Assembly (NCBI GenBank): GCA_902729315.2
Contig: LR746267.1
Location: 1,913,501-1,977,500, forward strand
Source of the DNA: Spirodela intermedia
Lineage: Eukaryota > Streptophyta > Magnoliopsida > Alismatales > Araceae
Direction of reading: 5' to 3'
Length of the DNA stretch: 64,000 nucleotides
Within the stretch, counting starts at the first letter, position 1. Every line of letters begins with the position of its first letter. The translations under genes were made by a program, and so were the position numbers. This document shows, one piece after another, positions 1 through 64,000 of this stretch. A model generated the notes under the pieces. It searched no databases, was not told where the DNA came from, and saw nothing but the letters and a program-made list of their open reading frames with translations.

Positions 1-3000
1 GTTTTATGTACAAATTCTTGTGATTCTAATTAGATTATAAATACTGATGCCTCCTCTCATATTAAAGGTATTGCCTCTTTGTTTAGAGCTTTGCAACCTT
101 TATCAAGACCACTTCATTTGCATTTTGCAGATGGCTCATTATCTTCTATGGCTGGTCTTGGTCATGTTTCTCTTTCTCCTTCCTTAACCCTTTCAGATGT
201 CATGCATGCACCCTACTTTATCTTCAACCTTTTTTCCATTAGTTAACTCAAAAGATCCTCTAAATTTCATGTCTTCTTCTATGATACCTTTTTGCATTAT
301 AGGATATCTAGACAATGAAGTAGATTAGTGGTAGATTTAAGTGCGATGGACTTTATTTACCAAGCCTTCCATTTATGCTCTTGTTGCCCCATATTGTTAC
401 AAGATCTCAGTCTTCTCTTCTTGATCTACAACATCAGTTCAGTCATTCCAGCATAATGGTGCTTTGATAATAATTTTTGAGTCTTCCCTACTCTATTATT
501 CAAAATTGTGAACTTGGAAACTTGGTAAGTCAACCTGGCAAATATTATTATTATTTTTAATTTTCTTTTAGACATTAGTCATGAAAATTTTTCTTTTTTT
601 GTGCTTCATGCTGACCTATGGGGCCCTAGTTGAGTTCCTAGTCTCTGTGGCTTTCATTATTTTCTTATGTTTGTTGATGATTGTACTTGGAATATATGTT
701 TGTTAATAACTTGGGTCTATATGCTAAAAGAAAAATCTGAAACTTTCCATTTTATTCTAAAATTTATTTTAAAAAATTGAAACGTAATATTCTATCGATA
801 TTAAGATCTTTTGTAGTAATAATAGCACCAAGTTTCTTAATAGTAAAATGTCTAGCTTTTTCTTCTTCTTTAGTGCAGTGCACTAGACTACATACGTTCA
901 ATTATTCCAACAAAGGGAGTAGCAGAATATAAGTTACATCATATGTTAGATGTCGGATGTACCTTTATGTTTTAGATGAATGTCCCTAGTTCATATTAGT
1001 TTAATGTTGTTCTTAGAGTAGCTTATATCATCAATCATGTCTCATCATCTACTCTTGCTAGTAAAATTTCATATTCTACTTTATGTCTTGATAAAGAGTT
1101 ATTTTTTTTACCTTCTTGTGTTTTAGTTGTATCTATTTTGTTCACATATTTCACTATGATAAACTCATCATTGTGCTATCAAATGTATCTTTGTAGTTAC
1201 TCAAAAATTTAGAAAGTGCACTAGTGCTTTGACCCATCCAAATGGTGACCATATATTAGTGCAGACATTAGCTTCTTTGTAGATTATATGTATTTAACAA
1301 AACCTATTTCTCCTAATATTTCTTCTACTCCATCTCTTCTCTTACGTATACCCTCTACACATCTACCACCTAATTAGAACAAGACTATCCCTCTTAACAC
1401 TTCATCACTTAGATAATATTGAACCACTTACCACAATTGAATCTTATTCTCCTCTACCTATTCCTATTTCATCTGATGGAGATCCATCTTAAATCCTTAC
1501 CTCAAATCTATCTTCTGATTTTGATATCCCTATTGCATTTCGTAAAATTCATCACTCTTGTACTTGTCATCAATTGACTAATTTCATAACCTTTGATCAC
1601 TTATCTGGGTTTATAAAATAATTCTCACTTTCTGTTGAAAGTCATCCTATTCCCCATGCTCACATTGAGGTATTACAATATCCTTCTTAGAAGGCTACTA
1701 TAGAAGAGATGTTTGTTCTACTTTCTAAGAAGATTTAAGATCTTGTAGACTTACACCCTGGTGCTATGATTGTGGGATGTAGATGGGTACTTACTCTAAA
1801 GTAACTTCTTGGTGACTCTATAGAAAGATAGAAGACTCGATTAGTAGCCAAAGGTTACCATATGATATTGATTACTTCAAAATATTTTGTCCAATGACTA
1901 ATTTAAATTCAGTTAATATCTTATTCTCTATTGTGATTAATTTAATATGATCACTATTTAACCTTGATATTAAGAATCTTTTTTCTCTATGCTGATCATA
2001 ATGAGGAAGTTTATATGGAGAAACTATTAGAGTTTCTTTCTTTACATCATAAAGTTTGCAACTTTTGGAAGGCAATATGAGTTGAAATAAAGTCTTTAAG
2101 CTTAGTTTGATAGGTTCAATTGATTTGTAGACCAGTTTTATTTTACTTGATCTTTCTCTAATCACTCAGTTATTTTGATTCATTATGTTGATGATATTTT
2201 TCTCACTACTAGTGTTTCACAAGGTATTTATGTAACTAAAGAGTTCTTACACTCTCAATTTGTTACAAAGGACCTTTGGACTATGCAATAATTTATTAGT
2301 ATTGAAGTTAATCCTATTTATATATGGTCTTATTCTATCTTAGTGGAGTATGTAGTAAATCTTCTACATGATGTCAATATGGTTGCTTGCAAACTGACTG
2401 TTGTGTGTATGGATGCCCATCTTCCTCTTAATGATAGTGACAGTCTAGTACTTCATGATATAACAAGATATTTTGTTCTTGTTGGAAAACGTCTATATTT
2501 GTTAGTTACAAGACCCGACATTGTCTTCACAGTTGGTCATCTAAGCCAATTTATGCATTAGCCTTGTAAAGTTCACTAAACTCCACTATCTCTAACACTT
2601 TGGTATTTAAAGTCATCTCATGACAATAGGCTTTACTTTAAGAATCATGGTATTTTAATATCATGAGATACTGTAATGTTGATTACCTTGACTTTAATGA
2701 AGATTGACGCTCTACTAGTAAATTTTATAGATTAGTAGGGAGTAATCTTGTCACTTGGTATAGCGAAAAGTACAGTATTGTCTTACATTCTAATGTTGAA
2801 TCTGAGTACAAAAACCATGACATATACTGCTTGTGAGATTTTCTAGGTCATATCTATTCCAAGTAATTTTGGAATTTTGATTACTTTGTTTATACATGTG
2901 TATTGTGACAATAAGTCTACCACTTTTATTGTCAATAATTTAACCTTTCATGAGCACACTAAATATATTGAACTTGATTATTATTTCATTCGAGATACTG

Positions 3001-3148
3001 TATTAATTGTAAAATCTTTACTTTACATATCTTTATACAAAGGATCAATTGGTGATATCTTCACCAAGGCTCTCCCTTGTCCTTTGACTATTCGATATTT
3101 GCTCCAAGTTGAGCATGTGTGACTTCTATGCTCTAGTCTGCAGGGGAG
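1..3148 (+). pseudogene. Decayed Ty1-copia gag-pol remnant
   Basis: The plus strand reads, with many stops and frameshifts, through the 3' part of a copia polyprotein in the normal order. A protease-region stretch (TDASSHIKGIASLF, then FADGSLSSMAG) lies near the left edge. A reverse-transcriptase end (GKRLYLLVTRPDIVFTVGHL) lies at about 2480-2550, and an RNase H end (YCDNKSTTFIVNN, then GDIFTKAL) at about 2900-3080. A purine-rich tract (caggggag) directly before TGTTGAAG at 3149 is the expected polypurine tract and start of the 3' LTR. No frame is intact, so this is an old, dead element that continues beyond the left edge of the window. Confidence 0.85.
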
Positions 3149-3600
3149 TGTTGAAGTAATTGGGCTTAACCTAATTACATATAGATTAATTCGGCCTCAC
3201 TTATTTTGGAGTTAGTTAGCAGGTTTTTTTTTTACTTGGTATTTAGGTATAAATCCCTATGAATTCTTCCATTGAACATGTGTCTATTATTCCATTCTCT
3301 TTTCTCTCTTTTCACTCTTCTCTCTTCAACGGTCATACACTTAGATGCAAGGGCATGTGTACACACTTTATTTACACTCACGTCGACACTTATCATCACA
3401 TCACACTTAGCATGCATCAATAAACTATTTCAATAAGGTATGCAAGTTTTTCCTTTTTCATGATTTCCTCATTCTGCAAAAATAGGTCTCCACTAGGCCA
3501 TATCAAGATTTGTTCTGATTAACTTATTCAACACATCACAAGATCTAGTACGTTTTCCACAGGCTTCAAGGAATTTTCTAAAGAGGGGGGCCGATTGATA
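3149..3600 (+). mobile_element. Probable 3' LTR remnant of the left copia element
   Basis: TGTTGAAG follows a polypurine tract at the end of the RNase H remnant, the normal structure at a copia 3' LTR. The 5' LTR lies outside the window, so I cannot fix the right end by comparison. The end given is an upper guess. Confidence 0.45.
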
Positions 3601-4931
3601 TTTAACATTCTCAACAATTTCAAAGGAGCGTAAGTCGTTTTATTCATTTCAGGAACTTCAATAAATGGGTCATTGAGACGTATGAACTCATTTTGCTGCA
3701 GCTAGTTAATAGTAAAATAGCCGAGTTACAGAACGTGTTACAGGACCACCTATCATTGTCTGTTAACAAAATCATAACCAATCATCAACCGGTAAAATAG
3801 GTAAAATTGAAAATCACAATTTCCTTTCTCTTTGGAGAGCTAAAGCTAACTTCACATGCAAGTCTCAAGCACCTCCGGAAATAGCGTTACAGTTGACATA
3901 ATACTGAGATTCTGCCTCGTTAGGATGATCTGGCTGGCAAAAGGGACGTTTTATTTATTGATTCATAGACCGGCAAAAGTATTACTCCTTGAACTCTTAT
4001 TTACGTAATTGTTACTCGGAAGACCTTTACCGGCGTAGTCATGAGGTCACTACGAAACGTATGACATGAGTTTCTCTCGGGTGGGTTCTGCAGATTGTGT
4101 TATGTAGGCCGCTACAACAAACCTATTTCATGTAGACTGCGTCACACACGCTTGCACGACTGATCGCAAAGCATCGGCACTGTTCAACTGAGGTATGAAC
4201 CGTCTCGTCCCTTCGACTTGTCTGGGTTCTTTATGCTGTCGTCTTCCACTTAACACTTGCCGTTCGTTCCGTTTAAACTTTCAACCTCACACGAGGTTAG
4301 TGCATAGCGTTGGTATCCGGTTAACCAGAGACCGGAGATTCTCGGCTATATCACTTCCCCGTGTCAGCACTTTTCTACCCCTCGGGAAATAACATTTTCT
4401 TCCGTAAAATTGAGGAAAGCCCCCATGGCCCAAGAGAAAAATCAGGACCAGTGAGAAAGTACGACAAAAATGTCTCATTCCTAAAAACGTGTCTTTTATA
4501 CATAATCTGACTGAACCATCCCGGGGTTCACGTAAAAATCAACGGCATTATGTTGACGTAGGTGCTTCTTTTCAGGTCAAGCCTGTGGATAAGCCTGTAA
4601 CGGTTGACGGTGACTTCATTTTTACTACTCGGGGCCGTGTGAACCAGCCAATCCTGGACCTGTACGTGATGCTATCTTCTGGGCCATTTCAAGGGAACAC
4701 GAAGTCAACAGGATTGCATCGTGAATACTTCTACCGCATCGGCGGTAAACCAGGAAAGAGGACGACGCACGGCGCGCCTAGTAGGTCTAATTTCACATCC
4801 AGTACAAGCGTGTCAAAGTTTTCGTATCACCCTGTACCTACAATTCCTGTGAAGAGGAGGGTACGGAGCCCCACACCGCTCGCCCAGAACCTGCCCTCGC
4901 AGTCCGCAGTCACTTTTTGTAAAGCCTCGAT
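3601..4931. other. Spacer without a recognisable gene
   Basis: No supported coding region is seen. A 155-codon open frame starting at 4489 has no motif I recognise and runs into the start of the decayed peptide gene at 4932, so it is probably chance. Base composition rises from AT-rich to balanced here, like the other spacers of the peptide cluster. Confidence 0.5.
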
Positions 4932-5257
4932 CTGGCTGGTAGGAGCAGGACCCTGACGACGGCGGCAACTGCCGTTATCCTCTCGCTCATTACGGCAGCC
5001 GCCGTTGGCCCAGCTTCAGCGAGCACACTGACAGCTTTCTCGGCACCCTGCTGCGACGGGAAAACCAAGGACATCAACGTCTGTGGCTGCGGCTGCTTCG
5101 GCAGCGGTCATCGCTAGGATCACCACTTCGTGTACACGAAGGATCAGGAGCCAGGCTATACACCGGGTACAACTGCCGCGGCTCATCCCGGCATCTTCAC
5201 AAGGAGGCCCGCCGTTGCGGCCCCAGCAGTTATAAGAGCATCTGCCTGTTCTGCTGA
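4932..5257 (+). pseudogene. MiAMP1-like peptide pseudogene 1
   Basis: The sequence aligns along its whole length with the intact gene at 7250: alanine-rich signal peptide, STLTAFS start of the mature peptide, CGCGCF block and a terminal SICLFC-TGA. Three lesions are visible. The start codon position reads CTG, a TAG at about 5115 interrupts the segment before the DHHFVYT block, and a small indel at about 5130-5165 shifts the frame before the YNCRGSS segment. The last cysteine and stop are still recognisable in the shifted frame. It belongs to the same subfamily as 7250 and is paired with the remnant at 48400 in the inverted duplication. Confidence 0.85.
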
Positions 5258-7149
5258 GCTCGATCCTCTTTGCCGAGATCCACGTAAAAAAAATGTTGGC
5301 CAACAAGGCAGCTGCTGGCAAACCCGTCTGCGTGAAGTCACATGAAATAAAAAACTTCGTTTTCCTTTTGTGTTGATCATATTCGCCTCCCTATTCATTT
5401 CGGCACTGTCCCACATCGTACTGAGGCCAACACGTCGCCGCAGATTCACGTTTAGTGTTGAAATTTGTATAGATGGGAATAAATATATCATCCACTTTCT
5501 GCAAGATACGAGAAGGTGCGGACAAGTCTCGAATACTCAGGTCGTCTGGACGTTACGGTAAACTGATACCATTGCAGGCAAGCTCCCACAAGTCCGAGGA
5601 AACCTTGGCCTGTCGAATCGGAAGGAAATTCCGATCACATCGCTCGGAGCGAAGTTCGTCAAAAGAAGACCGGAGAACATTTTTGTATCCTTACTCGCGG
5701 ACCAAATGGCCATCCCCGTGCGCTGATCCTGTTAAAGTTCAAGAAGCTGCATGGAGTTCTGTGAATATGTACCATTTGAGCCAATGATATGGTTTGATAT
5801 GTACACTTGTGAAATATGTTGAACAAACAGCTTCAAATAGATCATATATCAATTCCCTCTCTCTAAAAATATAGAAAAAAGGAGTCTGTGCACCAATATC
5901 TGCCATAAAAGGTCCAAGCCATAACAAATGAGAAGCTATACGACTTAGCTCTAGCATAATAACTCTGATATGCCATAAAGTATGTCGCTGATTAATGCCT
6001 TTTACAAGTAAACGGACGAAATTCCGGATTGTCTTTTAAAACATGCCGTCAAATAACTCGACGACGAAACGGACGAAGGCCTTGCTAGGCCATATGCTCA
6101 GAGTCGTGTGGTACTGTTCCACCTGTTTACCTTTGTCCGCTGAGGGCTATGCTTTGGAGAGCCGGTGCGTATATTTGTACGCGTTTTCTCACCTGCATCG
6201 CACAAAAACGAACGACTATTGAAACTACCTTCACGAATAAATCAGCATCCCAGAGTGTTTGTCAGTCGGTATAGAAATTTATAAGAAAATGAGAACTGTT
6301 GACTTCTTCCTAACCTCCTAACTTGTTCAAGGCACGTCACAATCGAAGTACGTCGAGATTTCCTTTCTAATCTCGTCAATGTTCTCATACGTGAAATAAC
6401 AGGTAGCTGCTTGCCACATACCCACCCTTTGATCTTGACACTAGGAGTAAAGACCTACGTCATACAATGCTATTGGCTGGGTTTTTCCCCCTGAAGACCG
6501 TCTACTGTTCTACATTATCCAGGAAGCACGACCAATTCAGCGGATACCATTGGCCTTTACGTCGGGAACTGAGGGAAAGTAAGCTTGGAGACGAAATGAA
6601 GAATATTCGATTATCAGAATATTATGGTCGACCTGCGTCCTACTAGAAAGTTATGCGATTTTCAGAAGGCTCTGATTTGGTTATTTTGACGTGGCGTGAA
6701 ACTAGATCGAACAGTTCATTTTAAGACGTTTGCCTTCATTTTGTATTCTCGATAAGATAAATGGTGAACTTGCGTGTAAATAGCCTTTTCAAAGAGTCCC
6801 ATATTCCCCCTTGTGAGGATAAACATGGGAAAGAATGACATATCAAAGTTGACCGGGCAGCTGAAGCCGACAAGGGGGCGACTAAATAGGAACCTTCACA
6901 AGGGAGGCTACCAACACGTAATTCTCGTCCGATCTCCCTAGGGCCAACTTTAACCACGCGAAAGCCAGCTGGTCGACGAATCGCCAAATAAGCCCGAGAG
7001 AGAACATTGGGCGAAACTAAAATAAAATATATAACTGATGACAGCATTTGACATTCGTGCTTCCTGACGACGCCATCAAAGAAGACTACGCACGCCTGGT
7101 CCGCCAGATTGTAGTTTTGTGATCCCAGCTGCCGTTTTTCTACCATCAT
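5258..7149. other. Spacer between peptide pseudogene 1 and the 7250 gene
   Basis: Much of this spacer is shared, inverted, with 47.2-48.4 kb. About 5560-6490 has no counterpart there and so looks like an insertion or a retained segment. It holds a spacer repeat (about 5690-5780) also seen inverted at 27.74-27.95 kb, followed directly by a chloroplast ndhH fragment. No intact gene is seen. Confidence 0.6.
5831..5972 (-). pseudogene. ndhH: Chloroplast ndhH fragment in nuclear DNA (NUPT)
   Basis: Read on the minus strand this stretch encodes an uninterrupted internal segment of NAD(P)H-quinone oxidoreductase subunit H, a plastid NDH complex protein: [20 protein letters not shown], then [18 protein letters not shown] and LIYDLFEA. 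Similarity stops abruptly at both ends within nuclear spacer, and no start, stop or neighbouring plastid gene is present. This is a short plastid-to-nucleus transfer of about 140 bp, not a functional gene. The lack of stops in the short frame suggests that it is not very old, though the length gives little power. Boundaries are good to within several bases. Confidence 0.88.
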
Positions 7150-7154
7150 CTTCC

Positions 7155-7160
7155 TATAAA
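7155..7160 (+). promoter_or_regulatory. TATA box of the 7250 peptide gene
   Basis: TATAAA in the context ttcctataaattgg lies 90-95 bp upstream of the ATG. The same box and following bases occur in front of the sister gene on the minus strand at 47225-47230, which supports a conserved core promoter. Confidence 0.75.
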
Positions 7161-7249
7161 TTGGACAGGGGGCGACGGCGAGGAGTTCACAACCCGAACT
7201 GCACCTACATACCTGAACCCTAAGATTCTCCATCGGTCCTTCCCACGCT

Positions 7250-7573
7250 ATGGCAACCACCGCCAGGACCCCGACAGCTGCAGCAGCTGCCGTTCTCATC
7301 GTGCTTTTCGCAGCAGCGGTCGTTGCGCCGGCATCTGCCAGCACGCTGACGGCCTTCTCAGGACCTGGGTGTGCCGGGAAAACTAAGGACGTCTACGGCT
7401 GCGGGTGCTTCCCGCTCACCGGCTACCAGGGAGGGTACCACTTCGTCTTCACAGAGAACCAGAGGGCAAGGCTTTACACCGGCTCCCACTGCGAAGGTTC
7501 CTCCATCCTCCTCAAAAAGGAGACCCGCTACTGCGCCCATTACGATTACGAGAGCATCCGCATGATATGCTGA
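7250..7573 (+). CDS. MiAMP1-family antimicrobial peptide precursor, intact
   Basis: Single-exon gene for a 107-residue secreted precursor. Residues 1-30 form an alanine-rich signal peptide with a hydrophobic core and an A-x-A cleavage site (PASA before STLTAF). The mature peptide of about 77 residues has six cysteines at mature positions 11, 21, 23, 51, 65 and 77. It carries the family landmarks SGPGC, CGC, GGYHFVFT, LYTGSHC and a terminal ESIRMIC. Family members fold as a Greek-key beta-barrel with three disulfides and inhibit fungi and some bacteria in the apoplast; that activity is known of the family and is inferred here. The gene has a TATA box and an AATAAA-type signal shortly after the stop (about 7600). 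The nearest paralogue is the minus-strand gene at 46815. Confidence 0.9.
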   Translation: MATTARTPTAAAAAVLIVLFAAAVVAPASASTLTAFSGPGCAGKTKDVYGCGCFPLTGYQGGYHFVFTENQRARLYTGSHCEGSSILLKKETRYCAHYDYESIRMIC

Positions 7574-8299
7574 GCGTCTCGAGTAACTGTATGGAAACTA
7601 AATAAACAGCAAGTGTCAATGCGGGCGCACCAACCCGTATCGGACAGCAAGCGTCCTCTGCTGCTCATTGTACTTGCAACACACATATGCTCTCATCACG
7701 GGCTGATCGGGTGGTCTGCCACTCGTCCGTATAAATAAATGAGAGAGGCAGCCATTCGGTACTAGCTACGAAGCTCTAATACTCGACAACCCGACAAACC
7801 TTTCCTTCTCGAAGACGGCTTTCCACCTGAGGGAACTAGCAATGTAAACATGTTCGGTTCGCGGGCATGGTCTGATAAAAAGACGGTACCTACTCGCGAC
7901 GTCTTACGTGGGAACTACGGGAAGCGAGGTTCCGGTGGATTATGCGCCACAATTCCCTTTTCCATCCTCTGTGCCAGACACCACGGTTCCGAGCTCATCT
8001 GCGATAAGGTCAAGTTAACCAAAACACGACGTGGCGACAAGCTCGAGAAAGTCCCAGTTAAGACGTAACCACGCCAGACTCTGTACCTTCGTGGCCGGCC
8101 GAGCACGTTGGTTCGCAATTCAAAGAAAAGAGATATTAAAAAATTGAAGGCAAGAAACAACCACTGTTGACAATTTGTTTGAAGACTAAACAATAGCCGA
8201 AGGTAAATACATCGACGAGGCTTGTCGATGTTGAACTTATTCCAGTACTTAGCCAGGCCCCAGCCCACGGCTATAAACAGGACACGAGGGAGAGCGAGG
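7574..8299. other. 3' flank of the 7250 gene, shared with 46.4-46.8 kb
   Basis: The 3' flank (tandem AATAAA-like signals, then a conserved block ending near 7900) is present inverted at about 46440-46800. It includes one copy of a dispersed spacer motif centred on gctacctactc (here ggtacctactc). A TATAAA at 8272-8277 belongs to the next, decayed peptide gene. No gene is seen in between. Confidence 0.6.
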
Positions 8300-8576
8300 A
8301 GCTCTTCACCGTTTCGTCTCCATTCCTTCCCCAGTACCGCGCCAACGGACTCCCCCCTCTCCTTCTGTGGACCCGAATGCGCCGGGTGAATTAAGGATGT
8401 AAAAGGCTGTGGGTGCTTCGATATCAGCGGGTATCAGGGAAGATACCACTTGGTGTTTACTGACGGCCTCGCCGTACATTGGCTCCTACTGCGATGGTTC
8501 CTCCGTCTCCCTCTAGAGAGTGACCGCCGATGCAAACGCAAAAACTTCAAGATCATCTATATGATCTGCTTGGCAA
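8300..8576 (+). pseudogene. MiAMP1-like peptide pseudogene 2
   Basis: The mature-peptide part of the subfamily I gene is recognisable: a CGPECAG-like start, an in-frame stop just after it, then KGCGCFDISGYQG, a block corresponding to YHLVFT, SYCDGSSV and a final IYMICL. The signal-peptide coding region is missing; the 5' leader runs almost directly into the mature part. The stop codon position reads TTG instead of TGA. A TATAAA at 8272 remains. Its flanking sequence (about 8.6-9.3 kb) is shared with that behind pseudogene 3, so the two arose by tandem duplication. Confidence 0.82.
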
Positions 8577-8599
8577 CCGTTTTTCCGAGTTCTGCAGAA

Positions 8600-9310
8600 G
8601 AAAGTATGAAGAATAAACAAAACGCAAGTGGCGGTGCGGGAGTAGTTCGCCGGATGAATTGGCATAGACGCTCTGTTTACTTGCACCCACCTGCAGAAAT
8701 AAGTTTGAATAAATGAGCATCGAAGAGTTTTATTACTAAGCTTGTTCTGCAGTCACATAACAAATCGCTGGTGTACCCTAGTCCCGGTGAGGAAGACCAG
8801 ATGAGGTTTGTGGGTACTAGGCCCACGTGGTCTGACTACGTGCGTACTTGCTCATAATGGCAAATCAAATCGATGCAAAGACTACTTTACTTCATGTTGA
8901 TCATTAGTTTTCACGACATAGAGCATTGTTATAAGAAGAACATGGGTAGCCGTCTGTGGTTGTAAGTTTTTGTCTTCCCTAGGATTTTATGCAGTCAAAC
9001 CAGTCTGCCGTCAGGATGCAGATAACGGGATGTAGTTTCTATGAAATGACACGTTATTAGAGACCACTCAGTTGCATAAGAGGGGGCGTGTTGAGCTCCC
9101 CCGAACATTAGGGGAATGGAAACCCTGCATTTTTGATACAGGGGTACTAGACGAACCTGTTTCATCGACAGACTGTAAACTGGTCGTGCTCACAAATGCG
9201 TGTAACTATTGTATTGAACGGACGAAACCCTTCATCCAGGAGGTCACACCTTTGGTGTTTTAGGAAGAAAAAAGACTGTAAAATCACCTAGGGGAATGGC
9301 ATCAAGTGGG
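8600..9310 (+). repeat. Tandem 3' flank repeat, copy 1
   Basis: This stretch, following pseudogene 2, aligns with about 12010-12700 following pseudogene 3. Shared landmarks include cacctgcagaaat, ggtgtaccctag, and tggaaaccctgcatt against tggaaagccctgcatt. The pairing shows that pseudogenes 2 and 3 with their flanks are a direct duplication. Confidence 0.75.
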
Positions 9311-10700
9311 GAATGACTTCAAATATATGTCTGTAGATGTATAAATTAATTTATCATGGGTCCTAATAAAATCCTCCACGAATTAACGGTCTAATTATCG
9401 TCACAAAACTTTTATTCCGCACGCAGGCTTCTTACCGGGTTCATTATGCCGTAAACTCTCAACGAGAGGTCATTTCCAAAGAATATGAAATTCTTTACGA
9501 CAAGAACTTCTAATGTCGTAGTCTGAAGGCGTATGGCGGATGAAACAGGTCATTCCCGCATTTGGTGACGTTCTCGGACGACATGAAGATTATTTGCGTC
9601 GCAGCAGGTGGCGGTAGGTTATTTACTTGCATTAAGAAAGAATTTCAGTAAATAAGTCACGCCAGCATTTCCTTTTTCATGATTTCTTCGTAAATAAGGC
9701 ATGCCAGCGTAAGCACCTGGGGGACCTTATCATGATTCGTTACTGTTAAACATTAGAGTCAAACCAGGGGATTTATTGCGTTTCTGATAAGTTGCATTTA
9801 CGGACGTGCTCTGTTAAGAAAAGTCGCTACCTACTCCCGCCTCACATCCCGTCGTCCACGGAAAAATTAAAATGAAAGCTAAAGGGATAACGCGTCGTCG
9901 GAGGTCTAAATGAAAGCCAATGATACCGGCTTTGAGATAAATTTTTGAAATCTGTTAAATAAAGTATGCGTTACGTATTAATAAATTAAGTGCAGACCTC
10001 CGTATTGGTCAATTCTAACTTACTTCCATCTTACGCTCAGCCACCCGCTAGTATCCGCGGCCAATATACAGGTGATTTTCGCTTTAACGGAGAGACTTTT
10101 ATCCAGAAAACTACAGGGACATCTACCAAACCAATCTTGCAAATAAATCTTATGACCTTTGCGCCGAGAAGGAACGTAATGTAAACAAGTTGCATTTGCC
10201 GAAGTGCTCTCTTAGAAAAGACGCGCTACCTACTCCCGCATCACATTCCGTCAGATATAGCAACTTAGGTGTCGTTTTAAAATGAAGGCGGAATGGATAA
10301 GGTGTCGTCGTCAGAAGATTGAAAGCGATGTCCAGATGGATAAGGTGTGGCCGCAAACCCTATTTCCCTCCTCTGTGGCAGAGACCATGCTTTTGACAAG
10401 GTAAGGGTCAATAAAAATCCGGTCTTGCGACAAGTTCATCGGGCCCCCAAATGACACTAACCTGCCTCAGTCACGTTCGTTGGAACATAATTCAACGAAA
10501 AGGCGTACGCGAAATTTCGTAGTACATATTTGTTGGAGTTTTCCGACGACATCTTGAAATAAGGCTTTCGAATGTGAACTATCTTTAATGTAGCTTAACC
10601 AGAACATTGATAACTCCAAATCTGTGTCGCCGTCGTCAATCCTATCTAGAGAGGAGCTTCTAGGCATCATTCTAATCGCTTCGAAGATGTCAGTGATCGT
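9072..10700 (+). repeat. Left arm of a large interrupted inverted repeat
   Basis: The reverse complement of this stretch is found in pieces between about 27.1 and 30.37 kb. Examples: the block around 9350-9480 (gaattaacggtctaattatc) pairs with 30080-30240, 10150-10260 pairs with 27420-27500, and 10550-10610 pairs with 27245-27300. The right arm is longer because it holds an extra tandem duplication and unmatched sequence. Confidence 0.75.
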
Positions 10701-10870
10701 AGGTTGATCATATAAACAATTAAGCTCCGCCGACGTGCTCAGTTACAAGACGCTACCTACTCAAGACTCACACAGTGACAAGTATAGTTCAATTCTACAG
10801 ACACTGTGTCGAGGGGGGAGAGTCCTGGGCTGTTACCTTAAAATGAAAGCTGTATGGATCATGTGTCGCA
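9780..10870 (+). repeat. Spacer repeat, three direct copies
   Basis: Three direct copies of a spacer unit are seen at about 9805-9920, 10205-10330 and 10735-10880. Each starts near gtgctct or gtgctca, followed by a motif like cgctacctactc, then catcac or ctcac, and later aaaatgaaagct or a close variant. Related inverted copies lie near 27.12, 27.43 and 27.99 kb and one at 46.48 kb, and a direct one near 7.88 kb. No coding role is seen. Confidence 0.7.
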
Positions 10871-10879
10871 GGAGGATAA

Positions 10880-11678
10880 TGGGAATAAGGTCCAGAGGGG
10901 CTACGTTTCACCAACCCTGTTTGAAGCTCAAGTAAAACAACGATGTGTTGATGAGTTCAAGAAGTCCTTAAATGAGAATAACTGATAAAACATCCAAGAA
11001 CACCAAGGAATAGAAAATACTAATCTGCAACAGAATGTGACTGAAAATAAATTGAAGATGCAATGAAGATTTGAGATAGGAATCAGGAGCACTAGACTGC
11101 AAGAATCTTGGATGCGGCAAAATACAGTCTCCAGTCATCCTTCTATATGGTGTATATTCACTTCGAATATACTTATAGTTTGTAACCTCCAATAACAGCT
11201 ACCTTGGCCTCTCTTTCTCTCCTGTCTCCGCTGCGAACAGTCTCTGCCACAGCCTTCGAGTTGCAGCCTTACTGTACAAGGACAACAAAACCTGAAAGAA
11301 TCAAACAAGACAACGAACAAGCGGGAGAGAGAGTTCACACCGCTAAATTTGAGCCTAGTCTGGGCCCATCTTGCTGAAATACAGAGCCCTATGTCAACAA
11401 TAACTAACGCCCATCACGTTTTTCATAGAATAAATCCTAGAAAACATGTCGACAACAATTCATCGAGGGAACGACGATCAAAATACAGTAACATCTTAGT
11501 TTGCCGACGAGATAGCCAACCTAGGAGGAGGCCTATCGTTGTTTAAATTTTTCAGGCGTGATCGTGCCTCTTTTTATTGCTAAAATGCGACGGACAGGAG
11601 GGCAAGTGCCTCTTCACCATTCCACCTGCAGTCCTGCTGCGAATTCCGCAGACTTCCTACTCTCCTCCTAAAGAAGAG
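10880..11678. other. Spacer upstream of peptide pseudogene 3
   Basis: No recognisable gene. A degenerate TATA-like stretch (ttttattgctaaaatg, about 11572) sits where the TATA box of related genes is expected, followed by sequence like their 5' leader. Confidence 0.45.
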
Positions 11679-11948
11679 ATGGCCGCTACCAGCAAGTTCG
11701 CGGCAGCTGCAATTCTCCTGCCTCTCGTCGCCGTTGCCGTCATTATGGCAGCGTCGGGCAGTACCCGGACGGGGTTCTCGGGCCCGAGGTGCTCCGGGAG
11801 GACCATGGACGTCAACGACTGTGGGTGCTTCGACATCAGCGGGTACCCGGGAGGGTACTACTTCGTGTTTACTGAGGGCTTTTACTGCGATGGCTCTTCC
11901 GTCTCCCGCTACAAGGAGACTTGCCGATGCAGACCCAACAGCTTCTAG
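11679..11948 (+). pseudogene. MiAMP1-like peptide gene 3, internally deleted and truncated
   Basis: An open frame of 89 residues starts with a good signal peptide (MAATSKFAAAAILLPLVAVA), followed by a subfamily I mature region: STRTGFSGPRC, DCGCF and GGYYFVFTEG. Compared with the 7250 protein, about nine residues are missing between the FTE and YC blocks. The block before the end has an extra cysteine (TCRC), and a TAG stop replaces the codon just before the terminal SI..IC motif, whose last cysteine codon is also changed to tyrosine further on. A secreted product could still be translated, but the disulfide that needs the last cysteine is lost. I treat it as a likely pseudogene. A start further upstream in the same frame is possible but would destroy the signal peptide. 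Confidence 0.75.
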
Positions 11949-13217
11949 AGCATCTATACGATATACTGAGCAAGCGCTTCTACGAGTTCTGCGGAACACA
12001 GTATACACGATAAATGAAAACCTGGTTGCGCTCCAGGAGCGGTTACCCGGATTAAACGGCATAAATGCTCTTTTTACCTGGAGTCTGTCAGTGATGTCTC
12101 CATGGGCTGACTGACCTGCAGAAAAATATTTGAACAAACGAGGAAGAAAGCATTTTATTATTTCAAGATAGTTCATTTTCCACAGATCGAACGGCAGGTG
12201 TACCCTAGCCCCCTGAGGAAGGCAAGATGATGTTTCCATGGGTACAAGGGGCACGTTTTTGGCTACTGAAGTGTATAACAGTAATAATAAATTATATCTA
12301 TGGGAAAACAACAGATCGTGTTCGTCATTAGTTATAAGGAGGTATTGAGTAGCTGTTTATTGGAGGAGGTTCATTTCTATCATAGGACTTTAGGCTGTCA
12401 ACCTATCCAAGGTCGGGATGGAGTTAATTGGATGTAGTCTGTTTTGAATATACCACTTAGTTGCGTCGGAGAGAGCAGACTGTAGTTCAGCTCGCTGGAA
12501 CTTGAGAGGATGGAAAGCCCTGCATTCGTGAAACAAATCGATACTTCGCAAACCTGGTTTAACCCCAAATTCATTTTTAATTGGTGATGCTCACCAATGC
12601 GCATAACTTTTGGATTGAACCGAAATCACTCTTCAACTAAAAGTTCTATTCTTTGGTATCTTGGGAGGGAAAAATAATGTAAAGTCACTTGCCTAAATTG
12701 AATCAAGAGTGGAAAAACTCCAAATATAGATCTTTGTAGCTCTATTAATTAATTTTCTTAAATTTCGTACTGCACTGTGTTGGAGGGTTATTGCATATTA
12801 TTTTTATGATGATAAATGTTATATTTAAAGATCAAATTATTCTTGGTAATCATTATATTTGATATATGAATAAATATTTTGATGTATGAAGAATCAAATT
12901 TAATAAATGGTAAGAAAGTGAAGGTAATCATCAAAAATACTCTAGAGTTTAGTAAAAAATTCTCATTGATTATAAGTTCAAGGAAGTCATGACAATGTTA
13001 TAATGTTGAATTCTAAACTTTAATGAAATTAACTATTGCATTCTAGAGTTAAATTAATTTACAAAGTATAAGTTATTACTTTTTATATTGATGTGAAAAT
13101 TTTCAATAATTACTAAAACTGCCACAATGAGAAGGATGGACATGTCCAAACTAATGAGAATCCTTTAAATACAATATGGGTATAAAAATTTCCTCAGTTT
13201 ATTAATTTATTCATTAT
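11949..13217. other. 3' flank and AT-rich spacer
   Basis: The first part, to about 12700, is the second copy of the tandem 3' flank shared with 8.6-9.3 kb. From about 12720 on the sequence is AT-rich and featureless, with no supported gene. Confidence 0.55.
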
Positions 13218-13235
13218 ATTTCACTAAAATATAAT

Positions 13236-13283
13236 GTGGGAGGCCTCGCAGTGGGAGCCAGTATAAAGTGCGAGGCCTCCCAC
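13236..13283. repeat. Perfect 15-bp hairpin holding a peptide-gene scrap
   Basis: GTGGGAGGCCTCGCA (13236-13250) and its exact reverse complement (13269-13283) enclose an 18-base loop. Read on the minus strand from 13268, the loop plus arm encodes LYTGSHCEASH, close to the LYTGSHCEGSS segment of the 7250 peptide. The hairpin is flanked by a 12-bp direct repeat, atttcactaaaa, at 13218-13229 and 13289-13300. Confidence 0.85.
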
Positions 13284-13996
13284 TGTTTATTTCACTAAAA
13301 GTAATTCACCTAAGTATTTCCAAGCTATGGTAATGTCCGCTGTTTACTTTTACAAGTCATTAGTAAAGTGCAGAGTAAACTATAAAATTCAAGAGTTCGA
13401 GCCTTGTGATTTGAGAGTTTCGGATATTGTGTTGAAACAAATGTGTCACATGTGAGTAATACTTAAATAGAAGAATACCTGACAACGAAAGGATACCTAC
13501 GTCTATGCCAAAATAAAAACTTACACAATCCAAAAAAAAATTCAGGATATCTACTTAACATGTTGAAATAGACTAAGTAAAATCTCCAAGCAGTCTATCA
13601 TACAGTCCACTGGATTAAAGAAAATCCTGTGAAGGTCCTTTAAGTTCTCTAGTGAAATGATTAGCTACATAACTAACAGTCCTAGCTTTCGTATTAGTTT
13701 TCTCCTCCTAGAGAGCGATCGACAACATTGTAACATGAAGTCAGAAATTTTATAACTATGTCAAGCAAAGGTACATCCAAAATACATTATGTAAGAAAAA
13801 AATTAATAATCTTGTATAAGTACAAAGGCGTTAATTATAGCTTAAATATCCAGGATTTCATACACATTTTAGTTTCAAGTTGTGTGATAATAATTGCCTG
13901 AAAGGTAACAATGATGGTTGTCATTTGGACTAATGGCAGTTATAAAGGCAGTCACAATGTACGTTTTTTTATAGCAAGATAATGGTATTATTAATT

Positions 13997-13998
<2 letters not shown>

Positions 13999-14038
<40 letters not shown>
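13999..14038 (+). repeat. (GA)n microsatellite
   Basis: An uninterrupted run of GA dinucleotides of about 40 bases in an AT-rich setting. Confidence 0.95.
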
Positions 14039-14041
<3 letters not shown>

Positions 14042-16429
14042 TTCGATATATATAAAGATTATTCATACTAAGAAAAAGCAGATATTAACATTAAAGAATA
14101 AGTTAGCACTTAATAAGAGAGAAAACTTAATATTAAAGAATATGAGAACATTTAATAAGATATAAGATGTAATATTAAAGATTAAGAGAGAATTTCAAAA
14201 GAGACAGAATTTAGTATTAAATAAGATGAAAATTATTAATTTCAATTGCTTTGTTTTCGGATCTTTATAGGTTTGAGAAACAGGTTATTGTTCAATTAAG
14301 GTTTTTGCAAGATCAATTTAGCTTGGATCCAATATACCTTGAATATAAATACCAATAATGAAAACATTGACCTTAAATTCAGTCCCAAAAAATAAATCAA
14401 ATTAAACTTAATTTCAGGCCAATAATAAAAAGAACTTCAAATTAAATCAGGTCCAAGGATAAAATGAATTTCAAATTAAATTCTGGCCCATTAATGACTT
14501 CAATTACACTTCTTTTAAACTGAAATAAAAACCAAAACAAAATAAAAAAAATATTTCACACTATTATTCAATATGAAAGATTCAAACCGAGATGCCAATG
14601 TTACTATATCAGCTTAAAATGAAGCGAAAAAATTTATGACTTTCACGTTAATATATGTTTCAAATCAATAGTTACACAAATGGCTGAAGTACACACATTT
14701 TAGCTATTAAACAGTCCAACTCAGAGCCAATAACTCAACTCGCCAGTGTGCTCTGATGACTCTTCTAAATCTTTAAAAGAAGGAGATCCAATTCATATCA
14801 TTTGACTCTATAACAACAACCGTTAAGGCCATGGCTGGCTGGGTGTTAATTCCCAGTGAGCAGCATATCATGAATTGAAAATGAAAGGTGCAGGTTAGGA
14901 AAAATTCTGTCAACTATGTGAAGAAAAAAACTTTGAACACATTATCTTATGTGAGAGCACCCTGGCTCTACTCCCTCACACCAGGCAATTCTAGATCTTG
15001 GCTGAATAAATAGTCTTTGGACAACGATGACAACGATCAAAACTAGACTTGGTGAGATCCTACACGCATCTTGAAGATTAATTCAAATACACAGTATTGA
15101 ATTTTCTTGGCTCATTCACCCACATAATTATACATGGTTCACATGTCTCTGTATGCCATCTTTATCCCTTCTTGTAGCAACCGATAAAATAAATCAGCAT
15201 ATTTAAATAACCAGGAAATGTTAGATTAATAAGAAATACATGCGCACCAAATATTAATGTCACTACATCTAGTTTTCTTTTAGTTTAAATTATTAGTAAT
15301 CTAGAGATTGAATAAATAACTAAAAACAAGATTTATGCCGTTATGAATAAAATACTTAAAAATGAGGAAATATGAATGCTGTAAATGAGTATAGCCGATG
15401 AATTCAGTTAGTATCTAATCAGAATAAAATCTTCCATGACCACAAATAAGCTGCATAATTGCATGCTGGAATGCTCTTCACGGTGAGGCAAACACGTGAA
15501 GAAGTGAGCTCAGTGGTTTATTGGGTCAGGCAATGTTGACAAGAAAAGCCCACGGTGTCACCTCAACAACTTCCTGCTCTAGGCAGAAAGACATATACAA
15601 AAACTTGGAACATTGTAGAGAATTTAAGACGAAAGTAAAGTAAAATCTAGTGATATGCTAAGAAAGAAAAGAGTTCTGAATGACCTCATTCTTTTTAGGC
15701 TTAAAAATGGATGATAGGAAAGACTAGAAAATGATGGGATTTCCTGCCTGCTGGTTCAGCTAGCGTATAATCATCTGAATTCCAATACATTTGCTTATCA
15801 CGAAGGAAAGGAATCACTCGTAGTGCTAGGGCAGTTAACCATAGTGTTCGTTCACAAAAGGTTTTCCACAATTCATGAAAATTGAATATGATTCAACCAA
15901 TGGTACCAGTGACCATAAGTTGAGGGCAATCCTGATTTCAGATGACCAGTAGCCACCGAAATGACTCTAGACTAAGATTCAAGCAGGATTGCCAAGGCCA
16001 AATCAAATTATTGTTTCATCAATAACTCCTTGGAAACAATACCTTCCACGGTTCATGCCATTTTCTACTGGAGTGTCTCAATAACTGTGAGTTTCCTTCC
16101 TATAAACCAACAGATGGAAACAACATCACAAGGTGTACGCAAAAAATATCAGAAATTGCATGGTTACACAGACAATTGACAAAGATTAGGTTATGCGATA
16201 CCATGAAGGTTGTCCAGGCATTTACAGGTAACATCCCCTGGCAGATCTAAGCAGGCAATGCCCTTTCCTGTAAAAGCCACTGAAGTCGCTTGTACTCCAG
16301 TCCTCACAATCCAATAGAGGACTGAATGGAATCCTGGAAGACAGTCCGCTGGAGGGCACTAATCTCTTCTGAGTGTGCAAGTTCAACCAATTCCAACCTT
16401 TCTTCAAAATGGTAGATATGGACATTACC

Positions 16430-18038
16430 CATAATTAAAGCCTTTCTCAGACTTGAGATCTTGGAACAGAAATGAAAACGTCGACGAGCCCTCAGACTTG
16501 ATTCCTTGATTGGTGTGCCTGTACAGAAAGAAAGTATGCTTCAGGGAACTCTCCAGCCTGTGCCGCTGAAAACTACAAGCCTGAACACCGTCCCATTCAG
16601 TGGATCTCCCTTCCACACAGAAACCGTGAACAAAGTAACAGAAATGTGACAGCATCCATCGCACAGCCCTTGGACTGCATCTTATCCTGTGACAGCATCC
16701 ATTGCACAGCCCTTGGACTGCATCTTATCGCTCAGCTCTATTGCAGACCTGAGCATCCGATGCTGGCAAAGAAAAACTATGATGGCATTATAAGAAGCCG
16801 ACCTGGTATCCCAATCATCTGCAATCATGTTTCTGAACAAGTCCAATTGCAAGTAGCCCGCATACGGATGAGGCCAATCATCACCCGCTGCACGATGCCA
16901 GGAAATGGCATTGAGGGGGTAATGGAAGTGACGTCATTAGGAAGGTACCCGCCGAGCAACATATCCTTGAGGAAAACACAGCTTTTCAAGCTCGCCGGCT
17001 TTTGATGCATTGCCGATGAGGATACTGTGCGTGACGACATTCGGGACTAAACTTGCAGTACCCTTTGATCATTGCATTGCGGATGACGATGCCGTGGGGA
17101 ATGCTCTTCTTCCTCAAGAGGCAGAACGGTCTTCTGGTCACCGTTCCTGACGAAACCATCGAGGAGTGCGCCATAGATGAACTCATCGGGGAGGATGTTG
17201 AAGTTCAGCATCTCTACCAGCAGGTTCCTTGCAGCGGGGATCATCCCCTTCTAGGAAAGCCCGCCCATCACGCTATCGAAGATTGCCACGTCGGGCACCA
17301 CACCTCGCTCCTGATCGACAATCCTGCCTGGATCTCTCCTGATGCGATGAGCCCCCATGGATGAGGACGGTAAGGGCAACCCGGCCTCGAGGACGCCCCT
17401 TCTCCATCATTTCAACAGTAGGTTCCAGGTCGAGAGAACTCCCCCCAGAGACTGTATCTGTGCACTGAACCACAGATACAGAAAGCGTCGATAAGCATGT
17501 TGTGGGTCTCCACACCGGGCTCCATTCCCCGCCCCCTGATGTCCTGAGCAGAGCTCTGATCTCGGCAAAAGTCGGCCCTCTTAGAGAACCCTGCGATCAT
17601 CGTTCCATATGGAACCAAGGTGGACAGGAATCCTTGAATGTATCTTCCTGAACAGGTTGCAGGTTTTCTCGACGTCTTCCTTCCTGCAGCAGACATCCAT
17701 CAACTTGTTGTAGAAGACGGCATTTGGGACGCAACCAGTTCCCCACCTCCCCACCTCCCCTCATTCAGCTCCAGGGTTTCATCCGACCTCCCTTGCTGCG
17801 GCAAGACCTTCACCATTATACCAGTGGAAACGTTATCGGCCACGCCGTATCCCTGGAGCATTTCCTCAGACATCCTCCGGGCACTCTCGTAGCGGCGACG
17901 CAGCACAAGCAAGTTGAGGAGGCCCTTCCAGGCGTTAGTCAGCGCTTTCTCTTCCTCGCCGGTGTCAGAAAATCCGGCGACGATGGCGCGGAGAGCTTCG
18001 AGGTCGGAAAAACAGCGGGATTGGGCGAGGACTTCCAG
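16430..18038 (-). pseudogene. PPR protein pseudogene, copy A
   Basis: The minus strand encodes pieces of a P-class pentatricopeptide-repeat protein, a family that binds organelle RNA. N-terminal helices (LLVLRRRYESARRMSEEMLQ) lie at about 17830-17910, ETHNMLIDAFCICGSV at about 17470-17520, and FDSVMGG-type repeats at about 17260-17290. LLVEMLNFNILPDEFIYGAL lies at about 17170-17230, IRNAMIKGYCKF at about 17050-17090, and AIIVFLCQHRML near 16760. These pieces sit in different frames with several indels. A 42-bp-class tandem duplication (about 16646-16688 and 16688-16730) adds to the damage near the C-terminal end. The extreme N-terminus is absent because homology with copy C ends at 18038. Confidence 0.85.
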
Positions 18039-19300
18039 GCGTTAGCCTAATATATTACAATGTTGATTTTTGGAATTTTCATAGACCTAAGGTCTTTGTT
18101 CCTATTAACTATCTAAATCTTCTTTTAATAGTCATGAAGTGTGATTTTCTAGTTTGCTTTACACTCATCAATAATTAAAGTTCTCTCTTATCATCTAATG
18201 TTTATAACCAAGTACTTCCATTCCAAGAAATTGAAATATATTATGCTTTGTTTCGTCTTCATCAATATTTAACTTATATCTAATTAAAATTCCATTCACT
18301 ACATAGGATGTTTTTTTCATTACCTTAACCTAAATGTACTGGGTAGCTTATTTTCATGTAAAATTATTTTTACAATTTGCTGTAAATTTTTAGAAGTATG
18401 TAATAATTTATTCTTCTTTATCTCAACAATTTTATTTTGTTGAGCTGTTCTTGGAGCTTAAAAGTTAATATTCTCAAATTCTCTTCCCTGCTCATTCCTA
18501 ATCTTCTAGAGCATTGTTCCAAATTATTTTCAACTTTCCTTATAAATTTTAAGCAGTATTTTAATATTCAGTCTTAGCTATTAAGATGAAATAATCAAGA
18601 ATATTTAGAATAATCATCACTATAATTAAACCATTAAATTTTTCTCATAAGATGAAAATTTTATTTACATCAAGTAATCTAAATGAATCATGTGTAAAGA
18701 TTTAGTCGGAAAGATATGTTCTTTGGTGGTGATTGTTTATACTAGTTTGTTTTCCTTGCATCCAACTATAAAATTAAATTTGTCTATCTCTGTTAGTTTC
18801 GGTAGTCATTTGATTAAATGAATTTCTGATGCCAACAAAGGCTTTCTTTGTTATTTTATTCATTATAACTGTGTGATATATGTGTGGTCTGCCCATTTCT
18901 TTAAGATCTAAACTATGAATATTATTTACTCTAATCACTAGTAAAGAGTAAGTTACTATTTGAATCATTAAATAGTAATTTAATGTGATCATCACGAATG
19001 GACTTACATTATCAACAAGTAAAATATTTTTAACGAAGGTATGATCTTTGGAAGAAATATTTTCATGCTAAAATATATTTCCCTTTGTAATGCCTCCAAA
19101 TCTTATCTCTCTTCTGTCCATTTATTTGAATAAAGAAAGTTATCCTTAATTTTAACAAAAACACTCATCCTTGATCTCTATTATCCAAATACAACTACGA
19201 TGTAGTTTCACTATAGTTGTTTTTGAAAATATTATTTCAATTTTTATTTTAGGAACCAAAAATTATTTTTCATTTAACTATCTCCTTGAATACCAATACG
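18039..19300 (-). pseudogene. Decayed Ty1-copia integrase region
   Basis: On the minus strand, broken frames read like a copia gag-pre-integrase and integrase region. Around 18560-18700 there is a stretch like MIHLDLLDVNKIF, then GLIIVDDYSKYSWLF. Around 18460-18520 there is a stretch resembling EFEN, then an APRT-QQN-like box. Stops are frequent. Only the middle of the element is recognisable and no LTRs were found. Confidence 0.7.
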
Positions 19301-20617
19301 TGACTTATTTTGGTGTTAAATTCAATTGTAACATGTATTTTAGTTGATCTAAGGTTAAATTATAATCAGTTATTCCCTATGCAATATTTTTAACTTCTAA
19401 ATTACATATGTAATTTCTTCTCAACACCACATGATTTATTATAGAATGTAACTCATTATTGGATCAGATGAATACCTTCTAGATCTTTGGTCCTTGGCCA
19501 GTTCAATACTTTCTATTTTATTTCAAACAGTTTTACTTTATATTAGTGAACCATTAAACTGTTGAAGTTCATTGACCGTAGGTACAGAAGATTCTTCAAG
19601 AAATCTTTCTTGGTCTCTCTCAGTTTCTTTAACATTTTCAAGTTGTCTTGGATTTTCCTAAATTTTTCTGTAGACATGTATTTTGCCGCTCGTGTCTCAC
19701 ATAATCCTGTCGTTTCACGGAAGTTGCCGCTCGAGAATAATCAATGCCGAACTCTCTTCGATTCTCACCCGGGCCGGCCTTGATCGCCTTTGAAGGCGCC
19801 GAGCAGGCTCTTCACGCCGCGGAAGACTGTTCTTCGCCAATGGGTACTGCTATTCTCTCCCCTGGAAGGCCCCACTTCGCCTCTCCACGCTCGAATCCCG
19901 TCTTCATTTAGATGGGAGAGGCCTCCCAGCGCTTCCCCGTTTATCCGCCGATTCGTTGCTTGATCAGCAGGTCTTCAGCGTATCCGCTCAACCAACTGCT
20001 AGCGGTGCGGATCCACTCCACACGAAAGGAACAGAAGAGCTTGGGAGGGGGTCACAAACGAGCTCGGAAGGGTAAGTAACAGCCAGCTGCCTATCGTTTC
20101 GATGGCGTTGGCGATATTACAGAAGGAAATCCTGAGGTACGTCGAATATGTCATGATTTGAGCCAGTTAGAAAGTTATAATGAAGTTAATAATCCTTTAA
20201 TATGGGTGGTTGCACCGGCATCGACTGTTGCTGCTTATTTATTGCCCATAAGTTTCTGTACCATTTATCGCAGTTACGGACGTCAAAGATTTTCACTACT
20301 ATAAGAAACAGGAGACTAGGACGAAAATAGGTAACTGGAGACGGGGACACCACCGCCATAGTAACCTCAGAGTCGAATAGCACTACTAAAAAACTTGAAC
20401 GTACTCAAAATAGGAGGGCACAAGCAGATGTGGGGACTGGAAGGGAATAATGAACGACTTTCCACGAGCAGCGTGACAGACATTTCAATCCTTCCTTGGG
20501 CTCCGCATCTTCTGGGTGATGGGAACGGACGAAAAGGTCAGCGAGAAAATGATACAATGACCTGTTCGCCAAACGTTAAATGAGACTAACGAGTGCCCTA
20601 CTATTCACGTCTACCCC
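19301..20617. other. Spacer with a GC-rich island
   Basis: AT-rich until about 19680, then GC-rich to about 20140. The GC-rich part encodes short open stretches on both strands (for example a minus-strand GVKSLLGAFKGDQGRPG near 19790) that I cannot assign. From about 20150 it aligns with 54.24-54.7 kb, the upstream region of the 54805 peptide gene (shared blocks around tttaatatggg, cctgcttattta or ctgcttattta, and ttacggacgt). Confidence 0.5.
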
Positions 20618-20657
20618 TGATGGCGAAATCCGTCGACACTTTCAACGATTCGCGTAC

Positions 20658-20663
20658 TATAAA
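20658..20663 (+). promoter_or_regulatory. TATA box of the 20774 peptide gene
   Basis: TATAAA in the context actataaacagcacgg, about 111-116 bp before the ATG. The same context (actataaatagcacgg) is found before the 54805 gene, while the 25636 copy has lost the TATA core (acgagaaatagcacgg). Confidence 0.75.
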
Positions 20664-20773
20664 CAGCACGGATCAGGCACAGGGGACAGCAGCTCATCAT
20701 CCTCGACGAGCAACCCCTCCTGACGTGCCCCGATCCTCAGATTCTCGAGTCCGGCCGTGGCTCCGTGAAGGAT

Positions 20774-21097
20774 ATGGCGACCGCCAGGAAGAGCCCGGTC
20801 ACCGCGGCAGCTGCCGTTCTCCTGTTGCTTATCGTAGCCGCCGCCGTTGGCCCGGCGTCAGCCAGCACCCTAACGCTTTACGGCTTGCTCGGCTGCAGGC
20901 GACCCATACCTGGGCGATGTGGTGTGTGCTACAACATAGGCCCCCTCTACAAAGGCTACTTCTTCAACTACTTCGGGGGCCAGTGCGGCAGGTTCTACTA
21001 CGGGTTCAACTGCCAAGGCCGCTACGACGTCATCTGCCGGAGCATCCGCTGCTGCCAGACCCCCTGCCGATATAAAAGCGTTTTTATACCATGCTAG
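20774..21097 (+). CDS. MiAMP1-like peptide precursor with ten cysteines
   Basis: Single-exon gene, 107 residues. Residues 1-30 are a signal peptide (MATARKSPVTAAAAVLLLLI, then an AAAVGPASA cleavage region), and the mature peptide begins STLTLYG. It belongs to subfamily II, recognised by CGVCYN, KGYFFNY and the GRFYYGFNCQG block. Six cysteines match the family positions. Four more sit at GGQC and in the CRSIRCCQTPC region near the C-terminus, giving ten in all, compatible with five disulfides. It ends in YKSVFIPC like the family. The ATG at 20774 is chosen because it starts the signal peptide; an in-frame GTG three codons upstream is not needed. An antimicrobial role is inferred from the family. 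Confidence 0.87.
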   Translation: MATARKSPVTAAAAVLLLLIVAAAVGPASASTLTLYGLLGCRRPIPGRCGVCYNIGPLYKGYFFNYFGGQCGRFYYGFNCQGRYDVICRSIRCCQTPCRYKSVFIPC

Positions 21098-21530
21098 CCC
21101 TGAGGTGTCTACGGAACTGGCTTCCGGTTAGTGCTCTACTCGTGTACTAATGGGCCCCCATAAATAAATCCTATAAAATAAAGGAGCACGGCAGCCTTCT
21201 TTTGCTGAATAAACGTACTTTCTGTCCAAACGAAATCACTAGGTGTCAACGCGACATCCAAAGCTTTGGGATCGTCTTCGGTACAGGAAATCACTCTTTC
21301 TTCTTCGATTCTAAGGGGAATCCCGTCCAATCATTCTGTCCCATCTCAAACACACACGTAAAGAGATACAGATATTTGCCCAGGGTTTTCACGGCAGAAG
21401 ATACTTTTTCTATTTCCTTGACAGGGTTTTCTATTCGTTCCTGTTGGATTAACAAGTGGGGCAAGATCACCGTGAAAAAAGATAGACCCAATATTTAACC
21501 ATTATAGAAGCCCCAGGTTTATTGTGTTAT
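21098..21530. other. 3' flank of the 20774 gene
   Basis: Contains AATAAA-type polyadenylation signals around 21160-21180. Short open frames on both strands have no recognisable motif. Confidence 0.5.
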
Positions 21531-24470
21531 CGCATGTGAAGAATATTTAAACAAGACCACATACAAATTATGAGAGCAGGAGGATACCTACATCAATGCC
21601 CAAGTAAAAAGTTAAACGATGCAAACAAATATCGAAGGATATCTACTTAACGTATTGATGTAGACCAAGTAATATCTGTAGGCAATATAGCATACAGTCC
21701 ACTGAATGAAAGAAAACGTTATGAAGGACCATTCAGTTCTCTGGTGAAGCGATCAGCGTCTGTCACTAACCATGGTAGCTTTCATTTTACTTTCCTCGTA
21801 GAGAGTGATTGGCAACAGTGTAATATGAAGACAGAAATTTAATACTTAAATCAGCCAAAGGTACATTCAAAATACCATATTTCAGAAATAAATTAAAAAT
21901 CCTGAATATATACAAAGGCATTAACTATCGCATTAAATATTCGGGATTTTGTTCAAGTTTTAGTCAATAAGTCATGCAATAATAATGGTCTGGGACGAGT
22001 GGCAGTTGCAAACGAAGTCACAATGTCAACGTTTTTTTTCGTAGCTAGGGAGAGAGATACTATTAATTTAATAAGAAAGAGAGATATATGAAAATTAATA
22101 TAACGATAATCCGTATTGAGAAAGAAAGATATTCATACTAAAGGATAAGACAGCACTGAATAAGAGGGAAAATATAATATTAAAGAATACGAGATAAATA
22201 ATTTAGTAATAGAAAACAAGACAGCATTTAAATAGGCTATTGTTCAGTAATAACTTTGATGAGACCCATTTACCTTGGATCCAATACGCCTAAAAAATAA
22301 GGCCCAATAATCAAATAAGTTCACATTAAATTCAGGCCCGAAAATGAAATCCATTTAAACTTCAATACGGACCAATAATAAAATCTTTTTGAACTTCAAT
22401 CAGCCCAACAATAAAATCAATTTCAAATTTAATTCAGACCCAATAATTACATCAATTACATTTCTGTTAAACGGAAATAAACCAAGACAAAATACAAAAA
22501 TAATTCACACTATTATTCAATATGAAATATTCAAATCTTAATGCCTAAATTATTATATCATCTTAAAATTAAGTAGTGATAGATATTGATGATTTTCATA
22601 TTAATATACTTTTCAAATCAATACTTAAACTAAAGACTAAAGTACAACCAGTTTAGCTATTTAACTGCTGAACTAAGAGCCGGAAACGGAATTCTCCTCC
22701 GTGCTCTTATGACTCTTCTGAATCTTTAAAAATAGATCTAATTCATCTCCTTTGAATCCATTACAATAACGCTTGAGGCTATGGCTTGCCTGCTGTTGCC
22801 TCGTGAGTAGTATATCATGAACTGAAAATGAAAGGTACATGCTGGGAAAAATTCTGTCAACTCCATGAAGAGAAAAACTTTAAGCACGTTACCTTCTCTG
22901 AGAGCACCCCCGGCTCTCATCCTTCCTCACATCAGGTAATTCTGGATCTTCGCAGAAAAAATAATCTTCAGGTGATGATGCCAACAATCTAAAGTCCCAT
23001 CCTTCAAAGCAATATGACAGCACATCAATATTTATATCCGCAGATTTTAGGGGGCGGGAGATTTTGACATGAAGTCCGGTGAGGTCATACATGCATCATG
23101 AAGATTAAAGTAAAATACATTTATCGAATTTATCAGGTTCATTCGCCCACATAAATTATACATGGTTCACAGGTCGCTGTGGGCCATTGACGTCCCTCCT
23201 GTTGACAACTTCTAAAAAAAATCGGCACAATTAAATAACCTTCAAATACCTAATTAATAAGAAATACATGCACGCCAACGTACAAAAGTCATTGGATCTA
23301 GTATTCTTTTATTTTAGATAATTAGTTATTTATATAGATTGCAAAAAAAATTAAACGTAAGGTTTTATGGACATTATGACCAAAACTTTTAAAATGAGGA
23401 AAAATGAATGTTTTGCAAAAGTGGAGCGGATGAATTTAGTTAGAAGTTTAATCATAATAAAAAATTCTAGGGTTACAAATGTGTTACATAACTGCATGCT
23501 GGAACGCCCTTCACAGTGAGGCAAATGCGTGGAGGAGACAGCTCAGTTGCATATTCAAGCAAGAAATTCTGACAAGTAAAATGGCCAATGTGTCACCTCA
23601 ACATCCCCCTGCTCTAGCCTGAAACACAAATAGAGAAGCCCAGGAAATTTTAGAATGTATAAGATCCAAGTGAAGTATGTATTAGAGCATTTGCTGTAAG
23701 GCATAATCCTAGAGCCCAATCTGTTTTCAGGGTTTGGAGTGCTGGTCTTCAAGGACGTCAATCTTATGATATGCGGGGAAAGAAAAGAGTCCAAAATGAC
23801 TCTCTCTTTGGTTTTAGGGTTCAAAATGGAAGATACGAAAGACTATAAATGATGGGCTTCCTTGCCTGCAGTTTTAGCTGCCGCTTAATGATGTGTACTC
23901 TAGCACATTTTCTTATCAAGAAAGGAAAGGTATCACTCATAGAGCTATGGCAGTTAACCTAGGGTTCTATCAGAAAAGTTTTAAGTCAAATCAGGAGAAC
24001 AGAATACAAATCGACAGCTGCTACTTGATGAAGAGCAATCCTGATATGGATGAAGAGGCACTTTCCTACTACTTGATGGCAGCTGCTGAAAAGCTATCAA
24101 GTTAGATACAAGAGATCTTCCGTCAACAAGAATTGCCAAAGCTAAATTGAATCATTGTTCCATCAATAACTCCTTGGCAACAATATCTTCTATGGTTCAT
24201 GCCACTTTTTACCATAATGCCTCAATAACAGTGAGTTCCTTCTTATTAACCCACAGATGGAAATAAAATCACAAGGTGTACCCAAAAAGTGTCAGAAATT
24301 ACCTGGTTAGACATGCAATTGACAAAGATTAGGTTATGAGATACCACAAAGGATGTTCAAACACTTATAGGTAACATCGCCTAGCAGATCTAAGCATGCG
24401 ATATCAAAATGGGGAAATGCCCTGTCTTGTATGAGCCTTTGAACTCGACTTGTATTCCAGTCCTATATGA
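21530..24470. repeat. Segmental repeat, copy B (diverged, no PPR part)
   Basis: Aligns with about 13440-16300 in the same orientation. Shared anchors include ggatacctac, tagtccactg-like stretches, gcatgctggaa and aggtaacatc. Divergence and indels are much greater than between copies A and C, so it split earlier. It ends at about 24470, before the PPR pseudogene would begin. No gene is supported. Confidence 0.8.
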
Positions 24471-24699
24471 GGGCCTAGAGGCGACCGTAGTGGGCTTGAA
24501 GAGAGAGATTGTCTTGTTTGCAAGAGAGAAGAGATTCAAAGATCTCAACAATGCAACCGATGTTAGTCTAATTAGCGTATATGGTCTCCATAGTGAGCCA
24601 TAGGAGATGGGCCGAGGTGATGTGCACTAGTGGCTTGACAATATTGGGCTTGATATTTTGAAGCATCCATGTGATGATGGTTGAGTCGAGCTATAACTA

Positions 24700-25125
24700 T
24701 GTTACATACGAGGGGTCCTAAAGGCCAAGTGAGTCCTTTGAGAGGTGATGGAGGAGACTATGAGATTTAACGAAGAGCTCGAAGCTAGATGCCCACAACA
24801 TATAATTGTGGCCATTGAAGATATATGCCAGCCGAGTAAATTGCACCGTGATAGAGTGGCAAACTAGAGGAACCGCTAGAGAAGGGAGAACACTAGCTAG
24901 AAGAAGCTTAGAGGGCTCAAAGGTAGGCGACGAAGAGGGGTGAGACAATGCCATGAGGGTGGTGTATCCGAGCTGGAGGGACAAGTGATGGGGTGAGGAA
25001 GTCAGGGCCTGATGAGCTGATCTAGAGGGGCAGGCAGAACTGGCGGGGCCCGACAGAGCTGGTTGGGGCCGATTGGGGCTGGCTGGGGTCGACTGGGCTG
25101 TGCTGGGCCCGTTGGGCTGCATTGG
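24700..25125 (-). pseudogene. Ty1-copia gag-like fragment
   Basis: A minus-strand open frame of 134 codons contains SITVQFTRLAYIFNGHNYML followed by WASSFELFVKSHSLLHHL. This resembles the start of copia gag proteins of the type with a tryptophan-centred N-terminal motif (N-Y-x-x-W). The N-terminal half is proline and serine rich and translates the low-complexity repeat next to it. No other element part is adjacent, so this is a fragment. Confidence 0.55.
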
Positions 25126-25463
25126 ACCAGCTGGGCCACACTAGGCCGACTAGGCTGCGTTGGGCTGGCTGAGCCACACTGGGCCTATAGGTCTATGCAG
25201 GGCTGGCAGTTCCAGCTGGGCTGGTCCCGAGTGGGCTAGTCCGGAAGAAAACCACTGGCTGGCTTGCCAGGAGACAGGTGAAACCCTAGTTGTCGCGGCC
25301 AGATGGTGATGGTGCCCGTGACGGCGACTGCAAGGGCTTGGGCATGATAGCAAGGGTACGACAACAAGGGCACAATGGCAAGGGCACGACGGCAACGGCG
25401 CAATGGCAAGGGGCGTGATGGCGAGGGTGCAATGGCAAGGGCATGACGACGAGGACGGCGACT
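25020..25463. repeat. Degenerate low-complexity tandem repeats
   Basis: The first part (about 25020-25230) is a run of imperfect gggctggctgggcc-like units. The second (about 25340-25450) is a run of imperfect gcaagggcacgacg-like units of about 18 bp. The repeat block abuts the start of the next peptide-gene duplicate at about 25464. Confidence 0.75.
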
Positions 25464-25635
25464 CCCCCTGATGGCGAAGTCCGTGGACACTTGCGACGAC
25501 GATGCGGGTACGAGAAATAGCACGGATCGGGCAGGGAGGACAGCAGCTCATCACCGCTCGACGAGCAATCCCCCCCCCCTCCTGACGTGCCCCAATCCCC
25601 GGATTATCGAGTCCTGCCGTGGCCCCGTGAGGGAT

Positions 25636-25938
25636 ATGGCTACCGCCAGTAAGATCCCAATCACCGAGGCAGCTGTCGTTCTCCTGTTGCATCTCGCAGC
25701 CACCGCCTTTCCCCCGCCGTCAACCACCGGCCTATATGTTAGCCAGGTGGCGAGCTGTATGAGACCCTTTTCTGGCAACTGTGGTGTGTGCTACAACTTT
25801 GGTGCCAACTACGTCAAAGGCTACCATTACATCTATAATGGAGGGCATCCAGGCAACTTCTACTACTTGTTGAACTGCCAAGATCCCCACGTCTGCGTCA
25901 AAGTGTGCCCCAAAAGATTTCTTCACTACTTAAACTAA
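25636..25938 (+). CDS. MiAMP1-like peptide precursor, C-terminally altered
   Basis: Open frame of 100 residues closely related to the 20774 gene, sharing upstream sequence from about 25464 on. The signal peptide is present (MATASKIPITEAAVVLLLHL) but its end is altered (FPPPSTTG instead of PASAS). CGVCYN, KGYHYIY and LLNCQ mark subfamily II. The C-terminus ends KRFLHYLN, so the terminal SI/SV..C segment and its cysteine are missing. The upstream copy of the promoter has lost its TATA box. It may be a young pseudogene or a peptide with changed disulfides. The frame is intact, so I list it as coding with that caveat. Confidence 0.6.
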   Translation: MATASKIPITEAAVVLLLHLAATAFPPPSTTGLYVSQVASCMRPFSGNCGVCYNFGANYVKGYHYIYNGGHPGNFYYLLNCQDPHVCVKVCPKRFLHYLN

Positions 25939-27100
25939 AAATTGCATTAAAAAATTCAAAAGATTTTCAAAAGGTAAACTAACATAGGGATATAAAAGTA
26001 GGTTTTGATGAGTAATATTTTGATCACATGATGTGATGTTAATTTCATTGCTTAAATAATTTTTTTGCTTAAGATTTGGGGAGCGTGTTCTTTATATGTT
26101 GACTAATTTTTCATGATCTTTTGAGATTTTAAATAATCTTGAAAACTAGTCTTCTAGTGGATACACTATGGTCCAACAGCTAACTTCTCTTTTTATCCTT
26201 TTACTTTATTTTTCATACTGTGCCATGCTTAGCCATTCTATCTTTCTCCTTTGAGTCAACTCATGTGTAGGCTTCTTTCTTGTTTTAGAGATGAAGCATA
26301 ATCTTGTGAAAAAAAATGTAAAGTTTTAGAATGAGTGGGATGCAAATCATGTGAGAGAATCTACAACATGATCTGGTTTTTTAATAATAGAATGGCCATT
26401 TAACCCTTAAATACATTTTCCTTAACCAGTGTTATGATTTATATTTCAAAAGAAGAGATTTCTAATATTTTTAAATTACCACATTAACCCTCTTCTCATC
26501 TTAGCACTGTCAAAATTGTCAAAGTTCTCAACTTCAATAATATATGCATAATAGAGGAATAGCACTGAAATAAATCTGAAAGTTAGCACTCGTGAGTTAA
26601 ATATTTTCTTTGAAATTAACACCATACGTCTGAGTATGGCTCAAAGTAATTAACACCATATGTCTGAGTAGAAAGGGGCATGACCACTTCCAAGATAAAT
26701 TATACAATGACATGCCTCCTCTAAGGTCCTCTTTGGGTTTATTTTCTCATTACTCAACCAAGATGCTAAGGAAAGATTATTTTTTATGGTTGTTTGTCCT
26801 TCCTTGTGATGAATTGTTGTCAACATGTTTTCTAGGATTTATTATACGAAAACATGATGGGTATTGGTTATTTTCATTTGAGGGCTTCTTGAACTCGTCA
26901 ACATATCATCGTTTGCTCAAACTTCAAAGAGTGTTGGTGGCACATAGCCTCTCAGGACCTTGTTCCCGTTATCCTCTGGTGAGCCCCACTATTATCCACT
27001 ACACATGATTTATACAACTTTCATTTTAAGGTGACAACCAAGGACTCTCCTCCTCCGACATAGTGTCCGTAGAATTGAAGTATACTTGTGACTGAATGTG
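25939..27100. other. AT-rich spacer without a recognisable gene
   Basis: No supported coding region. Short open frames only, with no motif. Confidence 0.5.
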
Positions 27101-30100
27101 ACTCTTGAGTAGGTGGCGTCTTGTAACAGAGCATGCCGGCAGACGTCAATTATTTATGATGGTCATTCCACATGCAGTGATCAAGACATCATCAAAATGA
27201 TTGGAATGATTCTTAGGAGCTCCACTCTAGATAGGGGTTATGACAAGCTACATTAAAGACAGTTCACATTTGAAAGCATTTTTTCAAGATGTCGTCGGAA
27301 AACGCTAACATATATGTACTAGGAAATTTCGTGTATGCCTTTTTGTTGAATTATGTTCATCCGATGACACCTTATCCATTCCGCTTTTATTTTAATGTGA
27401 CATGTAAGTTGTCATGTCTGACAGAATGTGAGGCGGGAGTAGGTAGCGTGCCCTTTTTAACAGAGCACTTCGGCAAATGCAATTTGTTTACATGGGTCCT
27501 CGGCGCAAAGATCATAACATTTATTTTCTGTAGTTTTCTGGAAAACAATCGCTCCGTTAAAGCGAAAATCACCTGTGTATTGACTTGGTCCAAGCTTGCC
27601 ATCACCCGAATGTTCGTGGCCCGCGATATCTTAGAGGGGGGTAAGCGTGAGAGCTTCGGGATGGAAATGAGTTCGAAGTGACCAATGCCGTGGTCTGCAC
27701 TTAATTTATTGATCCGTAACACACTCTATTCAACAGACTTCAAAAATTTAAGTAACAGCCCGTATCATTGGCTGAAATGGTACATACTCGCCAAAGACAT
27801 GTAAAGTGCTTCATCAGTTTTAATAGGAAGATCAAAAATTGTAAGCAGATGACGAGACGGAGAGAAAAATATTTTTTTGCGGCTTCTAGATGAGCGCGCA
27901 CGGCGATGGCCATTTGGTCCTCGACTAAGAACTCCGATGGCACCTTATCCATTTAGCTTTCATTTTAATGTTTCCGTGTACAACGGGATGTGAGGCGAGA
28001 GTAGGTAGCGTCTTTTCTTAACAAAGCAGTTGTGCCAATCAAACTTATTTACATTGGTCACTTCCCGCGAAAGGTCGTAAAATTTATTTCGAAGACTGAT
28101 GAAACAGTTGTCACCGTATTTCGCGGGGTAACAATCGTTCCGTTAACGCGAAAATCACACGTATATTAACTTGGTCGAAACTTACTATCACCCGTCTGTT
28201 AATGGCCCGCCTTATATTCCGGTGGGTGAGTGTAAGAGCTTCGGGGATGGAAGTAGGCTAGAAGCGAGTAATACAGAGGTTTACACTTATTTTATAAATC
28301 CGTAACACATACTTTATTCACCAGATTTCATAAATGCAGTTAATAGCCCATATGATTGGCTGACATGGTACATTTTTGCAGAAGAACTCTAAGGCGCTTT
28401 ATGAGCTTTAACCGGGAAGGAAAAAAGAGTAGTAAACTGATGACCAAGACGATGAGGAAAGTAATCTGCTTCTAGATGAGTGCACGGCAATGGCCGCTTG
28501 GTTCGCGAGTAAGGTTCTCGGAATGTGCCCTGACGTTATTTGGACGGACTCAATTTCGACTGATATCTCAGTTTTCGAATCGATGTGATTGCGTACTGAG
28601 AGGATGGTTCCCCCCTATCAGTGCGGAGATCAGACACTTTCTATCTACCTGAATTATAGGATAGGACGGAGCGAAACCGAGCTGGGTTATCGAGTAAAAA
28701 TTGTTACGACAGACCTCGATTTAAACTTTAGACTTAGTGCCATGCGGTGCGTCGTCCTATCTCCACGATGCGATCTTGGTGTACTTGTGTTCGATTCGGA
28801 TGGCTCAGAAGACCATCACGCACAGGTCTGGGATCGGGTAATACACACGAGCCGAGCTCAAAAAGTAAATATAGTTTCATCGTCAACCGTTGCAGGCATC
28901 TCCACACGGTCAACTTTGGAATATGACCTACGAAATATCATGCCGTTGAGTTTCATGGAACGCGAAGTTCATGGTGTAAACACAACGACGCGTTTTCTGG
29001 AAGAGGACAAAGTAAGGGAACCCAGAAAGTGAAAGAGACATGACGCTTCATAACTTTCAAGGGTTGAGTTTTGAACAGTCTCCGTGCTTTCCGTTTATCG
29101 GTGCCAAGCCTGTGTAACGCAGTCGACATGAAATAAGTTGGGTTAGTAATAGTCCACCGCCTAGAGAACATATAAAATCCGCAGAACCCGCGCGAGAGAA
29201 ACTCAATTAATCATTGTGGGTCGTCTGACTGTCGCGGTAAAGGTCCTTCAGGTAACAGTTAAATAGTTAAGTCCAAAGAATAATGCTTTGGCTGGCCAAA
29301 CGTCGTTAGGAAGTGATTACTTATTTCCGTGACCTTTGAAAAGATGGATATCAGAACATGGTTAGGATGTGGCACACTTGTCAAAACCTGCTCCTGCGAA
29401 GATGGGCGATTCATTCCTGTAAATTCTTTCGATGAAAATTTTTATCCTGGTGCACCAACAAGCGGTATCACACGTGAAATCACACCGGGTCATGGTCAGT
29501 CTCAAGAATCGGTCTGCTTTAAGCGGCGGACATTACCATAGCTTGGACGGAGGGCTTACTGGTTCCTATCCATCCGCTAGCACCATTTTGGGCTGCAATG
29601 ATCCGATAGTCCGTCAGACAGTCTGTATGCTGCTGCGGTCCCCAAAGTTGTTAAAATGATATACTCTCTCTTGAAATCTTTCAGAATCTTAAATATCTGG
29701 CACACTCCATAAAAATCGTAGAACCTTATCAGAAACGCAATAAAGATCCTGGTTTGACTTATTTACTGAAAACGAAACGGTAAAGAATCCTAATACACCC
29801 CCCGGGTGCTTACTTTCGCTGGCATGACTTAATTACAAAGAAATTATGAAAAAGGAAAAGCTGGCGTGCCTTATTTACTGAAATTCTTTCTAAATGTAAA
29901 TAAATAGTCAGCCGCCGCCTGTTGAGACGAAAATAATCTTCATGTTGTCCGAGAACGTCACCACATGCGCAGGGAGGGGGGGGAGAGGAATCACGGGTAT
30001 GCCCTGTTACATCCACCATAGGCCTTCAGACTACAACATTAGAATTTCTTGTCCCAAGGAATTTCATATTCTTTGAATATGACATCTCGTTGAGAAGCAT

Positions 30101-30365
30101 TGAGAGTTTACGCCATAATGAACCTGACTAGAAGCCTACGTGCAGGGTAAAAGTTTTGTGACGATAATTAGACCATTAATTCGTGGACATTTTATTAGGA
30201 CCCATGAAACATTAATTCATACATCTACAGACATATATTTGAAGTCATTCTTCACTTGATGCCATTCACCCAGGTGTCTTTACAGTCTTTATGCTTCCTA
30301 AAACACCAATGGTGAAACCTTCTGGATGAAGGGTTGCTGCTGTTCAATAGAAAAGTTACGCGCAT
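27100..30365 (-). repeat. Right arm of the large inverted repeat
   Basis: Reverse complement of about 9.1-10.7 kb in blocks, in inverted order. It also contains an internal direct duplication of about 590 bp: 27420-27950 against about 27990-28500. Shared blocks include gttaaagcgaaaatcac against gttaacgcgaaaatcac, and agagcttcgggatggaa against agagcttcggggatggaa. About 28.6-29.7 kb has no partner that I could find. A 147-codon open frame at 28589 in that unmatched part shows no recognisable motif. Confidence 0.75.
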
Positions 30366-31584
30366 TTGTGAGCATGATCAGTTTAAGAAATACATCCGCA
30401 CCAAATATTAATGTCATTAGATCTAGTTTTCTTTTAGTTTAAATTATTAGTAATCTAGAGATTGAATAAATAACTAAAAATAAGGTTTATGCCGTTATGA
30501 ATAAAATACTTAAAAATGAGGAGATATGAATGCTTTAAATGAGTATAGCCGATGAGTTCAGTTAGTATTCTAATCATAATAAAATCTTCCATGACCACAA
30601 ATAAGCTGCATAATTGCATGTTGGAATGCTCTTCACGGTGAGGCAAACACGTGAAGAAGTGAGCTCAGTGGCTTATTGGGTCAGGCAATGTTGACAAGAA
30701 AAGCCCACGGTGTCACCTCAACAACTTCCTGCTCTAGGCAGAAAGACATATACAAAAACTTGGAACATTTTAGAGAATTTAAGACGAAAGTAAAGTAAAA
30801 TCTAGTGATATGCTAAGAAAGAAAAGAGTTCTGAATGACCTCATTCTTTTTAGGCTTAAAAATGGATGATAGGAAAGACTAGAAAATGATGGGATTCCCT
30901 GCCTGCTGGTTCAGCTAGCGTATAATCATCTGAATTCCAATACATTTGCTTATCACGAAGGAAAGGAATCACTCGTAGTGCTAGGGCAGTTAACCATAGT
31001 GTTCGTTCACAAAAGGTTTTCCACAATTCATGAAAATTGAATATGATTCAACCAATGGTACCAGTGACCATAAGTTGAGGGCAATCCTGATTTCAGATGA
31101 CCAGTAGCCACCGAAATGACTCTAGACTAAGATTCAAGCAGGATTGCCAAGGCCAAATCAAATTATTGTTTCATCAATAACTCCTTGGAAACAATACCTT
31201 CCACGGTTCATGCCATTTTCTACTGGAGTGTCTCAATAACTGTGAGTTTCCTTCCTATAAACCAACAGATGGAAACAACATCACAAGGTGTACGCAAAAA
31301 ATATCAGAAATTGCATGGTTACACAGACAATTGACAAAGATTAGGTTATGCGATACCATGAAGGTTGTCCAGGCATTTACAGGTAACATCCCCTGGCAGA
31401 TCTAAGCAGGCAATGCCCTTTCCTGTAAAAGCCACTGAATTCGTTTGTACTCCTGTCCTCAGAATCCAATAGAGGACTGAATGGAATCCTGGAAGACAGT
31501 CCGCTGGAGGGCACTAATCTCTTCTGAGTGTGCAAGTTCAACCAATTCCAACCTTTCTTCAAAATGGTAGATATGGACATTTAC

Positions 31585-33224
31585 CCATAATTAAAGCCTT
31601 TCTCAGACTTGAGATCTTGAAACAGGAATGGAAACGTCGACGAGCCCTCAGACTTGATTCCTTGATTGGTGTGCCTGTACAGAAAGAAAGTATGCTTCAG
31701 GGAACTCTCCAGCCTGTGCCGCTGAAAACTACAAGCCTGAACACCGTCCCATTCAGTGGATCTCCCTTCCACACAGAAACCGTGAACAAAGTAACAGAAA
31801 TGTGACAGCATCCATCGCACAGCCCTTGGACTGCATCTTATCCTGTGACAGCATCCATTGCACAGCCCTTGGACTGCATCTTATCGCTCAGCTCTATTGC
31901 AGACCTGAGCATCCGATGCTGGCAAAGAAAAACTATGATGGCATTATATTAGCCGACCTGGTATCCCAATCATCTGCAATCATGTTTCTGAACAAGTCCA
32001 ATTGCAAGGAGCCTGCATACGCATGAGGCCAATCATCACCCGCTGCACGATGCCAGGAAATGGCATTGAGAGGGTAATGGAAGTGACGTCATTAGGAAGG
32101 TACCCGCCGAGCAACATATCCTTGAGGAAAACACAGCTCTTCAAGCTCGCCGGCTTTTAATGCTTTGCCGATGAGGATACTGTGCGTGACGACATTCGGG
32201 ACTAAACTTGCAGTACCCCTTTGATCATTGCATTGCGGACGACGATGCCGTGGGGAATGCTCTTCTTCCCCAAAAGGCAGAACGGTCTTCTGGTCACCGT
32301 TCCTGACGAAACCATCGAGGAGTGCGCCATAGATGAACTCATCGGGGAGGATGTTGAAGTTCAGCATCTCTACCAGCAGGTTCCTTGCAGCGGGGATCAT
32401 CCCCTTCTTGGAAAGCCCACCCATCACGCTATCGAAGATTGCCACGTCGGGCACCACACCTCGCTCTGATCGACAATCCTGCCTGGATCTCTCCTGATGC
32501 GATGAGCCCCCATGGATGAGGACGGTAAGGGCAACCCGGCCTCGAGGACGCCCCTTCTCCATCATTTCAACAGTAGGTTCCAGGTCGAGAGAACTCCCCC
32601 CAGAGACTGTATCTGTGCACTGAACCACAGATACAGAAAGCGTCGATAAGCATGTTGTGGGTCTCCACACCGGGCTCCATTCCCCGCCCCCTGATGTCCA
32701 GAGCAGAGCTCTGATCTCGGAAAAAGTCGGCCCTCTTAGAGAACCCTGCGATCATCGTTCCATATGGAACCAAGGTGGACAGGAATCCTTGAATGTATCT
32801 CCCTAAACAGGTTGCAGGTTTTCTCGACGTCTTCCTTCCTGCAGCAGACATCCATCAACTTGTTGTAGAAGACGGCATTTGGGACGCAACCAGTTCCCCA
32901 CCTCCCCTCATTCAGCTCCAGGGATTCATCCGACCTCCCTTGCTGGGGCAAGACCTTCACCATTATACCAGTGGAAACGTTATCGGCCACGCCGTATCCC
33001 TGGAGCATTTCCTCAGACATCCTCCGGGCACTCTCGTAGCGGCGACGCAGCACAAGCAAGTTGAGGAGGCCCTTCCAGGCGTTAGTCAGCGCTTTCTCTT
33101 CCTCGCCGGTGTCAGAAAATCCGGCGACGATGGCGCGGAGAGCTTCGAGGACGGAAAAACAGCGGGATTGGGCGAGGACTTCCAGAATGGCGGCATAGGA
33201 GGACGAACTCGCGACCGTCGGCTC
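31585..33224 (-). pseudogene. PPR protein pseudogene, copy C (3' portion)
   Basis: Same gene as in copy A but slightly better preserved and longer at its N-terminal end. Broken minus-strand frames include AAILEVLAQSRCFSVLEALR (about 33130-33190), a GCVPNAVFYNKLMDVC repeat (about 32840-32890) and ETHNMLIDAFCICGSV (about 32620-32670). Further pieces are GVVPDVAIFDSVMGG (about 32425-32465), MLNFNILPDEFIYGAL (about 32320-32370) and SLVPNVVTHSILIG (about 32170-32215). Several frame changes separate these repeats and the tandem duplication at about 31802-31886 is shared with copy A, so the gene was probably already dead before it was duplicated. The Ty1-copia insertion cuts it at 33224; the 5' continuation lies beyond 38306. 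Confidence 0.85.
33220..33224 (+). other. Target-site duplication, left copy
   Basis: ggctc directly precedes the left LTR and recurs directly after the right LTR (38306-38310), the 5-bp duplication expected for a copia integrase. Confidence 0.85.
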
Positions 33225-33533
33225 TGTCAGAAACTCGCCGGAGAGACGACGGCAGTTAAGACGTCGCCGGCGAGATCACCTCACGAGTCACAGGAAAAAC
33301 AGCAGGAGGAACAAGGAAAACTTTCTCGCTGTTGAAAAACTCTTACAGCCCTCTTTAAATAAGAAAACAAAGGGGGAAAGGAATAACTGTAAGAAATAAC
33401 TAGCTGGCCAAAACTGGCCAGTACCGTGCGTTATGCAGGAAATCCCGCATTACCAAATTCCGCATTACCAAATTCCGCATTACCTCACAATAGGGGAATG
33501 GGGAAGCCACGTGCAAGGCTCCCGTTCACAACA
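33225..33533 (-). repeat. 3' LTR of the young copia element
   Basis: On the minus strand it begins TGTTGTGAAC and ends TTTCTGACA, the normal TG...CA form. It holds a near-perfect short inverted repeat (ctggccaaaactggccag) and about two and a half tandem copies of a 15-base unit (attaccaaattccgc). A TATA-like TTATTTAAA is present on the transcribed strand. The gag-pol stop codon lies inside this LTR. Confidence 0.93.
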
Positions 33534-36500
33534 ATCTCCTCCTGAGCCTTGCTGTACTTACCACGAACATCAACGAGCCCAATCTTGGCGCGAAACTCAT
33601 GGAACTTGACTTTTCCGAGTGGCTTCGTCAGAACGTCTCCTAACTGTTCTTCACTCCTGATGAACTCCACGTTGATCTGACCCTTTTCTGCGGATTCTCG
33701 GACAAGATGATACTTTACTTCAATGTGTTTGCTATGTCCATGGAGAACTGAGTTCTTGATCAACGCTATGGCAGACTTGTTGTCCACCTTCAGCATCGGC
33801 ACGCTTGGTGCTGAGCCATGCACCTCTGCTAACACCCGAGCGAGCCACACACCCTGGCAGGCAGCATTGGCGGCCGCAATATACTCTGCCTCGCAGCTAG
33901 ACTGAGCCACCACCTTCTGTTTCATTGACTGCCAAGTAATTGGGCTGTTGGCCAAGAAGAAAATAACTCCAGTCGTGCTCTTCCGAGCATCAACATCACC
34001 AGCGAAGTCACTATCGCTGAACCCTGTCAGCTGGACTTGCTTCTCCTTTTTCCTTTCATACCTGAGACCCCAACTCTTGGTTCCCGCCACATAGCGGAGA
34101 ATTTGCTTCACAGCAGCCAAGTGATCCTTTCGTGGCTCCTCTAGAAAACGACTCACATAGCCAACCGCAAATGCCAAATCTGGACGAGTATTGACTAAGT
34201 ACCTGAGACTCCCCACGATGCTTCTGTATGCTGTCGCATCCACCAGCGGCTCCGTGCTCATCTTGCTCAGTTTCAGACGTGTTGCCATTGCTACTTGACA
34301 AGGATTGCACCCTGCCATCCCGCTCCTCTCCAGAATCTTGGCGGCATAGGCTCCTTGGCTGATCAAGGTGCCCCTCGCACTCTGCCTGACTTCAATGCCA
34401 AGATAGTAGCGAAGCAGGCCGAGGTCGCTCATCTTGAATGCGTCAGCCATCTCTTTTTTGAAATGCTTGATGTCGTCGCAGCTGGCGCCGATGATCACCA
34501 GGTCATCGACGTACACCCCGACCACTAGCTGCGCCTCCCCATTCCACCTGGTGTAGATGGCATGTTCCGAGGGACTCCTCCTGAATCTGAACGACAGCAA
34601 CGTTTCGTCCAACTTCGCGTTCCAGGCCCTAGGCGCCTGATGTAAGCCGTAGAGTGCCTTCTTCAGCTTAAATACCTTGTGCTCGTTGCCCGTGCTGATG
34701 AAACCGGCCGGCTGCTCCACGTACACCTCTTCCTTGAGATCGCCATTCAAGAACGCCGACTTGACATCCATGTGGTGCACCTCCCACCCCTCGTGCGCCG
34801 CGAGAGCAATGAGAAGGCGCACCGTGTCCAGCCGCGCCACAGGTGCGAACACCTCGTCGTAGTCGATCCCTTGGCGTTGCGCATAGCCCTTCACCACCAG
34901 GCGCACCTTGTACTTCGCCACGGCTCTGTTTTCATCCCGCTTCACCTTGTACACCCACTTTAACCCAATCGCCCGGCGACCATGTGGGAGGTCTACCAGG
35001 GACCAGGTGCGGTTTTCCTCGATCGACGCCATCTCCTCCTCCATAGCCTTCCTCCAGCTCGGGTGGCCTTCTGCTTCAACAAAAGAGACCGGCTCATCAG
35101 AACTTACAGCGTGCAGCTCCTTTGCAATTAACGCCCGCGACGCGAGACCACGTGGCGAGGCCAGCCCAACGATGTTGTCGATCTTGCGGAACCGGAGTGG
35201 CGCATCATCGTGATTAGCGTCCAGGTGGTCAATGTGGACACTCGGTGGAGAGGCGAACTCCACCTCCTCTCCTCCATCTTCAATCGGCGCTGCTCCCCCA
35301 CTGTAGTGCACAGACGGTGGCGACATCGGCTCCGGTCCCGGCGCATCATCATCAAGTACCTCGATGGCGCCATCGAGCTCTGGAGGTACCTGGTTCCCGA
35401 CGGCATACTCCAATGTGAACATATCGTCGTGGCTGCCCGCATCCCCTTGCTTCGCGCCGCTGCCCCAGTCCCACTGGGCATTCTCGTCGAACACCACGTC
35501 CCGTGTCACATGGACACGCCTCGCGGTGGGATCGTAGGCTCGGTAGGCCTTTGATCCGTACTCATAGCCGATGAAGATCATCTTGCGGCCGCGGTCCTCC
35601 AGCTTCTTGAGATGCGGTGTCGTGTTCAGGACGTAGGCGATGCATCCGAACACCTTCAGATGGTGCACCGCCGGCTTCTTCCCGTGCCATACCTCGAAAG
35701 GCGTCATGCCGTCCACGCTCTTCGTGGGACACCGGTTCAGGATGTATACAGCAGTTGCCACTGCCTCACCCCAAAACCAGCCCGGCAGCCCCTTTGCCTT
35801 GAGCATGCTCCTCGTGGTTGCTACCACCGTGCCGTTCCTTCGCTCGACGATGCCATTCTGCTGCGGGCTGTATGGCGCCGTGTGTTCATGATGAATACCT
35901 TCTCCCGCGCAGTACTCCGCGAACTCATGTGAGGTGAATTCGCCGCCCCGATCAGTACGGAGCGCTCCCAGCTTCAGTCCTGACTCGCCTTCTGCGCGAG
36001 CCTTGATCTCCTTGATGGCCACCGCAGCACGGTCCTTTGAAGGCAGCATGGCCACCCACATGTACCGGCTTCGATCATCCACGAGCAGCAGGAAATACTT
36101 GCTGCCATTTGGCGTTTCCGGCGCAATCGGACCACAGAGGTCGCTGTGCACCAGCTCCAGAACACGCCGCGCCCGGTACTCTCCCTGCTGGGGGAACGGC
36201 GACCGCTTTTGCTTGCCAGCGAGACACGCCTCACACAGCTGGTCCACCGGACCAACCGCCGGCAACCCGCGCACCAGCTCCTCCCGAGCCATCTTCCGCA
36301 GCGCGGTCATGTTGACATGGCCGAGGCGCACGTGCCATTTCCAAGCTTCTTCGACTGCCCGCGCCTCCAGGCACACCTGCCGAACCAGCTTGGCGTGGAG
36401 AATGTACAGCCTGTTCTCTCCGCGCATGACCTTTGCTAGGAGCCGTCCGCCTGGCTCATGGATCTTCATCGCCCCGTTCTCGATGTCGATATGGTACCCG

Positions 36501-37906
36501 GCCTCATCGAGTTGGCCGACGCTGACGATGTTCGTCGTCAGTCGGGGAATGTAATACACCCCCGCGAAGGACCGATGCTCGCCGTTCTTGCACAGGAACA
36601 CGATTGCCCCCCGGCCTTCGATTCGCGCCACCGAGTCGTCGCCGAACCGCACCGTCCCAAGTACCTCCGTGTCCAGCTCGGTGAAAGCTGTACGGGAACC
36701 CGACATGTGGTTCGTGGCGCCCGTGTCCACGACCCACGCCTCCTCATCACGCAGCTCCTCCTCTTCAAGGTGGGCGAACACCTTCTCTTCCCGCAGGTGG
36801 ATCTGGGTCTGGGCGCCTGGCTTCCGCTCTTCTTTGGTGGCCCCTCCATTGACGGGGACCCCTTTTTCTCCCGGCGGCGGTGGGCTTGCACGCCGGAGCC
36901 GATCCTCTGCCTGCGGAGTCGCAGCAAAACGTGGTGGAGTGGAGGTTGGTGGCGGCGCCGTCGATCTGGCCGTTGTTGACTTCACGAGAAGGAGCGAGGC
37001 CTCCTCCTCATTCTGGACGATGTGGGCCTGTTCTTTCTTGGGCTTGGAGCGGCACTCGCGGGCCCAGTGGCCCAGCTTCCCGCATCTCCTGCACTCATCA
37101 CCTTTGGGCCGGCCTGAGTTGCCCGTCAGGCCGCCTGATGACGAGCCCTTTTCGCTGCCACGGCCGCGCCCGTGCCCGCGCCCATGTTTGACACGGTGCG
37201 TCACGCTGCTGCTACCTCCACCACCAGTTTTCTCATTATCGCGCTTCCTCCGCCGTGCATCCCACTCTTCCTCAGTCAGGTGCAGCTTGCCGTCGTGGTG
37301 CATAGCCGACGGTAGTTCCTCGAAGGCATCCTCCGCCGCCTTGAGCCGACCCGTCAAATCCGCGACAGTGAGCGTCGACACGTCGAGCAGCATCGTGATC
37401 GCGACCACGATCTGCCTGAAACGCTGGGGAACACTGCGGATTATCTTCTCCACTACCTGCGTCTCTTCGACCTTGTCGCCGAGGGTGTTGAGAGTCGACG
37501 CCATGCTGTTGAGACGCAGCGCGTAGTCCTCAACAGACTCTCCCTCCTTGAACGTCGCCGAGTCGAACTGCCGCCGCAAGTTCTGAGCCGACGTCTTCTT
37601 TACGCGGTCATCGCCGATCCGCATGGTGGCGATAGCCTCCCAGGCCTCCTTGGCCGTCTCCTTGTTCGCGATCACCGGCCACATTTCCGGCGGCACGGCG
37701 CTGCAGAGCGCGTCGAGCGCCTGCATGTCTTCGTAGGGTTCGACGCCCCCTTTCTCAATGGCGGTCCAGAGCAACCGGGCTCTGAGCTTGACCTTCATGA
37801 GCAGTGCCCAGTCGGAGTAGTTGGTCTTGGTGAGCATTGGGAACCCTGTCCCGGCGCTCACCTCACGAATCACCCTCTGGACCACTCCGTCCTTCCCTCC
37901 TGCCAT
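33485..37906 (-). CDS. Ty1-copia gag-pol polyprotein
   Basis: Single open frame of 1473 residues with all parts in copia order. The gag region is followed by a CCHC zinc knuckle (CRRCGKLGHWAREC, near residue 275) and an aspartic protease motif WVVDTGATNHMSG (near 390). Next come the HHCC integrase zinc finger (HVRLGH ... CEACLAGK, about 522-560) and integrase core acidic residues in HSDLCGP, TDRGGEF and NGIVERRN (about 592, 653, 687). Reverse transcriptase follows (LKWVYKVKRD to VYVDD, active site near 1131), then RNase H (FSDSDFAGD, SCEAEYIAA, from about 1298). The first ATG of the frame, at 37906, is chosen; a TTG further upstream is open but not a normal start. No stops or frameshifts are seen, so the element may be able to produce its proteins. 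Confidence 0.96.
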   Translation of the reverse strand: MAGGKDGVVQRVIREVSAGTGFPMLTKTNYSDWALLMKVKLRARLLWTAIEKGGVEPYEDMQALDALCSAVPPEMWPVIANKETAKEAWEAIATMRIGDDRVKKTSAQNLRRQFDSATFKEGESVEDYALRLNSMASTLNTLGDKVEETQVVEKIIRSVPQRFRQIVVAITMLLDVSTLTVADLTGRLKAAEDAFEELPSAMHHDGKLHLTEEEWDARRRKRDNEKTGGGGSSSVTHRVKHGRGHGRGRGSEKGSSSGGLTGNSGRPKGDECRRCGKLGHWARECRSKPKKEQAHIVQNEEEASLLLVKSTTARSTAPPPTSTPPRFAATPQAEDRLRRASPPPPGEKGVPVNGGATKEERKPGAQTQIHLREEKVFAHLEEEELRDEEAWVVDTGATNHMSGSRTAFTELDTEVLGTVRFGDDSVARIEGRGAIVFLCKNGEHRSFAGVYYIPRLTTNIVSVGQLDEAGYHIDIENGAMKIHEPGGRLLAKVMRGENRLYILHAKLVRQVCLEARAVEEAWKWHVRLGHVNMTALRKMAREELVRGLPAVGPVDQLCEACLAGKQKRSPFPQQGEYRARRVLELVHSDLCGPIAPETPNGSKYFLLLVDDRSRYMWVAMLPSKDRAAVAIKEIKARAEGESGLKLGALRTDRGGEFTSHEFAEYCAGEGIHHEHTAPYSPQQNGIVERRNGTVVATTRSMLKAKGLPGWFWGEAVATAVYILNRCPTKSVDGMTPFEVWHGKKPAVHHLKVFGCIAYVLNTTPHLKKLEDRGRKMIFIGYEYGSKAYRAYDPTARRVHVTRDVVFDENAQWDWGSGAKQGDAGSHDDMFTLEYAVGNQVPPELDGAIEVLDDDAPGPEPMSPPSVHYSGGAAPIEDGGEEVEFASPPSVHIDHLDANHDDAPLRFRKIDNIVGLASPRGLASRALIAKELHAVSSDEPVSFVEAEGHPSWRKAMEEEMASIEENRTWSLVDLPHGRRAIGLKWVYKVKRDENRAVAKYKVRLVVKGYAQRQGIDYDEVFAPVARLDTVRLLIALAAHEGWEVHHMDVKSAFLNGDLKEEVYVEQPAGFISTGNEHKVFKLKKALYGLHQAPRAWNAKLDETLLSFRFRRSPSEHAIYTRWNGEAQLVVGVYVDDLVIIGASCDDIKHFKKEMADAFKMSDLGLLRYYLGIEVRQSARGTLISQGAYAAKILERSGMAGCNPCQVAMATRLKLSKMSTEPLVDATAYRSIVGSLRYLVNTRPDLAFAVGYVSRFLEEPRKDHLAAVKQILRYVAGTKSWGLRYERKKEKQVQLTGFSDSDFAGDVDARKSTTGVIFFLANSPITWQSMKQKVVAQSSCEAEYIAAANAACQGVWLARVLAEVHGSAPSVPMLKVDNKSAIALIKNSVLHGHSKHIEVKYHLVRESAEKGQINVEFIRSEEQLGDVLTKPLGKVKFHEFRAKIGLVDVRGKYSKAQEEIVVNGSLARGFPIPLL

Positions 37907-37979
37907 AGCGCGTCTCGATTGCGCGTTCTCGATTCCAACGGCTGTACCTTGCCGCGATCGAGTCCCGGCCCGCAACCTG

Positions 37980-37995
37980 GGAGCTCTGATACCAC
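37980..37995 (-). other. Primer-binding site
   Basis: TGGTATCAGAGC on the minus strand, two bases inside the 5' LTR, is complementary to the 3' end of initiator tRNA-Met, the usual primer of plant copia elements. Confidence 0.92.
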
Positions 37996-37996
37996 T

Positions 37997-38305
37997 TGTC
38001 AGAAACTCGCCGGAGAGACGACGGCAGTTAAGACGTCGCCGGCGAGATCACCTCACGAGTCACAGGAAAAACAGCAGGAGGAACAAGGAAAACTTTCTCG
38101 CTGTTGAAAAACTCTTACAGCCCTCTTTAAATAAGAAAACAAAGGGGGAAAGGAATAACTGTAAGAAATAACTAGCTGGCCAAAACTGGCCAGTACCGTG
38201 CGTTATGCAGGAAATCCCGCATTACCAAATTCCGCATTACCAAATTCCGCATTACCTCACAATAGGGGAATGGGGAAGCCACGTGCAAGGCTCCCGTTCA
38301 CAACT
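37997..38305 (-). repeat. 5' LTR of the young copia element
   Basis: By eye, base-for-base the same as the 3' LTR except its outermost base: the minus strand begins AGTTGTGAAC instead of TGTTGTGAAC. Confidence 0.93.
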
Positions 38306-38561
38306 GGCTCGACGGTGGACCCAGCCGAAGAAGGCGACAGCCAAGTCGGTCATGGAGGCAGCGGATGATGAGAGGAGCTACGGGCGCCACCGCATTTCTC
38401 GCTGTCCTGATCCTCCACAATTGAGGCGATTCCATCGAGCGTCTCTGTTGTAACATTAGCCTCAGTTCCTCATCCACGTGGGAATAGATCTGGCCAGCAC
38501 AGGAAAAACGTTCTAACAGCATACTGCCGGAGCAGCCAACGGACAGCAGCCCGAAAGACAA
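38306..38561 (-). pseudogene. PPR pseudogene, 5' portion beyond the insertion
   Basis: After the right target duplication the minus strand reads LAVAFFGWVHRR at about 38310-38350, typical of the segment before the first repeats of a P-class PPR protein. It joins the part left of the element (EPTVASSSYAAILEVLAQSR) only in another frame, so at least one frameshift or a lost intron lies between them. Further upstream, frames are mixed. Confidence 0.7.
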
Positions 38562-39290
38562 AAACGGTCAAGCAAACGAGAGACAGAATGAGGTCCGTTG
38601 CACCAATACGAGACAAAGCCGTCCAACGAAAAAATTGGAGACTAGCCCTCTCGAATCGGCTGACCCCGACCTCTTACGGAAGAACTCCTGTGAGCTCTTC
38701 TAATTATCCCCTGCCATTATCCTTGTGTGCTCTGAAGCCCCTTTCCCTCCGAGGTATTCCCCTCGTCTCTTCTTATTGTCTGTTTCTAGTGGAGCTTGCA
38801 GTTTGAATCAATTAGAATGTGTTGCATGTTCCCTTCTTTCCATCCCCTCATGCTTGGGCACCCATCAGCTTCTTCCCACCGAGGATCGCTCCGTTGGGCT
38901 TGCAGGGCAACGACGAACAGGCCGACGAGTCGGCTGGTGTGGCGTGGCGGAGAGGAGCCAGAGGGAGTCTTGGCGGGGGACAGAAGACTCAAGTGGTGCC
39001 TGAAGGAAGAAGTGAACGGGGGATGAAGCTCTTGAGGTTAACATAGGCGACCTCTAGATTTTTGCAAGGGCTGCAACACAAGGGAAACGCTCAATGAACT
39101 AATTGAGATGGAAAGAAGATTCTTTGCATTTATTTTCAAAATTTCGTCGTTTCATTCCATTCTTCGCAGTTTTTGGGATTAGTTATTTACTTTCCTATGT
39201 ACAAGATAGAAAAAAGATTATGGTTAGATGCCTTCGAAAATGTGGACTTCGGTGCCGTCACGGCTTGACATAGGTAACCCCCATCCCCTT
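38562..39290. other. Spacer with a sulfiredoxin 3'-end-like fragment
   Basis: No gene is supported. About 38991-39055 (aagtggtgcctgaagg to taggcgacct) resembles the last exon and preceding intron of the sulfiredoxin gene at 57199-57262, in the same orientation. Confidence 0.5.
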
Positions 39291-39466
39291 CTACGGCGGT
39301 CTTATCCCTCTCTTTCTCTTACTCTCTCCCGTCCTCTTCCCTCCTCTTTCTCTTCTCTCCTCCATCCTTTGCTTCTCACCATCTTCCCCCCTCTCTCTCC
39401 TTCTTCTCTCTCATCAGTCCTGGTCATTTTCCCATCCTCTCTGTCTCAAAATCTTCCTTGCTCTCC

Positions 39467-39500
<34 letters not shown>

Positions 39501-39725
39501 ATCGCCCCTTCTTCCTCTCTATGTCTCCCTTCTCCTTCTCACTCTATCTGTCTTTCTCTCTCAATCTCCATCATCCTCTCTCCTTCCCTATCCCCCTACT
39601 TCTCCGCACCGCTATCTTTCCCGATCTCCTTTTTTCTCAATTTCTCTTCTTCTCTCTCTCAGGCCCCATCTCTCTTTCTGCTCCCTCTCTCTTTGGTCAT
39701 CTCTTTCTCCTCCCTCTCAAGCACT
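39291..39725 (+). repeat. Pyrimidine-rich low-complexity tract
   Basis: About 430 bases made almost wholly of C and T on the plus strand, including a (CT)n run at about 39460-39490. The long serine- and leucine-rich open frames in it are an effect of composition. Confidence 0.92.
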
Positions 39726-42700
39726 AGTTATCTCCTCTGTATCACCTGTAGATCCGAACGTCATCAGGCCTTAGTTGTTGATCACTGGTGCTGCCATTAA
39801 AGCTCGGCATCCTCAACTCACTAAAGATAGTAGAGATTCATTGGCTCAACCCCAAGTTTCACTCTTCATTTGGTTTTTTTTACATATTATTTGTAGTCTT
39901 TGTCGGTTTCCACAGCACGATTAGATTATTTTAAAGGTTTTTTTAAAAAAATAATAAATAATTTTTTTTCCTACAATCATGATCAGTTTCATCTTTGCTT
40001 TCAATCAAAAAAGTTATTATTCAATTCGTTTTGTTTTGTTCAGGTTATTAGGTTATTTAAATTAATCTATCTTTTAGTATATAGATCGGTTCATTATCTT
40101 GGAGATATATTATTTCATGATCAAACTGTTACTGAAATTAATTCAAAATAATTTTATCTGAAAGTAGTTCGCATATCTAACTCTAGAATTTCATCTCATC
40201 TCATTTGGATTTTTGTTTAAAAAATTTCTTCCCATGTTAGCATAAGTGTATGCCAAGCAGGTGATCTCTCAACCAATTCTATTAGACCTAATCCTTAAGT
40301 TGAGAGAAATTTTCATATTAGGGCTTAAAATACATGAAGAAATGAATAATGAGGATGTGATAGAATTAGCCAGACCGATGGAAAAAAACAGAGGAAAAAT
40401 AATTAGAAAGTCAAATCGTGTTTTTAGGCCTTTTTCTCAATTTATGTGATACCTATGTTCGTATTATTATATGTATCAACATGTGTTGTAGTAAAATCCT
40501 CTCAACTCTCTCTTAGCAAGAACATAAAACTTTTATATTGTTTTTTTCCTTTACTCAGCTACTTCTAATGTTAGAGAGAACATTCTAATAGTATTCACTT
40601 ATTCCCCTTGGGAATACACGATGATATGAACATTCACCTAAACTACTTAAGTTTGTCTCCTCTAAAACTCAGTCCCTCCCAAACCAAATGTGGTTACTAA
40701 TATTTCATCTCTTTACTTAAGCCACTCTCCCTAAACCACCCAATTACCTTAGACCTTGATGGAAAACAATGGCTATGATTGTTGAGTTGATTGTTTGACA
40801 AAATCATTTCATGAAAAAGATGTAGTGTTCTCATGTATTCTTGATGTGTGCAGTAGAAAAAACTTGATCTTATGCCTTTGAGTCATATTTTCAACACAAT
40901 TTTGATCTATAACTCTTCTCCCATAAGTAAACTTTTTATCTTTTTCTATTTTTCGTATTTTACGAGATCTCCATGCTAAAAACTATTGCTTAAAAATGTC
41001 TTTTTTCAGATCATGATAGTGACTTTTAAACATTTAAATACTTAAATATCTCTTTTCTCACAACCATTTCAACTAAAATTTGAATTAGATTTTTTTAACT
41101 TGATGGAGAACAGTGGGATGTCTACTTTGGACCCAAACCAATAATGTTATATTCACGTTTAGCTCAGTTGACATGTCACCATTGAGGTACTCTCTCTGAA
41201 ACATAAATACTTCATTCTTTTGCTCATTTTATTGATAATTTGAATGCATAATATCTAATGGAACCAATGTAAAATCATTTTCAAAATTTCAAATGCTGCA
41301 TTATATGGTTAGATAATCATGTTATCAAAAATAAGATATTTCACATGATTTACTTTAGCATGGACTTATTTAACAATTAACATATCCTTCCACTTGAAGA
41401 TGATTCTTTAGTTGATACTCTCCTATGCTCAAGTAGTATTCTTATGATAAAAAGTCGCTTAATCCTAAGGATTAATACCTTGGACTTGATCATCAGTGAT
41501 CATATCATAAAATAAATTAAGATAATTCATGTATTAACCATGTTAAATGTTTTAAACATTTCAGACGTATGTCATACATTTATCAAATATTCAATAATCA
41601 CCCATCAATAAATTTTCACTTATAATTATCAAAACTAAGGGCGTCAATAGAAAGATGGGGATAATGATGAAAAAAAATATGTCAGATAAGTTGTGAGATA
41701 AGATAAAGAGAAGAGAATAATTGATGAAGTTCCAAAAGAGTATCAACTATAAGCACCTTTATTAAGATATTGAAACCTAATCCCAAGAATAAGTAAGCCT
41801 AATTGTATTCCTAGAAATGTTTCAAACATCCACATCTACATTACTATCTACGCTGAGTTTTTTAAAGGATTTACTGTTTTTAGAATCCATCTAGTTGTGA
41901 TGTAAGTGTAATTTTAATATATCATCTCATAAAGAAGTTTTAAGATCATGTTGTTCCACTTATTTTCTTATAATATATCTAGCATTACCTTTCATCATGT
42001 GCTTCTTCTCCCAAGTAAGAGCTAATGTTATTTTTTTGTCAATCTCAATCTATGTGCTATTTTATATATGGGAGCTTAAACCTACAATTCCCCAATTAAC
42101 TAATAGATATCTTTAAGCTCGAAATATGTTGATAGAGAAAGTCATTGTGAAGGTTAAGGATTGCTAATATTATATTGTAAATTTTTCATTCTTGATAAAA
42201 TTTTCTCTCAAGATTGAGTCTCAAACTCCAATCATTTTAAGCCTCTGTTCTTAGTAACCACCAAAGCCAACATAAATTTTTCTTGTAGAACTGTAGAGAT
42301 CACCTTAAGAGACTAAAAGGTGCCATTCAATATTTTTTAAGCCTCTCAACATGGATGAAAAAGAATAGTACGACTTATTTCATATCATAAATATTTGGAC
42401 ACAAATCAAGTCAAGGATGTTTATGAAGTCTAGGACACACCGAATCATGGAACTCTTTGTCTAATATGAACTTATCCCATCTCTAAAAGGAGAATAAATG
42501 TTGTCCTGATTGAAAAATCCTTTGAATCTTGGAGTCAACCCTTGCTAGACTCCTTTTAGGGTACAAACCATTCTTGTATCCCTTTTTCTGGTTAGTAGAA
42601 TTATGATGCAAAATGAAACATGAGAGAGAGAGAGAGAGAGGAAGAAGAAAATTGTAGGAATATAGGATACACCGACTTCCCATGGTTCATATAAACTTAT

Positions 42701-43600
42701 GTCCATGGTCACTCATGCTACAACACAAATCCAAAACAAATTCAGAAATCACTAAAAAATCTGATTTAAAATCTGACTAGATGATCAAATTCTTGGAAAA
42801 TATAAGATGCATCTCAAGGATAAAAACCTTAGATAATTGTATTGGCATATAGATTAAAAGATGAAAGAAGATACATGTAATATGAATCATCAAAAAATAC
42901 AAATATAATCATGAATTTACTACATACCACTTCAAAAACATGCAAATACATACTTAATTAATACCAATTTTACATTAACTACATAAATACTAATTATTTA
43001 TTATGTGAAATAGAGTATTAACTATATGGAATAGTTTTAACCGATTTAATTGATTTTATATGAAAGTATGTGCTGAAGTACAGTTAGGATGATGAAGGAT
43101 AATTCTCATAGCCCATGTTAGGTGTTCCTTCAATACTAGAGTTTTTGTACTCATGCAAGCACAACACAGTGATTTACTTGTACATATATATAAATGTTTT
43201 ACAACTATTAAGGATTCTTGAGACCAATAATGAAAAGTTTCTAAATTATTTACTTTACATGTCTCCATTGATAGTGTATGATCATTGCAATTAAGATTGG
43301 CCCAATAGGAAAGATAAAAATAGTAAATACTACTTTTAATGGGCTGGTTAAAATGAATGTCAAATTGATGCTAAATATTTAAGTAATGTTCATCTATGTA
43401 ATGACTCTAATATGATTCTTTCAAACTAGTTATTTAACTTTAGAGGTAAAAATTAAAGAATTATGTCATTATTTTAATTCTGGTTATGCAACCATATAGG
43501 TAACAGTTATGTTAAACAATTCTTTTGATACTAGTTATGCAACTATAGAGCTTGTACCTGCAACCATATAGTTATGCAACTTTTACATTTCAGGAGTCAC
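39726..43600. other. AT-rich spacer without a recognisable gene
   Basis: Strongly AT-rich with short open frames only. It includes a short (GA)n run near 42625. Probably very old transposon debris, but nothing is specific enough to name. Confidence 0.5.
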
Positions 43601-46420
43601 TGCACCTAATGGAAATCACCATTTCGAGGTGAAATAAATGAACAGAAATAAATGTGTGGAAGAGGAAATGCCCCATTGATCAGGTTGACAAATTTTATGC
43701 AGGCCATTAATAGTGAGAAGGCCTTCTGAGGTGCTGAAAAATAAAAGTTTCATCATCTCATTCAGTATATCCAACTGAAGAATTACTTTAATTTGGTGAA
43801 TGCTCTGAGGGCCAAGATTACAAATTTATTCCTTAGGCTCTTCATTAATGTTCTCTAGAATCATTTCACATCTAGTGGAGTTTTACACCATTGTCTATAA
43901 ACGTAGGAGGCTAACCTCAAATCATGTTAATTTTTGTGCTACTTTTTCTCTTGGCAGTTCTCTCTCCTCTTCCCCACTCTATTACACAAACCAATAGTGT
44001 AGTATTTTGCAAGTCCTAGAAAGCTTTTTCTCTCACAAGTTGTTATTACAGTTTCAATTATTTTTTTCTCTATGTTTTTTGTTATTATAGTGAAAAAAAC
44101 ATTAATAATGCAGTTCAAACTGAAGTGTTTGATGGAAAGTCAAAGAATTTCCACATCTAATAGTTGAAGATGTGCCTTTTTCTAGAACAAAAAATAACGA
44201 GTAAGATAAGGACAAACTTTAACAACTATAAGAGGAAAAAGAGAGAAGATTATATGAAATGTGTTTATAACATAATTTGACTAAAGTTACTGGATTATGT
44301 GATCCCAGATTATATATAGGAAGAGACTCTCACAAAATTTTAGCTCCATCTCAAGTCAAAGCACATAAAAATGTCCCTCACAAATAGGCTATTCTTGAAA
44401 TAATAGTTATACACTGTACAAATTTTAGAATGCATACTCATTGATTATTATTCAAATGAGTTTATAAAGACTGGTATAGATTTTAAAATTTTCAGCATTA
44501 AAATTGATGATAACGATCAAGTTCTTATAATTTAATTTTCCTTAAATATTTCATATGAGTATTTAGTAGATATTCTATTTGTATGAAATTGATGATATGT
44601 TAGTGAAATATGTCAAAGGTTCCTTAAATATAACTAGTTAAATAAAAGAATATCACAATGAAAATAGAAAAAAAGGGTAGTATGATTCTTATAACAAAAA
44701 TAGAGAAAAATAAGTTCCATCAATAGGGAGTTTGAGATCAAAATATAACTCAATAAAGAAATACGAATTCTATGAACGAAACTGAAGAGGACATGTCAAA
44801 AAAAAATTGTGAAAAACTAGATGAGAAAAAATGCTTCAAGATGGGTTTTCGTTTTGCACAATAAATGTTGTTCAAGAGGAAACTATTGAGTCCAAGATAA
44901 GTTTGTCAATCTCTACTAATTCTTCAGAAAATGACTGAACCCTAGATAGGAGTTGCATTGTTTACATGCATCCTCATTGGGACATCGGTAAGTAGGTGGT
45001 ATTATAATATTAAGTGATTATAGTAAACTTTATTTTGTAGTAAACAGTGCAGTTCGAAACAAGATTTAGAATGATATCATCAAATTTTGAAAGTAGGTTG
45101 TATTCCAGGATTGAAGAACTTTACATCCTTAGGTACTATGCAAATATTAATATATCATTATTCATTAGAGAGTGAAATGCTGTAATATTCCAGAGATGTT
45201 ACACCACAATAAAATAATATTATATAATGAATGAATATGACACTCTTGATGCAAGAAAAAAGTATGTTATGTGAAGTCTATCAAAGAAGTTTTTGGACTG
45301 ATTTTTTCAATGTAACATCTTATTTGGGGAATGCATCTCCATCTATAATAATTGAGTTGAAAACTCTAAGGAGGTGTAGTCTAATTCAATTTTCAACTAT
45401 TTTCAGTTATAGATCTTTAGTTGTTCTACTTATACTCATGTTACATGTGTTAGGTTTGGATCAAGGACAAAAATGTATATTTTCATTGGATATGCACAAA
45501 TATATGGTGTGAAGGCATATTGATTGTAGTGTACTGATCCTCAATCACCCAACTTCTTTATTAAAATAGATGTGATATTTGATTAATCTATAATATTTCA
45601 AGGGAAAATCATTTAATGGCTGAAAATAGAAATTAAGTGGGTAACACATTAGAGGGGCTAAAGGTAAAACTATTAACAAATAATATAATATAAGAAGAGA
45701 TAGTGTAAGTCTATGAAGTTATTCAAGAGAGCAGAATAATACAGCAAAAAATCTTTCAAAGATAATGCAAAATCGTGATAGTTAGACTAAATTATAACTT
45801 TTACTTTTTCTGGTAATAGATTAAAACTTTACAAAATAATAACACAGGGAAGCTAGTAAAAGTACCAAGGGGTCCTAAGACTGTGAGGTGTAAGTAGGTC
45901 TTGAAAAAGAATGAAACTGCTGTATTAAAGGCATATTGATGAAAAAATATTTTACATAATAAGAGGGTGTTGACTTCAATGTGGTGAGACATAAATTCAG
46001 ATATTACTCAATATTTTTATTTACTCAATTTAAAGTTAAAATAGTTAGATTTTAAGACAACATTCTTGCATAAAGAGTTGGAGGAAAAAAATATATATAT
46101 ATATAGTTACCTAACAAAGTATAATGTGTACCTCTTGTTTAAATTTTTGAGTGACTTGGCACTATTTCTAAGGTAGTTGAACAAGAGGTTTGATATATTT
46201 ATATTGAGTCATAATTATGTTAGAAATGATTATGATAGTTGTGTATATCACAAGAAGTTTAAATATTTTTATTTATCTATTTGTCATTATATATTAATGA
46301 TATATTGGTTACTTTTAAGAATATTGATTAATTAAAATCTAAGTTGAACTTGATCTTATCCCAAATGAGTACGGAAATGTGGTCTGACATATAGGATGGA
46401 AAATGGAATGGTAGTGCATA
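43600..46420 (+). pseudogene. Decayed Ty1-copia remnant
   Basis: Broken plus-strand frames in copia order. An integrase C-terminal box (KCIFIGYA-like reading around 45465-45500, then IDVIFD at about 45565) is followed at about 45855-45915 by the reverse-transcriptase start (LVKVPRGPKTVRCK, then VLKKNET) and near 46060-46100 by FLHKELEEKIYI. Stops are many. The remnant ends at about 46420, where the shared 3' flank of the peptide gene starts. Confidence 0.75.
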
Positions 46421-46814
46421 ATCCACCGGGACCTCGTTTCTCGTCGTCCGTCGTAGGTCCGATGTAAGAGGTCAAGGATAGGTAGCGTGTTCTATCAGAG
46501 CAGGTCGGCAACCAAACATGTTTACATTGCTAGTTCCTGCACACAGAAAGTCGCCTTCGAGAAGGGAGGGTTTGTCGGGTTGGTCAGTATTAGAGTTTCG
46601 TAGTTTAGTATCTTCTCCAGAACACAGGTGAGTAGCGAACGGCGACATCTCTCATTTATTTATACGTAAGAGGGGCAAACGAGCCAATAAAACCATGTGA
46701 GAGCATGTGGGTCACAAGTACAGTGAACAGCAGACCTATGCCATCCGATACGAGTTGGTGTGCCCGTATTGACTCTTGCAGTTTATTTATTCTCCATATG
46801 TTTGCCCGAAACGC

Positions 46815-47135
46815 TCAGCAGATGCGGATGCTCATGAAATCGTAATGGCCGCAGAAGCGGGTCTCCTTGCTGAGGCCGAAGGAGGAACCGTCGCAGTGGG
46901 AGCCGGTGTAAAGCCTTGCCTTCTGGCCCTCGGTGAAGACGAAGTGGTACCCTTCCTGGTAACCAGTAAGGCGGAAGCACCCGCAGCCAGTGGCGTCCAT
47001 GGTTCTCCCAGCGCACCCAGGTCCAGAGAAGGCAGTCAGCGTGCTACCAGATGCCGGCGCAACGACCGCAGCTGCGATAAGCAAGGCAAGAACGGCAGCT
47101 GCCGCGGGTGTCGGGGTCCTGCCGATGGTTGCCAT
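46815..47135 (-). CDS. MiAMP1-family antimicrobial peptide precursor, intact
   Basis: Single-exon gene of 106 residues, sister of the gene at 7250. Signal peptide MATIGRTPTPAAAAVLALLI, cleavage near APASG, and a mature peptide starting STLTAFSGPGC. Six cysteines lie at the family positions: SGPGC, GCGCF, SHC, FC and the last residue. The C-terminus is SIRIC, one residue shorter than SIRMIC in the sister. The ATG at 47135 is chosen because it begins the signal peptide; upstream in-frame codons to 47210 lie between the TATA box and this ATG and are most likely leader. AATAAATAAA-like signals follow the stop near 46795. Confidence 0.9.
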   Translation of the reverse strand: MATIGRTPTPAAAAVLALLIAAAVVAPASGSTLTAFSGPGCAGRTMDATGCGCFRLTGYQEGYHFVFTEGQKARLYTGSHCDGSSFGLSKETRFCGHYDFMSIRIC

Positions 47136-47224
47136 AGCGTGGGAAGGGTCGATGGAGAGTCGCAGGTTTCGGGTATGCGGGTGCAGTTCGAGTTGTGAGC
47201 TCCCCACCATAGCCCCCTGTTCAG

Positions 47225-47230
47225 TTTATA
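47225..47230 (-). promoter_or_regulatory. TATA box of the 47135 peptide gene
   Basis: TATAAA in the context CTTCCTATAAACTGAACAGG on the minus strand, about 90 bp upstream of the ATG, matching the position and context at the 7250 gene. Confidence 0.75.
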
Positions 47231-48399
47231 GGAAGATGATGGTGGAAAACCACTAGCTGGGATCAGAAATTACGATCTGGCTGCCCAGGAGTGCGTGGAA
47301 TTCTTTGATGCCTTCGTCAGGAAGCGCGAATGTCAATTGTTGTAATCCGATTTGTATTTAATTTAATTTCGCCCAATGTTGTCTCTCAGTCTTATTTGGT
47401 GATTCGCCGACCAGCTGGCTTCCGTGTGCTTAAAGTTAGCCCCTGGAAGATTGGAGGAGAATAACGTGTGGGCAACCTCCCTTGGGAGGGTTCTCATATA
47501 GTCGACCCTTATCGAGTTCATCTGTCCGGTCAGCTTTGATAGATGTCATTCTTTTCCTTGTTTATCCTCGCAAGAGCCAATATATGACTCTCTGAGAGGG
47601 CTATTTACACGGAAGTTCGGCATTGATCTTGTCGACAGTACAAAACGAAGACAAACGTCTTAAAATTAACTGTTTGCTCTAATATCACGCCACTCTAAAA
47701 TAATCCACTCACGACCACCTGAAAAATGCATAACTTTCAAGCAGAATGCGGGTGGACCCTTCTCCAATCGTCCTTTCCCTCGGTTCAATGCAACGTTCGG
47801 CGTACCCTCGCGCTAAGGAACAACGTCTTCATTTACTACCTTCTTGTCGATCAACAACGCAGCATTTCATCCTCGACATTAACGATGATCTTCTAGGAAC
47901 CCTGACCACTGACATCCAAAGAAGTGAAAGATCTCAGCATTATGTGTAGGTGCTTATGGTATCCGCTGAATTGGTCATGCTTCCAGGATAATGAAGAACA
48001 CGAGACGGTTTTCACGGAAAAAACATCCAGCGAATAGCATAGTATGGAGCAGGTGTCACGGACAGAAGGATAGACGAGAATAACATCTGTTAACCCCGGG
48101 AAAGGATGATGTCCATGCTCGGATGTGCGAGACTTGTCGACGTGCTCATTTGTTGCGAAATAGGGGATGATAAATTTAATCCCGTTTACACAAATTTCTA
48201 CGCTCTGTAAAGCAAATCTACCGCGACAGTTTTGTTTCAGTATGATGGAACGGAGGTACACTGAATAGCGAGCCCAATTCGATTAACTAATGTTTGGAGG
48301 AGGATTTTCCGTTCACATCACTTCACGCGAGCGAGTCTTCGAGCAGCTTCCTTGTTGGCCAATATTTTACTGTGTGGATATTGCAAACGAGGATTGAGC

Positions 48400-48560
48400 T
48401 TAGCTGAACATGCGGATGCCCTTATAACTGCCCGGGACGCAACAGTCAGTCTCCTTGTGCAGGAGATAGGACGCGTCGTGGTGGTTGTACCCAGTGTATA
48501 GCCTGTTCCCTGGTCTTCCATGACCATTAAGTGGTAACCCCCTTCGATTACCCATGAGTT
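48400..48560 (-). pseudogene. MiAMP1-like peptide pseudogene 4 (3' half)
   Basis: Only the second half of a subfamily I gene remains on the minus strand. It has GGYHLMV in place of GGYHFVF, a damaged LYTGS region, a CTRR-like block and an ending where the last cysteine is replaced by serine just before TAA (ATG TTC AGC TAA). It is the counterpart of pseudogene 1 at 4932 in the inverted duplication. Its 5' half is replaced by copia sequence at about 48560. Confidence 0.78.
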
Positions 48561-48564
48561 TAGA

Positions 48565-51500
48565 GTGAAATCATCATGTTTCCTGCATTTAAAACAAATC
48601 AGCGAAAGATAGTTCACATGAATACTATTTCTTGTGGTAATCTTTTGTGGTATTAATACTATTTCTTTGGATGACATGAATACTTTGGAAAGTCTATATA
48701 GTAATACAAAGTCATTTCCATACACATTATTTTCTTTCATAATATTGCGAGATTTTTCCTTTTGAAAAATAATTTTATCCAAGTAAGATACATGTTCATA
48801 GAAAGTTACATCCTTAGAAATAAAAAAAAATGAAAGAAATAACATTTATATCCCTTTTTATATTTGAGTAGCCAACAAACACATTTAATAGCACATGGAT
48901 CAAGTTTACCTTAGTGGGTTCATGGTTATGAACAAAATAAGAGCACCCAAACACTTTAGGAATCAAATTATCTTTCAAAGATACTTGAGGATAAAATAAA
49001 GATAACACATCTAATGGACTTCTAAAATCTATAATTTAGTAGGTAGACAGCTAATGAGATAGATATCTATGAGTACAACCTCACCCCAAATGTTCTTGAC
49101 TTTTTTGTTTGAAATAGAAGTGATCTAGCCACTTTTAATATATGTTGGTTCTTTCTCTCCACAACACTATTTTGTTGTGAAGTATAGATACAAGACAACT
49201 TATGAATAATTCTTTTACTTATGAAGTATCTTGTAACATAATGGTTAAATAAATTCTTAGTACTATCTGACCTAAATCTCTTTATTTTCATTCCAAATTG
49301 ATTTTTAATGAGAGAGAAAAATTAAGACAAAAATAATATTTTATATTCAAAAGAGGGTGGAAGCCTTATACATATAGGGCTGAGGAGAGAGAGAGAGAAA
49401 GTGGACCATGCCCATATAGCTCTTAATATTACTTACTTATGATTTATGATTTAAGATAAAAACCTAACTATTTTTAGAAAAATCATCAATAAAAATAACA
49501 AACCATCTACCTCTTAATATACTAGGAGTAAGTTATGGTCCTCAGATATCATTATGAATCAAAGTAAAAGGAGAGGTACTCTTCTTTGTAAATAATGTAT
49601 GTGTATTTCTCTTATGCTTTGTCATTTCACACAAATCAAATTTCAATTCTTCTTAATTTAAATATAAAAATAGGTTTAAAAATATAAATTTTATTTTTCT
49701 AAAAGATGACTCAATCGATGATGATATAACCACAAGCCATCATTCTTAGCTAACAAAAAAGCTTATATCCTAAAAAATCTTCTGATTTAGCACAAGAATC
49801 ATGGTCTAATGCAATAAGATAGTAGAGTCTATCTCAATCTTCAGCATGTCTAATTTTTGTGTCCATTACCCATTATAGACATCACAAATATCACTATCAA
49901 TTACCACTCGACAAGGTATATCTTTAACTAACCATCTAAGTGAAAAAGGGTTAGTAAAAAATTTTGAGAACATGTAGGACATCTTTTATAATGCCAATAA
50001 GTTATAATTTCACTTCTCTAATTATATTAATAGTAATCAATGATCTATCAGCTATGACCAATTTTTTATTTCCTAGATAAAAAAGAATTTGAAGAATGGG
50101 TTATATGATCAGTAGTACATTTACCTAGTATCCAAGAAGTAAAAAGACTATTAGATGTAACTTGTAATATCATAGAGTGAGTTTTCTCACTAGGGCATGC
50201 CAAGGCATTGAAGCTTAATGTCATGGCTGACTTTAGTCTCTCAAGTTCAACTTTAATACTCTTTCTTTCTTATTTTATATTGATCTCTAAGGACATAATG
50301 ATCCCTAGAGGTTGAGAGCTGATCAAGCTCATTGGACCCCCTCATTGAGGAATATCCAAATGAGTTTGAAGTTCTATTTAGGAAGAGACCAAGTGAGCTT
50401 GACTGCCAACTTGAGGTATCCTACGGAGCTTGTAGTAGCACTCCCTAGTCTACCTTAGTCTCCTATAATAAGTGCACCACAAATTATCTTGATAGTCACC
50501 CCTCTTGACCCCTTGTCCTCTATCATTTTTAGGCTAGACCACATATGTTGGTTTTTACTACTTTGATTGAATCATAAATATTAAAGTTTCTATATTTTAT
50601 GATTTTATCATAATATTTCTATGTTCTGATGATAGCAATCAACTTTATCAAGTTTGGGATTTTCTCTCTCCCTAAAATTTGAGCCCTAGTTTGATCATAT
50701 ATATAATTCAGTCATAAAAATTCACTGATTCTACCTTTCTCTATATATTTCTTAAATGTAATTTCATTCTTTTGACACTCAATGATAATCGGTCTATAAC
50801 AAGTAATTTTCTATCATAAAGTTGTCAATTCATTAACATATTACCATATTGGTTCATTGTCTTATGTCATAACAGAAGTGTGACTAATCACTCTATATAT
50901 TTTGGCTTTATCTTCTCCTTTTAAAAATACTTAATTTTTTTACTCATATATATCTCTTGTTGTGCGAAAAAACTAGTTAACATTGAGTTTTGATGTTATT
51001 GTATTCTACAGCCACGTTTTTATAATCACATCATCTTCCTTATATTATTTAAAATGTAGATCTATTTGAGTTGGTCCTAGTTCAAGAAGGTGATCTAGCT
51101 TTTTCCTTCTTGTCAAGACCACTTCTACAAACTCACTCTACTAGAAGAAATTCCTCCTAGTGAGCTTAAATTCATATGATATATTGGACAACTCTAAATA
51201 GAGTTTAGAGCTCTTTGATGAAGAACTAGAAGATGTTGATAACGTATCAACAATTGTAGACATTTAACTGATTCCTTTTACTAGTAAATGTTTTGCTTTC
51301 ATCCTTTATTCAAGATCACGAAGCCAACTAGAGGTAAGTCTAAGTCACCTCAAGGAGACCCTCACATATGTTTTTCCCTAAGATCATACAAGGACCATTC
51401 TTTCCCCACTATGAGTATGAAGGAATACAAATAAGGATTTGAATGTCTAATTTCAATAATAATAGGTCACGAGAAAGAAATAAGAATAACCAACAAACTA

Positions 51501-51898
51501 AGACATGATATGGATGATTTCCAACATATAAAGAGAGAGACCCTCTTGGTGTAACTAGGGTAAAGGAAGAGCACACTTAGTTGGCTTTGATACCATGTTA
51601 GAACATACGGAAACCTTTTTGTTTGGCATTAGATTTAGTTGAGAAAGAGTGGCGGTAAACCCTAGCTGCTGTACAAGAGAGATGAGAGAGAGAGAGAGGA
51701 ATCATGTAGAGAGAGAATACATGGAAAACATACTATTTAGTTCAAAAGGAAAAAAAGGTACATATACATACATGATGGGCCGGATCCATCTAGTAGATCT
51801 ACTTATGCCCAAATCTGACTGATTAGCAATACACATTATAACAGATGTGAAAAATATAATAAGCTTCATTGTCTTATGGTCAATTGAATATAATATCA
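48565..51898 (-). pseudogene. 3'-truncated, decayed Ty1-copia element
   Basis: Minus-strand order from right to left: a 5' LTR (51596-51898), a primer site (TGGTATCAAAGCC), decayed gag, then integrase (RRIIHKLSCIYTSQQN-like, VVERKNQHILKVARSLL, about 49090-49280) and the integrase C-terminal box (LKDNLIPKVFGC, VFVGYSN, about 48850-48980). KDVTFYEHVSYL follows at about 48780-48815. Reverse transcriptase and RNase H are missing: the element stops at the junction with peptide pseudogene 4. Confidence 0.85.
51596..51898 (-). repeat. 5' LTR of the truncated copia element
   Basis: Bounded on the left by the primer site (ggctttgatacca on the plus strand at about 51583-51595) directly followed by tgttagaac. 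A TG...CA form gives a right end at about 51898. The right end is inferred, since the second LTR is missing. Confidence 0.65.
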
Positions 51899-54240
51899 AA
51901 TAAAGTTGTCTTTTGCATATTCTAACTATTAGCTACAATAGGTTTGGCAACTAGGCTTGAATGGGCAGCCCTCCAAAAAAAATTGTCAATGATAGTAAGT
52001 ATGAAACTTTTAATATAGAACTAGTCTCTCCAATGTCGATGAACTATATTGTTCCATACCAAGAAAGACATGACATGCTCAGCAATGCCAATTGTCTTCT
52101 ACCATCACCTTCCATCTTGTAACCTTTTGGGAAAAACATTTAGCACAACTTATAACCAAACATTTTCATCAGAAATAATGATCAGATGCAAGTTAAGATT
52201 TAAAAAATATTTTCTCTTTTGAGGTTGAAGCAGATTCTCAAAAGTGGGAGAAGGCAAGGCGACATAACAAATGCAGGTGTAAGGGGCCTGATTTATCATA
52301 CTAGACGACTCAAATCATGTTTGGCTGGCCCGTAGTTGTTATATGATGTAAAAAATAAAGACAAATTAGGTTAAGGTTATTTGTACCAAGGGTATATGTA
52401 CAAAGGTTTTTTTTAACTTCCACCAAGGGTATTTGTATCCATACATCATATAGTACCATAGCTGAGTTCATATTATTTTGTTCAATTCTCCTGCAAAGAT
52501 ATAGATTGCAAAGTTTGAAGTTGCAAAATTTAGTTCTAAGACTGATTTCAGTTTATGGTAGAATAGAGTGAAGTCTGTATTGGTCAAATAGGAGTTTTCC
52601 AAGGCTTTTCCTGTTAAAAATAATGTAGACAATTCAGCTAACAAAGAATGGGATTATTTCGTTTGAAGGTATTCAAGACTAGTCAAAATCAATCAAAAAC
52701 AAGTTATATTTGAAGAGGAATGCTCTAGCTTGTGTATGTCAATGGGACAAATCCTTTGGAGTACATAATTTTTTTTAGTAAGTTGATATTACCTCTTCCT
52801 ATTTTAAAGGCTTATGTTGATAAAGAAGATCAAGCATTTTTTTTTCTCATCCTTACTTCCATTCATTCAGTCGGTGAACAGGATTTTATAGGACCCAACG
52901 TTTTGAAGAAGGAGAAGGTGGAATCCATTTACCTATAAGAACAAGCCTAATATAGCAGTAAATATTAGCATCAAGAGGGGAAAAAGTAGCAAGGGATAAG
53001 TTCCATCCAAATCTAGATGAAAGGAGAAAATAGTTTCTAAAGCAAATAAGCAAGGCAATAGAAGAAAAATGGGCCCAAGCCCCAAGAAAAGTGCAAACGA
53101 AAGAACCTTCATCGGTGTATGCTTGAATAGAAAATAATAAGTGAAGGCTAGAGTACTAATCATAGATTTCTCATTTGTCCATTTATTTTTTATTGGGCAA
53201 GAACAAACAGTAAAATTTGTCACTTTTATAAATAGTTCAGGATTTGGTTGCTTACCTACTCACATCCATTTGTGGAGATAGATGCTTTCACTAATGACTT
53301 TTAACGAATGTTTTAATGGGGCATAAATTTTAAGCACCGAAGTTTAGAGTTTAAAAGATAATAGGTAAATAGGCAATGGTTCTATCAACTTAATAATACA
53401 GGTAAATATAACATTAAGCAATCCGAAGAAACGCAGTGCTCAGCATTTAACTATACTGGGAAATTCACAACATAATGGGGAAGTCACAAGGATGAGTAGG
53501 ACACTCCTTTAAAGGGTTCATTGCGTTTGGTTATTTGCGGATCTTTGAAACCGGTTTTCAGATCAATCAGCGAACGCAGCAAGTGAAAATATTTCGAATC
53601 ACAATATTTCGAATCACGAAGTGACAAGAGCTTGGTCACATAAACACCTGCATTATTCTCATCTCTTATTTATTATTTCTCTGCCTATGGTTTCTGATAG
53701 AATTGTGAAAGTAAATTTAATGCGAAACCCTTTAAGCTTGCATCTTTCTGGAGGAGAAATAAATATTCAATTGAGATCTATAGATAGACCAACTTATAAG
53801 CTTTACCTATCACTTCGTCGAACCCTTTAAGCTTTCGAGAGAGAATTGAAAGTTAGCATTAAGTTGCAATGGAAACGAAGGTGTATCGAGCACATTAACA
53901 GAACAGTCTGTGAATAAAATATACATCCCGTTGGTATGCCTCGAAGCGTTTCTTCCTCGCCATTAATGGCGAGCTTCATGGAATCGTGCCCGCTACCATC
54001 GTAACGAGCGAAAGCTATCTCTATATACGGACGGATAAATATACAAGAGGCCCCTCCTTCCCCACGTCCCCAAACGACGTACACGGTTTCTCACAGGAAA
54101 AACACCTCGCGAGTAGCTTTGTACGACGTAGGTGTGACTGAGGGGGGCCACTCGTGGATAACATCTGCCGCGCATCCAACGCCCTGTCTGTACTCGCTGG
54201 ATCAAGATCAGATCGGCAAGGGGCAGCCATTTAATACGTA
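51899..54240. other. Spacer without a recognisable gene
   Basis: AT-rich to about 53820, then more balanced. Open frames up to 96 codons show no motif I recognise. Confidence 0.5.
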
Positions 54241-54244
54241 TCTG

Positions 54245-54370
54245 ATATACTTAGAACCCAGTTAGAAGGTTAGGATGAAGTCCACAGCCATTTAATATGG
54301 GCTATTGCACGGATGATAAGCTTCGAAGGGTGGGATGAAGTCCATAGCCATTTAATTCGGGTGTGGTTCC
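54245..54370 (+). repeat. Short tandem repeat upstream of the 54805 gene
   Basis: Two direct copies of a unit of about 65-70 bp, with anchors ggatgaagtccacagccatt and then ggatgaagtccatagccatt. The surrounding sequence aligns with the upstream region of the 20774 gene. Confidence 0.75.
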
Positions 54371-54718
54371 TGCTTATTTATTCCCCATCGGTTTCCGTAC
54401 AACCTTACAGCAGGTACGGACGTGAATATTTAGTATAGTAGGCTTCTTCTTACCAATAGAAAGAAACGAGACAAGAAGCCGGAGTAGACAGCTGAAGAGG
54501 AGTAAACCGGCTAATAATGAACTTCTTTGATTGAGCGGCGCGCCAGAATGAGACCCTAGAAGGTAACACGTTGCGCAAGTGGGTGCGAGAACTAGAAGAA
54601 GGTAGTAATGAGAGACTTTCAATGGAGCGGCGCGTGCCAAGCTTTTCAAACCGCCCTCGTCGGCTTTGAATCTTCTGAATGAGATCGAAGCAAAAGGGTT
54701 GATTTCTACCCGACTTAC

Positions 54719-54726
54719 TATAAATA
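54719..54726 (+). promoter_or_regulatory. TATA box of the 54805 peptide gene
   Basis: TATAAATA followed by gcacgg, 79-86 bp upstream of the ATG; the same context precedes the 20774 gene. Confidence 0.78.
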
Positions 54727-54804
54727 GCACGGGTTGGGGGAGCTGGAGAGCAGCAGCTCAACACAGCTTTCTTCTCAATCCCCAGATTCTTCCCGAGTCC
54801 TGCC

Positions 54805-55125
54805 ATGGCCTACAACACGACCCCGGTTGCGGCGGCAGCTACCCTTCTCCTGTTGCTCATCGCAGCCGCCGCCGTCGCACCGGCGTCAGCCAGCACGGTA
54901 ACGGCGTACTCGCGGAGGGGCTGCACTGGGAAGAAGATAACTTGGCGATGCGGTGCGTGCTACTCGTTCACTGGCTACAAGGCGGGCTACTTCTTCGACT
55001 ACTCGCAGGGCCAAATCGGCAGGTTCTATATCGGCGCGCGCTGCCGCGGCCTCTACTTTCCCATCTTCTTCGACATCCGCGTTTGCTCCCCCCACATATT
55101 TAACAGCATCCGCATAGTATGCTGA
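54805..55125 (+). CDS. MiAMP1-family antimicrobial peptide precursor, subfamily II
   Basis: Single-exon gene of 106 residues. Signal peptide of about 30 residues (MAYNTTPVAAAATLLLLLIA, cleavage after PASA), then a mature peptide STVTAYSRRGC with six cysteines. Landmarks are RCGACYSFTGY, AGYFFDY, GRFYIGARC and a terminal NSIRIVC. The mature part is rich in arginine and lysine and low in acidic residues, so it should be strongly cationic, as suits a membrane-active antimicrobial peptide (inference from the family). It is the cleanest member of subfamily II: the related 20774 gene has added cysteines and the 25636 gene has lost its terminus. No lesion is seen. Confidence 0.9.
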   Translation: MAYNTTPVAAAATLLLLLIAAAAVAPASASTVTAYSRRGCTGKKITWRCGACYSFTGYKAGYFFDYSQGQIGRFYIGARCRGLYFPIFFDIRVCSPHIFNSIRIVC

Positions 55126-57190
55126 GAGTGAGTGCTCCTCTGCTCTGCGAGCTGTGTGCTGGGCCGGCTACCGCGCAGCTATCTGTGCCGGCATTCGGTC
55201 TTTCTTCCAGTGGCCATGGTTACTGACGGAAAGAAGGCCAGACGCTGAATGGCTACTGTTATGACGCCTGTTCCTCGTTAAATATACTAAACTAAGTAGC
55301 TATCTCTATGTTTGTGTTGAAGGAGGAGAAATCATTTATCTTACAAAGTGGTTAGTTTTCCGATCATTAAACATGGCACCTTTCACCAATATTCAACTTT
55401 ATATAAATAAAAAAAAATGAAAATCTTCCAAAAATCATAAGAAATCAGATATGGGATTATATTTTGAGCATTAGACAGTCATTAGCAACTTTCAAAACTG
55501 TCTCAATACGATATAAGCCTTGGCTAGAGCAAGCTTATTCGTTGATGATTAGAGCTTGGGGAAATCAAGGTTTTTCTCCAAGAACACGAACCATTACTTT
55601 CCATTCTGAGTTAAAAATGAATGACAAGAAGTTGTCGGACACTTTCCACTCTTGTACCTGTTTCATGTTAGGAGGGGATCATTCATCGTACGAGCACTTG
55701 ACTGTTGTTTGATGTCACAAGCGCATCTCAGAGAGCATTCCACTTATATATAGTATTAAATATTTAATGAAGATCATGATTAGAGACCAGCACCGTCATA
55801 GAGACGCTGGGCTCGTTCTAGCCTGGGATCGAAGTCCCAATCATGGTCAAGATCACAACGATAGCGGAGTGAGAAACATTATCGCGGCAGAGAGTTGGAA
55901 AAGGGCTCCGAAATGGCAATCACAAAATTTTCTTCGCCGAAAGATGGGAAGGGTTCAGGGTTTTAACCTACCAGCTTTCATGGACAACAGGAAGGGAACA
56001 CAAGATCCTTAGCATAAAATAAAATGAAAAGATGGATACATGGAGATTTTATTCTTGAGCACTTACTTACTGGATTATATACTTTCCATTCTGAGTTAAA
56101 AAAATAAAATGAAAACAATTTAAACCACAAGCTGGTGAGGGAAGTCATGGAAGATTTCAAAGATTGATGTTTGTGGTTCTGTGAATTAATTTAACCAATC
56201 GAGCTTCAAATCTGCCATTAAAAACAAGCCAGTTTAGCTGTGTCACAATCACAGAATCTGGCAGACGGAAACATTCGTTTCTTTTTTTTTTTTGCAAGAA
56301 TAGAATCAACAGCAGGCGAGCTCACCAGATTTAGGGTTTTCCTAAGCCAGGTCCTTGTGGCTGCAAGATTACCGTAAGGTGGTGGAGCTTATGAGGTTAC
56401 CCAAACTCTGAGGCATATTTCATTGACGGGAGTAGGCTCGATGTTTGGCATTACTCTTAGTCTGTCTACCTCAGTTCTGCTGAGTCTTGCCACCATTGGT
56501 TGATCTGATTGTGAGCATGTTGGAGAGGACTGTGCGTGTGGTCGAAGAGGACCGTCATCTTCTAGAGCACATCGCTATATTTCTCCATCTCTCAGGCATC
56601 GACAAGGGTGGTGGCGGGTTCATGATAACAGTGTACGCCTAATGCCAAGTCTTGCAGCGCTATTCCACCAAAAATACCAAATCTAATATGATATCATCGA
56701 ATTTTTGTGACTTCGAGTGCTTAAATTCTTGCCCTGAAGTTCCTTTTTGTCTACATCTATTTACTAAATAGCGAACCTGTTATCAACCTTACTTAACCTG
56801 CAAGTATGACAGACTGCATCTTTTCTAAAAACGACAATTATCTTCATCATAATTTCTGTGGAATCTGATGAGTTCACCAGTACCAGGTTGCGATGAAACT
56901 AAGGTAAACTTCTAAGTTAGCATCAAGTAAATCAAAAAAGAAAACAGTAGACATAATGCACAACGAACATTATAAAAGTGATCAGAATCCTTATACTCGT
57001 CAACCAATATTTAGTGGGTATAAGCGTATATACATGCACGCCCCTTGTTACAGTGGCAATGCTAATAGCAGGAGGCATTAACTTGGTAACTGATTCATTT
57101 GCTTTTTACTGACAATAGAGGTATGAATAGAATCAATAGGAGGCGAGCTCACCAAATTTAGGGCTCTTCGTGAGGCCTTGTAGCTCCAAG
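55126..57190. other. Spacer, with a degenerate copy of the sulfiredoxin 3' end
   Basis: No intact gene. About 56299-56400 repeats 57126-57225, the region covering the sulfiredoxin stop codon and 3' untranslated part (shared anchors: tagaatcaa, ggcgagctcacca, tttaggg, and ttaccgtaaggtggt against ttagcgtaagtggt). A block ctttccattctgagttaaaaa occurs at about 55598 and again at about 56083. Confidence 0.6.
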
Positions 57191-57191
57191 C

Positions 57192-59556
57192 TTAGCGTAA
57201 GTGGTGCCTTGAAGGGTGAAGCAGACAGGGGATGAAGCTTGTGAGGCTGATGACGTAGACAACCTATAAAGTTTTAGTTGAAGCGAAGAAGGAGACTCAC
57301 CGGAGCGTTTCCTTGGTCCCCCGACGGACTTTACATCGGATGGTGGGGAGGCCGAGGCGCTGGTGGGCCTCAAACCGGTGGCATCCAGAGAAACCTGCAG
57401 AGAAAAGAGAGCCGGCAATGAACATGAAGATTCAATGAATGAATAAAAGATTCTTCCTAGTAGCGTTCTTGACGAGACTACAAATGAAACATGCAGAGAT
57501 GTTTGTATAAGTTTATATGGCACGAACCGTAGTAAATGCCGTCCACCTCGAGCACATCAATCTGAAAATATTCCAAGGAAATGAAGCTGTTAAACTTTTT
57601 TATATAGTCGGACTTCTCAAAAACCAGTTATTCCCAGTAACAGTATATTAATTGCATATGAGCTGCATCCAAATTAATTCTAAATATAGGCCTACTTCAT
57701 TCAATTTGAGTATAAAGTTTCTCTTTTTGAATTACCCACATGCTTCCACCATTCGAATCTTATGAACCTTAATTTTCCATGAATAAATTAAATAAAAGAA
57801 TTGAAACTGTTCAACCAGAGTTAGGAATGGACCAATGCCCGAATATCAGAAGCCCAAATCAAAGAATATCTGTTCAACAAGAAACCAGCCTTTCCCTATT
57901 TCGATAATTTTCCTATCAGGAAGATTCAGATTGATTGCATTTTTTTCCAGTGCAAAGTATTGATGGTGCAGGCTTCACCTTGGTATTCCCCTAGTTCATA
58001 TCAAAGCAAGTAGCCTTCATTCTCCATTCTATGAAACTAAATAGCGGATTGAGCGAAGAAGCAACGAGAAAGATGGGAAAATACTGCTCTCTTTTCTCTT
58101 CTTCTAATGGACTTCTCTATAAAAGCCATAATAGAAAGTCCATGACTTCCAATCACAACCATCCTCCCATCTCCCATTTAATATCACAGCATAGATACAA
58201 GAACATGCTGATTTTTTGACAGAATAATGCGAAAAATATTAGCAATATATGTTTTTCATCCTAATGTAACTCCTAAGGAATACTGCAGAGATGATCTAGG
58301 AATACTCTGAACTAGTAACAAAATAGTGCGAAAAATTATTCAAAAAACTATATGTGATTTTCATCCCGATCCAACTCCTACATTATAATCCAAAGTATTA
58401 GTAAATATTAATTAAAAATGAAAATAAAATGCCAGAAAACTTTATTTCCACCCGCTTCAAGAAATTCCAGTTCCCGTTTATGTACCAATGTCCTTTTTGT
58501 ACTTCTCTAACGTGGGTCTGAGGATCCAGACTCCATGAGGTCAGAAGTTCTAGTACAACATTCGAGCAGGCTTCCTTCTGCTGTTCTGCAGTGAGCCACT
58601 CAATGAGCAACTTCGTTGAAACATGTTTTTATTCATTATCGACTCAGATCCATGAAAGGAAATCTGGGGAGGCAACACCTGCTAGGAACTTGCTTCTTTG
58701 AATTCCAAATAGTTCTGAAGCCTTCATCTAATCATGATGAAAATAATTGAAATCAAGTTCTCTATATTCATATTTGGCAGTCCCTTCTACTACAATCAAA
58801 TAATATATGAGCATGCACCTGATGCAAAGGAAACAAATAGTGCCAAACAATTTACTTGAAGTAAGTATTGGAGGTACACAAAAACGATGATAATTAGGCA
58901 TACAGGTTCTTGCAGACCGATTTCCCGGATGCTTTCCATGAGCTCTTTCACCTTCACGGGGTCATTTGCCCTCGTCCGTGTGAGGGGCCTCCTGATCTTA
59001 TCAAGCGGGATTTCAAGAACAAAGGGACCCCTCTTTTTGATCTCGGAGAAGGGAGCTCCTGAAAAGATTAGTGGAGTGAATTCTTTCGTCGATTCTCGGA
59101 AGGAAGCCACAAATAGCAAGTACAGAGTATACAAAGAAAAGTAGAAATGATCAGAAAAAGAGCTCTACACCTGGAACGAAAAACAGAGGAAAATGACATG
59201 GGGATTGGGCTCCACAAGGCGGGAATGGACTGAGCAAAAGAACCCTAATTCATTGGCGAAGCCTACATTCCCGGAAGAAGAGTCTTCATCACTTCGGCTT
59301 CTTCCGTGATTATTAGAAGATCAGGTATCTACTGCTGTTTAAAGGATGTCTCGACTCAGCAGGAGAAATTGAGCTCCTCAGATCGATCTACCGTATTCGA
59401 TTTCTCGGATGACGAGAGAGGAAAGAAAAGAACAGAGAAAACTGCGTCTACAGCATCAGATCGGACGTGATTACCATTTGAGGAAGCAGCGACGATGGGA
59501 CGGAAGCAGGTTCTGCCCAGTCTATGGTGGGGAAGGTGAAGCGACAGACTCGCCAT
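57192..59556 (-). CDS. SRX: Sulfiredoxin, chloroplast-targeted
   Basis: Five exons on the minus strand: 59475-59556, 58904-59058, 57528-57561, 57301-57394, 57192-57207. All introns are GT-AG and the phases join without a break to give 126 residues. Residues 1 to about 28 (MASLSLHLPHHRLGRTCFRP, then IVAASSNG) look like a plastid transit peptide. The core holds PLDKIRRPLTRTRANDP (ATP-binding side), KVKELMESIREIGLQ, and FSGCHRFEAHQRLGLPTIRC with the catalytic cysteine at about residue 95, and ends KETLRHHLR. Sulfiredoxin uses ATP to reduce over-oxidised (sulfinic) cysteine of 2-Cys peroxiredoxins. The last exon of 16 bases codes only for the end of LRHHLR and is easily missed. Length fits plant members of about 125 residues. 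Confidence 0.95.
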
Positions 59557-60787
59557 CTCTCTCTCTCTCTTTCCCCGAAGGCGAAGAAGAACCACAAAAA
59601 AGAGGTGCTCTTTTAAGAATAGCATCCGAGAATGCATTTCTCAGAATGCATCTTTTCCCTTTTCCAGAACGATACCCGGGATGAATTAACTAAAATATAT
59701 ATACCTCATATTCCAGAAAAAATCAAAGATATTATGGCATCAAAAAATAGATAATTTTTTTCCCAAAAAACCGCCCTATAAAATCAAATTATAAATTTAA
59801 TTTATAATATTATTCTTCTAATATATAATAATGCATTCACAAACAGACTCAGCAATTATGGCATTATTTGTATTATTACTAAAAAAATATTTATTAATGC
59901 TTAAAATTTAGTCAACTTATGGTCTCTCTAGTCACAAGGCTGCAGATTATGAGCTCGATCAGCATGAGGTAATATCCAAAAATGACACCTAGTTAATCAA
60001 TCTCCTAGATATCTTGCCCAATTTATGAAATTTGGCAATATATATATATATGCAAATCTCCCTCAACACGAAAAATAGCCATTAAGACCAAGCATCATCT
60101 GAAAACATATTATTTTCTTTTTTTCTTTTTTGGAAGAAATCCCTACATCCTTATGGTTCATGAATCGTAATTGGCATTAATTGTGAAGTTTTTTTTTTCT
60201 CATCGTTAAGTTGTAATTTTCTTGATTTTTGGGATGTGGGTCACTAATTCCGATCATCTGCAAAGATTGTGAAGACACACCAGTTCAAGAAAATAAAAAA
60301 TTATCATAACAATGATCGAGGAGCATCAAATGGGTGATGAAGAAAAGAGTGTGGATCAATCTGAACGACGAGATGGATCGAATAAAATAAATTCAGAGAT
60401 TACTCGTTCTTTAGACTATATATCGCCATTCACAGCAAGGAATTGGTTAGGGTTAGGGTTAGGATTAGTTCAAACATATGAAAAGGAGATTCAGCATGGA
60501 AATTACTCTAGCATTTCTCCTGACAAGGACCTTGGTTCATCTGATGATTTAATATAGGTCACTGGATGATCAGGGGGCTGGCCACAACAAGGAGGGAAGC
60601 ATAGCCATGATCTCAGAAGACCACCAGGTAGTCCTCTGGTTTACCCCCCAGGCTAGAGAAATTCGGGGAGAAACTTCGAACGTGGCTCGAATCAGAATCC
60701 CGGCAGCAAGCCATGATACGAGGAAGAGATAATAATCGAAGATGAGAGGAAATCTGGGCTGAAACCACGGCAGCATTTGGGGGAAAC
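59557..60787. other. Intergenic region, sulfiredoxin promoter side
   Basis: AT-rich with no supported gene. A short TTAGGG-like stretch lies at 60445-60463. An open frame at 60312-60557 has no recognisable motif. Confidence 0.5.
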
Positions 60788-61148
60788 CTAGGGTTCCCTC
60801 TTCCTGGCCTCCTTCTCGGCCTTCCTCCTGGCCCTCGTCTGCCTCGAGCTGGCCGTGGACCGGAAACCACCGCCTCGGTCCTCCGACTCCTCCAACTCCG
60901 CAAAAGACCTCTGCAGCCATGCCGACGGAGCGGACGACGACGAAGACAGCGAGATCGGAAGCCGCGTCAGAGGCAATCAATCGCCGCCGGGAAAAAGAAA
61001 AACGAGGACGGAGGGGAGGAATGGAAGAGCGCAACCGCCGCCGCCGGCGACCTACCTCTCGGATCTCTGAGAAGCTCACGGCGTAGAAGGTCACCGCCGC
61101 CGCCGCAGCGATGCCGAGGACGGGGATGACCATCTGCATGGCGTCCAT
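60788..61148 (-). CDS. Small single-pass membrane protein, function unknown
   Basis: Two exons on the minus strand, 61056-61148 and 60788-60910, joined in phase 0 at GAG|GTAGGT and CTGCAG|AGG, giving 71 residues. Residues about 6-27 (MVIPVLGIAAAAAVTFYAVS) form one membrane segment with the N-terminus outside or in the lumen and a short loop. The rest is charged: RSFAELEESED, then a basic tail SSRQTRARRKAEKEARKREP. I believe it belongs to a conserved group of small plant proteins of unknown function with a VIPxxGIAAAAxVTFY-like segment followed by a FAELEE-like motif; this is from memory and no function can be given. Reading through the intron gives a longer open frame, but the splice sites and the conserved second exon favour the spliced form. 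Confidence 0.78.
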
Positions 61149-61972
61149 CTCCTTCCTCCTTACCTCCCTCTCCGCTTAGACGGATAAGAAAACCGGGAGA
61201 GGTGACATTTAGTCCATCGGTAAACATACCACCCCGCGCTGCCGATTAAGCTCACTCTTGGTAAACATACCGCCTCCCGCCACCTCTCACTTCCCAAGCA
61301 TTATTTGGACGGTTATTTTCTTAACGATATTATTAATCATATATAAAAACTTTTTGGTCTCTCTAATAAGTTTTCTGCGATTCATAGAAAATAACTTCTC
61401 AGCCAAAAAATTACTAAACCGGTTTAAGATCACCGCTTTGCGGACTGGGTGAGGTTAGAGGGGGGGAAAGAGGTGGGGGTGTCATTGAGACTAGCAGAGG
61501 AGGATACACAAGAAACGACTCCATAGAAGAGAAAGAGGACGCTCATTAGATATTTACAGCACGCCGGCGGGTTGACGCCGGAGGGAGGTAAACATACCGC
61601 TCCACGTCGGTACAAGTTACTATTAATTATTAATAATAGTATCGTTTAAGATTTACCACTCTGGAGAGTGGGTGAGGTTAGACGGGGGAAAGGAACTCAG
61701 CAGCGGAGGACGCTCTGTAGATAACTTATAGCACGCCGGCGCGGAGGGGCCGAAGAGTCGGTAAACATACCGCTCACAACAGTACGGAACTTCACTGCTA
61801 TTCATCAATGAATCTTCTGTAATATCCCGATTTAATAGAAAATATCTTCTCTGTCAAAAAAACTATTATGGTTTAAGATCACCACTTTGGAGCGCAGGTG
61901 AGGTTAGACGAGGGAGACCGGAAGGGGGGGGGTATTAAAGAGGACGAAGCTCTGTAGATGTCCAGAGATTAC
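61149..61972 (-). promoter_or_regulatory. Repeat-rich intergenic region upstream of the 61148 gene
   Basis: Contains four copies of GGTAAACATACC (61219, 61260, 61587, 61760) and three copies of a longer unit with tttaagat-cacc-ctttg-like and gggtgaggttaga-like blocks (about 61420-61460, 61650-61690, 61870-61910). It separates the stop of the saposin gene from the start of the membrane protein gene, so it serves as 3' flank of the one and promoter of the other. Confidence 0.7.
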
Positions 61973-63292
61973 TTACAAAACGGCCACCTTAGCAGGAGGG
62001 CCGCTAGCGAGGAGGCGCCGGAGAGTCGCCGGGAGGTCCGGCATCGCCAGCCGCCCGGCGGCCTCCGGCGGCGGCGCGGGGCTGTCGCACATGCGGAGGA
62101 GGATGCACAGATCGTTGCCGATCAGGAACTTCTGGAGATTGCCGAGGACGAGTGGGCCGTACTGGAAGACCGATCGCTTGCACTGCGGGGCGGCAATGGC
62201 AGATTGATCGAATGAGTTGAAGTTTCTCGCCGGTTTTCCATTTTTTCCAGGAGGAGAGTGGCTCTACCTGATTGGCGTGACTCGGGAGCGACTCGCAGGC
62301 CTCGAGCAGGGCCTTGATGATCTTGATCTGCCGGCACCGGAAAACCTAGTTCGTGAGGATTTTGATTTTTTTCTGCGTAGAGTTTGGGTGCTTGGATGGC
62401 GAGGAGGTGATTACCTGCTGTTCGTGATCGTCGAGGCCCCGGCGGATCTGCTCCGCGGCGACGTGGCACGCGTCGCAGCCCGCGCGGGCTTTCATCTGCG
62501 AAACTCGATTCTCTCAGAAGAAAACCAGATGTGTTCATGGTACGTCTACGATATATTATTAGCATGAGTAATAACTAATGTGATGATTTTACCATGAATG
62601 ACGGCAGATTTATCTCGCCAAGGGACGGAAGCCTGATCGGCGACTGCTCCGCAGAGATGGAAGATGAACTGTTGGTGCGGTTACTAGCCGGGCAGAATCC
62701 GGTGTAGTTGCAGAGATTCTTCTCGAGGAAGACGATCTGGAAGAAGAGGATACCCTCCCGCAAGTAAAGCTCCAACAATTTCCTACACTATCGAGAATCG
62801 AAGATGATGTTTTAGGAGCCGATTGCCGGAGGAGACGAAGAATTTATTTAAGCCAGAAAATTGGAGGAGATCAGATGGCACCTTAACTTGTAAATCGGAG
62901 CGTATGATGTGGCAAACTTCACCGGAGATCTTCTCGACTTCCTTGTACAAGCTGGGATCGTTCAGGAACCTCTCGGCCTTCCTGGAGACCTCTCGGCATG
63001 AATGGCAGAAGAAGTCCGGCGGCACCCGCCGTGAGGGAGGGCGGTTCTGAAGGATTCCGATCAGATCCTCGAGGAACATGGCCATCTCTGGATATGGCAG
63101 GCACCGAAGTTCGCTGGCTCACGGAGGTGTAGTTTCGACGGAAGAAAATGGCGCAGGAGAATAGCTCTGGAGCGTACCGTCGGAGTCCGGCGTGGGCGCT
63201 GCGGGGATGAGATCTTCGCTCCTGACACCGTCTGCAAGTTCCAAGAAGAGGAGAATGGAGGCGATGAGCAGCCCCGCAGCCATCTTCGCCAT
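61973..63292 (-). CDS. Saposin B domain protein (prosaposin-like)
   Basis: Six exons on the minus strand: 63178-63292, 62882-63087, 62593-62787, 62415-62495, 62268-62327, 61973-62182. GT-AG splice sites and phases join to 288 residues. Residues 1 to about 24 are a signal peptide (MAKMAAGLLIASILLFLELA). First saposin B domain: C66-x2-C69, C97, C108, C133, C139 with NLCNYTGFCP. Second: C179-x2-C182, C210, C220, C245, C251. Both have the full six-cysteine pattern. Between them lies a serine- and asparagine-rich linker with N-x-S/T sites, and the last 37 residues form a proline- and leucine-rich tail. Saposins bind lipids and help degrade sphingolipids in the vacuole or lysosome; the plant role is not well known. 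ATG 63292 is chosen over the in-frame ATG at 63283 because of its context. A TATATA box lies at 63453-63458. Confidence 0.93.
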
Positions 63293-64000
63293 GGAAGAAG
63301 ACCTGCAAGAGGATCCATGGAGCAGATTTCAGAAGACCGGTGAGGAGGAACCAGGACAGAAGAGGAGGATGTGGAGGAGGACCAGGAGGACGAAGGGATT
63401 AGAGACAGGATTACTGCCGCCGGAGAGAAAGGGAAAGATGGCGACCGCTGGGTATATACCAGAGCGAGTTGCAGGCCCCCCGCCATGGCCGAGGAAGCTT
63501 CGCGGAGAGGAAGCTTCTTCATCAACCCTAGGGGATCATGATTGGGATTCCTCCCTTCTGGACGGCCCTCCCCATTTTTCTCACTATTTGATCGAAGCGC
63601 CAGTTCCATGATTCCCCCCAGATTTACGGAGAATCTCTCCGATCTTCCCTCCATTTTTCATCAGAACAGCATTTTACAGGTACTGCACAGAGCTGCAGCA
63701 GATCTGCCTCCGGAAGCATCATCATCCATGGCGCATGGCCTGGCTCCTTCTCCTGCAAGGCCAAAAGCTCAATAAAAACCAGAGAAATGGCACACAAGGA
63801 GACAATGCAGGACTCGGCGCACGCCGGACCAAATCCACAGCATCGTCCTTGCAGGAAGGAGTCATTGGGGAAGAAAAACGAGGAAACCTCTGCAAGAAGA
63901 TCCCGGAAACGCTAATTAAGCCGGAGAGAAGGGTGGCGACTTCGGCAAGGGGAGGTATCCGTCCTACACCTAATTCTTCAAATAACAGCTTGAGATAGTA
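63293..64000. promoter_or_regulatory. Upstream region of the saposin gene
   Basis: Includes TATATA (minus strand, 63453-63458), about 160 bp before the chosen ATG. Open frames on both strands in this GC-rich leader and promoter have no recognisable domain. Confidence 0.55.

What the first reader, a model, noticed from the sequence alone, without database searches (positions are those of the whole stretch)
4932..55125. Nine-member MiAMP1-like peptide cluster in two subfamilies under birth-and-death change
Nine copies of a small secreted cysteine-rich gene lie within 50 kb: four intact, one altered, four dead. Subfamily I (pseudogenes 1-4 and the genes at 7250 and 46815) and subfamily II (20774, 25636, 54805) differ in the mature peptide (SGPGC..GCGCF against RCG.CY and GRFY) and have separate promoter sequences. 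MiAMP1-type peptides are usually described as single or few genes, so a cluster with active gain and loss is notable. Family assignment rests on the signal peptide, the six-cysteine layout and motif order.
Basis: partly seen in the sequence, partly recalled or inferred. Interest (0 to 1): 0.75.

Follow-up and report, generated by a model that had tools for sequence, protein, structure and literature searches.

The report
Edge of duckweed antimicrobial-peptide gene array
This stretch of duckweed DNA is one end of a very large array of antimicrobial-peptide genes of the macadamia MiAMP1 type; one branch of the family is kept nearly constant while the other changes fast at some positions, as if in a race with microbes, although the expansion itself was already known in duckweeds.

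Summary

What the tools added:
(1) The subfamilies evolve oppositely. Subfamily I mature peptides are under purifying selection (omega 0.13, no positive class). Subfamily II has about 20% of sites at omega about 5 (M1a/M2a 2dlnL 46.6; 0 of 200 null simulations reach it).
(2) One subfamily II branch gained cysteines, 6 to 8 to 10. The 10-Cys gene is 20774.
(3) 20774 has an identical copy 96.6 kb away, inside a 2,605-bp identical core of a duplicated segment whose outer parts differ by 3-5%. This looks like gene conversion; an assembly artefact is not excluded.

Function is inferred, not shown.

The parts
4932..5254 (+). Subfamily I pseudogene 1, frameshifted (two frames)
   Evidence: 4932-5150 frame 3 and 5138-5254 frame 2, E 4.6e-22
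7250..7573 (+). Intact subfamily I gene, 107 aa, 6 Cys
   Evidence: Pfam MiAMP1 56.3 bits against cut-off 26; model matches 1C01, TM 0.89 by target, rmsd 1.4; PDB sequence match E 2.3e-6
8330..8569 (+). Subfamily I pseudogene 2, remnant of the mature part
   Evidence: E 8.7e-14
11679..11948 (+). Subfamily I pseudogene 3: internal loss and early stop, 89 codons left open
   Evidence: E 3e-23; Pfam 22.7 bits, below the cut-off
13360..24464 (+). Segment duplicated at C4:1830129-1841433; 3-5% different in its outer parts, less inside
18952..21556 (+). 2,605-bp perfectly identical core of that duplication, holding gene 20774 with about 1.8 kb upstream: candidate gene-conversion tract
20774..21097 (+). 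Intact subfamily II gene, 107 aa, 10 Cys; identical copy at C4:1837664-1837987
25636..25938 (+). Altered subfamily II copy: signal region changed and C-terminal part off the family pattern; a relative with the same changed signal region lies at C4:1859806
   Evidence: no Pfam match
46815..47135 (-). Intact subfamily I gene, 106 aa, 6 Cys
   Evidence: Pfam 55.9 bits; a named S. intermedia protein on another, 9,279,413-base contig differs at 1 of 106 residues
48409..48504 (-). Subfamily I pseudogene 4, short remnant (C-terminal third)
   Evidence: E 6.5e-4; flanking DNA 48128-48535 matches 5122-5531 at 70%
54805..55125 (+). Intact subfamily II gene, 106 aa, 6 Cys
   Evidence: Pfam 31.1 bits against cut-off 26; identical over 96 residues to a named S. 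intermedia protein on the 9,279,413-base contig

Best explanation
The window is one end of a large, still-moving tandem and segmental array of MiAMP1-type genes in the duckweed Spirodela intermedia. Each intact copy encodes a hydrophobic N-terminus that looks like a signal peptide and a mature peptide of about 77 residues with the MiAMP1 beta-barrel (by homology and prediction). It is inferred to be secreted and to inhibit microbes, as macadamia MiAMP1 does. Copies arise by segmental duplication, decay by frameshifts, deletions and stops, and are in places made alike again, probably by gene conversion (inferred from the identical core). The two subfamilies evolve differently: subfamily I is kept constant (purifying selection), which suits a dosage role (inferred); subfamily II changes fast at about a fifth of its sites while keeping its cysteine frame, which suits an arms race with microbial targets (inferred). 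One subfamily II branch gained cysteines, with 6, 8 and 10 in different members, probably adding disulfide bonds (inferred).
For: Membership: Pfam, PDB sequence match, models and fold matches. Array: 86, 96 and 89 matches in three searches of the own genome, merged with two remnants to 109 copies, 81 of them on C4. Duplication: 21,169 bp at 99.8% in an 18.2-kb register within C4:1.38-1.58 Mb; the 11-kb duplication holding 20774. Selection: II mature M0 omega 0.56 (rejects 1, 2dlnL 11.1), M1a/M2a 2dlnL 46.6 with 20% of sites at omega 5.4; I mature omega 0.127, M2a adds nothing. II stands in gap-free columns (47.0), with each of 8 sequences left out in turn (27.8-45.8), with separate trees for each half (27.3 and 10.1), with a tree from the signal region (55.8) and without residues 42-50 (31.9); 0 of 200 simulations under M1a reached 46.6, maximum 12.4. 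Cysteines on one branch: 6, 6, 8 and 10. Duckweed MiAMP1 genes were upregulated after Pseudomonas treatment (PMC9828482, passages).
Against: No expression or activity data were found for these copies. The same paper says that MiAMP1 orthogroups did not meet its criteria for conserved upregulation. Genes of an array may recombine, which inflates M2a; half-by-half trees only partly control for this, and the second half alone is much weaker (10.1). The mature omega of II is below 1 on average, and pairwise counts (1.06) and likelihood (0.56) disagree on its size. The signal region of II is 0.55 by pairwise counts but 1.02 by likelihood on 30 codons, so it is not clearly more constrained than the mature part. 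The likelihood code is my own script, not a published package, and the site posteriors are naive (NEB).
Confidence: 0.8

Rival explanations
1. Subfamily II is not diversifying under selection but decaying: a duplicated side branch free of constraint.
For: Many II copies are broken or altered (C4:1597596, 1808992, 1828462, 1854082, 1859806 and window 25636); pairwise mature dN/dS is about 1.
Against: M0 rejects omega 1 (2dlnL 11.1); 31% of sites are at omega 0.07; none of the ten cysteine columns of 20774 has a posterior above 0.33 for the fast class; M2a beats a model that already contains a neutral class by 46.6, and 0 of 200 simulations of that model reach it.
Confidence: 0.12
2. The identical core around 20774, and some of the near-identical array copies, are artefacts of the assembly rather than gene conversion and recent duplication.
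For: The paper's clone 8410 assembly was made with MaSuRCA from Illumina super-reads plus nanopore reads (PMC7645714, passages), a method that could put one sequence into two similar places (my inference); the assembly length fits this genome (136.6 Mbp against 136,496,439 bases).
Against: The identity is stepped, not all-or-none: about 3-5% different outside, about 0.8% nearer, 0 over 2,605 bp, so neighbouring differences were resolved. A close relative with the same C-terminal cysteine pattern is annotated on another S. intermedia contig of 9,279,413 bases (P0025); that supports the gene, not the identity of its two copies.
Confidence: 0.35
3. These barrels are not antimicrobial but serve another role of the crystallin-like fold, such as stress protection, metal or sugar binding.
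Confidence: 0.12

Closest known systems
MiAMP1 of Macadamia integrifolia (PDB 1C01, Pfam PF09117)
   Different: Only about a third identical; part of an array of dozens; subfamily II mostly has C-G-x-C in place of C-G-C, and 20774 has ten cysteines. The genome also holds a closer MiAMP1 relative on C5 (110 bits).
Expanded MiAMP1 families of Lemnaceae (S. polyrhiza, Landoltia punctata, Wolffia australiana; PMC9828482)
   Same: High copy number, lineage-specific expansion, rapid birth and death; upregulated after pathogen treatment in S. polyrhiza and Landoltia
   Different: In the section and passages I read, that paper gives no selection test, no I/II contrast and no cysteine gain, and its MiAMP1 analysis is not on S. 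intermedia. Its supplements were not read.
S. polyrhiza tandem-duplicated antimicrobial peptide genes (An et al. 2019, seen only as cited in PMC9828482 and PMC13087006)
   Same: Tandem expansion of antimicrobial peptide genes in the sister species
   Different: The paper itself is not held, so the overlap in detail is unknown.
Beta-gamma crystallins and the Williopsis killer toxin WmKT (1WKT)
   Same: Same broad fold class (crystallins)
   Different: Lower sequence identity (about 7-20% in the listed rows) and weaker structural match than MiAMP1.

Membership tests
MiAMP1 (PF09117) | Match to the profile above the curated cut-off (26 bits) | tested here: met
   7250 56.3, 46815 55.9, 54805 31.1 bits
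MiAMP1 (PF09117) | Profile match for the most diverged copies 20774 and 25636 | tested here: not met
   no family at E 0.001. They join the family by similarity to other members and, for 20774, by tree (as its identical twin C4:1837664) and fold.
MiAMP1 (PF09117) | Beta-barrel fold of 1C01 | tested here: met
MiAMP1 (PF09117) | N-terminal signal peptide | tested here: inconclusive
   Hydrophobic N-terminus ending in an A-S-A-S-like motif in the alignment; no signal-peptide program was available
MiAMP1 (PF09117) | Six cysteines forming three disulfides | tested here: inconclusive
   6 mature cysteines in 7250, 46815 and 54805 and 10 in 20774; the bonds themselves are not testable here
MiAMP1 (PF09117) | Growth inhibition of fungi and Gram-positive bacteria | not testable with these tools
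   Needs purified peptide
Birth-and-death gene family | Coexisting intact and dead members, lineage-specific clades, recent duplicates | tested here: met

The most novel reading that the evidence does not exclude
Within one array the plant runs two programmes side by side: a constant, purified subfamily I and a diversifying subfamily II. In II, new disulfide-bearing variants (8 and 10 cysteines) are invented, and the 10-Cys one is spread and protected by gene conversion of the whole gene with its promoter. This would be an effector-like arms race carried by an antimicrobial peptide in a plant lineage that has lost EDS1 immunity.
Probability: 0.3. Interest if true: 0.7.

Novelty: new variant of a known kind. 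Interest (0 to 1): 0.42.

Why it matters
Duckweeds lack the EDS1 immune hub and have reduced NLR numbers (PMC9828482), yet mount a response to microbes. If subfamily II is shaped by an arms race, its fast sites point to the faces of the peptide that meet the microbe, and it becomes testable whether antimicrobial peptides have taken over part of the burden that receptors carry in other plants. The array also lets duplication, decay and possible gene conversion of a defence gene be compared between two sequenced clones of one species.

Tried and rejected
Chance similarity of the nine copies: rejected. 'Single or few genes' as the reason for interest: rejected for duckweeds. Relaxed constraint as the whole explanation of II: disfavoured. 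Indel misalignment as the source of the signal: weakened. Glycosyltransferase-like match of 46815 (19.7 bits, below its cut-off of 25): treated as chance. tRNA genes: none. Crystallin or WmKT membership: only weaker fold matches; WmKT appears (rank 21) and not among the rows shown. Literature searches behind any statement about print. One search found no paper; the two papers were seen as listings only. Supplementary files were not read.

What went into the counts: the subfamily I selection set was 12 chosen sequences; the diverged I-side rows (C11, C7:6.9 Mb, C4:1397184, C4:1511230 and their near-copies, C4:1806736) and near-duplicates were left out. The II set was 8 distinct intact sequences; near-copies C4:1492192 and C4:1689839 and the broken copies were left out. 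The tree used 48 distinct coding sequences out of 57 full-length records among 86 records found in the DNA that read. One gene was read twice (L003, L029). The coordinates that one search prints for L003, L004 and L008 (labels C4_1592304, C4_1660142, C4_1801344) and L005 are mirrored within the locus. L002 (C10) gave no record at its threshold, though Pfam matched it. The 200-kb stretch L009-L028 holds 5,000 N in all.
Full report
WHERE THE WINDOW LIES. The window is C4:1913501-1977500 of a 136,496,439-base genome in 32 contigs. C4 is 10,031,792 bases long, the length of the contig that bears several proteins named Spirodela intermedia. The published assemblies of that species are 147.6 Mbp (clone 7747) and 136.6 Mbp (clone 8410) (PMC7645714, passages), so the window is most likely from clone 8410. 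Proteins on other contigs such as the 9,279,413-base one are then probably from clone 7747; both are inferences from lengths.

THE OBSERVATION. All nine copies are present: intact frames at 7250, 20774, 46815 and 54805; an altered copy at 25636; broken copies at 4932, 8330, 11679 and 48504. The last is a short remnant (E 6.5e-4), supported by a 70% DNA match of its neighbourhood to that of the copy at 4932. Pfam MiAMP1 is matched by 7250 (56.3 bits), 46815 (55.9) and 54805 (31.1), weakly by 11679 (22.7, below the cut-off of 26), and not by 20774 or 25636. 7250 also matches the solved MiAMP1 chain 1C01 by sequence (E 2.3e-6).

THE ARRAY. A Pfam search of the own genome gives 86 matches, the 54805 protein 96 and the 20774 protein 89. 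Merged, with two remnants, they make 109 copies: C4 81, C11 10, C7 7, C3 6, C10 2, C17 2, C5 1; the C4 copies span 1394529-1968622, nine of them in the window. These are lower bounds, include dead copies, and depend on the assembly. Within C4:1.38-1.58 Mb large segments repeat: 21,169 bp at 99.8% in an 18.2-kb register, 11.5 kb inverted at 96%, and others. The window is the more diverged end: a megablast of it against that stretch gave no piece longer than 600 bp at 85% or more.

TWO SUBFAMILIES. In the tree of 48 distinct sequences the 10 subfamily II rows form one branch (98/95) and the 32-row I side, with C7 and C11 members, another (91/90). Upstream DNA shows no I-to-II match among 17 stretches, but each subfamily has more than one promoter type.

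OPPOSITE SELECTION. I wrote a codon-model likelihood (GY-type, F3x4; M0, M1a, M2a) in Python. Subfamily I, 12 sequences, mature part: omega 0.127, M2a adds nothing. Subfamily II, 8 sequences: M0 omega 0.56, M1a/M2a 2dlnL 46.6, classes 31% at 0.07, 49% at 1, 20% at 5.4. Sites with a naive posterior of 0.95 or more, in 20774 numbering, are L35, L38, L39, I45, P46, R48, R99 and P106. Against the strands of the model, L39, R48, R99 and P106 lie outside strands, L38 and P46 are the last residues of strands, and L35 and I45 lie within them. Of the ten cysteine columns of 20774 the highest posterior is 0.33. The result stands in gap-free columns (47.0), after leaving out each sequence in turn (27.8 to 45.8), with separate trees for the two halves (27.3 and 10.1), with a tree from the signal region (55.8), and without residues 42-50 (31.9); the two halves of subfamily I give 0. 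Of 200 simulations under M1a none reached the observed value (maximum 12.4, 95th percentile 5.5). Results against: pairwise counting gives a higher average (1.06) than likelihood (0.56); the II signal region is 0.55 by one and 1.02 by the other; the four window-type I genes taken alone are less constrained by pairwise counts (mature 0.57); and recombination is only partly controlled.

CYSTEINE GAIN. Most full-length members have six mature cysteines. C4:1883923 has eight, and 20774 with its twin C4:1837664 has ten; these two sequences are sisters in the tree (98/89). C4:1880434 carries the C-C..T-P-C motif too but stops short. P0025, a protein on the 9,279,413-base contig, carries the same C-terminal cysteine pattern as 20774, although its annotated middle part departs from the family. 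Gain in steps of two suggests added disulfides; this is inference. 20774 itself is in the protein collection as P0023, but the tool hides source and name for proteins that the window encodes, so whether it is annotated cannot be told.

AN IDENTICAL CORE. The segment 13360-24464 is duplicated at C4:1830129-1841433. Differences are dense outside (98 mismatches over 13360-16729; 72 over 22230-24464, most of them beyond 23002), sparse between (24 in the 5,588 bp of 16645-22232) and absent for 2,605 bp, 18952-21556, around gene 20774. The 24 differences lie in the other 2,983 bp of that stretch, 0.8%; at that rate about 21 would be expected in the core (my arithmetic). Coding constraint on this gene cannot explain it, because the gene takes only 324 of the 2,605 bp. 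Gene conversion after an older duplication is the simplest biological reading; homogenisation during the MaSuRCA assembly is the main rival.

PRIOR ART. PMC9828482 (section 14 read in full; [quoted passage not shown] polyrhiza and Landoltia, although the orthogroups did not meet its criteria for conserved upregulation. It says that selection 'may be favoring their diversification'. PMC13087006 (one passage) and PMC9828482 cite An et al. 2019 for antimicrobial-peptide expansion in S. polyrhiza; that paper is not held. In the library the term MiAMP1 occurs in 19 papers, and together with Spirodela in one. I found no selection test in print with those searches; papers outside the library, and supplements, were not searched.

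VERDICT. The new part is the measured contrast between a constant and a diversifying subfamily, the cysteine gain and the identical core. That makes it a new variant of a known kind, of moderate interest.

Noticed in passing
window 33225-38304: Young Ty1/copia element: intact 1473-aa frame on the minus strand (33485-37906) with gag, integrase and reverse transcriptase domains, and two 308-bp terminal repeats that are 100% identical, flanked by an apparent 5-base direct repeat. It sits inside the peptide array.
   Followed up: partly
window 15230-18038 and 30384-33185: A 2.8-kb segment with PPR-repeat gene fragments is duplicated at 98% identity within the window, and again near C4:1.832-1.835 Mb.
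   Followed up: partly
L009-L028 (C4:1380001-1580000): Near-identical 18.2-kb units (99.8%) carry several peptide genes each. One family copy with an in-frame TGA occurs five times on C4 (two of them in this stretch): a dead gene is multiplied along with live ones.
   Followed up: partly
C4:1423315, 1436507, 1458505, 1468855: Four identical coding sequences of a subfamily II gene, on both strands, within 46 kb.
   Followed up: no
L001 (C5:6140156-6140467): A gene with a much better MiAMP1 profile score (110 bits) than any array member, perhaps the conserved ancestral type.
   Followed up: no
C4:1859806 and window 25636: Two altered subfamily II copies share the same changed signal region, so the change probably came before their duplication; whether they are secreted is doubtful.
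   Followed up: no
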